NCBI RefSeq assembly: GCF_000003815.2
Contig: NC_049987.1
Span: 7,572,114-7,636,113 of the forward strand
Direction: 5' to 3'
DNA length: 64,000 nucleotides
Source of the DNA: Branchiostoma floridae
Lineage: Eukaryota; Chordata; Leptocardii; Amphioxiformes; Branchiostomatidae
The translations under genes were made by a program, and so were the position numbers. This document shows positions 1 through 64,000 of the stretch, piece by piece. The notes under the pieces are model-generated. The model saw nothing but the letters and a program-made list of their open reading frames with translations, searched no databases and was not told the DNA's origin. The first letter of the stretch is position 1. Every line of letters begins with the position of its first letter.

Positions 1-146
1 ACCTGAAGAAAACTTGTAGGTGATTCCCTGATTGGCTGGCAGCTGGTTAGATGTCAGCCAATCAGGGAAGTGAATATCTCAGGCCTCGAGCAATGCTCTA
101 GGTAGAACAGTATGCCAAAACCTAAAAGAAATTTGTACAAACTGAC

Positions 147-318
147 CTGCTCCATTCTCCACCAACAGCTTGACCATTTGGTAGTCGTTGTTCCTGGCGG
201 CGTAGTGTAGCGGACACAGCTTCTCCTCGTCTAGTTCGTTAATTTTCTTCCGCTTCAAATTGCCGGAAAAGCGGCTCAGCACTTTCTTCACAACCTCTTC
301 ATCCCCATCTCTGGCAGC
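147..318 (-). CDS. internal exon of an ankyrin-repeat protein (possibly TRPA1-like)
   Basis: This exon encodes 57 residues that read AARDGDEEVV at the start, LCPLHYAARNNDYQMVKLLV as a clear ankyrin repeat, and VENGA at the end. The acceptor is AG at 320-319 and the donor is G|GTCAGT at 147/146, giving phase 0 in and phase 1 out. It joins in frame to the exon at 5250-5561, so the product would read ...SLHQ-AARDGDEE..., a typical entry into an ankyrin array. Ankyrin repeats bind other proteins; nothing here identifies the partner. The LDEEKLCPLHYAAR pattern resembles the N-terminal repeats of invertebrate TRPA1-like channels as I remember them, but no membrane segment lies in the window, so that is only a suggestion. 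The rest of the gene lies off the left edge. Confidence 0.8.
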
Positions 319-445
319 CTACATCAAAAACAGAAATCATTGCTAAACTTTTGGAATGACATTTGTTCTTACAGACGCATTGACTTGAATCAGATGATTT
401 TCAAGTGCAGGGCTTAAAACAGTTTTTCCTTTCTACGTAATGCTA

Positions 446-649
446 GTTCACCTTATCAGTGGAGTAATGTATATCCGTTGCTTTTAAAAATGGGGTATTT
501 AGGCACATCAAGTCGATGGGTGGTAGTTTTAAGCTGCAATATCCTGAAAATATTGCAATTTGAAACTAACGTCTGTTAGGATATCCCCAAATACCCTGTT
601 TTTAATTTAAAAGCAAAGGATAACGGTTACCCAACGGATAAAGGTGAAC
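446..649. mobile_element. 204-bp MITE with TA target site
   Basis: The ends are inverted copies, GTTCACCTTA on the left and GTTCACCTTT read from the right. Further in, both arms carry TGCTTTTAAA and GGGTATTT blocks, so the whole element folds back. TA flanks it on both sides (444-445 and 650-651), as in Tc1/mariner-type insertions. It has no coding capacity. Confidence 0.7.
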
Positions 650-1429
650 TACATCATAGTACATGTAGCCTTATACCTGCACTGGAGCAGGTAACATGTA
701 TAATACCTGCTTCAGACACATCTGCGCTGCTGTTAGTGTTACAGAAAAGGTAGTGAATTTATGAAGTATGGATCCAGTTGGCAGTTGTTAAGAAACCATT
801 AAAAAAAATCTTGGTTTGTCCAAGGACGTTATATAGCATCCTTGATTTGTCATTTCACCCCCAGTGGTAAAATTCAGCGCAGCAAATAGAAACCTACAAA
901 CATACCCGGTGCATTGCTGGTGCAGGTTAGGTATTGGTACACATACGTTAATAACAGACTCTCGTACTACACCCATATTAGTTGTACATACAGAACTGTG
1001 GCATTTTGAGCGCTAGAATGTCAGCTTTAACACTTGCCAGGAGGCAGCTTAGCGTCATGGAAATATCTTATACCCCTAAGAAATGTCAAGACTTAGTTGA
1101 AGCCTGAAAACTAAATCTTTAATGGAACATATGACTACTTGTTTAAACTACTACACATAGTCCAAGAACCATAGTGGAAATCTTAAGAATCTATGAGAAA
1201 GGTCAACACTTAGCTGACATCTAGAAAGCAAAAAATTTGCAGTCAGTTCAAAGCCTTTCCTTATTTCATTTCAGACTGCACAAAGAAGACAAGAAAGCTC
1301 ACAAGCCTTGAACTTTGCTCACAACACCTGCTAACACACTGACTGTTTTAAAGGCTCCAGTCACTCCATGGTAGATTCCAGAAGTTCTTCAGGAGTTTTA
1401 AGCGATTGTTTTTACCTTACCTGAAGCAC

Positions 1430-2255
1430 CAAGTGGTGAATATCTACCTTCCCAGAATGCATCAATACACATCCAACAGTTCACACTCCAGATGGCTTAC
1501 TGTGGCCCACAATCATATGGATTTCTTATGTTACCTTTCAAAATACAGCATCTAGTACAATATTATCAGTATATTTTTGAATTCTTGAATTGTCAACAGA
1601 CTCAATTAGTCCACGAGAACGTCTTGATCTTTGGTACTTTCCTACAACTTTATAAATTGTGTGATAAACATTGATGCAATATTCAGGTCAAAAATTGTTC
1701 CCAAACTTCACCAAATAGCAGTGTTTTTCTCAAAACAGCATTAATTGATGATGCTATACTACTTGCGCATCGGATAAACACAAAAGCACTAAAAAGCACC
1801 CATGGAAAAGTAAAGAAAATGATATTTGTCGACAATAATTACAAAAACAATATATCAAATATAATTTTCTTTGCTTTCCCATGGGTGCTTTTTGGTGCAT
1901 TTGTGTTTTTCTGATGCGCAAGTGGTATGATATCATCAATCAATAGTATTATCAGAGAAACACTGCTGTTTGGTGAAGTTTGGGCACAATTTTTAACATG
2001 AATCTTTGCATCAATGTTTATCACATAATTTATTAAGTGTTGTACAAAAGTAACAAAAATCGACATTCTCATGGACCATTTGAGTCTGTTGACAATTAAA
2101 GAAAATAAAGATTTGCTGATAATATTGTACTAGATGCTGTATTTTGAAAGGTAACATAAGAAATCCATATGATTGTGGGCCACAGTAAGCCATCTGGGGT
2201 GTGTATTGTTGGATGTGTATTGATGCATTCTGGGAAGGTAGATAGGCACCACCTG
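1430..2255. mobile_element. 826-bp fold-back DNA transposon with 9-bp target duplication
   Basis: Two arms of about 400 bp (1430-1828 and 1856-2255) are inverted copies separated by 27 bp. Each arm contains the same readable segment (MAYCGPQSYGFLMLPFKIQ), which explains the two matching ORFs on opposite strands. The outer ends read CAAGTGGTG and CAGGTGGTG. The 9-bp sequence CTGAAGCAC flanks the element directly at 1421-1429 and 2256-2264. Long terminal inverted repeats with a 9-bp duplication fit a Mutator-like (MULE) non-autonomous element; the superfamily is an inference. Confidence 0.8.
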
Positions 2256-2364
2256 CTGAAGCACTTTCAAAAAATTCAGATGTCCAACTTACAGAGAGTG
2301 TTGAATGTACCCTCTGACATATTTGTTTTCTACACACACAAAATTTTTTATTTTAGACTGTTTA

Positions 2365-2731
2365 GGCCACACCAATTTAATTTCTTGGTTCACGGATTTT
2401 TTCGTAGAAAATATGGAGCGAGAGGGCGAAATAAAAATAAAAATAAAAATTGTAAAATGGTTGGGGTAAAGGTAACGACTAATCCAAAACATAAAGAAAA
2501 AAAGTTTTCAGCGTGAAAAAAGTACAAAAACACTATTATTGTACAGTAACAGCACCTGTACCCACACTTTAAGGAGCTTATAATATAAAGGCCAATTTGC
2601 TACCCCAGAAAGTTGGTAAATGGTTTCATTAATGGTGAAAATTTGCTGGGTGGTAATTTTTATTTTTATTTTTTTTTCCAAAAAATAGGAGCGAGCGAAT
2701 CCGTGAACCAAGAAATTAAATTGGTGTGGCC
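2365..2731. mobile_element. Harbinger-like MITE, 367 bp
   Basis: The termini are perfect 34-bp inverted repeats starting GGCCACACCAATTTAATTTC (2365-2398 and 2698-2731). The insertion is flanked by TTA at 2362-2364 and 2732-2734, the 3-bp target typical of PIF/Harbinger transposons. The interior contains A/T-rich TAAAAA arrays. No transposase is encoded. Confidence 0.75.
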
Positions 2732-5249
2732 TTACCAAAAAATTTTGGTATAAGAAAATTCTAGCAATGACAAGGTAGACTATTCATAAAGTTATATGCA
2801 TGTTGAAATTTGAATACAATGTATTACTGATAACTATAGAATAGCACACAACTGCAATTTGCTAAGTCAGGACTGAGAACTATTTTGGCTTGAATCCAAG
2901 GACAAAGCCCTACAATTACAGCACAACTGTTCAGTGATTCTTCCAAGTGGAATGCAATTGAAAGGAAGACTATGCTTCTTGATTCTATTTCTGATCAATT
3001 ATTCATGACAATTGAACGGACATAACACAATCTACATAATGTATTTGCAAAATTATGAGCAATGGATTACATATAACCTAGGCCACAGGGCACTTAGGTC
3101 TACATATTCTGTAAATTTTCAGACTGTTTGTCAATACAAATTTTGCTAATGGTTTCCTTTAAATAACAGGTCAAACAGATATACCGAGCACTCAAGATGA
3201 TTAGATACAGCCACAGGTTATAATGGGGATTATTCACATGATGACAAAAACAGCTTAACTGGGCTTATGCTTATCTGCATTCTTGTACATCTTTATATGA
3301 AACAAACTGTTTTCAATCATTTCTAATTGAACACCTGTCATTACGCTATTTAGTATTTTCTCTGGATTGTCTCTTCTCCTATTTGCAATTTGAAACCACC
3401 TGCAACTGCAAACACTGACTTGATGTACTATGTACATTATTCTTCAAATGTGACACATTTGATTGTGAAATTGTTAGCCTCGTCCAAATATTGTCCTATC
3501 TACTTTGCACAGATTAAATCAGCATATCTTTCCGGTAATTTTCTTTGATGTTTAAATACTAAAATGTGTTTACATATTTGTCTTGCCCTTGTTGCTGTAC
3601 AAAGCATCCACAAGCATGCCTATACAATAGCCAAGGCTATCTCCAAGATCTGTCCATTCATTGCAGGAGGGATAAAACTTTGATCCGGTCCGTAACAAAA
3701 ATCTGAATTCATGACATGAATTGATGAAAGTGTACTTTTGTGAGCTTATAACGACAGATTTGGTAATGAAAATCAACAACATGGGCCCCAAAATAATGTG
3801 AAGGAAAGAAAACAATACAATTCTAAAGGTAAAGACAATGATATGGTGACAGTACCACCTTAGTTTGTTTAGGGACAGGTTCTTATATTTACCGCCATGC
3901 CTTTTGGACTCCCAAAGCAAATTTGTCAGGGGTGTTTTTCACTGGTTACTATGGACTCAGCACATTTTTGTTGAGTCACTGATGGGTTACAACAAAACAT
4001 ACTAAGTACCCGCATTCACTCTTAAAATGCATATGATTAAGTATGTCAACAATCAAGGATGCTTCGGAAAAAAAATATTCTATAGCTTACAGGGTGGGGA
4101 AAGCTACATGTGTACTAGGCCATACTTCAAAGAAAGCCTCTTGGAATTCTCATTCACAATGTGTGAATAGAGTGGAAAAATAACTGAAAAACGAATGCCT
4201 GAAAATCATTGGGTAACTCACATTTCCCACTTCAATTCACTTCTAAGTTGCAATGTGAATGCCGGAGGTAAAATGTAACAGGTGGGAATGTAAAACATAA
4301 CAGGTGGAACTAACGGTACGGTGGAAACAGGTTTGTCTCCAGCTTTAAATTAAAGTCCCAGTCTGTGGGAGCCCATATTGTAAATTTTTAGTGTGAAATC
4401 TTTCATTTTGATTCAAGATTAGGAAAATACATTTTCATCAATTTCATGTTGCGACATTTACCCATTTTTGGGACAGATGAGATGAAATTTTGTCCATCAA
4501 AACAAGCAAATTTCCATCCTGGCATGGAGGAATGGGTCCTGGAGACAGGCCTGGGCTCACGCAACTGACATGTTCAAATACAGGGAAAATGAGTTACAGT
4601 AATGCAAATGTAAAAATAACTAAAATGAAATGATGGCATAGAATGTTTTGGGTCATTGTAAAATAAGATAGATGTTCAGCAGAGCATTGAAAATAATTGC
4701 ATTTTATTTTTCAAATTTTGTTTTATGGAAAAGCTAAAAATCACAGTCTGTGGACAGACAACTTGAGTTGACCATGGGTTATCCAAGCTACGATATAAAT
4801 TATCATCGAAAATTATAAATTATCATTGAAAAATCATAAGTGAAAACGATCATAAACAGGAATCCATAAATCATTTCTTTGTATTGTAATGATGATATAA
4901 CGTTACTGATATAATGTAACTGACATCAAAGAAACATGTACTAAAACTATTACAACAAACAACCCAAACACTAGCCTTAGCTGACTGCGCAACACAATAC
5001 AACACAATGTAAACAACACCAGACTAATAAGATTTTTCCCACACAAATTTGGACCAACAATCCAAATAAAAAAAAATCCACAAATATGGCAATCGCGGGA
5101 CTTTACGAAGCCAGTCTAGCTACCGTATGGAAACTAATAACATCCATGTTACGTGTGACATGTGTCACAAACTTGGAAAGGACAATACAACATGTAAAAA
5201 CACCGTTATGTTCAGGTATGGTGAGGATGTGGGGAGGGGGGCAACGTAC

Positions 5250-5561
5250 CTGGTGTAGAGAGATGTTCAGGGCTTCCGCGCTCTCCCACCGCCTCAACCC
5301 TCCGTCTGGCTCCCTCTCGGGCCCAGGAGGCCTGGGATCATCGATGTCGACCACGGCCGGCTTGCCGGGCGACTCCTGCAGCTCCATGGCGCCGTTTTCC
5401 AGCCCGGCCAGGTCCCCCTTTAGCGTGTAGGACCCCGACATGTTGTGAGGCCAAGCGCCTGGTACGGCGGACGGGTACACGATCTCTACCGGGGGGAGTT
5501 CCGGACTAACCTCGCCAGGGGTCACACGGTTTCCCGATCCTCCCGTGCTCGGCCTACTCAT
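5250..5561 (-). CDS. first coding exon of the ankyrin-repeat protein
   Basis: The exon encodes 104 residues from ATG (5561-5559), beginning MSRPSTGGSG and ending with ESAEALNISLHQ. It ends exactly on a codon at the donor CAG|GTACGT (5250/5249). The segment is rich in Pro, Gly, Glu and Asp and has no domain I recognise, as expected of a disordered N-terminus ahead of ankyrin repeats. The start is the first ATG in a frame that stays open upstream to about 5627, so a further upstream coding exon cannot be excluded. The join to the exon at 318-147 is in phase 0. Its promoter region faces that of the EF-hand gene, divergently, about 1.35 kb away. Confidence 0.72.
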
Positions 5562-6915
5562 CAGCCTGAAACGGTCCACGATGATCTGTGGTATCTGTGA
5601 GTGCTTACATGCCCGTAAATTATTCACCAGGACCTGCTATATTGTTTGCCATCAGGGCGTGTCCAGTCCGTGTAAAGGTGTTTTTGTGTACTACAGGTCA
5701 TCTCCAGGTAGCGAAGATACCTCATTTGCATACGGACGATGTGGTTCAACTTCATCTTGGCCACGCCCACTTTTCTTTGTGATGATACTCGAAGTACAAA
5801 AATTGAAAAAGTGGACGTTTTATTTGCAAAAAGCTGCAGGAAGAATATTTTGTCGCAGAAGTTAATCATTCTATGAGCTTGGTTGACGAAGAATTCAATG
5901 ACAATAGATTTTATTACTGTGACGTTATTAGCGTTGAAAGAACTTTCACCATGCTAGTTTCGGTTCAATGTCACCGGTTTGCGTATGGCAACATGTGGAC
6001 TTTTTAAAGGCGCATAGTTGTAATTTTTACACTTAGCCTAAAAAACGTCGAGCAAAATACACCCCTTTTCTAAATTAGTTTTTAGGCCTTCTTAGAATCT
6101 AAGATTGCCAATACTTCACTTTTTAAAGGAGGCTTAAAAAATAATTCTTTAAAAGTGGCGGGTGTGTTGACGAAAAACAAAACTTGGTCAAAACTACGCC
6201 ACCAATTCTAATCATAACTGATACCATTGCACCGAAATATTTCAGGACTCACTGGACTCTCAAGCGAACTACAACGTTAGTCCCCAGAGATCAGACGGAA
6301 TCCTGGAATGCCTTCAACCCCGTATTGTAGATTTAACGTTACTAGGACATGTAGGAAGAGGTAACGTTAACGTTATTACAAGAATGTATCACACAACGTT
6401 AACGATTATTGTCTATTGGGAAATTTAGATCAATGACTATCTGTATGTTGGGATCTTGTCTGTTTTGGATATATCATGACACGCCTATACAGCCCAAATT
6501 AGTCATTCTGGTCACCCGGCCCCGACAACATAATAACGGACATAGTTTTATGGGAACAAAATAAATGTTGTGCACTGTGTACTAGGCGATTCATGCAACT
6601 AATGTGAGAGGATATCATTTTATCTGACCTCGCCCTAAATAGTACTCACCATTGATTAAAATACCCGTTCCGTTAGATGTACACCAAATCACCTGAGGCC
6701 CATAAGCTGTCGTGCTTACACAAATCGCAAGAAGCGCTGCTGCACAGTCATCATTTTGTTGACCCGGAAGTGATGCTGTGACACCGAATACACCAGCAAC
6801 AGCAACAGGTGTCTCCTTGGGTGCTTAAAACTCTCTGAAGTTTTGTACTCCAAAAAGCAAACGGTACAGCTACCTCAAAACAGTGATGGTGTCCACGAGA
6901 TAGCAGTAAGAAAAC
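5562..6915. promoter_or_regulatory. divergent intergenic region between the ankyrin and EF-hand genes
   Basis: This 1.35-kb gap separates two divergent start codons and must contain both 5' ends. Visible sites are an octamer ATTTGCAT at 5724-5731, on the ankyrin side, and an ETS-type CCGGAAGTG at 6764-6772, about 150 bp before the EF-hand start. No TATA box was seen near either start. Site assignments are by consensus only. Confidence 0.4.
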
Positions 6916-6918
6916 ATG
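6916..6918 (+). CDS. EF-hand gene exon 1 coding part: only the ATG
   Basis: The start codon is followed directly by the donor GTAAGT at 6919, so exon 1 contributes only Met. The choice is supported by the next exon, which opens with GGT AAC CAG and completes a myristoylation-type MGN start. Confidence 0.75.
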
Positions 6919-9863
6919 GTAAGTAGAGCAGTACAGTTGTGGTCGTGTACTGTCAATTTATCTTAGTAAAAAAGGTAAGTGTCAAGTAGCGGATTACTAT
7001 GCATGCATATGCGCGGACTTGGAGGAAACCTATTACGTTATAAACCGTTAACAGTAAGAAAAGTCTGTGATTATGATATTTGTGTTCCTTTATCGCTCCC
7101 AGGGTAACCAGGGATCTGTCTTGAGCGAGGAGAAGCTACAGGAGCTGGAGAAGGCCACAAATTGTAAGCCGTACTTCTACTTCGGGTTTACGGAAAAGCC
7201 TGGGCCCAGCAGGCTAGCCTGCAGGGTAGCCAGCCTATCCTTTTTGGGCCCCAAGGGTAGGCATGGGGGTTGCAATTCTACCCATTCAGATGCCCTTAAT
7301 GCATGGGGTTTGGGCCCCCAATGGAATTTCCTTGAAGGAAAACTGTGTCAATGGTAATCCCAGCTGTGGGTGGACTGGATGGAACACGACAGCTAATCAT
7401 ATTAATGGGGGAATGGGGGTGAGGAAATTATAATAAGCAATCAACAATCAGTATCTACTACAGGAACCCTCAGTTACTTAATAACATGGACAAGATACTC
7501 CTGTATTCCCTACATGTGGCTGCATTGCCAGTCAGTCCCATGTAGTACAAGGAATATGCTGTCTATCAGTCACATATCCTGCACATAAGAAAGGAACAAC
7601 ACAGACAGCACTACTAGTTGTACATCATACAGTACAAACACACACTCACAGCATGCACACACAAACTTTTTTTTGTAAACAAACGATTATTGATACACTC
7701 CTTCAAAGCGTGAGACATCTGTTTTGAATTTGATGTTGACTTGTTCCCCATCCTAGTATTCTTTGTTTCACCTAGTACAGTTACCCCTTCCCTTCAATCT
7801 TAACATTCCCAGTATTTTCTGTTGTATAATTGGAATTTAGTATGATTGTTTTCTTACAGACTTGGATGAGCTGTTCATTGCAAGCCCAGCAATATGATCA
7901 ACTGTTACATTTCCCCCATCCCAGCCCCATCCCACCCACAGCTGGAATTGTCACTGACCCAGTTTTTACTAAGAAAAAAAAAACTGCAGCTACAGGCCAA
8001 ACCCCATGCATAGCCTTGGGGCCCCCAAAAGGTAGTCTTTCAGGCTAGCCAGCCCAGCTCCTGGGCCCAGGCTTTTCCGTAAACCCTTCTACTTCTAGCT
8101 GTAGAAACTGCTCTTAAGTCTTCCAGCTTTATTTTGATTACCAAAGTTTTTATGGCTGTAATGTTATATTGTTACGCTACTTTTGAGAGATTTCTCCAGA
8201 ATAATAGCTGCTCTGACCTGGTTGTTTTCTTGCAGTCAGTGCTAAAGAAATTACGAAGATTCTGAAGAGATATGGAGCCTTGGACAGTTCACCCAATGGG
8301 GAAGAGGGTAAATGTTGAAATGATAATATTGTTGATATCAATTGTACAAATGGTTTGCAGTAGTTTCCTGTTGACAAAGTTATCTTGCCTGCAACAGCTT
8401 TGGCATTTCTATTCATTTTTGTTTGCCTAATCTTGTGTACCGTTTATTGTATATTATATTGTTCAGTGGTTTACTGTTCTGACCTTTGTATTTCATTTAC
8501 TTACTTATTTCTTTTTCAACAATCTTCAGGAATTCCTATAACCAAATTCCTGAACATCCCTGAGGTGGTTGGGAATCCCATCATGCCGTGCGTGTTTGCC
8601 AAGTTCAGTGGCCCACGGGGTGGTAACCTCGGACCTGAACCGTTCCTCCTGCTTTTCTCCATGTTACATCCAGATCAGCCAATGGACAAGAAGCAAAAGT
8701 GTGAGTAATTTGATTTGATAATTTGTTCGAGTCAATCTGAGAGCATAATTTTCTGTATCATCACTGAACTCAGAAAAGACTCTACTAACTTCATGTGCTA
8801 ACATATGTGTGCAGTATTTTATTGGTATTTGTTTTGCTCTTAGCTGATATGGGAAAGAAAATTCCCAACAGTCCTTAGACGCTTTACCTGACTCCCCGTG
8901 CTAGCGGACATGAGATCGAGAGGTCATGGGTTCGATTCCTGGCATTCCTCGCTAGACATTGTGTCCTTGGGAAAGGTACTTTCCTCATTCCACCCAGGTG
9001 TAAAATGAGTACCTGACTTAAAAGGCGATGAAGGAAAGGGATGAGCTCTGCCTTCCAATATCGTGCCCTAGACACACTCTGAAAGGCTCCCTTCATCTTT
9101 ACCTTATATCTAACTGTGACAACTTTTTACCCTGCTCCCTGTCATTCCCCAGTTGCGTTTGACATGCTGGATGTGGACAGCCAGGACCAGCTGGGGTTTG
9201 AGGAGCTGTTCAGCCTGTACAAGCTGCTGTACAGCCCTGCGCTGTCTGACCAGAAGATCTCCCACCTGACTGCACAGGTGCTGTTCCGGGACGACCTGGC
9301 CACGCCTGGTTACATCAACTTTGACGAGTTCTGCCAGGTGGGTTGAAATGTTATGACAAAACTTAAACTTTACCATATCAACAATAGTAACCGACACTAG
9401 TGTTTGCCAGAAAAAGTTAAGTCTTGTCATAATGCCATTTACCAACACAGATGAACTTTCATTTTGTCATGACGATGAAAGATCATTTGCATACGATAGC
9501 GGCATTTTAAAATGTTTCTGACACGAAAATATGATTACCTTTAATTGATGTTCAATTTGATGAATAACCTTCTGATATTGGTGAACATGGACCCAGACAA
9601 ATCATACTCCAGGTCTTATTCCTACCTCTAGGCAATCAAATTCAGAATTTGAGGCCATGACTCCCTAGAATATTCTTTCTGGTAGGAAACAACAAATGTT
9701 TTGTAGTTGTCTGTAATCATGATTATTATACACTGTATGATGGGCACTTTGGGCACTAAAGAAAGTCTTGATGATGTAATAATTGACTTGTCTCATTTCC
9801 TTCCAGCTTGTTCCAGTGTCAGAAATCAAGAGCAGACTGACAGTGCAGCTGCAGCTGTCCTGA
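6916..9863 (+). CDS. EF-hand protein of the calcineurin B / CHP family (complete, six exons)
   Basis: The joined exons (6916-6918, 7103-7163, 8236-8307, 8530-8700, 9153-9337, 9807-9863) give 549 nt and 182 residues with consistent phases and a TGA stop. The N-terminus MGNQGS fits the N-myristoylation rule (Gly2, Ser6), as in calcineurin B and CHP proteins. The LSEEKLQELEKATNFSAKEI segment matches the family's opening helix. One EF-hand loop is well formed at residues 109-120 (DVDSQDQLGFEE; Asp1, Asp3, Glu12). A second at 150-161 keeps Asp1 and Glu12 but has Ala and Pro inside, so it probably does not bind calcium. The end, EFCQLVPVSEIKSRL, aligns with the C-terminal tail of calcineurin B. The probable role is a membrane-anchored calcium sensor or regulatory subunit; the exact orthologue is not resolved. 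Confidence 0.85.
7103..7163 (+). CDS. EF-hand gene exon 2
   Basis: It encodes residues 2-21 (GNQGSVLSEEKLQELEKATN) and ends in phase 1 at T|GTAAGC. A 903-bp transposon begins 20 bp after this donor. Confidence 0.85.
7184..8086. mobile_element. 903-bp non-autonomous DNA transposon with 9-bp target duplication
   Basis: The ends are 26-bp perfect inverted repeats beginning GGGTTTACGGAAAAGCCTGG, followed by further inverted homology (GGGGCCCCAAGG and CATGGGG blocks). TTCTACTTC flanks it on both sides (7175-7183 and 8087-8095). The interior has no transposase, only low-complexity CACACA and poly-A tracts. The 9-bp duplication suggests a Mutator- or Merlin-type element; which one is not settled. 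It occupies most of intron 2 of the EF-hand gene. Confidence 0.8.
8236..8307 (+). CDS. EF-hand gene exon 3
   Basis: It encodes the rest of Phe22 and residues 23-45 (SAKEITKILKRYGALDSSPN then GEE). The acceptor is TTGCAG at 8230-8235 and the donor is G|GTAAAT. The normal first EF-hand loop of the family is degenerate here. Confidence 0.85.
8530..8700 (+). CDS. EF-hand gene exon 4
   Basis: It encodes residues 46-102 including GIPITKFLNIPEVVGNPIMP. This matches the IPELAINPL region of calcineurin B-like proteins. The donor is T|GTGAGT. Confidence 0.9.
8890..9096 (+). mobile_element. tRNA-derived SINE-like repeat
   Basis: A perfect pol III B box (GGTTCGATTCC) lies at 8929-8939. It is followed by a non-tRNA body with the TGTCCTTGGGAAAGG and CCACCCAGGTGTAAAATGAG blocks that I associate with SINEs of marine invertebrates. 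The 8-bp sequence CTTTACCT flanks it directly at 8882-8889 and 9097-9104, a plausible target duplication. The A box is degenerate, so this copy is probably inactive. It sits in intron 4 of the EF-hand gene. Confidence 0.6.
9153..9337 (+). CDS. EF-hand gene exon 5
   Basis: It encodes residues 103-164, which carry both remaining EF-hand loops and the linking helix FEELFSLYKLLYSPALSDQK. It ends in phase 0 at CAG|GTGGGT. Confidence 0.92.
9807..9863 (+). CDS. EF-hand gene exon 6, C-terminus
   Basis: It encodes LVPVSEIKSRLTVQLQLS and a TGA stop. The acceptor is TTCCAG at 9801-9806. It matches the KVDVEQKMSIRF tail region of calcineurin B in position and pattern. Confidence 0.82.
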   Translation, partial: LVPVSEIKSRLTVQLQLS

Positions 9864-9901
9864 CATTCCTTCTGTTTTGTTCTGTGGGCTTCCTGTAGTA
9901 T

Positions 9902-9907
9902 TTTATT
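9902..9907 (-). terminator. candidate poly(A) signal of CHMP3
   Basis: AATAAA on the minus strand, about 545 nt after the CHMP3 stop and only 38 nt beyond the stop codon of the converging EF-hand gene. It is the nearest canonical hexamer I found. Confidence 0.4.
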
Positions 9908-10449
9908 TTACTTATCCGAAAGCACACTGACATCCTCATGTTATTCAAGACAATTTCAGTGATCATGTATGTGGTATATTTACACGTGAGGCAACCTACA
10001 TCATTCTAACTCAAGAATTGACAAAAATTACTGTGCAACAATCAGACAAATACTGTAATTTCATAGTATCTAAAGTCATCATATGAACACTGTTTTACAA
10101 GTGACAAAAACACTAGATCTCTGTAAACCGCATGATGCTGGATAGATAGTGTTTGAAACTATGATGTTTTTGTGTGGTAAATGTGGAGAAGAAACCTGTG
10201 TAACGTTAAAAATATGTTATAAGATCTTTTAACTAAGACAAATTCACATTGTATGCCAACTTTTGCAAAATACATTTGTGAATTGTGAGCGCTTTCAAAG
10301 ATTTGATGCTACCATGTGGTCAGAAATTTGTATGTACTACATATTTTGTAAAAAAATTGAAAAAAGATGTGTCTTTATAGGACTAAGGAATTCTATTTTT
10401 TGCTACAGTGTGTCATCTACTAGTAGAATATAAAGCATTCTGTATTGCT

Positions 10450-10562
10450 TCAGTCATTTGCTGCTGTTTTCTCTTTCTGTTCTTGTGTTGAGGCGGCATC
10501 CTCCGCTTTACTCCCATCACTTAGCTCACCACTTACTACTGCCGGTGCCTTCCCAAGGGCTC
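10450..10562 (-). CDS. CHMP3: CHMP3 exon 6, C-terminus
   Basis: It encodes the rest of Gly181 plus ALGKAPAVVSGELSDGSKAE and an acidic/Gln-rich end, then TGA at 10452-10450. The acceptor is TTGTAG. The tail is shorter and less acidic than in the human protein. Confidence 0.9.
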
Positions 10563-13500
10563 CTACAAAAGTCAGATATTGTTAGAACAGAAAAATTTAA
10601 CTACTGTTTAACTGCAAGACTAAATTTTTTCGATGTAATGATTGTATATTATACTGGGTATCAGATACATGAGCATTGGTGCAATTTTGATAGCAACCAC
10701 TAGAGAGCGCAAAATAAACTGCTATGTATATTACCGCCACTAGGTGGCGCAGGTGAACGGTCTCCTTTACCCACCTTGTGTCAGTTCAAACAACACTTTT
10801 TCCACCTCCTCCTCTGCAAGGGCGTCCACTTCTTCCTGGTCTTCCATGTCGTCAAAAGCGTCCTCAAGCACCTCCTCTATAACGCCGGCCTGCGGTGGTG
10901 AATAGTGAAGAAGTACGAAAACATGACCGGCAGTTTGTAACATTTTTGCTATATGTCATCAGGAGACCGTGAATATACCATCGTTTATTTAGGCTCGAGC
11001 TCGTTCTGTATGGTGGTTGTTTCATGCTGAACGCTTAACGATGCCGTGCAAAAAATAGTCAAAATCGCATAACTGTCCGGAATTATTGTTTGTTTCTTTG
11101 ATTGACTGGTTTTATTTTTCATCGTTTGATCACATTTGTTTTGCAAGCTTGAGATGTTATGAAGTGCGTCTATTTACCTTGAGCATCTCCTTGGTCAGAT
11201 CAGACACCGTTTTCTGGATCTGAGACACCTGGAGTAGAGACTGCATGTCCTTCATGATGTCAGCACTCGACTCGAAGGCGTTCACCAGGCGTACATTGGC
11301 TGCAAATCGGGTGGAAAATTTGTATGAGTAAAGTGCCAGACAACCCGGGTCTGGCATGCAACCTTGTTTAGCATTAGGCTCTGGGAAGGTAACGACTTTG
11401 AGAACTGTTTGGAAGGCTATGGTCGTGTACACGCTATCATACTGCATCTGGAAACTACTGAACTTGAAATTAAAAAAACACGATATCCGCCATGATTGCT
11501 AGCCAAAACGAACAAGGCAACATGGCCAAGCTAGGCAAAGCGTGCCAAAGCATATTGATCACCGCATAAATAGCAACATGATATCTAGGCACACCATTGA
11601 TAAATTAATTTTGAGAACTGATTATCTATCCCATTTATTTTGTTAAGAAAAATTATTCAAGCCTTGAGAAACGACATAATTCAAATACTGTAGCCAACTA
11701 TGAGTATGGGTTTGTGTAGCATCTCATTTCACCACTCTAACTTTTGTTCATGAAAGAGAAAATGATAACCCACCTAACTGAAGTTTGAGGTTGTTTTCCA
11801 CGGCGTTGAGTTTGGCCTTAGCTGCGTACAGCCGCGTCACTGCCTTCCGGTTCTGCACGATCTGACGGGCCAGTTGTACGCATGCGTCCTTCGAACCTCT
11901 CTTCTTCTTTGCCGCCTCGCGAATCTTCTTCTTCGTGTCAGCTTCTGCGCGACCAAGTGCTGAGGTTTGAGCAACAAAAGACCTAACTTTAATCTTGCCC
12001 TCAAATTCTATATCTAAATCGCCAGTTAATCTCGGAACAGATTTGTGGCTCTGACTCGGACAACTCAAGTGTGTCTAGCCTCCATAGCAGGCTCTTTACG
12101 GGCATGCGGCACAAGCGACCTAGTACAAAAAGGAATGGCCAGCACTTGAAAGTGTATGATTTTACTATAACGTTAATACCCAAAGAGCATGCTATGCCGG
12201 CTATAGTGCGTCAATGTAACAACAAAATGGTCTCAAAAAAACGTGCAGGGTTAATCGAAGCCACCTAGGCTGGGTGTCATCCTATTTAGTTTACCGGTAC
12301 CGGGGCTCCCATACCCGCTCCCCCAAAACCAAATAGGATGACGTCGATAAAGGTAAAGCCTCTTGCCAGGTAATGAGATACACATACGTACTAGTACTCA
12401 ATACAAATGTTACTCAGGCAGCGCGACTGGATAGGTTTTGTAAACCGACGGCCGTTTACAAAACTTATGCAGTTGCTTGAATAACTTTTGTGCCAAGTAA
12501 ACTAGGATGGCACCAACTTGATCCAGTCCTGCCAAAGAGAGAGGCAGACAAGAAAAAACGCGACCACTTCAATCCATTGCGAGCTCCCAGACCGTAACCT
12601 TTGTTTGGAGAATAATTTCGCTTACGAAGTTACGTGAACGAAACTACCGACGCACCTGCTGTGTTGCTTAGCGACGTACCCAGGGGGATCAAACAAACTA
12701 TAAAATTCCAGCTGAGTTGTTCATAAACATGGCTCGAGGACTAGTCCACAACTTCTGTGGGGAGGGCGCCTGACGGAAATTTTAAGAATCATATACCTCG
12801 AAACGCGTTACAAAGTTGGGCAGATGTCAGTATCTGACGTGTTACAATGTCAATGGCGCATTACAGAAGCAAGTTTCAATGGTTGATACTACGGCCTTCT
12901 TTACGGGCATGATAAGGATTGTATCGCCATGCATATTTCACAAGAAAGTAAACTTGTTGTAATGATATAGTTGGCACTAAGTTCTGTACAGACGTCACGC
13001 ATAATGGTTATGCCGGTAGACCAGAACAAAACATATATCGCCCTCATATCCAAACTTTGCTATATCCACCCCTGGCATATTGCTGGTATCATTAGAGTGT
13101 TCCTGTACTTGAAGACCTACCCACCCAGTTTGAGTAACTATCATTTCAACACCATGAAAAAACTCACCGCCAATTTCTCTGTCCAAGATCCGATGTTCCT
13201 GCTTCAACTGTCGCTGCCACGCTCGGATCTGAATATATAAGAAAACGTTTTAAAGTAACACCATACAAAGGAAATCGAGAGACCGTTGTACACGTGTTTT
13301 AATCAACGTTCCCTGACAATTGCAAATGCCTTAATAGTTGCCAGATCTTAGAAGCCATCCAAGGACAGTAGCACTACCTGTACAAAGGAAACTATTACAG
13401 TAATATCCACCGGACCGTGGAAAGTACCTGCTGGAATGAGGTGTTCAAAGACGCGTCATGAATAATACATGAATAGCAATAAAGTCGACATGAGAAAGCC

Positions 13501-14073
13501 ATAAGACATTACGTTCAGATATTCCTGCAGTTAGCCTGGTACACAGTCGTATTATAGCTCTTAGTTTCTTCTGTTCTCTCTGCAAATATATTGCAGAGAG
13601 GACAGAAGAGACCCGGGAGTTATAAGTATAGATGGCTGGATACCAGGCTAACATCGTGTTTATGTTGTGTGTCGTTATGTTGCTTTACGGCGAAGATCAC
13701 TTCATCTTGTTTCTGTCAATATCTCAGTAGTTGGCAAGATTTAAGCTTGTTTGTTTACTCTCAACTTGGCAACTTTAGTGTGTGCCGATGCTATATTAGA
13801 TAGGGGTACAAAGTTCAAAGCCCCCACTTATCTGTCAAAAAGGTGTGGGAAAATTGAGTAGTTGTCACTAGAAACCCTCAATTTTCTTCAACCTTGAAAG
13901 CTGTTCTAAGAGATTTTTCTGCAATTCATCATACCCCATAAGTTTTGTCAATCTTTGACAGGTACCTGTTGTATACATGGTGTATTGTTCAGCGAATAAA
14001 GGCGGAAATTGCTCACCTTGTCTCTGGGGTTGTCTGGTGTTGGTTTCTTCTTGACACTTGCGCCGATGCCCAT
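10450..14073 (-). CDS. CHMP3: charged multivesicular body protein 3 (ESCRT-III, Vps24), complete, six exons
   Basis: The exons 14073-14017, 13228-13168, 11959-11774, 11299-11178, 10889-10775 and 10562-10450 join to 654 nt with consistent phases and encode 217 residues; human CHMP3 has 222. CHMP3/Vps24 is an ESCRT-III subunit that polymerises with other CHMPs on endosomal and other membranes for inward budding and scission. The basic helical core is clear (HRILDREIG, REAAKKKRGSKDACVQLARQ, AVTRLYAAKAKLNAVENNLK). The diagnostic acidic C-terminal region is IEEVLEDAFDDMEDQEEVDA followed by VEKVLFELTQGALGKAP, the latter covering the MIT-interacting helix and the family's AGALGKAP signature. The N-terminus MGIGASVKKK differs from the usual MGLFGK but keeps Gly2 and a Ser6 suited to myristoylation. 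Confidence 0.95.
10775..10889 (-). CDS. CHMP3: CHMP3 exon 5
   Basis: It encodes residues 143-180, AGVIEEVLEDAFDDMEDQEE onward, the acidic autoinhibitory and MIT-binding region. It ends in phase 1 at G|GTGGGT; reading on would hit a stop within two codons. Confidence 0.93.
11178..11299 (-). CDS. CHMP3: CHMP3 exon 4
   Basis: It encodes residues 102-142, including SSADIMKDMQSLLQVSQIQ, equivalent to the STEVMKAMQSLVKIPEIQ segment of human CHMP3. The donor is AAG|GTAAAT. Confidence 0.95.
11774..11959 (-). CDS. CHMP3: CHMP3 exon 3
   Basis: It encodes residues 40-101, the long basic helix pair from ALGRAEADTKKKIREAAKKK to NNLKLQL. The acceptor is CCTCAG and the donor is TTAG|GTGGGT. Confidence 0.93.
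12276..12342. repeat. short fold-back repeat
   Basis: GTCATCCTATTT (12276-12287) is the exact inverse of AAATAGGATGAC (12331-12342), extended by AGTTT against AAACC. The 67-bp unit lies in CHMP3 intron 2. A partial relative (GGTGTCATCC...TAGTTTTGG) occurs near 24543. Confidence 0.5.
13168..13228 (-). CDS. CHMP3: CHMP3 exon 2
   Basis: It encodes IRAWQRQLKQEHRILDREIG, equivalent to the human EWSLKIRKEMRVVDRQI helix. The acceptor is ATTCAG and the donor is G|GTGAGT. Confidence 0.93.
13531..13651. mobile_element. 121-bp hairpin MITE
   Basis: TTAGCCTGGTA at the left end is exactly inverted at the right end. The centre is a tight stem (CTTCTGTTCTCTCTGCAA against TTGCAGAGAGGACAGAAG). It lies in CHMP3 intron 1. 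No clear target duplication beyond the palindromic TTA ends is visible. Confidence 0.6.
14017..14073 (-). CDS. CHMP3: CHMP3 exon 1
   Basis: It encodes MGIGASVKKKPTPDNPRDK and ends in phase 0 at AAG|GTGAGC. The start was chosen because it joins directly to exon 2, preserves the expected 19-residue lead before the first helix, and has Gly2. The upstream frame has no other ATG before a stop. Confidence 0.85.
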
Positions 14074-14800
14074 ATCTATGACCCTGAACTTGAGACGTTC
14101 CGTCAACCTCCAGAAGAGACAGTGACGGTCCACTGGAGGCGCATCTCAGTAAAGAACGTGTAGCTACAGCCTACACTTTGCGGTGAACTTGGACAAACGT
14201 TACAAGAAATGTTACTCGGCTACTTGGGTTACGCACGTCAAGGTACCGAAGTCGAAGGTTACATTTGAACCTAGGGGGGTTTATAAAAGTGCAACTGAGA
14301 TGTCGTTTTTGTCTCAAGCGGGTACCCTGTTGTTGTCAACGCATGTAACGCAAAGTGCGATCGTCCGAAGAGGTATATTTTTGGTGTATATTGTGCATTT
14401 TTGAGGGTAATGTTGATCGAACAACCCGCAAAATGGCGCGGCCGAGTCTTGGTGGAGCTTCCTGGTTCAAAGATTACTTGTAACCACGTAACGTTACTTC
14501 TAACCTTCAGCTGTTTACTTCCAGCTCACTGCAGAATGTAATCTGTTCCGTGGTTCATAGAAACAGTGACGTCGGATGAAATAGAAATGGCTACTGACTG
14601 GCTATAAAGTCAAGGCATTGCGCCAGCAACAAGAGAATGGAGTTGCGTTACATGATGATTCGAGTTCTTAAAATTTAGTTACTTACGTTTCAGTGTCAAT
14701 ATATCAATATGCACGAGTTAGTATTCTATTCAAAAAGTAACTACCGTAGGTTAAAGTAAGTGAGCCCAAAACACGAGCTTGTTAGCTGAACAGCAAGCCA

Positions 14801-14806
14801 TTTAAT
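14801..14806 (-). terminator. candidate poly(A) signal of the H2B variant
   Basis: ATTAAA on the minus strand about 226 nt after the H2B stop. The conserved histone 3' stem-loop is not found in the roughly 100 nt after the stop, so polyadenylation is expected. Confidence 0.3.
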
Positions 14807-15031
14807 AGCGCAAAGGGGAGAAAATATATCACAAGGTACATAACGTTATTACAAATCTTGAAAAATAAAGATTTTGCAAATATAACTATAAGAACGTAAC
14901 GTTCAGGAATAAGAACACAGGCATCCAATCATAGTGCGTGCTACACCTAGTGATCGTTTATCTGCAATATGAGTTAAACCGCTAAATGACTCTTCTAAGC
15001 CGCTTTGACTTGCTGACTGGGTCAGGTTCAT

Positions 15032-16287
<1,256 letters not shown>

Positions 16288-16736
16288 TCTACTAATAGAA
16301 TATCACAGAGACAAAGCAAGGCAGAGAAATAATGCTTATAATAAATATTGATAGAAAGTTGATACAACTGCTTTGATTCTGCAGACCATGTGATAGTCAA
16401 TAAATTTCTTTTGATTCTGAAGACCATTGTCTCTAATGTCAATGTCAAGTCTATGATGTATACTACACTGTCACCCAAGCTGATGTTCTATGACGTTTGA
16501 TAGCTATCAAACAAACAAACAGACAAAAAACAAACAAAAACAACGCGACCGTGGGACAAATGGTGAGGGATACGCACGCCTCGTCAGTTATATCAAATTG
16601 ATTCTGTACATATGCGGACAGGGTTAAAAGGTAGAAGACTTTAGTAAAATAACTTGAAAACACCATTAAATATTCAATTTACAACGGTACCTTTCCATGC
16701 GATAAGGCCATAAAATATCTACTCACGTCTTCTTCG

Positions 16737-16850
16737 AAGATGTGCGCTCAAATATCAACCCGAAAACTCGCGTTTCTGGATCTCCGACGCTAAGGCGATG
16801 TTTCCCCTGCCACGTCGACTGAAACTGCGCAGACAATGGACCGAATTTTC
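16737..16850 (-). other. candidate 5' untranslated exon of the H2B variant
   Basis: A donor GAC|GTGAGTAG at 16737/16736 on the minus strand would splice to the acceptor at 16290-16289, one base before the H2B ATG. The upstream limit is a guess. This is an inference from splice signals only. Confidence 0.3.
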
Positions 16851-17267
16851 CAGAGAGTTTCTCACACCTGTAGACCGTGCACACCTGCAAATGTCGTCAC
16901 GTTTCACCTGAAGGGTTTTGAAGTAGCCAATGGAAAAGTGAATCAGTTAATAAGCTCCGCCTCAGCTGTAGTTATCATTCATGTCGTTCTCTTTGCTGAC
17001 TCAATCATAAATCAGTTCTGAAAATTTCCCCAGCTGTTTTTATTCATTCTACCTATTTCTTCATCTATTTCTGTTGACAGCGTGCATGTGGCTTTCTCAT
17101 TTACTGGACACTGGTTTTCAGAGAGGCCATTGGGTACATACACACAAACACTACAACTGGTAACGATATTGGTAATTAATTGTGTTACGCTGAGGGGCGG
17201 TTATACCAGCGTCCGGCTATATGTTCTTAAGGCAAAGACACGTTTGTACATCAAATACCAAAGTCGT

Positions 17268-17295
17268 TAACATCCATTGGCATAATACCGGCCGG
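17268..17295 (+). repeat. left member of a 28-bp perfect inverted repeat
   Basis: The sequence from TAACATCCATTGG to ACCGGCCGG is exactly inverted at 18572-18599. The pair encloses 1.3 kb, including a complete hAT-type MITE, and may be the ends of an older transposon. Confidence 0.6.
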
Positions 17296-17657
17296 TTTAC
17301 TGCAAGTTCTCAAGCAATGGCTAATTTGGCAAATGATCAACGCATCATTTTCTCCAGTTACATGTTGCTGTTACAGCTTGCCTTTGCCACTTCTTCTGTG
17401 TATATTATTTTGTCTCTCTTGTCCTGCTAAAAACATAATATCGTAATTGGAACACACCGCGGAATTGCACGGAGAACGGGCGCGTGGTTGGAAGGGGGTG
17501 CAATAATACAGGCCGAACGAAACACGGCACAATTAACTGCCGCTATGTACCTTTATACATCCTCTGTTGTTCCTTCCTTTCCTGTTAGTAGTTGCACAAA
17601 ACAAAAACCTGCATGAGCATACAAAAAGTCATGAGAAAATGGGCGTATACTGACAAG

Positions 17658-18090
17658 TAGAGCTGGGTACCGGTACAGAGAATTCAGGTCCAGGTCCGGT
17701 TCAGGTCCAAAGGATCAGGTCCAGGTCCGGACCTGAACCTGGACCTGATTCAGTATGACTCATACCAATGGTCCATTTTACTACAAAGAAATCTGTTTGG
17801 TGGAGTATTAGACTTACACTGGCGTTTTAAAATCCTACAAAGCTAACTGCACCTGTACGATTGGCTGTAAAACTTGGTAGAAATGACTATAAACTCTACT
17901 CTACTTCACTCTTGTTATTTTCTTCCACCTGCAAGCGCCAAAACGTGTGAATGTCTGATAAGATAATCTGTTAATTTTCTAATCGGTCCAACATTCGGTC
18001 CGCCTAATTTTTTCAGATCCGGTTTTTCTGGACCGGTCCAATAAGAAAAACCGGTTTTGTACCGGTACGCTGTACCGATACCCAGCCCTA
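17658..18090. mobile_element. 433-bp hAT-type MITE
   Basis: The termini are TAGAGCTGGGTACCGGTAC and, read inward from the right, TAGGGCTGGGTATCGGTAC. The 8-bp target duplication CTGACAAG is intact at 17650-17657 and 18091-18098. The interior contains a palindromic array of CAGGTCCAGGTCCGG units. TIR form and the 8-bp duplication fit the hAT superfamily. No transposase is encoded. Confidence 0.85.
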
Positions 18091-18571
18091 CTGACAAGAA
18101 TTTTCATTTAATTTTGGTCCGTCACAACCGCTATGACGAAAAAATTTACTGTTGGCGAAGCATTAAAAATGGCGGGAAAATTGCGACGTACGTTCAATTT
18201 GACCCATTCAGCCGTAGATCCGGGCGATAATGCAACGGTTCTTCACACTTTTACACGAGTTGTAGGTCACCAAAAGAAATTCAAGATTGCTGTTGAATCA
18301 TGCTCGTCTTGTGCCGTGAGCACATGTGATTATTATCTACAAATCTGGCGATGAACGTGACAGTGTGATTGTCCCACGACGAGCTCGCCTGCCCCGAAAA
18401 TGAACTGAAAACTTTTGGCCGTGTTGTCTTCGAATGCACTGTTATCGAAGCCTTTTTGAAAATGTGTGAAATACGTGGATGTCTGAAGTGTGCATACCTC
18501 GGAAATTACTGGTGCTGCGCTAGTGGATCACCGAAAATTTATCGTTTATGTCATTGGCCGGTATAAGTATT

Positions 18572-18599
18572 CCGGCCGGTATTATGCCAATGGATGTTA
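18572..18599 (-). repeat. right member of a 28-bp perfect inverted repeat
   Basis: It is the exact inverse of 17268-17295. A third, imperfect copy of the CATTGGC...CCGG motif lies just before it at 18552-18563. Confidence 0.6.
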
Positions 18600-20073
18600 T
18601 ACATAATGGTAGTCGTTATCCATGCAATCTCTTCCCCTTCAGTCAATGTACAATAAGATATAACTCTTCGTGGGGTCTCATTTATGGTAATTTTACCATT
18701 GAGGACAAAAAATTTTGTTTTAAGACTATTTGGGAAGAAAAACCTCTAATCACGCATTCTTTAATTTTGTACAAAGATTAAGACAGTTGCTCAGTACGTT
18801 AGCACTGAAAACGCAAATGTAATTAATTGAAATGACCTCGACACAGTACTGGACCAATAACACGCTCGAATAGGCACAGTTGTATAACCTCAGGGTCCTT
18901 ATTGTATGTTTCCTCGTACATTGAATTATATAGTAATAGATCCTTCCCTCTCTGGACCTACGCCCCCTGGAGGTTCACTCCCAAGTGCAGGAGGTTTAGG
19001 GCACTTTGGACAATGTCCCTTTGATTGAGTGCACGATGTCTATGAAATTTTAATCCAAACGTCCATTTTGTGGCTAGAACAGCCTTTGTGCTTTGTTTGA
19101 CGTATAAAGGCGTAGAACATCTGCGCCTAGAGCCCCACTATTCTTACGCAAATGTCTGCGTTATTTGTCCCAAGTTATAAGCCACTCTCACAATGAACTG
19201 TCCATTATATTGGGACACACTTTTCAATGTTCAAAGTATAAACGACATATGTACTCTATTCTTTCTTTTACAAGTGTGATACTAATACATTTAGCTTCGT
19301 GTAGGTAGCTTTTGAATGCATACTACATTCCATTATTTCCGTACGACGTACGTGAAAATTTACTAGTGCGAGGCATTCATGGACTGGTTCTACCTGATCG
19401 TGGTATCTTTCGTGGTAAGTCTTTCCTTAGCTATCGATTTAGATTTGAGAGCAAAATTGATTTCGGCAACGAATTCAACAACCACAAAGGTTTAGATGTG
19501 TTTTTATTTTCAAGTTCGTAGATTCAAGTCTCGTTTGTGTACTACCAGGATAGTCCGTAGGTGGCGCTTCTACTACACCGAAAAGGCCGTGCCCCGTGGC
19601 AAGCGGCTAGCCTGATTAAATCTCGCTTATAGCAGCCCGCCAAACATCCGCCAGTTACAGCCCTGGACAGCGGAGTTTGTGTTACACAGACTAGCAAGCG
19701 GCATCCTCCGAATCGAATTTGACCTTTCTCTGTGGGCAATTTGGCAAATTGGCATACAGTGTATTTCGTTAGCATTTATGGCATTTTTTTCTATGTAGAT
19801 GTAAGGCTCCGGCTCAGTATCAGTGTTTTACGGCGTTGCGCAACCTCCTTGGTATTACCGAGTTATGCACCTTTGCAACTCTTCACCGTCTTGAATGGGT
19901 ACCCGGGTAGGAGACGTGTCGTCAGAAAGTATACCTGTTATGATGTTACACATGAAAGGCGTGCTAAATGTTGCACAAAAAGCCGTAAAACATACTGCGA
20001 CAGGTCCTCACATGTCTTGCATCTGCCTGGAGGTTTAATAGGGAACACTCTTCTCTGTTCTTACCGATTATGA

Positions 20074-20091
20074 CCCCCCCCCCCCCCCCCC
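20074..20091 (+). repeat. poly-C tract, 18 bp
   Basis: An uninterrupted run of C. Length may vary between individuals or reflect sequencing error. Confidence 0.9.
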
Positions 20092-20306
20092 AAATTTGGC
20101 AAATACACTGGGCAATACAGTACCTGGCCTGATGACCGAATAGATGAGCTACTAGTATGTCAAGGCTACGTTTGACATTTGATTAACATTAATGCTGTTT
20201 TATCGAGTAGATTCGTCGCCTAGAAGTGGTCAAAGGCCCTTGCCTGCAACAATCTCGTTAAAAAATATCAAACTCCTTGCCAAGATCATAAAATGAGGAG
20301 TACTTT

Positions 20307-20624
20307 CAAGCAGAGGTTAGGCTCTGGCTTTTGGGCGTTTCTGTCGGGCTTTCTCTTTTGTCCGCCTGGCTAGTCGGATAGCGAAGCCTCACCTCTTTTG
20401 GAGGGTGTATAACACTACAGACTAGAAAATGTTGTCCGCTTCTCTCCAAGCAGAGGCTGGGCTCCACCTGCTTAACTGTGTTTTGGTGCATTTATATTCT
20501 GTTTGGCCACATTTTCTTCATTTGCCGGAGGATATGAATTAAAAAGGGGACAAAATAGAGAGCTGGATAAAAAAAACTACAACGGTCGTGTAAAAATACC
20601 CAGTCGGGACCGAACCTCTGCTTG
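20307..20624. repeat. three copies of a CAAGCAGAGG motif
   Basis: CAAGCAGAGGTTAGG at 20307-20321 and CAAGCAGAGGCTGG at 20447-20460 are direct copies. CGAACCTCTGCTTG at 20611-20624 is an inverted copy. They probably mark a decayed repeat element. Confidence 0.45.
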
Positions 20625-21214
20625 AAGAGTAGTTGTCCGTCGGATAGGAGTGCGACAGAGGGATCTGAAGGCGATGTCAGCACGTCGGCGTGAATGAGCA
20701 CACATGGAGAGCGGCACTCGCCGGGAAAGGACGTGCCGGGCCCGACACATTGCAGGACACCTCGGTCTTCCACCTCTGATGGTTGATTTTATAACTATGT
20801 CTAGTCCCTTTCCTTGCACCATTGTCCCTTGTCTCTACCAGATCCTGGTAAACTAGTAGAAAATGGCCAAATAGACAACATGACAGGAGTTAGCCGGCCT
20901 GTGAGTACAATATGCGACCTAGGTAAACTGTTCTCCCAGGCCGGTTAAGTATTCTGAATCTGATATGTTATCCATCCTTTCGGCAAATTTCTACTATTTT
21001 TCCGACGACCTGTGAAGTCTGGTAGAGACAACATTTTCCTATCCAGAGAAGTAATGTTACATACACAGTACTGTAGCTCACTAGACTGCAGTTCAGCAAG
21101 ACTTGCCCAGATATTCCCTGTGCCCCCATCCCAATCCACACTCGTGTTAGGACGTACTCAGTCACACATTTAAACTAAAAACCACAAACTCGTCATTGAT
21201 TCCATTCATATAGA

Positions 21215-21220
21215 TTTATT
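21215..21220 (-). terminator. candidate poly(A) signal of Ripply
   Basis: AATAAA on the minus strand about 390 nt after the Ripply stop codon. Confidence 0.4.
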
Positions 21221-21608
21221 TTCAGATTGTCATGTATGAATAAACGTAGTAGGAATAATATTAAGAGTATCATATATTATTTGTTGATAATGATTTGAGG
21301 AATGATAAAACAGAAATGAACTTGTGCAGAAACAAAAGTGAAAACAACGCAATAACATAACAATAGCATTTAAAATAGCGAATATATCTCAAGTATAAAA
21401 ATAAAACTCTTTTCATAATCTGTTATTGTACAAATATTTACAATATTTACAGTCATAAAATTTGGCAAGACGTTACGACATAGCGGATGGTGTGAGACTT
21501 CACGACTGGTATAGTCTGTTCACAGGTATTTGACAAAAATTGGCGACAAACACAAATGCCTAACAGATTGGTGTAGTCGTACAGAAGTGTCCGTGTTTCT
21601 GGATGACT

Positions 21609-21810
21609 CTAGTTGAGGGTTGGCGCCTTTCCCTTGAGGGGCTTCTCGTCAGCGTCGGAGTCGTCCTCGTAGTCGGACTCGAAGTCGCTGTCGTCGCTCT
21701 CGGCGGGGTCCTGGTCGACGATGCAGATGGTGGCCTGGACGGGGAAGGCGTCCAGGAGCTGCTTGCCGTACTGGTACATGTAGTCGTACACGGGCTTGGA
21801 CCAGTGCAGC
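21609..21810 (-). CDS. Ripply: Ripply exon 4 (Ripply homology domain and acidic tail)
   Basis: It encodes the rest of Lys89 and residues 90-155, with FPVQATI and the Asp/Glu/Ser-rich end, then TAG. The acceptor is CCCCAG. Codon use is markedly GC-rich at third positions. Confidence 0.96.
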
Positions 21811-24270
21811 CTGGGGAGTGAAGGACGAGATTGATAAGTAAAATGAAACCAACAACAGTGATCATTAGACTACATACTGGAACAACACTTTTAGCATCTT
21901 GAACGTAACGATACTTTTTTTTTCTTTGTAAGTACCAGGGTAATACATAACCAGTGATTTATAAGTAAGAAACGTGCAGCTAAGCTTTTTGGGTTGAAGT
22001 GTCAAAAACATTGGTATTGACTGTATGTGAAGTTCGCAGTCATTCGATATTAGCGAGAAGAAATTAATATGACACAAAACTTACTTGACAGGGTGCTGGA
22101 AGGCTGTGGGGCCAGGTTCGGGACCACGCGTATCAGAGCCGTTGTTGGTGGAGGAAGGACGGGCATATGGCTGCAGAAAATAAAAGTAGAGGTATGATAA
22201 GTATAATTCTATACAAAAAGAAAAATGATATCACAGAAAATCATAGATACAACAATGTCCCGTTACTGCACTGGAAAGCTGCTTGCATGTTGCGATTGGA
22301 GCAAGGTGCTGCTATGAGTGGTTTGGACCAAGACGCTACTTTTGGTAGGCCAAGGTGAAGAAGTTCAAGAACAATATTCGCACGGGATTCAAAACTTTGA
22401 CCCTGAATCGTTAAAATTCATGTTTCTTTGAGAACATGTGAACCTTACTGAAGTATGTGAAATACATGCAGCAACCGTCCACATGGCGACGACTATGTTG
22501 TTAACATAATTTAGTCTCATTAACTGTTCAATACACATTATGAACACGAGAAGTCAAGAGTATTTGTATACGTCTGACACTTTCTTTGTAGTATTAAAGA
22601 AAGGCGGCCAATTAGAAAGATTATGCCCAATTGTTTTGGAGAAAATGAAGCCATACTTATTAATTAGAGGGCAGGAGAGGCTTAGACCGGAGGTGTGAAC
22701 TTGTTAAAAACTTTCGGATAAGACCCACTCCAAAGGCTATTGAGGCTGAAGGGATTTGGGTCTAATCTTTTGTCTTGTCATTATTTGTTGCACGTCTGCT
22801 AATCAAGGCCATACGATTTGTGTTCCTCGGACCTCACAAGCCACACTATCTTTTGCTCAAACCAAACCATGATTTCCTGAATGATAACAGAAATGAACTT
22901 GGAAAAGGGCTGTTTTTTCTTTAAATTTTGACATGCGAAGTTCAAACTATTATGAAAGAGTGTTATCGAAAGGAAGTGGTGCCATGTGTTGTGGCCTTGG
23001 CCACAGTTCATGAATATGCGCGAAACCCGTGAAAGTAGAGAACATGTGATTTTGGCGTGTTCTTTCAATGTTTCTAGCTTTAGGAACAACGAACCATCTT
23101 GCAAGGTTTTCGGTCTACGAAAAGAAAACGCACTTTAGGGAGGAAGGAAGAACAACGCGTTGGATGCCGTCTACGTCCTGTCGGTGTGCTTCAGTAGTCG
23201 GAAACTGTCTGCCCGGCCCGGCACGAGAGTTTACTCCAACCGGCGTTTGAAGACGAGCGCCCGGGACCATAAAACGTTTTCGGCTCGTCTCTGAACCCGT
23301 CATAAAAGTCTTTATCTGAAGCCCTAAATGGGGAATTGAGTGAGTCCAGGCGACAAATTAGCCCACGAGTCGTGCCTTCGCTGAGTGTATCAAAGTGTGG
23401 CGGCGTGCTTCAGTTTTCACTCCTACGGCTCTTAGCCGACTTTGATCAACAGTTTAGTTTAGCGCCAAAGTATCGAATATGGGCGGAGGAAAGTTCCGTT
23501 TGATGTACAATTTGTTCGGAAGAAACGAGAAAACTCTGGTTTGCAGGGGGCATTCGGAACAGTACCGTACAAAAATCATGCAAAGACATTCCAGTGCAGA
23601 ATCGGGAGTCAGTAGCATTGGCGCTAGATCTACAGGCGACTGTCTTGAAGCCTTGAAGACTACTGGCTGGTAACAGAATTTAAGATTTGTGCCTACCTTG
23701 TTCCGTCTCTCCCTGATGGCGTTGCGTCTCAAGATGTCGCGTTCTGTGACGATCCACGGGCGCCAGACTGGGGCCTGGACGGGCCTGGAGTCGGGAGGGA
23801 GAAATACGATTTAGAACTTGATCACAACCCCTGATGGAAATATTATTACTTCAAGAAACCAGAGCCAAATGGTTGACCGTTGGGCCAAGTCATGGACACG
23901 GGTCATATCAGTTGCCTCGCACAGGCAAGAAAGAACTGCTCTGTTTTGATCTGGGGTTATCATATGCCTATTTCAATTACAATTGTATAGATTTTGTGCG
24001 ATTCTTACTGTATGGAATGATAAGGGCACACTAGCTAACATTGACGCCGTATCTGTTGGGACACAGAAACCGTACCATATTGAACGATATCGCTGTACTG
24101 AGAGCAACTCTAAACTTAAAAGCAGCTCAAATGGGATAAATGGAAAATGAGATGAGTTCAAAAGACATGTCTACTTACATTCCCGAAACCTTTGTCCTCT
24201 GCTTGTGGCAGTTGCACTGGTGCGCTGAGCACAGGGCGGCAGAGTTGAACGTGAATCCGGTAGACTCCAT
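21609..24270 (-). CDS. Ripply: Ripply transcriptional co-repressor adaptor (complete, four exons)
   Basis: Exons 24270-24179, 23784-23697, 22170-22085 and 21810-21609 join to 468 nt and 155 residues. Ripply proteins bring Groucho/TLE co-repressors to T-box factors and act in segmentation of paraxial mesoderm. Both hallmarks are present: the Groucho-binding WRPW at residues 38-41 (in APVWRPWIVTERD), and the Ripply homology domain at about 86-118 (HPVKLHWSKPVYDYMYQYGK then LLDAFPVQATI). The C-terminus is strongly acidic (SDDSDFESDYEDDSDADE), as in the family. The length is typical for Ripply. On the minus strand it faces away from Sim, 29.7 kb from the first candidate Sim exon. A TATA-like TACAAATA lies about 120 bp upstream of the ATG. 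Confidence 0.96.
22085..22170 (-). CDS. Ripply: Ripply exon 3
   Basis: It encodes residues 61-88, PYARPSSTNNGSDTRGPEPG to FQHPV, a linker leading into the Ripply homology domain. The acceptor is CTGCAG and the donor is AA|GTAAGT. Confidence 0.92.
23697..23784 (-). CDS. Ripply: Ripply exon 2 (WRPW)
   Basis: It encodes residues 31-60, with PVQAPVWRPWIVTERDILRR. The acceptor is CTCCAG and the donor is AAG|GTAGGC. WRPW contacts Groucho/TLE. Confidence 0.95.
24179..24270 (-). CDS. Ripply: Ripply exon 1
   Basis: It encodes MESTGFTFNSAALCSAHQCN and ten more residues, ending in phase 2 at AT|GTAAGT. The join recreates an ATG codon (Met31), so a second in-frame start exists at the junction. No domain is recognised. 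Confidence 0.85.
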
Positions 24271-24392
24271 AGTCACAGTGAAGTAAGACGTTCCTGTAGA
24301 GTACAGTAGAGATGGTAGGATGAGCTCGGCGGAGACTGACTGCTTGTAGGACCGCTAGAGGAAAAGTGATACTCCCTCAGCTCCGGCGACGC

Positions 24393-24400
24393 TATTTGTA
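24393..24400 (-). promoter_or_regulatory. TATA-like box of Ripply
   Basis: TACAAATA on the minus strand, 123 bp upstream of the Ripply ATG, at a plausible distance for a short 5' untranslated region. It is a consensus match only. Confidence 0.3.
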
Positions 24401-26615
24401 CCCGAGCTAGCCACGGGCGGCCCTCCCCTCGGCCATGCATACATTTTCACTGATCTGCCTTTTCGCAGGAAGTTGACGATTCCCCGTGTTTTGTTTTCGC
24501 GCAGAAATCCCATTAACTCCACAAAGGCGCCCTGCCGTGTAGGGTGTCATCCGTGCTTTAGTTTTGGCACCGAATCATCATTAGCCCCATTGTGCTAAGT
24601 TGGGATAGTCGCATAGGCTTGAATGAAAAGGGGCTGCATAATTTTAAGGAGAAGAATCAAATGAACCTCCCATTTTTCACTTTTATGGACTCCCGTTTTC
24701 AGAAACAAGTTCAAAACGCGAGTTGAACTTCACCGTGGGAAAGTCCAGGTTTTGGTGTCGCGTTTCCAGATGGGCGATTTCCTATCAGCGTTTGGCCAGG
24801 ATTCGAACCATCTGGGAAGTTTGTTATTCCATCTGGGACGAATTTCGTATTCCTGGGGTTAAATGCTCAGGGGGCTCGCGAGGAGGCACCCCCCCTCCCA
24901 TCGCCTCGTGAATTGGTCATGACGTCGTGCCTAGCTGTACTACAATTAAATTTGGCTGTTTTAGCACGTATGCACCATTCTCGTGAGAGAGTGCGAACAG
25001 GGATGGCGGGGTAGTGCGACTTTCCTTCACTCCCAGTCAGCCACACCAATGAAAAATTGACACAGCTACAATAATCAAAATATGGAAGGAAAGAAAAACA
25101 AAAATACTGCTACTGCCAAAGAAAAACATCCCTGCACACATGGGACTTGTGGGAGTATAAAGTGATTAACTTCAAACGCACAAAGTTTATGAAAAAGCTG
25201 CCCCTATCAAAAGAAAGTTGTCACAAAAGATGCCGTGAGCTCAATTAACCTCTTTTATGATCTTTTATAGCAGACACTCTACTGGTCCTCTATGTAAGAA
25301 TGGATCGACTTTGTTATTCTTACTTGGAGTTTATTTATCTAAGAAAATAAAGAAACAGATCATGCCAAATTGTAAACACAGAAGATACTAAAAACCCACA
25401 CATGCGTTTCTGCAGATAGCTGACCAAACAAACTTGTATACTCGAAAGTCGGAAGAAAACAAATTTCATAAACATTCAAAGGAAAAGCATGGAAATATTG
25501 TCTTTGAAAACCAAGTGCATCACCAAGTGTTTTATTTTTCACAAAATTTCTATCAGGTTCAAGTCATACGAGTCCAACATAGTTTTGCATTACTTTTACC
25601 GTTCAGATTTGCTGTTGAAACCCACAGTTTCATTCTCCGCGTTTACAAAATGTGACGTTACTGGAGGTAGGCGTACGCGAAGGGGGCATGCGTTTTGCCA
25701 AGCACCTCATAATACTCCGCTAATGTTGTGGTAATGATGTGAAATGGGGGGCGAGAAGAAATTTTGCATGAAAACCAGACGTTTCCCCTGACGACCCGTC
25801 CCTCAGCGGGGATACGGGCAAAATCGCCACCAAACCCGAGAAAAGGGTGGGAACGCACTTGGATGAGAAATTCCACCACTCACCGATAATGAACTGGGCG
25901 CACACGGACTGATACTGGGGCGCGCGCGGAGTGGCTAGGAAGTGTGCCAGCCGAGTTTATTGTCACTTTTATATAATCATCAACACATTCCCTTTGATAT
26001 AAAGCTGAAAAATCTTGATACTTTACATACTCTTCCAATTCCATTAGGAAAAGGCCGTTAGAAAAGTTGATGGGAAAATGAGTTTAGTGATAAATTTGCC
26101 AAATGTAGCAACTTTACGTGATTTTTGCCATGGCACTAGTGAATAGACACACGGATGGCACAACATATGTCTTCAAAAACGTCTTGCTTAAACGCCCATA
26201 ATCTTTATTATTAACCGTCAAGAATCCTTGATGATAATGCATCATTTTCCTAGCATTATCATTCTCTTATTGTTGAAATTTTAAAAACGGCCTGTTTCTC
26301 CTCCCATCTATGTGAAAAGCCGTTATATCCGAAGAAGTTTGCAGGTATTGAGTTACAAACTCCCAAACACCCGGTTATAGAAACAAGTTCAATCCTTGAT
26401 CCTTTACAAAAATCCGTTTATGGTGATTTTTTGTGTTTTTGTACAGAATATATCCGAGAAGAAACCACACGTATCGTTTCCGGGCAAACAGAAAATATGA
26501 ATATTCACGTCATGTCATACGGAGGAAAGTGCAAACACTAGTATTTGAGTTGATTCTACAAGACAAAAGGGAAGACAAGAACCCATGGTCGTATTACCGG
26601 ATTATACTGTATGAT

Positions 26616-26617
<2 letters not shown>

Positions 26618-26665
<48 letters not shown>
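26618..26665 (+). repeat. (TG)n microsatellite
   Basis: About 24 uninterrupted TG units. Confidence 0.95.
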
Positions 26666-26667
<2 letters not shown>

Positions 26668-27114
26668 CTGTGAGTTGTTCGTCCGTGAACTGTTAGCACT
26701 GAGACAAACGGGCAAAATGGTTGAGCAAATGTTGGGAGATATGCGTTACCTCCTGGAAAAGAATGAGAACTGTCATATCATAGCATAACTATCATATCAT
26801 AGTTCCAGTATAAAACTCCGGTCATAAGTTTTTGCTTTTGCGGTGTGTCAAGTCCTTGCGTTCCTAAACTTTGAAGTCATAAACGACACCTTTGAAAAAC
26901 AACGGTAAGAACGGTAAGATGATCATACGAACGTTAAAACAAGGGACATGGGACATATGTTCAGAACTCGTAAAGGATTTCTTGCCATCTGTGAAGCTTT
27001 CAAGATCTTTCAATTAATCCAAAGTGAGCAGCTAGAATAACAAGGTCAGCCCGTTCCCATGCTGCGTCCGTAAGGCGCTCCCCTCACACCGAGTTACGAC
27101 TTCTCGAGCCGGTG

Positions 27115-27414
27115 CGATGAACGTATGCCCCTTCGTATGGCTTAATTTCATTAGATCTCGTTACGAGCTCCGTCCGTAGCTGATGCGAAATGTGCTTCTT
27201 TGTACGTATAACGTAGAACAATCGCCTTTGTTTATATGACGATGCTTTTCAATTTGAAGTAGCTCGATGAACGTATGCCCCTTCGTATGGCTTAATTTCA
27301 TTAGATCTCGTTACGAGCTCCGTCTGTAGCAACACGAAATGTGCTTCTTTGTACGTATAACGTAGAACAATCGCCTTTGTTTATATGACGATGCTTTTGA
27401 ACTTGAAATAGCTC
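27115..27414 (+). repeat. two tandem copies of a 150-bp unit
   Basis: CGATGAACGTATGCCCCTTC starts each copy, at 27115 and 27265. The copies differ at few positions, mainly around CTGATGCGAAATG versus CAACACGAAATG, so the duplication is recent. Confidence 0.85.
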
Positions 27415-27628
27415 GGCAGACGGCGGCCTGGTGTGAACCCGCCAGTACTTGTGTAGTGCGGCTGGGCCATGTTGTAAAACTTCAAGTTCTGAAACTCTAA
27501 CGCATACTGGTTTCCTTAGAGGTTCAAGCGCAATCTTGTTACACATTTTGCCGCATGATTCGTACTGCATGATTCGTTGTCAATAAAAAAAGGAAATGAT
27601 TGAAACAAACAAAAAGTGTTTATATCGA

Positions 27629-27805
27629 AGTCACTTTCGGGCCGGTTTATGAGGACACGCAATGTGCACGCCTACCGGACCGCTGATGACTTCGCAACCC
27701 TGCGCCCATCTCATGGATCCGCCACCCTTCACACGTACGTACGAGCTTTGGCCGGACAGACGAACAAAAGCACAGTGGAACGTTTCCTGTGACCTTGTGG
27801 CTTCA
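27629..27805 (-). CDS. unrecognised exon-like open frame, copy A
   Basis: On the minus strand an acceptor-like CATTTTGTAG is followed by an open frame of 58 codons. It encodes DEATRSQETFHCAFVRLSGQ and later CEVISGPVGVH, ending in TGA. The CEVISGPVGVH block matches WEVISGSGGVH of copy B (28548-28790), with most base changes at codon third positions. I do not recognise a family. It could be the last exon of a small duplicated gene or a conserved non-coding block. Confidence 0.25.
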
Positions 27806-28547
27806 TCTACAAAATGAAATACGTACGCAACCATTAAACAGCTGAACGAACGCATCTGGCACGGTATATTTGATATTTCATATTTCGGCTCACTACGTTG
27901 AAATAAAAATGCCTACCGATTGGCACATGGCCATTACGAGATATCTGTTTGTTTTTTGTTTTCTTGCACAAGTTCTCAAGTCCGTGTGATACAGGCATGG
28001 CTGATACGGCAGCACTTCATTAGTCCAGGCAGTTTGCACCTAAGTACAAATTGAGGGGTGACGTGTGACTGAGGTAGCTAAATCCCGATCCCTGCTAACG
28101 CCACGGATCTGCAGTGAAGATAGAGTCATGTTTTTCTTGTGACTTTTCGTCTGCTCCAAGGAAACAATACACACGTATATACACACACAGATACACATAC
28201 TCTAGTACACATGCACGGGTATGAATATATGTATCCTATTGTCACCTGACGAGTACCCGAAGAAACGTCGAGTTTTCAAATGACCGTACAAAGTGGTCGA
28301 CGGCATGTTTCAAACATGCTGAAACGTGTTTTTGGCTCATTAGGCTTCTTACTGCCTGAGCCGACTTACTTTTTTCCCTCTCTTCTCTTTCTACATTTCT
28401 TTCTTTCTGTCTTCATACTTTTGTTTTGACTTTAATATGACAGACTGAAGACTGAGAAGCACTTTTAGATAAAGATACGGTGAACGGGCATGTCTAAACT
28501 TTAATTGATGTCAAAACGTAGAACTGGTTTCAACATTAATTGGTGGC

Positions 28548-28790
28548 CTAAACTATGATTTCAAAAGTACAATCTACTTCCAAGTTTGCCACAAGGTGCA
28601 CGCCTCCCGAACCGCTGATCACCTCCCATCCAGCGAGCCCCTCGCACGGCGCCGCGAGCCCGGCCCACTTTTCAGGGTTACACTCGTCTGCAAGTTCGCT
28701 GTTGTCTTCCAAAATACAGACAGACACACCTGGCAAAAACTCCCACGCTTCGTATTTGTCCGAGTCTAATACAAGTCCACTTCATAAAAG
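28548..28790 (-). CDS. unrecognised exon-like open frame, copy B
   Basis: The open minus-strand frame includes YEAWEFLPGVSVCILEDNSE and WEVISGSGGVHLVANLEVDC, ending at a stop at 28548-28550. It shares the (W/C)EVISG(S/P)xGVH block with copy A at 27.7 kb. Flanking non-coding similarity (27968-28017 against 29251-29300) suggests a larger duplicated segment. No family is recognised and the 5' limit is uncertain. Confidence 0.25.
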
Positions 28791-31700
28791 TTGAACGTCG
28801 TTCTAAGTATTATTAAACTTTAAAGGACTGCGTCACATTTTCTAAAGTTTATGCCAGTAAATATGCACAGGCATGCTGTTGAATTATTTTTGGTTCGTTT
28901 TGTGCTTTTGTTGTCTTCTATATGTTGTACTTTTCGTTCCCCAAAACTGCCCGTCCGGGCCTCTAGATGGAAATGTGACGTTAGCCTAAACTAGGATGTA
29001 TATTTTTGTGCGCATGGAGAAGTGTTTTATGATCTTTTAGGTTACACCGTGTTTATAGAGGTGCGTGAAGCTGAATGATACAAAAACTGTAAATCTACGA
29101 TATATAAAGTAGCACAGAGTTCAAGTGCGTCAAGCCCAAACAATCCGGGAAAAGTGTTTAACAGAATTTTAGCCGCGGAGCCCACTTTCGGTCACGAAAT
29201 GTGCTAAATAGGCGCACGCAGTTTTGCTGATCATTTTTGCGCCTCAGTACAACATCTCGAGTCCGTGTGAGATGCGCATGTCTGCTACGGTCTGATTCTA
29301 TTACGACTTCCAGCGCGTGGGATTGTTTTCACCCATAATCATTTCGCAGCAAAGGTCAAATTGAGGAAGTTCAACGGTGGACAAGGTGTTCTTTGTCTTG
29401 AGTTTGTTTCCCTGAAACCTTGACCTTTGTCTTGTGTTTAAAACTCAACGATGTTCTCAGATACAGGCAAAAAGATGCATGTAAAGGCGAATTACCTAGC
29501 GAAATACTGTGTAACCAATAACGGACTGACCTATTGGAGCTAACTCTGACGATGTTCCGCACACGTACATGTATATAAAGTTCTAATGGGAAATGTATAG
29601 TCATATTAGGTCATGTGATTTTATCTTGCCCTTGGAATACACACTCCAGGTACACATCGCTGCCAGTTACATTTCTCAACGTGCATCACTTAAGTAGTCG
29701 CAAGAGATGTTCACATTGCTACATATACAGGGCTATCGCTACTTTTATCTTTACCTGACTTCCCCTTTGCAAAGTTTCATCACAATACTTTATTTGGTTT
29801 AGATAGGATAGTTCAACTCTCTCTTTGGAAAGAGGTTTGTGACATTTGTTTTAAATCTTGGCTGTATGTGTGGCCTCTGAAGATGTTTATTTTCGTAAGA
29901 GATAGGAACTTATGAATATTCACTGTTTGTGAATGTGTACGATTAGGAATCCGAGGGTGGCTTAGCATAGCGGGAACATGTGAAGGACTTAGGCTGGATT
30001 TCTGTTGCGTTTTTTCTTACATTCTACTTGACTTGTTATCATTCCGATACTCGTATCTACACAAAGGCAAATTAATCACAGTCAGTTTTGTTTAGATCTG
30101 TAGAGCGTTTCAGTGTAACAATCACCAGAATGAACTAATTTGGGTCGAGGGGCCCTGATGGCTTGCCTCCCACTCACCGCCTTTCTTTGAACAGTTTTAT
30201 TGTATTTTCCTTTAGCGCAAATCAAAACTCATTTAAACTCAATTCAATTCAATTTTAGCCAGAAAACAACCGTGCTGGCATTTTTACTTACGACTTTTAA
30301 AGACGATGGATATGTGTTCCGAAGATCATATCTCATATATTTTATTCATGACTGATTCACACCGTTCTGCTATTGACTCCTCGGACGATGGCGTTAGCTC
30401 ACACATACTCACAAACTGGTACGGGCCATTATAGGGAGTGAGGCCGAGCTGTGCTCAGAAAATGTGTAAATAGTGTAACTTATAAGGCTTACAGCACTAG
30501 GCGTAGTTGTTCAATCATAAGTCATTGAAATAATAAAATTAATATCCTACTTGTAGCTTGCATTATAATGATCGATCATAGAATTAGAAGGCCATAGAAG
30601 CAGGTGCTTTTGTATTTTGCAGACAACTCTTCACTCTTATAGCAAGGAGTTTAAAAATGACCTCCTTGCTTATAGTTACAGAACATCTAAGTTTAACTTT
30701 GGTAACTAGTACCATGTTCAATGTCAGCAAAACGTTACACAAGTATAGGCAAAATAAAAGCGCTCCTATATTAGACATCGGGTACAGGCTTTCGCCTAGT
30801 ATTCGGCAGTAATAAACTCCAACTCAAAGCGCGTGTCTCATTTTGTTTATTACTGAGGAAGTTGATTCACATGAATATGTCAAAGCCTCCTGGGCTCATT
30901 TTCGTTCCCACTCAAATTTGATTACGACCCTGCCAAGTGGTTTGGACAGTTGTTGTTGTGATGCTGTTTTCCAGATACATATGGCGATACGAGCGCGATG
31001 CCTGCTGGGATGGGTAATTGGTGGGTCATCAAATCTGGAGGCCTGGCGGGACGGAGATAGGATCATCTGTCTGTGTCAGGCGCGCATTCCACAGATGGTT
31101 CTGCACCACACTCAACTAGATATATTTATCAATCTTCAAATAGTTTAATTGGACCAGACGTCCATATTAACATCAGCGAATATGAAATGTTGAAGTTCAG
31201 CTAGTGGTCGGGGGTTCATGACATTAGTTAATTTGACTATATTAGTAACTTCAGAATCTATTGCGAAAACACTAATGCAATAGGGTTGTGTTTTAGTTTG
31301 TGCGTGTTTTATAACTTTTATTTTAGTCTCGAGAAGCTGTGAATGACTCCTTTGGGTATTTGGAAAAAGGGTTAGGAAAACTAAACGAAGGTGAAATTCC
31401 ACAATGCTAACTATTACGGTACAATAGATCTTCCAGTTTTGCTACTACATTGTAGTACTGGAGTATCTCCTTTTCTGGTTTTCCAGTGCGTCTCAGGAGT
31501 CAAGACTCTTAAACCAAGCCACTGGCATATAATGTGTAAAGGCACTATGGTCCTTTTTTTCGCAAAATGAAGTCATATTATAAAGGTGGATCTTACTAGG
31601 ATGTTCAAGGTGTATAAGAGGCGTTTTGTCTGGTAATTGACACCCATTTGAAAAGGGTTGGGAAATGGAGATGAGGGTGTGTACCATTGAAATAGCTGCA

Positions 31701-32169
31701 TCACGCCTTGACCTAAACTTTTTTGGATGTTTAAAGTGTTTCCAGGGCCTATACAGACCAACTGAGTTTAGCCGGGACGCCAGAACGTTTCCAGAGCCTA
31801 ACGTTACATGGGACAACTGAGCTCTGCACGATAGACATGATAGAGTTATTTCTAATAGGAAACATCACATTATTATTGAGATCAGGCTGGGGGTCTGGAA
31901 TTCAGGCTACGACTAACAGACTACTAGTATAAACTACACACGCTTTTGGGAAACCGACTCATAACACTTCTTATACATGTACATAACCTTCTTGTTGAAT
32001 TAAACAAGCAGCTAACACTGCGAAATCCATATCCTCCAATATTTTTCACCGGCAAACTTCACTTCCGCATATGCACCTGGCCTAAAGTTACACGCTGACC
32101 TTTGACATCTTGCTGTGTTCTCATTGGCTACTCTTCATAAGCTAGCGGTTGAGCTCCATCGTCACGAAA

Positions 32170-32241
32170 GGTTCTATGGTGTAATGGTTAGCACTCTGGA
32201 CTCTGAATCCAGCGATCCGAGTTCAAATCTCGGTAGAACCT
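32170..32241 (+). tRNA. tRNA-Gln (anticodon CTG)
   Basis: A complete 72-nt tRNA folds cleanly. The acceptor arms are GGTTCTA and TAGAACC, the anticodon arm is CTGGA-CTCTGAA-TCCAG with anticodon CTG, and the T arm contains GTTCAAATC. A and B boxes are intact and there is no intron. It is nearly identical to the vertebrate tRNA-Gln(CTG), with a compensated change of the seventh acceptor pair. CCA is not encoded, as usual in eukaryotes. Confidence 0.97.
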
Positions 32242-32248
32242 AGAGTCC

Positions 32249-32253
32249 TTTTT
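32249..32253 (+). terminator. pol III terminator of tRNA-Gln
   Basis: A run of five T starting 8 nt after the tRNA. Confidence 0.85.
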
Positions 32254-35200
32254 GCTCTTTTAAATTTCTCCTATTATTAATGAAAATGAGTAAAGAGTGT
32301 CTCTTTCATTATGAAATACATTTTTTTTACGTTTTAAACTGAATCAGCTGCCATGGCGACTTTGTACAATCTGGTCGCGTTTACTATGAATGTAACGCTT
32401 CGTGTTTTAGTGACATCTAGCGATTAGGTCTAAAACTGCAGACAATGTTGCACCGTTCCACTTCCAGTGTGTTGCTCTGTGTCGTTGGGTTTAGGATTTG
32501 CATTTCGTACGTGACACGGTGTAAAGTAACATTTCGCTTCATTGCAAGGGCGGTTGGCATACACAGACAGAACTATTCGTATCATTCTCTGTGGCAAAAA
32601 ATGGATTCAATCTTGGATGTGTAAGTCCAATACAGAAAGGATTCAGAAAGAAGTAATAAAGCCCTAATACAATTCCTGCCTCTCGTACAATGTCACCATG
32701 TACATGTATACGCACGTAAATAGTTTTTGATTCGAACAGCAACTTTTCATCTTACATCTAAGTCTGTGACTCAGCTGAGACATAATACACTCAAACGGTT
32801 ACTGTTGATACATGTTATATACCTCCACAAGCACTAGTTTACTACCTCCGGCTTTGGATGCGTTTGCAACTTTGTGTGCTCGCACATGTAAATCCAATGG
32901 CTCATTACATTAATATTGGAAACCTAAACACTCTAAAATGCTACTACTAAAACGCGTTAAAAACGAGTTCATATAGGCGAAATAACAGATTAGTGTTACA
33001 TTTAATTTGGCCTGCCGTTCCAATATTCCTGTCGCCAGGTGGCGCTTTAGCACAGGTAGGCTCTTCTTAGGTCAGCTAGAGTCTAGAGTACTAGTAACAC
33101 AGGTGGAAGAACAGACGGTGTTGTATAAACGAAACCATCACAACTATTGTAATCGCATCAGAATTATTCACGCCATTTAGCTGTAATACTCCTTTCCCCC
33201 TCGTGTCTATCAACAGTGCACCACTTGAATAAGTATTGAGGCGTGTACAAAAGCGCGCAAATTTTGCCTTGATTTGCAGGACGCGTGCGGGACGCGTGGT
33301 CCTACGGACTAGAAGTGGTCCCAAACGTCCACTTGTGCTCAGCTTTTCCGCTACAACAGGCAATCTAAATGTCATCTCCGTCCTACACACGGACGTGCTC
33401 GGCGAGCCGGCCGCTTATTTCTGACCCAATGGATCCTGAAGGGGGTTGGAGCTCCGGGTCCACTTGTGTCAGCTTATCACTGGTTATGTCGTCCAACCCG
33501 AGTCTAAACTGTTCGCCAAACGTGCTCGGGAGAACAACTACCCCGGTCTAGACTGCCAGGTCCCCTTTAATCCACTTCTGTAAGTTTATCTGTTGTTGTA
33601 ACAAAATTTCCTGCGAGTCATCGTCAGAACGTGACCGCTGGAAGATTCCAGCCAGCGTGGGAGCCGCGCGGACAAAGCCGTAACAGGGACAAGTCTGTAC
33701 TACACAGTAGAACTTCGACAGGAATGTGCCTCAAAATAGACATTCTTGTTTTATTCTTCATCACATGTTTGTTTCACCTGCTTATTTACTAAATCAATGT
33801 TTATAAAAATATTCTTCGGCCACCCAGCGGGAGTCAAAATTCAGTATAAATATGATGTAGTTTTTCTTCTCAGTATGAAGCGTCCGTGTAAGTCGGCCAT
33901 ATCGAAATTGAATGTGATTATTTTAGAGCGTTTAAACGATTCTCTTAAAGCTGCATTTTCATATCAATAAAAGCGCCAATGAATATCTGATTAAACGATG
34001 CTCACATTATCTTGAGCCTAGTGAACAACTACAAAGGCGTTTGATCATGTTTGGATAAATCCACTTGACGCACGTTTTGATCGCTTCGCGCACACGACCA
34101 CGTGCACGTATGTGTGCACAGCTTTTCACGAACAATGGTATAAACAGAGACAAGCCGTAAACTATTGAATAAAAATCTGTTCAAGTGTGTTTGAGAGTAC
34201 TCATCGTGTGAATGGAGTGTCTACCTCGCACCTGCTATCTTTAGATGTGTCAAGCGGCTTGCTGTGATTTGTTTTCCTCAAAGACAAAATATTTGGCAGA
34301 AACCATGCTCAGCAGTACATTTGCAAGGCCATAATTTTGTTTCTTAAAATTAAAGGTACAATTTGAAAATGATCTTGCAGGTGATGCACTTCTGCTAAAT
34401 TTCGGTAGGCGACGCTGTAGGTTGCGGGCGTGTCTTGGCGCAACATGCAAGTCCACAGCAGCTTTCCTGAAGTGCTTTGTTCCGTTGTGCGTTGAAATAT
34501 TACAGTAGGGAAATCAAAAGAGTATAGAAGTCGTAGCCCCGTTCTTTTTTTTCGTCATTTATTGCAAAGTCATCTACTGTGGTACGCTCATCGGTGTAAT
34601 AAGCTGTATTTTTTGTTCCTTTGACTCCGCATCGATTTTTGTCAAAAGGTTCAGTGCTCCCGATCGCTAAAGTTCGCAAGTTAATGATGACACTGGAGCT
34701 AATAAACTACTTTTGACATTCAACAGTTTCTAGACATGCGAGCGTCTAGAACAAATGCAAATGAAGACATTTTCTCAGAAATAATTGAGTAATCATTGCT
34801 CACGCAAAGCTGGCGAAAGCTCCGACGTGGATATTTGTCATTTTGCCTCACGCTTTTCCACATTTCCTCTTCCAAACGTGTTACACGAAATTGTTACACG
34901 ATGTATTACAATATGCTAGGGACCGCCTCATGGATTTTCTGAGTGCATGAAATGTGCAATAATCTGGTCACCTAGATGCAGACAGTGGTACTTCATTACT
35001 GATAAAACGTTATGTAATTTTGGGGGGACATGTCACGATTTCTCGGTCAAGAAACCTTTCAAACAACCAGGAAAGAAAGTGCGAATTTCAATTGTCGCAT
35101 AGATAGTGACAAAGCGCTGTTTTCGATTGTCCCACGTCCTAGGGCTTGCATTGTTGCCTTCCATCGAGAAAGTTCGGAGTAAGCCATTGGGAATGTTGTA

Positions 35201-38200
35201 AACGAATAAACAGAAACCGACATTTCATCTAACCATTGTTTCATGTCTTACCGTATCGGGGTCAAGGCCAGAAGTCATTCAACACGATGCAAATCGAATC
35301 AGCAAGGAGCTAAAATCCCGATTTTGTAATGTATAATGAATAGATACATAAGTGGTTGAATGAATACAAATGCCCGGCAAACCGAGGGTCCGTGCGCGTG
35401 TATACGTTTGGAGCAATTAAGCGTTTCCGTTCGCAGTCTTGCTGGGGAGATTTTCCCGGGAACTGATTAGAGCTGGTGTCTCAGGAGAGCGGCTTATCAA
35501 CTATGATACAGGGCAACATAGGTCTTATGGTGTACCCCAACTCTACTAGGGCAGAAACATCGCTGCGATCGCACGGCGACCTGAAATGTGTGACAGATCG
35601 TTCAACCATGGATATAAAATCTAATTGATAAAAGATGACTTTAGGCTTGGCGACTTTTGTTGTCCTTCTACATACAGCCTACTTTTACAATTTGCATGAT
35701 TTGACAAGTTTGACAGGTTTTATTCAAAATGCATAGGCTTGCTGCAATTTGCAGGATGTCCAGTTGGAATCATCCTGAATTGTTCTGAACATCACAACTA
35801 GTAGCTCCACTGTAATTACAATAAAAACAATACTAGGGCACCGATTCATATGAAAAGTAACATTTTTTTCGTATATGAAATCAAGTGTTACAAAAATCCA
35901 ATTTATGTCACAGATAGGTTGCAATCGTTGTCAGTGGAATGGGGGCAGTCCGGAGACGGTCGTAAATAGAGTACAATCGTTCGCAAATATCCACGAATAT
36001 TTCGTGTACGATACGTAAAAAATTCTCGGACAAAATGAGCAAGTTTACAATGGCAATCCACTCATTGTGACGTTATACATGATAATGACAATGAAGTTTA
36101 TTGCCTTTTTATAATCAACATGCCCTAAATGTATTAAGTTAGAAACCCAGAGAAGGATAAGATGCTCTGCTGCATCTATATCTACAATTTACATGTTTCC
36201 TCTAACAATACAACAAAATAGACCACCGGAGTTCCATTTCTAGATGGTTCATCGCCTATGAAACGTTATCATCGAATTTACTCTCCTTTGTACGAAACGC
36301 GGCATTAAGAAACGTGTTCAGAGAATATCTAGTTTGACAATCACAAATACATAAGGAAATCGAAATAGACATGCAAGAGGCAAAGGAATTTAGTTGGACT
36401 GCACAGTGACAAGTTAGTTCATATACGTGACAAACAAACGACCTGCGGGGCGACTTGAAGCAAAATCATTAGTCAGAAATAAGAACTACACTCATTTGAT
36501 TGGGCTAAATGTTCAAGGCATAAAACAAGGCAAAGCAGCAGTAAAGGAAGTAAGTTGTCTGTCGTATTTACTTTGATACAGCCATTAGGCGCATCAAAGT
36601 ATTTCCAAATGAGATATGTTGCTGACGTTTCGGCGCTAAGTTCTTAAGCGTTCATAAACATTGTGTATTACTACGAACAGTCTTCATATAAATCCTATCA
36701 TGGATTTCCTGATAGTATGGACAACCTCGAAGGCAGTGTCTTCACTGTATATCGTTCTGGATTCTATATTGCCAACAAAAATCATGAGTACTATGGCGGA
36801 CAAAAACACCACTAGCCGCTTAGTAAACTGTGTGGGTGTGAATCATCAAACAGGACATTTTGAAGACTGAAGTCAAAACGTTAAGGTTGATATTCACCTA
36901 CAGAAGCACCTACGTCTCGTGAAATAGTCTCTACCTGACTCTGGCTTGGCCGAATAGTAATAGGGGATCCGGACTTTGGCCAAGTATGGAATAAAAGTCT
37001 AGTATACGTAGGAGTTACTGTATGGCCTAGGAGTGAACTTCCCGGCCGACGAATAGCCGTATAGCCGGACTGCAAGAGACTGAAATCCCATGGCAACTTA
37101 TTTGTCCCTAGTTGGTCAAATTCGTTTCTTTTTCATCCACCTAATAACACGTCTGCTCCTAGACTATCGTGAGACGTCCCGGAGAAACACGGTTAGAATA
37201 ACTGTGCAGCTCTACGTGATGACGATGAACCACAGATAACCTGCCGACTCCATCAGGAGACGTTTGATGATGAACTTTGTCCGCCTGTCCTCCTACTGCT
37301 TAATACAATCCTCACGCGGTTCTTTCATATCGTGACTATAGCTGCCTCAAAGTGCGCTTTAAAGTGGTGATACAATTATCCTGAGGTATCGACAATCTAA
37401 TGAGTTTTTGGAGCATACGTGACGTCATGTGTCCAGACCTTGAAGATAGAGCAGAATGACACATATTTTACTGATTAACACGGACGAAGCCTTTCACAAA
37501 TTGTGGCAATGTTCTTTTTCAAATATTTCTATCCATTCATGTAGACTGTAAGAAAGTCATATCTAATCTAGTCATTGCGAATTCTGTTTGTGCTGTGCTA
37601 GGTTGACTTTATTTAGGCCTGGCGCTTCTTTCTTCACATGACTGAAGATGTGTCTCAACGTCTGTAATAAAGTGATTATTAAATGACCCTTAAGGAATGA
37701 AGAATCGAATCGACAATATGCTCGATTCTTATCCAACATCAAAAATATAACATAAAGATCATTCTACAGATATTTCTATCCCTTGATGATACTACTTACG
37801 GAAGAAAACAGCTGCAGCCTCACTAAACGTTACATACAGGCAGAACGTGACCACACCGGGATATTGGTGATAGAAAATTGCATAGTCGTTTGAGTTTTAA
37901 GATCAAGATGGCAGAAAGTTTGTAGACTTTGAAATTGTAGGTGTCACAAATTTGCTGTGACAGTTGGGTTTATGTCCCCGTTGAGGTTTGATGGCCATCA
38001 TTCGGAAATGAAGCTACTTTTACAGTGATAAACACAGTCGTATGTCGCACTAACTAGGCAAATTGGCCTGTTTTGTAGCATTTTGATCGCATACGCGCGA
38101 AGACAAATTCTGATATATTTGCAAAGATTCTTCGTTTGTATTAAAAGCACCAGAAGGGAGCTTAGCGGCAGCCGTTCACTTTGTATGAACTTTATAACGA

Positions 38201-40318
38201 TTCAGCGACATGTGTTCTTATTTACGATTTATTTGGATGATCACCACCATAATTTCCTGTCATAGAAAACGCCAGTTTTATAATCACAAGACAAGACAAT
38301 GTATCGTTTCGCACTGCACATTACAATTTATCAAACCGAGTAATCGAATTATGCATCCAGACATTGAAAGGTATTATATAACACGTATGTACAAGCCCTC
38401 GGTGTTGCTGTAACTGACGTTTTTCTATAACGATCATCGTCGTTTCTTTCTCCCCATTCCGCGCGCATTTGGTCAGCTACAGATAGCGCCCTGTTTATCA
38501 CCAACATTTAATCCTCTCAATCTGTTGGCGCCGCGAAGGTCGGTCTGAATTTTACGGTTCGGGTGTTTAACCGGCCATTAATTAACATACAATGGTATTT
38601 GATGTGACAGTAAGGTAATAAAAGTTAATAAGATAATCCTTCAAATCAGCACAGAGAGAGGCGAGGCGCAGCATGTTCCATTTCACGGGCCATTATGCTC
38701 GGATTACATTTGTCGTATTAGTCATTGTAAAAGGTAGAAATTCTATTCTTGTTGGGAGAAAAACGAGGGAGCCAAGCGTTCTCCGGGGGTTCGAACGGCG
38801 CTGCACACCCGTACATAAATCTACCTGGCGGTGTCGGTGTCAACTAGAACGGTTAGGGACGTGTACCGCCATACCAGGTGTCACAGTCGTGTCAAATGGC
38901 CATTCAGAACCCGTCCCTTCGCAGAGGAGCTGTGCAGACTGCAAACTGCGCACCATATCACGTAGCGTATTATTTGCTGGCAATACCAATAAGTAAATCC
39001 CCCTCAATATAACATTCCTGGACACTGTAATACGCCACAGGAATGATTACTTTTTCTGGCGGTTTATATAAACGGAAAACAAGGTCATAAACACAAGGAC
39101 GCTGCCCATCTGGTGTGAGTGGTGTATTTGTGAAAATTCACGACGTCTCTAATTTCTGAGGAAGATATCCCAAATTGTAGGTAGTGTTTTTGAGGATTAC
39201 CATGTCGCTAGATTGTTAAGGCGATGTCTTAACAGTTGTCAATGGCAGGACGTATAATTTGTTTAACAGATTAAAACAGTAGTAGGAGCACTGTTGGGAC
39301 CTGCCATTAACAAACAATACTTAACAATGGAAAGGCATTGAAAATAGTGGCTACATGATAACGACGAAAACGTTTACAAGATGTGCAGTTTAAGTTTCGG
39401 AAATGAACTTTAAATCACGAAAATTGGCCTTGCCATAATTATGTTAAAGACCCTTAGCCAAAGTTATTGTTCGTTAAGACTCCAGCGGCTATTAAGATAC
39501 CATAGCCCATCCAAACAGACTCATTATACTACAGACCAGTTGATGTACAAGTTTTATATGCACCTGTTTTGAACTTTGCAGACGTAACGAACGATCACAA
39601 TTTGAATCTTAATGACGTTTAAACCGTTCTGGAATTCTGATTCGAGGTTACCGCAAGCGTTTAAAAACTCTCAGGCTGCCATCAATTCCATGTATCCAAA
39701 CACACGTACTGACAAGTCTTTGTACCTTCAACCGTTCTAAGGTAGCTAACTTAAGACTCTAAATGTAACATCTTATCCCCGAGGTTAGAACGTGTGGTGA
39801 TGATGACCTCTATTAGGAGTACGAAGGCCGCAGGTGTCGCCGGCTTCCGTCCGGGGCTCTAGTGGCTGACAAGACAAACACGCCCTGCACCTGTTCAAGC
39901 TAACCAACTTTACACAGTGAGCAATTGGAATATAGGCAATGCGGGCAGGTATGCCTGTAGTGACAACAAAGTCTATAAAAACAGGGTCGGGTCTTCCTCT
40001 CTCGGACAGTCAAACAAACCGAGTGAGCCACAACACTTCGCCTTAGATTCTGATATCAGAAACTACAAATCTAGTTTCTTGATAACTTCTGACTCTGTGC
40101 AAATGGATTAAGTAGAAAATAAAAAAAGAATAACACAGTAGCGTTTCCCCCTGGGACTTGGAATGTAAATCCGCACACGCGAATGTGAAACTTTTAAGCT
40201 GATAGCTTTCCTGTGGTTGTTACCGTGACGGAGTCTTCAGTCAAAAGCCACAACTAAAGAAAGACGGAAAGATAGTCGGCATTTTTCACTCCACGAGCGG
40301 TTACATCTTGAAACTCAC

Positions 40319-40480
40319 CTGGTACGGTTGTATCGGCTTGTAGTAGGCTTGTATTTCCAGACTGTGCAGGTGGAGCGAAGTTTGTGGAAGCGTCAGGTGG
40401 GCTGTGTGTGAGGTAACCTCTCGGTGGGTTTGCGCCGGGAGCAGAACACGGACTGTGGTGGGGGCAATGGCGTGTACGAA
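40319..40480 (-). other. candidate untranslated first exon on the minus strand
   Basis: A strong TATA box (TATATAAA, 40508-40515, minus) is followed about 30 bp later by a stretch without ATG. That stretch ends at a good donor, ACCAG|GTGAGTTT (40319/40318). The transcript it would start is unknown; a non-coding RNA or a distal exon is possible. Confidence 0.25.
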
Positions 40481-40507
40481 AATGATAGCAATTCCCTGCT
40501 AGCCACA

Positions 40508-40515
40508 TTTATATA
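40508..40515 (-). promoter_or_regulatory. TATA box (TATATAAA)
   Basis: A perfect TATA consensus on the minus strand, correctly placed relative to the donor at 40319 for a first exon of about 160 nt. Confidence 0.3.
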
Positions 40516-43080
40516 TCGGGTAGTTTGTGCTTGTTTTGTGAGGCCGGTAAGTACGGTTTTACCCCTGTCTCCGCGAAACCAAATATTTGGGCTCGGAATA
40601 CAACGGGCTGACATGGCGGGGTTAGACTGGCAAATCCTCGGCAGATCCATGTAGAAGAATGGGCGGCGTCTACTCGCGTGGGGCCCGCGCAGCGGGACGG
40701 TATTTGGCCAAGGGATCGGCCTCGGCGATGACTTCACCCTTAGTAAATTCAAAATTGGCAATTAGAAGTAGAACATCAACAGAGGAAACAAGAAAATTTA
40801 GAAATAATTACAGTAACAAACCAACAGTTTTGTCTCTCTTTGTAAACCGTTTCTTTTACTGAATTCTATCTTTATCTGCCATAATATCTCCGTCTAATAA
40901 ATCGTTTAAATAGACAACACAGATAAGAGTGATACACGTTGTTATTGTGGAGAAGTGACCCATGGTTTTGGAGGTTGAAGCAGGATTAATGGAAGTTCTT
41001 GACCATTGTTTCCCCACGCCCAAAAGCAACAAATTTGCCGGACAGGCCGCGACCCCATGCTGACCAGTATATACTTTGTTGGGATCAGTTGGAATGGTCA
41101 AACAAGGTTTTACTAAGCCACATAAATTGGCAGGTTCCCTCGAGAAACTCGGAACAATTCTTTTTGTGCATGACTGATTCGTACTTTCTGTGATCATCAC
41201 AGGATGTACGGAGATATATTCGAAAACACGCCGTCCTCTTCGTGATAATAAACACCACAGAATAAAAGGCTCTTAGCAGAATACTGAATAGAACAGCCCA
41301 CCTGGAATTCCTGTTACGAGTAGACTTGATTAATATAGAAGAAAAAAAAAAACAGTCGACCCAACTCAAGATAGAAAATTCAATTACGAGTCTTTAAATA
41401 AGTCTTTAGAAATGCCAGGTCCCCTTTTAAAACGCCCAAAAGCGAAATAAGTTGATCAGATTCAACGTAACGAAACGTTAACTAAAACTGTGATTCTGCA
41501 CACACAATGTATATGTATAAAAATAAGTTTAAAGTTTCATTAATCATGCATAGAATGTTCTCTTGCAACAAACTTAAACCCCTGCAGTCACGGAGCACGG
41601 GCTTCACACTGCAGCCAATGCGCCCTGTATTTGCGTTGCACTTGACATTGAAAAGTGTTTCTTTCTTTGACTTTTTCCCTTAACTCGTATGATTCTGACT
41701 TGTAATGTAACAAAAAGCATTACTATTACAACATACTGGTATTCAATTTCTTCTCTATTTGTTTGTACCCCTATAGAACATCGCTAAGTGCAGATTTTTA
41801 GCACAACGTCAAGTTAAGCGCATTGCTATTCTTTGTGCATAACAAATAAATGCTCGAGTAGAATTAAATAAGCGAAACGCTGGAAGAAAAAATATAGCTT
41901 ACAGAATAAAACATAACAATTGTATGATACCATATATAAAATGTTTGTATCGATCCTCCTCATCTTGAAAGCTAGACATTCATATGAAATATTTCACTAG
42001 TATGTATTGGTGAAAAAAATACACATCCAAGTACGGCCAATTGTTTGTGACTATGGGGAGAAAAGACAGGTAGTTTCTTCTAGTGACTAAAAATGAAAAT
42101 GTTAACAGGTTGATACTATATGATACAAGTAAAATCTGGTATTGGTATTCGACTCGTTAACCTTGAACTTCACAGTAGAAGCAAAGAGGTTAGAAAAGTT
42201 TGACCTTCTGTTCCGCTCTATAGCAGGTTCCGTGTGTTGTTATAAACAACTTTGTTCGTCTATTAAAGTAAAACATCTATTGTTGAATATCTTTGGTAAC
42301 AGTTCGAGAAAACCTGTCTTTGATATGTTTTTTGTTGTCGTTTTGTTTCTTTGTTTGTTTGAATCATGTTGTAAGTCTGCGGTTGGGGAGGAAACGTGGA
42401 CAAACGTCGTCAATATCTAAATTTCAGAAAAAAGGAAAAGTATATGCTCAACCGACAACGTAAGAACTTGGTTTCTATCCTATAGAAAAGTCATGATCAA
42501 ATCTGACAGACAGACCATCTGCTCAGCCAAGCGTGTTATTGAAGTCTACAAAAGTTGTGAAATTCAGTAGCCTAAATTCCGCTTTACTTTATCTTAATTA
42601 ACATTCACATGCAAAACGCTCGGTGTTACCTGAAGTGTGGGAGGGGGGCAGGTCCCTCCCTGTCCAGGTTTGTTGATGTTGTCACGCCGTGGTTCAAGAC
42701 GGGATCGATTTTCCGCCACTCGGAGAAGAATTACACGGTGAAACTGACATTACGGAGACCTATTCATCAACATGGCGGAATTTAGGCTACAAGGTATTCC
42801 GTCCAAGAAAAAACGGTGGCAGACCAAGCAAAAAACCCTTCAAAACAAGGCAAACTGAAGAGCACAACAAACACACCCCGACCGCAATGAGGTGCAAGCC
42901 ACGAATGGTTAGGGGAGGGGGAGAACATCTGGGGTAGGTTGGGCGAGGTTCACTTATGCTTCTGTGATCCGACAGGAAATGATACTACCTGCTGATTCAA
43001 TGATACAGAATGGACTTATAGTATGGTAAATGGTTTGAGACTTGAGACTTTATTAGAAAAGCCGTTAAACTGACAACGAC

Positions 43081-43131
43081 AAATTACCATTTGAAATGAC
43101 GGTAAATGATAAGTTTTTCAAATGGTAATTT
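43081..43131. repeat. perfect 16-bp AT-rich hairpin
   Basis: AAATTACCATTTGAAA (43081-43096) pairs with TTTCAAATGGTAATTT (43116-43131) around a 19-nt loop. It could be a tiny fold-back remnant or a short hairpin RNA. Confidence 0.6.
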
Positions 43132-46100
43132 TCTGAACGCTTCAACTAGATTTGATACATTTGCCGATTGCGTTCAATGGGCGTAATGGCTGAGATAAAG
43201 CTATGTATGTACCACGTTCTTCTGTACTATGGTGTATTCTGTGTTTTATTCTATTATAAAACACAAAATGAGCGTACTCAAAGTACACGAGAACTTCTAA
43301 CGTTTCTGTCGTTTATTGTATCCTGTCATAGGCGATTGCACGAAAACTTTCCGATTAAAGGCTGGTTAGAGAACTGCTCGCCTAAAACTAAAAGGTGCTC
43401 AAAACAATCTATCATTAAAGTTAAGTCCAAGGCAGCCTTGTCGTACTGTGATGTATGTGTGGTTTATGTTTCCTGTCTGCTGTGCACATACATTGTACAT
43501 AAACCTGGTCCAGGTGGGACGTGTTGGGAAACCGCGGGCGTATATGTGGGTTCTCGGGTAGCCTGTTCAATCTATTTGTTATGATCATCCCTGTGAGTAT
43601 GAAAAAATACAATTCAATCGTCTAATTCCTTGTGAAGAGTTATTCTATAGCCAGGTTTTCGCAAAACTTTCAGGATCAAAATATAGACAACATCTTTCTC
43701 GGATCAAGAACCCACCCAACCCTATCTCCGAAAATAAAAGCGGTCAACACTTCCGGAAAACAAAATGTAACATCTAACTTCGTCTGGTAACGTGAAGTGA
43801 CTCAAGAACTCATCGTCAGTTGTACTGACCAAGTATCAAACAACACACGAAAACGGTGAAGACTGGGGGCTAGTATTACTGACTCAAACTTTGGGACTAA
43901 ATTTGACTAGAACTAACATTGTCACTTCCTTACTTAATTGTGGTTGTTCAAAGTTGATACAGGATTGAAGTGTTTTCATTCTAATTTGATGTACCTTTGT
44001 TTACTCTGGGATATATCAGATCTGATATTCGCACACATATACACGCGCGCGCATGCTAAATATACAGATGTTTTTGCATATTGATAAGAGACATGATTAA
44101 AGAAACGACAGGACGACCCTGCGGTTGATGTATCCTTTTTAATCCGTCACTGTCGTGCGAGAGTTGCGGCAGGAATTCGGAAGGCCGGATAATGAAGTCA
44201 TCCGTTTTAAACCTGCGGCATGAAATCGGCTAAAGCGCAGAGAAATCCACGATTACCCGGCTTTCACTGTCCCGTACGGGGATGATGGTGGCAATGATGG
44301 GGATAGATAGCTTAGGCACTCTTTCCACTGGAGGATCGTAGCGACCATAATTAGAGTTGTGTGACCATTGATTTCATAATTGGAATATGATGCAAGGGGT
44401 GGGGTAAAAGTTTGTTTATTTGTTTTATTAAGATCTCCATTATTATTAGACGAGTACAGCATTATCCTGCCTGGAGTCCAACTACATTTAAGCAATAAAA
44501 CGAGATTCTAGTACAAGAACTAAACTTACACAATCGTTGCACAGTGAAAATAAAACATAAACAAATTTAGCGAACTTAAAAATGATTGGAAGAGGTCAAC
44601 ACAAATATTGAAAACATGATTCATGTATGATTTTAAAGACAACTTAAGACAGGAAAAAGTAAAATTCTCGCCGAATCTTGTGGAAGGGGTGTTAGAGACG
44701 CCATGAACGTAAAGTTTAGCTTCTGATCGTCACTGTCATGTCGTAGATAAGCAAGACCGTCATTTATCTGACGAAGCAAGCCACATTACAAAGAGCAACA
44801 AAAGAGGACATGATAATAGCAGATGTTTATGGGGAGTGGACCATAAAATATATGACAGCTTCACGTGAAGTTGATGTACAGTTTACGAGAAAAGAGTTGA
44901 TTTATCGAACGACATACGAAATGGACGGTTTGTGGACGGTTTCATCTCGGTAATCATGGGAGACAATTTTTGGTAGTAGCCATAAAGGAGACAGTTAAAT
45001 CTTAGTCTATAAGTTGTAAAATCTGTAAATAGTATGGACATTCAAGTGAGAGTTGTTAAAAACTGAGATACGAGCATATACATGTATAACTAGAAGTTTG
45101 AAATGGTTCTGATTTTATGATATAACAAACACATTAAATACATAAAAACAACTTTTTAACTCTCGAATATTTTGTAAGCTTCCTTCTCAGTACAGGCTTT
45201 GAACATTTTGAAAGTCTAGTTTTTGGTTACAATTATGGAATATCGTTGTTGACTACATGAAATCATTACGACTTTCATTGGAGATATCTACAAAAAGAAG
45301 GAAAGCAATGAAGGTCCATAAAGCTTGTAAAGTGCTAGAAAGTTAGATATTGCAGCTTCTGCTCATTCCTTTTTATTTCATAGAAATTCTTACAGGGAGA
45401 AATCACAAGAAAGAAGATGAAGAGGACAAGATTGGCTCTCAGCTGTGTAACCATTAAGCTATGATAACAGCATTGCCTGTCTGTCTATACTAATTAAACC
45501 TTTCAATCACAACTCTACATTAATCACTCGCCTTGTGATGCTGCTTTCCGTCCAGGAGAAAGTGAATTCCAAGTCCGCCGGAACCATCCCCTCCTCTCCT
45601 CACCCCCACCAGAAGTGAAGACAAGTTGTAACAGTAGAAATCCTCCCCCCTGATAAAAACCTCGACAAGCTAGCCGGAGAGGGGGAAACCATACGTGGGA
45701 CGGTCCGCTCCGTCTTTCGGCGGGAATCTGTCGACGCGCGCTGCCGGGCGAACATCTGGAACAACAGCTCCCCGAGTTGGGCAGCCACTTCAGCATTTAT
45801 TATTCTTGGTAGCGTGTCAATCTTAAAGACCGAGTAGACTTCCTCCGAGACGTCTTCTTGTAATACAAACCTGTTACTCAGTTGTCACTTTCTACACACA
45901 CACACAGTGTCCGGGCCGGGCGCGTATCTATCACATTGCCATGTCTCCTACACTCACTAGCGTATAGTATAACTTTGGTTGAACCTTTTGTTTTCCTTTA
46001 CAGCTTCTATACGAATATCTCACGCATTTTGCAATTGTTCAGGGAGTCCTGTCACTGATTGTAGGTAGTGAGGTCGCACAGCCCATGTGGTTTGACTTTT

Positions 46101-46568
46101 CATAATCCGCTTACAATGAAGGTTGGGAGTCTCCCCGGACTTGACACTGAATTCCAAAAATCATAACCGTGACGGCCTGTTGTCTGACACCGAGACACAC
46201 TTGTTTTTGTTCTTTAACTTCCTGACATTTCACTTCGTAAGAATTCCCAGAGAAACGTTTCTGAGTGTCAAGATGGCTGGCAAGTTCAGCAGACACAAGG
46301 TCTTTTGGTTCAATGTTGACCAGCACATACAATACTCTACCAAAGCTGTTTGACAATGAAAAAAAGTTAATGACAAATATACTGGAAGTGGAGCAGACTA
46401 TCAACAATGTAAGTATATTTCATCACATATTTCTTTCCCTGTTATAATATATACCAACGATCCTAAACTACAGAGATGGAGATAATGTTGTCCAACTCAG
46501 TTTTCAAACTTTCTCTCCAGATTTTATAACGTTTTATCTCTTATTCTACAATCTACATACTCACTATC

Positions 46569-46625
46569 GAGAGAGAGAGAGAGTGAGAGAGTGAGAAAGA
46601 GAGAGAGAGAAGGAGAGAAAGAGAG
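46569..46625 (+). repeat. GA-rich microsatellite
   Basis: A 57-bp nearly pure purine tract of GA units with occasional T and AA interruptions. Confidence 0.9.
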
Positions 46626-49600
46626 GTTGAAACAAGCTTTGTGATGCGTATAAAAATATATTCAACGCTGTCCCTTCTAAAAGGTATAAAGGGTTAAAAA
46701 GCGATTCTGCCTGCCCTGAGACACCATACTGTCCCCTTGGACTTGACCCGGGTCGCGGGTGTAGAGGCGTGGCGGGGTGTTATGTTGCAGGCCCTGTTTC
46801 CCTTCCATTATGCCCAATAATTGGTTTAAACAGATATACACTGGGCCATTATACGGGTCTCAATTCAGGGCCGAGATTGAGAATTTTTAGTAGAGACCCG
46901 AGGCGAGGATTTGTCAAAGTACTGAGCTGACACTGTCATCATTGAGGTGAGTCTGCATGGTTTGTTTACTGTATGACGTCCATCATTAAACAAAAGTTGC
47001 GATATGAAAGATTTCTGCCCATAGTTTGGCTGCATACAGTAGTAGCGAGACTTAAATCTCTTCTTTCGGCAGCTCAAGAGTTATCCAAGCCCCAATGAAA
47101 AGAATAAAAGTTGTCTATGCTGTATTGCAACAGGAAAAGTCTCCATCGGTACAGGTTCAAAATTTATTGGCTTATAAAAAGTCGGTTTTGAAAGGTACGA
47201 GTCGAGCTGATCCTAAGATATCCTCGGCTTCTTAATACTATCATCCTTCCTTGTTACAACTTAAGTCTCTATGCACTGCCGCATTAAGTGAATGACCTGC
47301 TATCTAGTATCAACAATTCAAAACTAAACAGTACCGCCAAACTGCTTGTTGTATTTATATTTGATAACACAATAGACGCGATAACAGATATAGGTCGATA
47401 AAGACACGTTGTTTGAAGAACCTGAGTCTATATTGCAGAATGTAAACGAATTCCCGTGGTGCAATGATGTTGCCCCGTGACGTTTCGGCGATCAATAAGT
47501 CGTTAGCCGCTCTTAATTAGCATTTATTTCACTTAATTTGAGACCAGGAGAAAATCAATTTCCACTGTGAAATGCCGCTGGTGTGAGAGGGGAGTGGGGA
47601 GGGGCGCGAGTTTGTTGTGTTTTCGGTAGAGCGTTGAGGGTCGGAAATGTGTGGTGTGTTTTTGTGGGTTCCGTGTTTTGTAGAACACCGTAACCATGGA
47701 GACGAAAATGTGACACAGGTCCGCCCAGGTGTTGACTTCTTTGCTGTACTGCCTTACCGACATTAAACCAACTTTAAGCAGAAATGTAAGTGGGAGAATG
47801 ACATGCTAGACTGTGCGTATAACTATACAACTCCATATCTAATAGAAAAGAAAATATAGAGAGAGAATAAGTAAAAGATTTAGACATTTTTTTCGTCAAA
47901 ATTTTGTACTTTCTATTTGATGTCATTCAATGTCAGATCAAGTCGGCACTTATATTTCGTACTTCAGCCAGTGATTACAAATTTCATGGTCCTGGGACCC
48001 CAGATGACAGTTTGTCCCAGTACATGATTATCCTTGTTCAATCGTTATTGTAGGATGTAAACGCTGTGTTCATAGTTTGCACAATAACTATCAAAATATT
48101 TATTTGTGCAGTAAATATTATAACTCCAATCAGAAATCGTGACTGGAATATTCCGAAGTTCGGAAGCAGCACACCGACCGCTGATCATATAGCCAGCATA
48201 TGAAGTCGTACCTGACAAACGGAAGGGCCACACAGGTTTCCCGTACAATTATCAGTTTAATTAGTTAAGTATGTAGTCAGGTTTACATCTATGATAAACG
48301 TTGTTTGGGTATCTCTTACTGTGGAAGCTTGAGTCGATAATGGTAGCTTGTTCACACAATTAATACAGTTTGAAAGACTGAATGATGTTTGTGAGCGTTT
48401 GTCGAAGACACTACAATAACGAGTACAATGTACCACTTGTTTTAGGTCTAATCAACTTATCACAGTATATTAACTATATAATATTTTGGATTTTTATGAA
48501 CCAACAAAACAGATCAACGTAACTTTCTTCCCAAAGCTCATAAGATTCTACATCAATACCTTTATATGCCATAAATGTAACAGCATCTGATAGGAAAGTA
48601 TTACGACTAATGTTACGTTCAAAATCCAGTTATAGCGCTGTTTGCAATTATTGGTTGTTAGTAACTTGTTACAGAATTGAAGTAGCATAACACTTTTCAC
48701 TGGCTTATGGATTTTTAAAAGTCTTGATGTCCCATATCATGTATTTGAATGATAAAGCTATGTTGTATATGATTTAAACACGCGCGTGTTTTCGTCAGTT
48801 CTATGTGTAATATGTTTATAGCAAGCTTTAAACAGTAATAGTACGTATCTTTTTAAAGTATAATTTTACCAATAATAGATTTTAATCAAATGTGAATCAA
48901 CGAATACGTAAAAGCGTGTAATTCAGTTAACTGGTAAGTTCAAAGTAGTGCAATAAACCATCCATTCATTCATGTAAAGTCCGTGACTGTAATTTTATTT
49001 CAGGCGCACTAACCCAGATGTATTAAAACACTGCAGTGATGTGTATGTAATATATCAGATGGGTACAAAATGCATCGTAGATTCCCGTATGTTGTTGGAA
49101 TAATAACCTGTGTGTGAGTATTTTGACCTGAGCTTATAGCGTTCCCGCTAACAGCCGACAGTGTGCGACCCGTCTCGTATTTACGGTCGCTGTACCTTTG
49201 GTAAGCGCTGAACTACATCGGAGCGGGGTTACCTCTGTCCCCAGACGCTTCCACGTTAATTAGATTTCCAGATCGTCGGCTAATCCTGTCAGTATGGAGG
49301 ACAACACCGAGATGATGCGGGGCACCGGCCGTCATAACAACAATAAACAGGACGCACTTCATCATCGGACAGTAACCGCGGCGTGGCGGCACCTGCTGAC
49401 GGGAACGGCATGGCGGACAAACATGGCGGACATTGTTCCACCTCGAGAAACGATCTGCAGGATGATTTCAGTCAAGAGATGATGAGCCTAGAAGATCTGT
49501 CACAGTGCTTATTGGTTTATTCATAAGTTCATGACATTTTTATCTAGTACTTCTGTGTTTACAATTACATCATTTGCTCTAAAAGTTTTGCGAAAAAGGG

Positions 49601-51108
49601 AGTCTCCAGGAATCTTCACAAGTTACACTACTAGTATGCCTCATCAGTGGTGTCACAATTCAATTGCATAAAAAGAGTAAAAATTTTGAATGTGAATAAC
49701 ACATTCCCTATATCATGATGAATGAAAATGTTTATACGAATAGATTTTGCATTGCACTGCATTGCATTGACTGGGGAAAAACGTTTTTCTGTTTATTTTC
49801 TCTGGCAATACCTCTCCAATAGTTGGTGCACTGGTACTAGTTTGTTTATATGAGGGAATGTCAGTAGTGTTAACATATGTAGGTAATGTCTAAAAGATTT
49901 GAACGTCTGACTCATTTGGTAATATAGATCACATGTGTGTTAGACGCAAGAGAATGTTTTCTAATGTATAACACTGTAGATTTCATTTTGTATCAATGTG
50001 CCTCAGTAAAATACACCGTGTGAACTTCGATTAGGCATCACCAGTCATGTTGTCTGCATCTTCGTTATCGAATGTTAAGTGTGATGGATGCTCTAAATTC
50101 TCGTTAACAGACTTTTCATGTTAATCCGCTGTTGGGATTAATCTAGGAAGAAGCTGATATTTTATTTCACTTTATTGAGCGACGAAGAAGAATTCCAACA
50201 ATTCACCTGACATGACAACCAGGGACGACACCCATCCACTTTTGTCGTGCGTCCCGTACGTCAATCAACCGAACGCACCGAGACATCCTCTTCCGAAAGT
50301 TGCCCGTCCTTCCTACGATGTACCGACTCTACCGTGCTCTGTATATGTTGATATAAAAAGTTGATAAGTGCCTCCACTTATGACATATCTGTCTGCTGAC
50401 CAACCTCTTGACACAGGCACATGATCTCTGCACCACGGTGGAGCCAGTGTGTCCATATTTGTCGCCAACCATCTGTCAAAGACCCATCAAGTTGAAATGA
50501 AGAGCCCCGAAGTCGTCCTACCAGCCTATGGGACGCGCCGCTTTTTCTGGGGGTCAGTCCTGGCCGAAAATTTTCCCCGTGCATCTGCGCTACATTATAA
50601 CCTGTCCCATATATGATCGCGAGCTCGCCTTCCTGACAGCGTATGTCCTTTGACTCCGTCAAGGCGGGACCGGGCGATCAGGACGTGTCATCTCCACTGC
50701 ACACACCCGTGGGGATTTTGAAAATGAAGTCGAGTGAGGAAACCCCGTACACCGACACCGCGCTGAACGCGTAAGTATGATGATATTAGACAGTGTTGTT
50801 TCTATGGAGAAGCTCCAACAACTCGGACCGAACATGCCTGCCGGGTTCAGGAGACGGTGTTGATTCCCTTGCGTGACTCTTCGACACGTTTGTGCACTTG
50901 CTGGAAGTGAACTTGACCACGGTATCTTATCTAAACGACTTGGCGCGCTCATCACGAGGGGCTGGATCGCTAACGAACACCAGTCGTGACGTCGTTTCAA
51001 TTCTTTCCATCTCGTTAAAATGACATTTACATTTATTGATATTTCAAAAGGTCCAAAGGTTGTCAAAATCCGGCTTAGTGTAAACTATGGTACAATGACC
51101 TGCCAAAA

Positions 51109-51677
51109 ACGATGTTCACATTTATCCCACTTCAAGAAACTAGGAAAATGGGGTTAGTTTTCATTGATGACTATCTACACATCTTTTACTTTTACCACCT
51201 TTGTGCAGACATGTGAATTTGTCATACATTTCAAACTTGGCGATGATCACATTTTCCCAAGGCAAGAAACTACAAAAATGCGGGTAGTTTTCATAGATCT
51301 GGACATCTTTTATAACCAAGAGAAGGGATAAAGAACCGCCAAGCCTTTGTCTTGGCATGTAAATTCGTCGTAAATTTCAAACGATGTTCACATTTTTCCC
51401 ACTTCAAGAAACTAAAAAAATGCGGTTTTCATAGACGACTATCTACACATATTTTATAACACAGAGAAGGGATTAAGAACCGCCAAACCTATGTCCTGAC
51501 AGTACGGTAAATTTGTCGTACATTTCAAACTTGGCGATGATCGCATTTTCCCACGTCAAGAAACTACAAAATGTGGGTAGTTTTCATAGACGACTATCTA
51601 CACATCTTTTATAACCAAGAGAAGGGATTAAGAACCGCCAAACTTTTGTCCTGACATGTAAATTTGTCGTAAATTTC
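51109..51677 (+). repeat. minisatellite, four copies of about 145 bp
   Basis: Each unit carries the blocks CAAGAAACTA, GTAGTTTTCATAGA (or a variant), ACATCTTTTATAACC and GTAAATTTGTCGT. Copies start near 51109, 51236, 51380 and 51534, and they differ by substitutions and small gaps. No coding is apparent. Confidence 0.8.
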
Positions 51678-53960
51678 TACATTCTGACAGGAGCACAGGA
51701 GAGTGAGCAAATCTCGCTAAACCCTGAGCACATGCCGGACTCATAAAAGCCTCGCTGGTGGCCACTTGCTTCTAATACTAAAGTCAATACTCGGGTATTT
51801 CAGAAAGTCCTCGAGGTGGAGAAGTGACCCCTTTTGCATAATACCCTGGTTTGGTCCTCAAATAGCCCTGCACCTGCGTTGACTAAACTGTCAGAGTTGT
51901 CAAGCCCTTCACTTGTACGCTTTACACCTCTACAATAGCCAGACAAAGGCTCGAGCCGTCCGCAATGGTCCCTGATGTCATGGAGGCGCAAACAAATTGG
52001 AAACAAAAATCTATCATCCGTCTTGGGTTTGACGCGAAGCTAATTTTGAGTATTGACGCAGCGCACAAGTGCGTGTAACCCTTTTCTTTTTAAAGTCAAA
52101 CGTTTCCAAACTTAGCAGAGGCCTGACTAGTCGTACAGTGGCAGTCAGACGGCGGCGTCAACACAGGACCAAATATTATTTAGAAGTCCTGTCATGAAAA
52201 GAAACGACCATGACCGAACTAAGTTCATTACTTCTAACCAACGCGAGAGAGCTCAGCTAATTAAAGAAGTAGCGGCCAACATTACAGGGGGGTATATATA
52301 ATTGTGTAGGGTTATAGCAGCGATCCCGGAATATACAGGGGGTGTAAATATGTCAGCTAACGCCGTGCGAGTATCGTGACACCCCCCGCAGTGCCGACAC
52401 ATCGTGGGCCCCATCTTGCAGGTGGCAGGCCGACAGGTTGATCGTCTTGCTGCAGTACTTCAGGGTGCTTCAGTCCCTCTCGAAACTTCCTATTGCCCCT
52501 TGTTGTTGATCGCTGTGTGTGCCTGTTTTCTCCCGCGCACTAATCCGGCTGCTACCACAAACTCACCAAACACGCTGTCGCTGGGGGATTTGTTTGCGCA
52601 AACTCAATAAATCGCGATAAGACTCTATCATCGACCTTGTTCGACACCTCTGCCGCCGATAAGGGGAATCTCCCGTGTATTAACCCCGGCGATAACCCCC
52701 AAACACCCGGGCCACATTTCTCACCTGTGATCCGCGCTCCGCGGAGGAAAAATTTGCTCAGAAGGGTGCGTCAGCGTTAAAACATACCGACCCTTTGTGC
52801 GGCTGTGGACTCTAGACCCTAAAACGCTCCATAGTCACTCCATCAATGGTCGCCAGAAAGAAATCGGTACGATTAAAGCGGCCGCGTTGAAAGAGCCAGG
52901 TAAGAAGACAGGTATGGTTGATTTATCAATCACAACAGGTATGAATACAGCATCTTATCGTGGACGGAAAGGTGGGAGATAAGAACCGATGAGGAGTAAG
53001 AAGTGTGGGCGACAGGCCAGGCTTTCGGCACGGTGGTATCGCGTGACAGGTAAGTACAGATAACCAAACAGAACACAAATAATCGAACAAGGGTTTCTGT
53101 ACCTTGTTTGGACCACATGAGGGTCTCGCGGTGAGGTACGTGTGACATGGCGACGCGGAAACAAGGAAATATCGCACGCGTCGGAAAAATAGTCGACGAA
53201 ACAAGTTCAAGAGGAGGAAATGGGGTCGACACCGTGTTTTTTCTAAACATGTGATATTGTTCAACAGTGGAGCTGGGCTCGGTGATAAATGTTTTGCCAA
53301 CATCAAACACAGACCGATAATGTTTCCCTACACGTGTCGCGACATCCTTAGTTCTATACGTACACAGTAGCGAACACGTGGAAAACCATAAAACTACAAT
53401 CCTCACACATGTGCAGCTGCGCGAATGGAATGCAAGATACCAACACCCTTGCGACGTCTCCCATGTTACGCTATTGCTGGAAAATATTAAGCGCAAAGGT
53501 GAAGACCCTCAACCTATTTCACAGCTTGTCATTGAAAACAAAATGTTTCGCGGAGTTAGACCCCCCCCCCCCTGCTTATGAACGACAGATACCCCTTGTG
53601 AAGTGGGACAACAATGGGCAATAACCGATTGCTACAAGGGTGACAGACTTGCAAAATAGGCCAATGGGAGGGCGGGTAGACCCCGGGACTAACCAATGAA
53701 GGACGCGGTCACGGAACGTGCGGCCGATGATTAATAGAGATTTCCTTATATGCCTCGCCAACGTGCAATGACTAGAGTTGCAGTCACCATTTATCATCAC
53801 ACATAGCGAACTGAACTTGTACACGAGACACACCGTAGTCCTGGTCGGGAATATATCTTGACTTAAGAAAAAGAATTGTGATATCTTGAGAACAAAGTCG
53901 CATCTTGAGCTATGGTAGTGAGAGCAGCAGGTGCTATCGGCTGATCCGGCGGTGACGCAA

Positions 53961-53995
53961 ATGTCCCGGCAGAGCCCCCGGTCCCCACTGTCTAG
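53961..53995 (+). CDS. candidate 5' coding exon A of Sim
   Basis: ATG at 53961 follows an in-frame stop at 53919-53921 and opens MSRQSPRSPLS, ending in phase 2 at AG|GTGAGT. The phase matches exon B at 54164, which in turn matches the Sim bHLH exon. It has no recognised domain. Support is splice signals and frame only. Confidence 0.4.
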
Positions 53996-54163
53996 GTGAG
54001 TGAGTCCTCATGCGCACAGGACATTCAATACGGACTTCCCTCTCACCCTCCCTCTGAAATTCTCGGGCGTCCCGAACGTGCTGTTCCCACTGTAATGCCA
54101 CTCCACCACAACATGACTGAAGAAGTGTTCACTATTTTGTTTGGTGTTTATTTTGTCTGGTAG

Positions 54164-54241
54164 CCCATGCCCGAGCGAAGAGGCGGGGGTTGAAGAGGAC
54201 TCCAGGATAAGTGGCGACGGTGAACCCGGTGAACAGACAAG
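54164..54241 (+). CDS. candidate 5' coding exon B of Sim
   Basis: The acceptor TCTGGTAG at 54156-54163 leads into SPCPSEEAGVEEDSRISGDG and EPGEQT, ending in phase 2 at AG|GTATCC. Joining to 55419 gives ...[14 protein letters not shown]... without a stop. The segment is acidic and probably disordered. The donor is not strong. Confidence 0.4.
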
Positions 54242-54779
54242 GTATCCATCCGTCTATCTACCCACCACAGCCCACACGTCAGCTAACCACACGACTGTCT
54301 CATTAAAAACGTCTCAGAAAGATATCATCTTCCTCTACTCAGTAAGACCACAAAGTAGTGACAGGGATTACAGGATAACCGTATTAAGAAAAGTTTGGAA
54401 GTTGTTCTAAAAACGTACGAATAAGTTGCAAGCGAAGTTATAAACAGAAAGAAATAGAGGAGAAAATACTTTCCCGTGTGTCGGACGACCTGGGTCCTGA
54501 GATATAAGATAAGGCAAATGTCAATAGGTGGGGGGAGTCTTAGTCCCCGTGTGCTATGGACCATGTAATCAGCCACGCTCTCCTACCTCGGCGATTCGCG
54601 AAGGGAAATGTTATGTGCATAGTATAAATACATTAGGGGGCGGGGAGAGGAGAACCCGTGTCGGCCAGGGTGACGTAGTAGAAACTGTGCATCTCATTCA
54701 GAGTAGAGAGGGGAGAGAATGCTCAGCACATCGCCCATAGCGCACTGGTGTCCTCCCCACGGGCACTCTCAATAACAAA

Positions 54780-55010
54780 AGCCGGTCCAGGTCACCGCCA
54801 GCCGCGCAGACGGGACTTTGAGCCAGTGGCACGCGGACGACGTCGCCGCTAGACCCTCCCTAGTATAGAGACGTCCCCGTCCGTACGTAACGTCACGTCA
54901 CGGGACCCGGGGGCACAGGAGCCCGTAGATACGTACCTCCAAGGTCCTCAAGGACGGTTCAGAACACACACCGGTCACCGTTACAACTTGGGAGCACGCG
55001 ACCCGGCGTA
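54780..55010 (+). promoter_or_regulatory. CpG-rich region with a possible untranslated Sim exon
   Basis: The stretch is dense in CG dinucleotides and ends in a strong donor, CGTA|GTAAGT, at 55010/55011. It may hold a Sim promoter and non-coding first exon that splices to the acceptor at 55417-55418. This would be an alternative to exons A and B. Confidence 0.35.
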
Positions 55011-55428
55011 GTAAGTTTCAGCTGCGTGTTTGTGTGTATCTGTGTGCTCGTACGCGGACTATGTGTCTGTGTGTGTGTATGTATGTTGACTTGTTGTTAA
55101 CAAGACTACGTGTGTGTGGTAGGATCTTATAGTGTAATGCGAGTCCGACACATTCCTTCCGTTCATCATACTTGGACTCAGAGGCCAAGGATTACAACAA
55201 TCTCAAACAGAGACAGATTCCCTCCAAATCTCAGAGTAAATACAGACCAACTTTTTTTTCATGTCAAAGGAAGTTCTTATGTGTCGAGGGGAGGGAGGGT
55301 GTCAGAGTCGACCCGTCCGCCGTTACATCATGTGAGGCCTGGTAGTCGGTGTAGGAATGTGATCACCAAACAGTGAGCTAACCGCCGCGTGTTGTTCCCT
55401 CCATGCCGTTCCCTGCAGGGTTGAAGCG

Positions 55429-55603
55429 ATGAAGGAAAAGTCGAAGAACGCGGCGCGGACACGCCGGGAGAAAGAGAACTATGAATTCAGCCTTCTCGCC
55501 AAGCTCCTGCCGCTGCCCTCTGCCATAACGTCCCAACTGGACAAGGCAAGCATCATCCGTCTCACCACCAGCTACCTCAAGATGAGGGCCGTGTTCCCCG
55601 AAG
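55429..55603 (+). CDS. Sim: single-minded (bHLH-PAS transcription factor), bHLH exon, partial gene
   Basis: It encodes [20 protein letters not shown], then [20 protein letters not shown] and [18 protein letters not shown], the basic region and helix-loop-helix of Sim with only a few changes from vertebrate SIM1/SIM2 (YEFSL instead of S/GEFYE). Sim proteins dimerise with ARNT and specify midline and neural cell types. ATG at 55429 matches the conserved protein start and lies 10 nt after an acceptor (CCCTGCAG, 55411-55418), so an upstream exon exists. The exon ends in phase 1 at G|GTAAGC. The PAS exons must lie to the right of the window. NPAS1/3 is the other possible family, but [17 protein letters not shown] and FPEG fit Sim best. 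Confidence 0.95.
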
Positions 55604-57775
55604 GTAAGCAAGCACACATGCACTCGGGCAGGGAGGCGCAGTCGACCGTAGAGGGTTTAGTGTCCTCTCGGTGTTTATGGTACGGGGTTTGGGGGGCGTC
55701 GAGCTCGGGGGACATGTTGTCATCGTGGCGACCCAAAACAAGACACCGTGAACAGCTGTCCAGACGGGCTGACATGGTGGTCATCTCCGTGTCAGACTCA
55801 CTTGCGTCTTCTTCAAGATCCCCATCAAGCCTTGGCTTACTGTTTTACAAGCCGTGAAATGAGGGTTTGTCTCGTCTTTCTAGTAGAGAGAGGTTCCTTG
55901 AGCGTGGGTCGGCAGCGTTGTTCCGGTTCAGCAACCGGAGGGCACAGACCTGTTCCTGACCCGACAGCCTCACAGAGAGAACCCCCTTCAGCCACAGATA
56001 GACTCCCTTACGCCCCTAGTTTTTGTTACCCCAGGTCGTAGACCAAACCGTAGAAATCGAGAGCAATTCTTCTCGCCGGGAATCCTGAAAACAGAGCCTA
56101 ACCTGTGCACTGGTCGCCTGGCGGGGTGTTAACGAGGGTGGGGGACCCCGCATCTGTTACCACCATCGCCTGCCATGCCAACTCTGCTCGCTTTTATTTC
56201 GGTGCGTCTTCTCGTAATTAACCACAGACGATAAAACCATTTCTAGCAGAGAACATACGAGACAAAGGCTGGAGAATATTTGCCTGAAAATGGTTTATTT
56301 CCCGAGTTAATGTTGTTCACGGTGGTGTTAATTGTGGGCAGTCACTTTCACACGAGTTTGTTTATCGTTATCGAGTTCGCTACTACAGCTCGTTAAACCT
56401 CATTAGTGTATCGCCGCCCTTCTCAGCAGTCTACAGTCCGGAATCACCCCCTACACAATAGAAAGTCATGGATCCTTGTAATAGCGATCACACCCGGTGT
56501 ATGTTGGCCATTATCTGGGCGGAAGTCTTTCACCACTACAGCACGGACCATCGAGTCGTGAAGCAGCCCCACACAAAATGTGTGTATTGGCCATTTTGTT
56601 TGAACACGTTATCGTCGCCGCGATCTCGAATCTCTCTTCGATGCCGTCCAGGCGAGGAAGCCCGAAGTGTTTGCCCCGTGCCTTCTGTACACGATTCCCA
56701 AGTTATTCTATAAACTAAAACGCCCATATCTCTATTATCATAACGCTTGCAAGTATACATGTAGGTTGTGTCACACTGTGTGTGTAGTGGCCACTGGTCT
56801 CCATTCAGTCAAAACATCCCCACCCACGAGGAGGTTGTTGGTTGTGTTTGGAGGGTTGCACTTGTGTACAGTTTTATCAACGTAGATTGTTCTACATTTT
56901 ATCACAAAGAGTTCCCCTGAACGAGTCTTCACACAGCAGGTACCTGCACAATTACCCTATATTAGCCCTGCCTTGCGGACACACAACGAGCTTTATTTAA
57001 TTTACACCGGCTTATTGTTCCCAACGTTTTAATAACTGTCAACCTGAAAGGTCCCTAGGCGAGGGATATACTTTCATGGACTGGCCGTTTTGTGGCAAAC
57101 TAGAAAATATTTCAATACAAATTTTATGAAGAAATGGTGTTGTTTTTTTTAGTACAAAATGAAAAGCGAAGTATACAAGGCTATGAGCACTAGTACTTGT
57201 ACGTAGTTTGCACTTGTGGCCTTAGCCGTTAAACCTTGTCAAATGTTCGGTATATTTACAACATAACTATATACGATTCTGCACATATCTTACTTGTTTG
57301 CCATGAAATGATGCCTTATAGTGGACACAGGTGTGGAAAGATTTTGAAGTCCCGACCCCACGCGGGTGCGGTGTATGGCAGGTATATGGGGGTAATACAG
57401 ACTCACTTTGTACAGCTTGTTCAAGCACTATTGCTCTCTATCTCGCCTCTTGTACGTCGTGTTTGTTCTCCAATAAATTGCCAAAGAAAACACAAAAGGC
57501 AAGTTTACCCAGGCGATAAGGATAATCAAGAAATGTTCCCCCACATAAAGGAGATTTGGAAAACGAGCTATGTACGAGCGTGAGGCAAAGATGCATAGTG
57601 CGAAATCATTTTTTGAAAGAGTGTTGTAGAGTGGACGGCGTTATAAGTGGGCCAGAAAGCACGGATTTTTCACCAGACGTCACAGACATTTGAGAACCCC
57701 TAACAAATTAAATATATTCAGTGGGCTGGCGTGATTTTATGTTGACAAACGTTAAGTGAAATTGTTGAAAACATT

Positions 57776-57820
57776 CCCCCTGCGCGCGCGAAATTGCCAT
57801 TGTTGCGGCGCGCGCGGGGG
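57776..57820. repeat. GC-rich inverted repeat
   Basis: CCCCCTGCGCGCGC and GCGCGCGCGGGGG are inverted copies with one unpaired base, separated by about 17 nt. Confidence 0.6.
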
Positions 57821-60800
57821 ACGGCGGAACGTTTGGGGTAGTTTGGTGGTGGGGAGGTCGCGCTCGGTTGTGTTTTGTCGGGTTCCATTCCCCTCACGTT
57901 GGTGTAATAGTTTGCATGTTAACTACCTGGGTCCCGGGCTAGGCGTGTGTCACAAGATGGGAACAAATTGGGGAGATTTAGGGCGATAATCTCAGGCCGG
58001 GTCCGCGCGGTTGAGAATGCCGCAGGGATGCGAGGAAGGGTGGCACTTCGTGAGCCTCCATCAGGAGTTTCAATATAATGTATAATACATGCGTCTCCCT
58101 CCTGGCACGATATCTTCGTCAGGCGTGTGTCTGCCTGCAGAAATACAATTATGCCTTCCACAGGAAACTTATTTAAGGGTCCAAGAGTTAATAAGACGAA
58201 GCTACTTTCATAGCTAATGACGGGAAGACCAGTCAGTTGCAATCTTTGCAAATATATTTCGTCCATAATTCATCGGAGCCAGATCTCGCGACTAGTCGCT
58301 ACTTCCCCGTCAACTTTTCCCAGCTTTGTATTCAGAAATGATGTTTGTCAACTTTTGTCGATTGTCCGCTGTGATAAACTCTCCGCAAACACGGCCACTA
58401 TTCAGGGAATTTAGATGTAAATCGGTGCCGGTTAATTTGCCGGGATTTTATAAGACCAGGGCAATCGGGGCTTCAGGATTCTGTTTGCTGAGCTTTCTGT
58501 TTTTAACGCCTTTTTATGTTGTCCCTGTGTGGTTCTATTACTTGAGTAAACTTGGTGGAAATTTACAAGGAGGGGCAGGGCTTTGTTCCCACGGATAGAT
58601 ATACCCAATAAGTTTTTGTGCGAGAACAAAGGGGGGCGTCAAAAACATGACAGCGTTAGATGGCCCCCTTCGGACTCGAGATCGGTCGATAAGGCTTCGC
58701 TGTGACTACTAACTTTAGTACACTTACCTTCAAGGGTAAAATACATTCTTTCTTTCGAGCATCTATGTGGAAAAATAAAATGTCTTTGGTGTTTGGAAAC
58801 TTAGCGAGATGCATTTGCTTAAACGTTGTAAGAATTAGACTAGGAAGTTACTACATTGCATGTCCGTCTGAATGAGCCGTAATTCACGTAACCCGGCTGA
58901 GTTGGTACATCCATGTTACTAGGTGTATGTGTGATGTAATGTCTGTTCCAACGCCAGCACGGAAACACGTCCGTAACCATGGCGACAGAGTGGTCCGACG
59001 TGCAAAGTCAAGTTTGTTGACAAATTCGTGAATATCTGGGGAGGCCACGGCAGCGCGCTGAGGAGTGGCGAGGGCAGAGGTTCGCTCTCACCATGTAACC
59101 ATGTGTGCCGTTCCCAGGCTTTCCGCAGGCTCCGGGAGCCCACAGCCAAAAGGGGTCAAGTTTGTATGTGGAGCCTGGCATCTCCGAAACACGGAGCCTT
59201 CCCCAAGCGGATTCACCACACGTCAGATCGTTCCCTGTTGTGCTCCGTGTCAGGTCTTGTGCGCTGATTAGCTAAATGTGATTAATTGGTCTCATTAGGC
59301 AGGTATGATGAGACGCAGTGACAGCGCCAGACCCGCGGCAGTGTCCGCCATCTTCCTATCTCCCGGGTCGCTCATGGAGTGTAGCATGGTGCCGTTCCGG
59401 TTTGGGGGCCTCCTGGTATTTGGGCTGTTTTCACTGAAATTTCTGTTGTACTTTCTAACATCTAGGGTCTTTTTCTTATCAGCGGAGAAAACTGCTGCTG
59501 CAGTATGATGATCTGTGTACACATTTATCTTCGACAACTTTTTGAAGTCACAGATTGAGTGCCATATACTTTACACCCTGTAGTTTTTGACTTTTGGTCG
59601 TCGCTACTATCGCTTCATTTTAGTCTCTGCCTTTTGTTCTATGTTGATCAAAAGTGTGCCGCAAAAAAGTTGAGTGTCCCGAAACTTGAAGTGTGAAAAA
59701 AGCCATGTCCAAATTAAAAACTTCACAGCCTACGTGCCACCGTTCTCTCCACTTGGCCGCCTCCGAAATGGATGTACCTTACCCCGGCAGCTGTGCGCGA
59801 CGGTCCAACCTGCGCGCGAAAATAATAATAAAAGACGAGCTAATGACAAGACGATCACTCAAACATCAGACGAGCCTTTGTCTTAGCCAGCGGACAATAG
59901 CGTTGTTTTTGAAGAGATAAAGATCGGCCAGTGTTACCAGGGGGATTGGATAGCCATCTTTTATTTACTAATAACGTTTTGAGCGTTTTTAGAGCCATGG
60001 ATCATGTACGCTTGACTTGGTGCCTGACGTGATCTACTGGCTACAGCGGGAGACCCACAACTCATAAATCTCAGTCTGGTCTTTAATTAAAAATCAAATT
60101 ACCCGGCTAGAACGATTACAGGCAGACCCATACACATTGTTTGCCAGATTAAACATTATTGTAGTATATGTTGTATGATATACACTTGTGTTAGGTGTGA
60201 ATGCAATGGTATGTGGGATTGTGCAAATAGACCCCCTTGGGTTGGACAATGTAACATTGTTACCTGATTTACTGTGATTACCCCTGTATTACCTACCAAA
60301 TCTCTGTAAATGAAGTTTAGTACAATATATGGAGGTAGTTAATGCTCTTGTTATAAAACCTTCATTCCGACACTGTATGAACTATGATATGACTCGGCCA
60401 CATCAAAGACATTGCTGCAGTCCAAGTACAATGATGATAAGGTTTTGCAGTGTTTAGCAGTTAGTTATGTCTTATCTATAATCAGGTATTGTTCAGATAG
60501 AGTACATCAACGGCCCTTTTGTAGCTAGGTGTATCATAAGTCGCTTTCTGTACATTTTTGAATACGCACTTACAATATCTTCGTGAAAGAAGATCGATAA
60601 GTTCTGACAGAATACGATGCAACTTGGTAACATCGCACTTAAAAATGTAGCTGTAATTTTCTCACGAGAATTACAGTTACCTTTGTTTCGGCTCGAACCA
60701 GTCTCGGAACTGTTTACTTTACAGTGAGATAGGGTGCGTAGTTCGGTAGCAATACCTTACATATCGCAATGAGCACGCGTGACTTTCAGCCTGCACTAAG

Positions 60801-62903
60801 CCTGTTGTCAGGGGCCGTCAAGACACACCGCCTGATTTTTCGCCAGTTTGTTTTTGAATCGATGCCTAGTTTTAAGCAAAGTTCTGAATTTCAATTGAAG
60901 AAATATGTGAAATTATTACAATCATCAATCACCCTATACGTTTTATTTCTGATACTCGGTGGGACAAAAGAAACTATAACCAATTCTTGAATACATTTAT
61001 TCAACATAGTTTGAAGTAATATACTAGAACATTACATACAAGTAAACTCATTTGTATGTAGCTTTCGTTCAATAGTCAAATGCCGAATACATGATTTAAT
61101 TGTCAAAACTGACGATATACTTTTTTGTGTATCGTACCTGTATCACGGTTATATCTCAAGTTTCCGTTTAAAGGGATATATTTTAGTGCTTTTGGTTAGA
61201 TCTTTTGTGTAGAGATACACGTGAAAGATTGCATGCCCAGTGTTTTTGCCCGGAGCACTATAAGAAAGGTAAATAGGATAAAGGAATAGCCAAAACAGAT
61301 GATATTAACCTTTTTGTTTTACTCAATATCCGTAGACATAAAAGGGCTAGTTTTTATGTTGTCTCATGACCAGTTCACTGTGCTATATGTAACGTTACGG
61401 GGGTGGCTTTGTAAATGTTACTGTTATGGGCTTACAGGAATAGTGTCCTAAACACCGTTTTTTGTCGGTAATTTTCGCCGATATCCGGTAGTGTAACAGG
61501 TTGCTGTGTGGTTCTTGAGTTGGTGACCTCCGGTTCACCTCGACACGGTGCCCCGGACCGTCTGTGGCGCGTCGCTCGGGGCAACGTTCCGCCAGCCCCG
61601 TCACGGCTCGGACTCCGCTGCCCTGCGGGGGAGATGTTCTCGCTAGTCCGATGTGACACTAATCAATTGTCCCTGGGAGGGAGATAGATCTTTAGGATAC
61701 TTTAGTTCAACCTCATTTTAATAGGTCCTAACCACAGCGAGCGTACATCGGTAGACAGAAAAACAAATTGAGTAAACTTATTTGTGACGAGGGCAAACTG
61801 GTTCCTAGTGAGAAGTCGGCCATGTTTGGTTCTCCCATGTGCACGGTAAATTGACAATTCGGCTCGCTACAAAAACATACTATGAGACTGAGTATGACAT
61901 TCAGTGAAACTGGAGGTAGGTCACTGCCCTTGAGATTAATACACCACTAAAACATTACCTAAAGAATTTTACCTAATGTGTTTCGAGGCAGCTTTGATTT
62001 TGTAAACATAAGCGCTATGTAGGAAATGGTCTGAAACATAGATCTATATATCAATTTGTTTCTTACATCCGTTCTATTGTTTTCCTCGATTGTTCGTTAT
62101 CTTGTCTGTGATCTAACAAGGCACACAAGGCTTTCAAAAATGAAATGGCACAGCAACAAACTTTAACTCTCACTCCAATCTAAGCGTCTTTGAAAACTTT
62201 GTAGAACCTATAAATGATCTACCATAAAAAGAAAGATAGTTTTTGCGCCATATTCTACGTACATTGTGTAGTCAGTATCAAAATACACTGTCAACGAGTC
62301 TCATCAAAATTTTCAAGGTCAGTATAGCAGACGTTCATCTGAACACTTAAACACTTCTAAAACACTTCTTAAGACAGCAAAAATCTCACTCAGGACGAAA
62401 GTGAAGACCTCAAGGACTAGGTTAATCCTACATCATAAGAGGTTTCCTGCATGGAGATAGGGGTCCCTTATCTGCCCAGAAGTCGACCCTCACAGATCAC
62501 TCCACCTGCCGTATTGTTTCTACAACAATAGAGTCAAGGAGAGGACAGCCACTTTCCGGCCAGTCGAGGGCGCACTTCATGTTTTTTTGCCTTACTCAGT
62601 TTTCCTGCTACTTTCACGGCTTAAAAACATCGATTTGGGGATTTTGAGAGTAATTGTGAGAATCGTGTTCTCTATTAAACGACAATTTCGTCATACTCCT
62701 ACATTTGCTATGGATTTGGATTTGTTCACGTAAAACCGAAGGTGGAAAAAACTTTGAAATCATAAGTTTAAATGGTGCATATTCTTTTTAATGTACAGTT
62801 GTCGGCCATGGACGAAAAGAGAGTTGAACTTGTTGAAACTGTTTTCCACAGAAATGACCTGCTGAAGTAACATCCAGTGAATTAGTGATGTATAACCACC
62901 AGG

Positions 62904-63287
62904 GCTATTGATGATCTTTACAGACGAGACAATGATAGTGAATTGAACTTTTGAAGATCGGCCCAAACTGCAAACCATGATTTCTACCTGACCTAAGAAC
63001 TCTATTGTATTCTACCGCGTACTCAAGTCTGAAGTAGTGGTCAGTCCTGACATCCCGTGTGGTGTCCAGTGAGTGGGACGGGTGTCCCCTGCACGTCCCC
63101 TATTGATAAGCTACACAGACGAGACAATGATAGTGAATTGAACTTGAAGATCGGCCCCAGACTGCAAACTAGAATTCCTAACTTTCCAAAGAACTCTGTT
63201 GTTCTGCATTCTACTGTCTGACTGAAGTAGTGGTCAGTCCTGACCTCTCCCGTGTGTCCAGTGGGACGGGTGTCCCCTGTACGACCC
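62904..63287 (+). repeat. diverged tandem duplication, unit about 195 bp
   Basis: CAGACGAGACAATGATAGTG occurs at 62921 and 63116. It is followed in both copies by AATTGAACTT, GAAGATCGGCCC, CTGAAGTAGTGGTCAGTCC and GACGGGTGTCCCCTG. Copies differ by substitutions and short gaps. Confidence 0.85.
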
Positions 63288-64000
63288 TGGCTGTGTTCTG
63301 ACATGGCGGGCACGTGGTGGTCTCAGACTGCCCCGCCTATGGACACACACTCCCGCGGGACGGGCTGTCTGTGGTCTGCCTCACTGGGACAAACAAAATA
63401 TACAATAAAGAAAAGACAATGAATGAAGACATTTATTGCAAATTTTTGCCACACAGGGCTAAGTACAGGTCACAATAAGACATGTTGAAGAAATACAGTA
63501 AACAGATACAAAATACTTGAAACTATCGTTGGATAAATTCAACTTCTCGCTTGTCAGTTATGGAGATAAAAGAACTGGTATGTTTTGCGATCGGTGGTTT
63601 GTCTAGTTTCATTTGTGCAACGATGTGGTTCTTTGTCCATTTTGCTGAGGTTCACACCGTGTATATATACATAAATGTATGCTAGCCCATGTTAGATTGT
63701 CAGCGCAGTGTGCCCAAATAGATACATTTTGTACCATCCTTGACCTTCACTTGAACAGATCACCATACACACATATTTGATGTGTAGGTCGCTGGAACTC
63801 TAATAGTCAACGTACTTGTGATACAGGAAAGATTTGGAAGTAAAATGGTATGCTTCTTGTTGTGCAGAAGTGGTGCACTATTGGTCCTTATTCGGTGGAG
63901 AATATTAACGAAATTTGAAAAGGGCGTCTTCAGCTGAAATAAACTTGAGTCAAGCCTTGAAGTCTAGATACAGGAATTATGACACTAAATGTTTCTCTAT

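Follow-up and report, generated by a model that had tools for sequence, protein, structure and literature searches.

A complete Ripply gene and a Sim-type first coding exon are adjacent recognised genes in the window (the whole stretch of 64,000 nucleotides of Branchiostoma floridae DNA analysed here). The two genes are divergent, with their start codons (24270 and 55429) 31,159 bases (31.2 kb) apart, and within the power of the domain and ORF searches only a tRNA gene lies between them. Comparison with vertebrate gene orders indicates that this linkage is probably ancient and predates the vertebrate genome duplications. The features on which the analysis was based are given here by position and strand.

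24270-24179, minus strand: Ripply exon 1, from splice signals and an open frame.
23784-23697, minus strand: Ripply exon 2, carrying the WRPW motif, from the sequence.
22170-22085, minus strand: Ripply exon 3, from splice signals and an open frame.
21810-21609, minus strand: Ripply exon 4, with the Ripply homology domain including FPVQATI, an acidic tail and the stop codon.
24271..55428, no strand assigned: interval between the start codons, candidate regulatory DNA, with no recognised protein domain (Pfam, ORF-length shuffles, Rfam).
32169-32242, plus strand: tRNA-Gln (CTG), from ARAGORN; Rfam RF00005 scores 69 bits at 32170-32241.
55429-55603, plus strand: Sim-type first coding exon with the initiator Met and the bHLH domain, from Pfam, PDB relatives and the sequence.
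Exons within 11157-12074, minus strand: CHMP3-like gene, with four PDB matches, all to CHMP3.

The Ripply gene runs from 24270 to 21609 on the minus strand and has a complete coding region of four exons encoding 155 aa. Its splice signals are standard, with gt donors behind exons 1-3 and ag acceptors ahead of exons 2-4, and the joined exons form a 468-nt frame from ATG to stop. The spliced protein matched PF14998 (Ripply) over profile positions 1-83 of 86 with E=3.6e-19 and 69.5 bits (cut-off 27), and the stop-to-stop ORF 21609-21869, which contains exon 4, matched the same profile with E=7.5e-10. Ripply is a co-repressor that brings Groucho/TLE to T-box factors, the former recruited by WRPW and the latter bound by FPVQATI. 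Both motifs are present in this single protein, encoded by exons 2 and 4, respectively.

Sim, a bHLH-PAS factor, has ARNT as its partner. The Sim-type exon starts with Met and ends in FPE, followed by a gt donor, and was matched by the Pfam profiles bHLH_HIF1A (1.6e-15) and HLH (2.1e-5). Its bHLH belongs to the HIF/NPAS/Sim group, and among the 19 PDB matches listed the top solved relatives were NPAS3 (1.5e-20) and NPAS1 (1.1e-17). As no SIM chain was found among these 19 listed matches, the assignment to Sim rather than NPAS1/3 is tentative and is based on residues typical of Sim, with the initiator Met placed directly ahead of a 21-residue stretch. No PAS domain was found in the three forward frames of 55301-64000. 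The window thus has only the bHLH exon of Sim, and either the first Sim intron is longer than 8 kb or the gene is not intact.

A preliminary description of this DNA had proposed a complete Ripply gene on the minus strand and a Sim bHLH exon on the plus strand, as divergent recognised neighbours about 30 kb apart with only a tRNA between. The Ripply gene was borne out by the four spliced exons and the PF14998 match, and the outer coordinates (21609 and 55603) were correct to the base. The spacing and the absence of other recognised genes held up in the Pfam, ORF, Rfam and ARAGORN searches. For the exon on the plus strand, a bHLH of the HIF/NPAS/Sim group was confirmed, while its naming as Sim draws on the residues mentioned above.

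Other than tRNA-Gln, no RNA family reached the gathering score in the interval (Rfam), and ARAGORN likewise found only this tRNA. A six-frame Pfam scan of 24401-54400 (12 translations) returned four weak rows with E of 0.098-0.34, all below cut-off; it left out 54401-55300 on the plus strand and 54401-54500 on the minus strand. The minus strand of 54501-64000 gave no Pfam match. ORF lengths in 24401-55200 were compared with those in 100 dinucleotide shuffles. There were 46 ORFs of at least 80 aa (39.7 in shuffles, sd 4.7), 14 of at least 100 aa (14.0), 8 of at least 120 aa (5.0, sd 2.2), 4 of at least 140 aa (1.7, sd 1.2) and 1 of at least 180 aa (0.25). This longest ORF, of 192 aa, was equalled in 18% of shuffles. 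The long ORFs of the interval therefore fall within about 2 standard deviations of the shuffles, with a slight excess among the longest. A hidden gene between Ripply and Sim is unsupported by Pfam or by the ORF statistics, although a gene with no recognised domain is possible, given the slight excess of ORFs of at least 140 aa.

The window is eukaryotic in kind, with introns and animal gene families. To the left of Ripply, the CHMP3-like gene passes the Snf7 cut-off only with both exons combined; an H2B variant with an intron was recognised, as were an EF-hand exon, below the Pfam cut-off, and an ankyrin-repeat exon at the window edge. Pfam coverage of this flank comprised 6501-21500 in six frames, one ORF in 1-6500 and two ORFs in 21501-24400. 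Two weak matches, to RNA_pol_Rpb8 and G1_gp67_N, stayed below cut-off with E about 0.05 and were taken as chance. The CpG observed/expected ratio is 0.49 in 1-10 kb and climbs by degrees, reaching 0.82 in 10-18 kb, 0.90 in 18-24 kb and 0.94 in the interval, before it falls to 0.64 over the final 2 kb of the window. Unmethylated developmental DNA next to methylated genes could give such a profile, which is not evidence of regulation.

GC content is near 0.42, mostly 0.37-0.45 across the window, and reaches 0.53 near 55 kb. Its climb between about 50 and 60 kb (0.45-0.53 vs about 0.41) is a feature that would suit an assembly join error in this genome as the origin of the pairing. The window contains no runs of N, however, and a false join would hardly be likely to recreate a pairing seen in vertebrates. 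Such an error is considered very improbable.

In human, PMC9996016 lists CBR3, DOPEY2, MORC3, CHAF1B, CLDN14, SIM2, HLCS, RIPPLY3, PIGP, TTC3, DSCR3 and DYRK1A inside 1.57 Mb, with HLCS seventh and RIPPLY3 eighth in the order of its table. None of the 21q22 genes in that list is among the genes recognised elsewhere in the window. A cluster SOBPb-MRAP2b-RIPPLY2-SIM1b is reported for almost all teleosts examined, with the exception of reedfish, and the tetrapod cluster is given as NT5E-TBX18-CEP162-MRAP2-CYB5R4-RIPPLY2, in which SIM1 is not named (PMC8004712). MRAP2 and SOBP were not recognised in the window. On zebrafish chromosome 4, mrap2b adjoins ripply2, and the legend of a synteny figure includes the name sim1b (PMC11277097). 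The order SNAP91-Ripply2-CYB5R4 is described as preceding a bovid inversion (PMC7060313). According to these sources, the members of one ohnologue pair lie close to each other in human and those of the second are listed next to each other in teleosts; reedfish and the RIPPLY2 cluster of tetrapods are exceptions. Because reedfish is reported to lack the teleost cluster and SIM1 is not named in the tetrapod one, the adjacency of RIPPLY2 and SIM1b in teleosts could be secondary.

Given two vertebrate ohnologue pairs together with the present locus, descent from an arrangement older than the vertebrate duplications is more likely than coincidence. Random placement was simulated with three Ripply and two Sim genes at uniform positions, and the resulting frequencies are uncorrected for the choice of this pair once the window had been seen. 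In 0.61% of draws some Ripply-Sim pair fell within 1.57 Mb, the teleost pair not being counted, and in 0.12% within 0.3 Mb, the approximate distance between human SIM2 and RIPPLY3. Adding the other Sim within 17 Mb of a Ripply lowered these values to 0.02% (1.57 Mb) and 0.004% (0.3 Mb). Independent origins of the adjacency here and of the nearness in vertebrates would be favored by the selection of the pair after the window was seen and by the range of vertebrate distances, which extends to megabases for human RIPPLY2 and SIM1, the latter on 6q. At the other end of this range the genes are listed side by side, and SIM1 is not shown in reedfish or in the tetrapod RIPPLY2 cluster (PMC8004712). 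Set against this, the frequency of 0.61% was obtained even before the teleost pair, and coincidence is judged improbable. The preliminary description had placed the linkage before the vertebrate duplications on the condition that the DNA is a lancelet's. That two ohnologue pairs are reported close favors this dating, whereas reedfish, the tetrapod RIPPLY2 cluster and the differing human orientation speak against it, and the claim is retained as a probable one.

Before the vertebrate genome duplications, one Ripply gene and one Sim gene would accordingly have lain near each other. In the present locus they remain adjacent as recognised genes. The surviving duplicates of the pair would be, in human, RIPPLY3 with SIM2 nearby and, in teleosts, RIPPLY2 with SIM1b next to it, following the published gene orders.

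An old linkage might have been kept passively: the two genes would have shared one ancestral chordate linkage group without ever being separated, and would have no control DNA in common. This sub-case of ancient linkage is a serious possibility, clearly short of an even chance. Chromosome-scale linkage groups are described as kept in amphioxus and vertebrates, the motif tests gave no convincing regulatory signal in the interval, and HLCS is listed between human SIM2 and RIPPLY3 in PMC9996016. Gene order inside these groups is reported to be extensively rearranged, yet two ohnologue pairs are reported close.

Alternatively, distal control elements of one or both genes may lie in the non-coding interval or in the Sim intron. 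Breaks within the interval or the intron would then be disfavored, and the linkage would be long-lived. Provided that the linkage is old, we infer that such elements are the likeliest single reason for its duration, with a chance slightly below even. Shared regulation of Ripply and Sim, considered overall, is possible but less likely than not. The fullest version is unlikely: Ripply-Sim would be a pre-vertebrate regulatory unit in which enhancers, located in the interval or within Sim, drive the two genes in early paraxial mesoderm and thereby kept them together through both duplications, with RIPPLY3-SIM2 and RIPPLY2-SIM1 as twin relics.

Expression of BfSim is described as starting in dorsal mesoderm/mesendoderm at the early neurula stage and as later marking the cerebral vesicle (PMC4066832). 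Amphioxus Ripply is reported to mark the first pair of somites and, within somites, the part outside the myotome (PMC11136973, PMC4660845). With BfSim in early dorsal mesoderm and Ripply in somites, the two may overlap in early paraxial mesoderm. The two patterns fit only loosely, and a putative shared early mesodermal enhancer is possible.

Nine motif patterns were counted in the interval and compared with shuffles. Two T-box patterns occurred 0 times (1.0 in shuffles) and 6 times (4.1), RBPJ 2 times (1.9), E-box 30 times (28.1), Mesp-like 76 times (99.8), FoxA 4 times (7.1), Zic 4 times (1.9) and RARE 0 times (0.4). The only raised pattern of the nine was the CME (RTACGTG), a Sim/ARNT-type site, with 13 occurrences compared with 6.7 in shuffles (z=2.34). 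Its density was 4.2 per 10 kb in the interval compared with 0.8 per 10 kb in 1-24270 (2 sites), and 55604-64000 contained 0. Among 60 permutations of equal composition, RTACGTG ranked second, tied with two others. Because of these ties and of the CpG-poor left flank, the enrichment is weak. Motif enrichment was rejected as a sign of shared control, the one raised pattern being unremarkable beside the permuted controls.

The likeliest reading is that Ripply-Sim is a further example of an ancient microsyntenic pair around a developmental regulator. The list of ancient pairs in which it would most likely appear is reportedly that of Genome Research 2012, and Ripply-Sim may already be tabulated there. 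Among the literature titles and abstract openings listed, no description of Ripply-Sim linkage as an ancient pair was found, and PMC8004712 names RIPPLY2-SIM1b in teleosts. Both 'ripply' and 'microsynten' occur in PMC6543554. The terms sim1, sim2 and ripply are absent from the main text of PMC6784235, ripply from PMC6292497, and sim2 and hlcs from PMC12469710. Should other lancelets and an outgroup confirm the linkage, the developmental pairs known to have been linked since before vertebrates would gain a neural/mesodermal bHLH-PAS factor with a somite co-repressor. The idea of a shared enhancer would then also be open to direct test in the human Down syndrome region, where RIPPLY3-SIM2 lies.

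The preliminary description had called human SIM2 and RIPPLY3 close neighbours and had the present pair mirroring the vertebrate one. The nearness stood, but the mirroring is loose, because HLCS is listed between the human genes and because these share one strand, unlike the divergent genes of the present locus. The human arrangement SIM2-HLCS-RIPPLY3 (21q22), as listed in PMC9996016, resembles the present locus in having one Sim and one Ripply close together, inside the same 1.57 Mb region. It differs in that HLCS is listed between them, whereas Ripply and Sim are adjacent here, so that the human genes are near but not neighbours in the strict sense. The teleost cluster SOBPb-MRAP2b-RIPPLY2-SIM1b is a closer parallel than the human one, with Ripply listed directly beside Sim (PMC8004712). 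It involves, however, other ohnologues (RIPPLY2 and SIM1b rather than RIPPLY3 and SIM2), and is given as absent in reedfish. More broadly, the locus resembles the ancient microsyntenic pairs of Pax1/9, Foxa, Tbx2/3 and Egr, in each of which a developmental regulator has a long-kept neighbour (PMC13317027). That paper describes conserved non-coding sequence and chromatin domains for those pairs, whereas Ripply-Sim is known here from gene positions.

The CpG observed/expected ratio was 0.49 over 1-10 kb and 0.82 over 10-18 kb on the left flank, reached 0.90-0.94 over Ripply and the Ripply-Sim interval, and was 0.91 over 55429-62000 and 0.64 in the final 2 kb of the window. This gradient over 1-64000 is suggestive of mosaic gene-body methylation. 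Other features were located as follows:

1427-2258, nested inverted repeats with arms of 197 nt (91% complementary) and 151 nt (85% complementary)
11157-12074, minus strand, exons of a CHMP3-like ESCRT-III gene
16287-15032, minus strand, complete histone H2B variant gene (132 aa)
27115-27415, tandem repeat within the Ripply-Sim interval, unit about 149 bp
51197-51677, tandem repeat within the same interval, unit about 155 bp

The nested inverted repeats resemble a foldback or MITE-type transposon. The H2B variant was recognized from its joined exons and a match to H2B; two introns interrupt its coding region (exons 16287-16125, 15738-15602 and 15130-15032). Introns are normally absent from replication-type H2B genes, and the variant may be akin to the vertebrate intron-bearing H2B.K.
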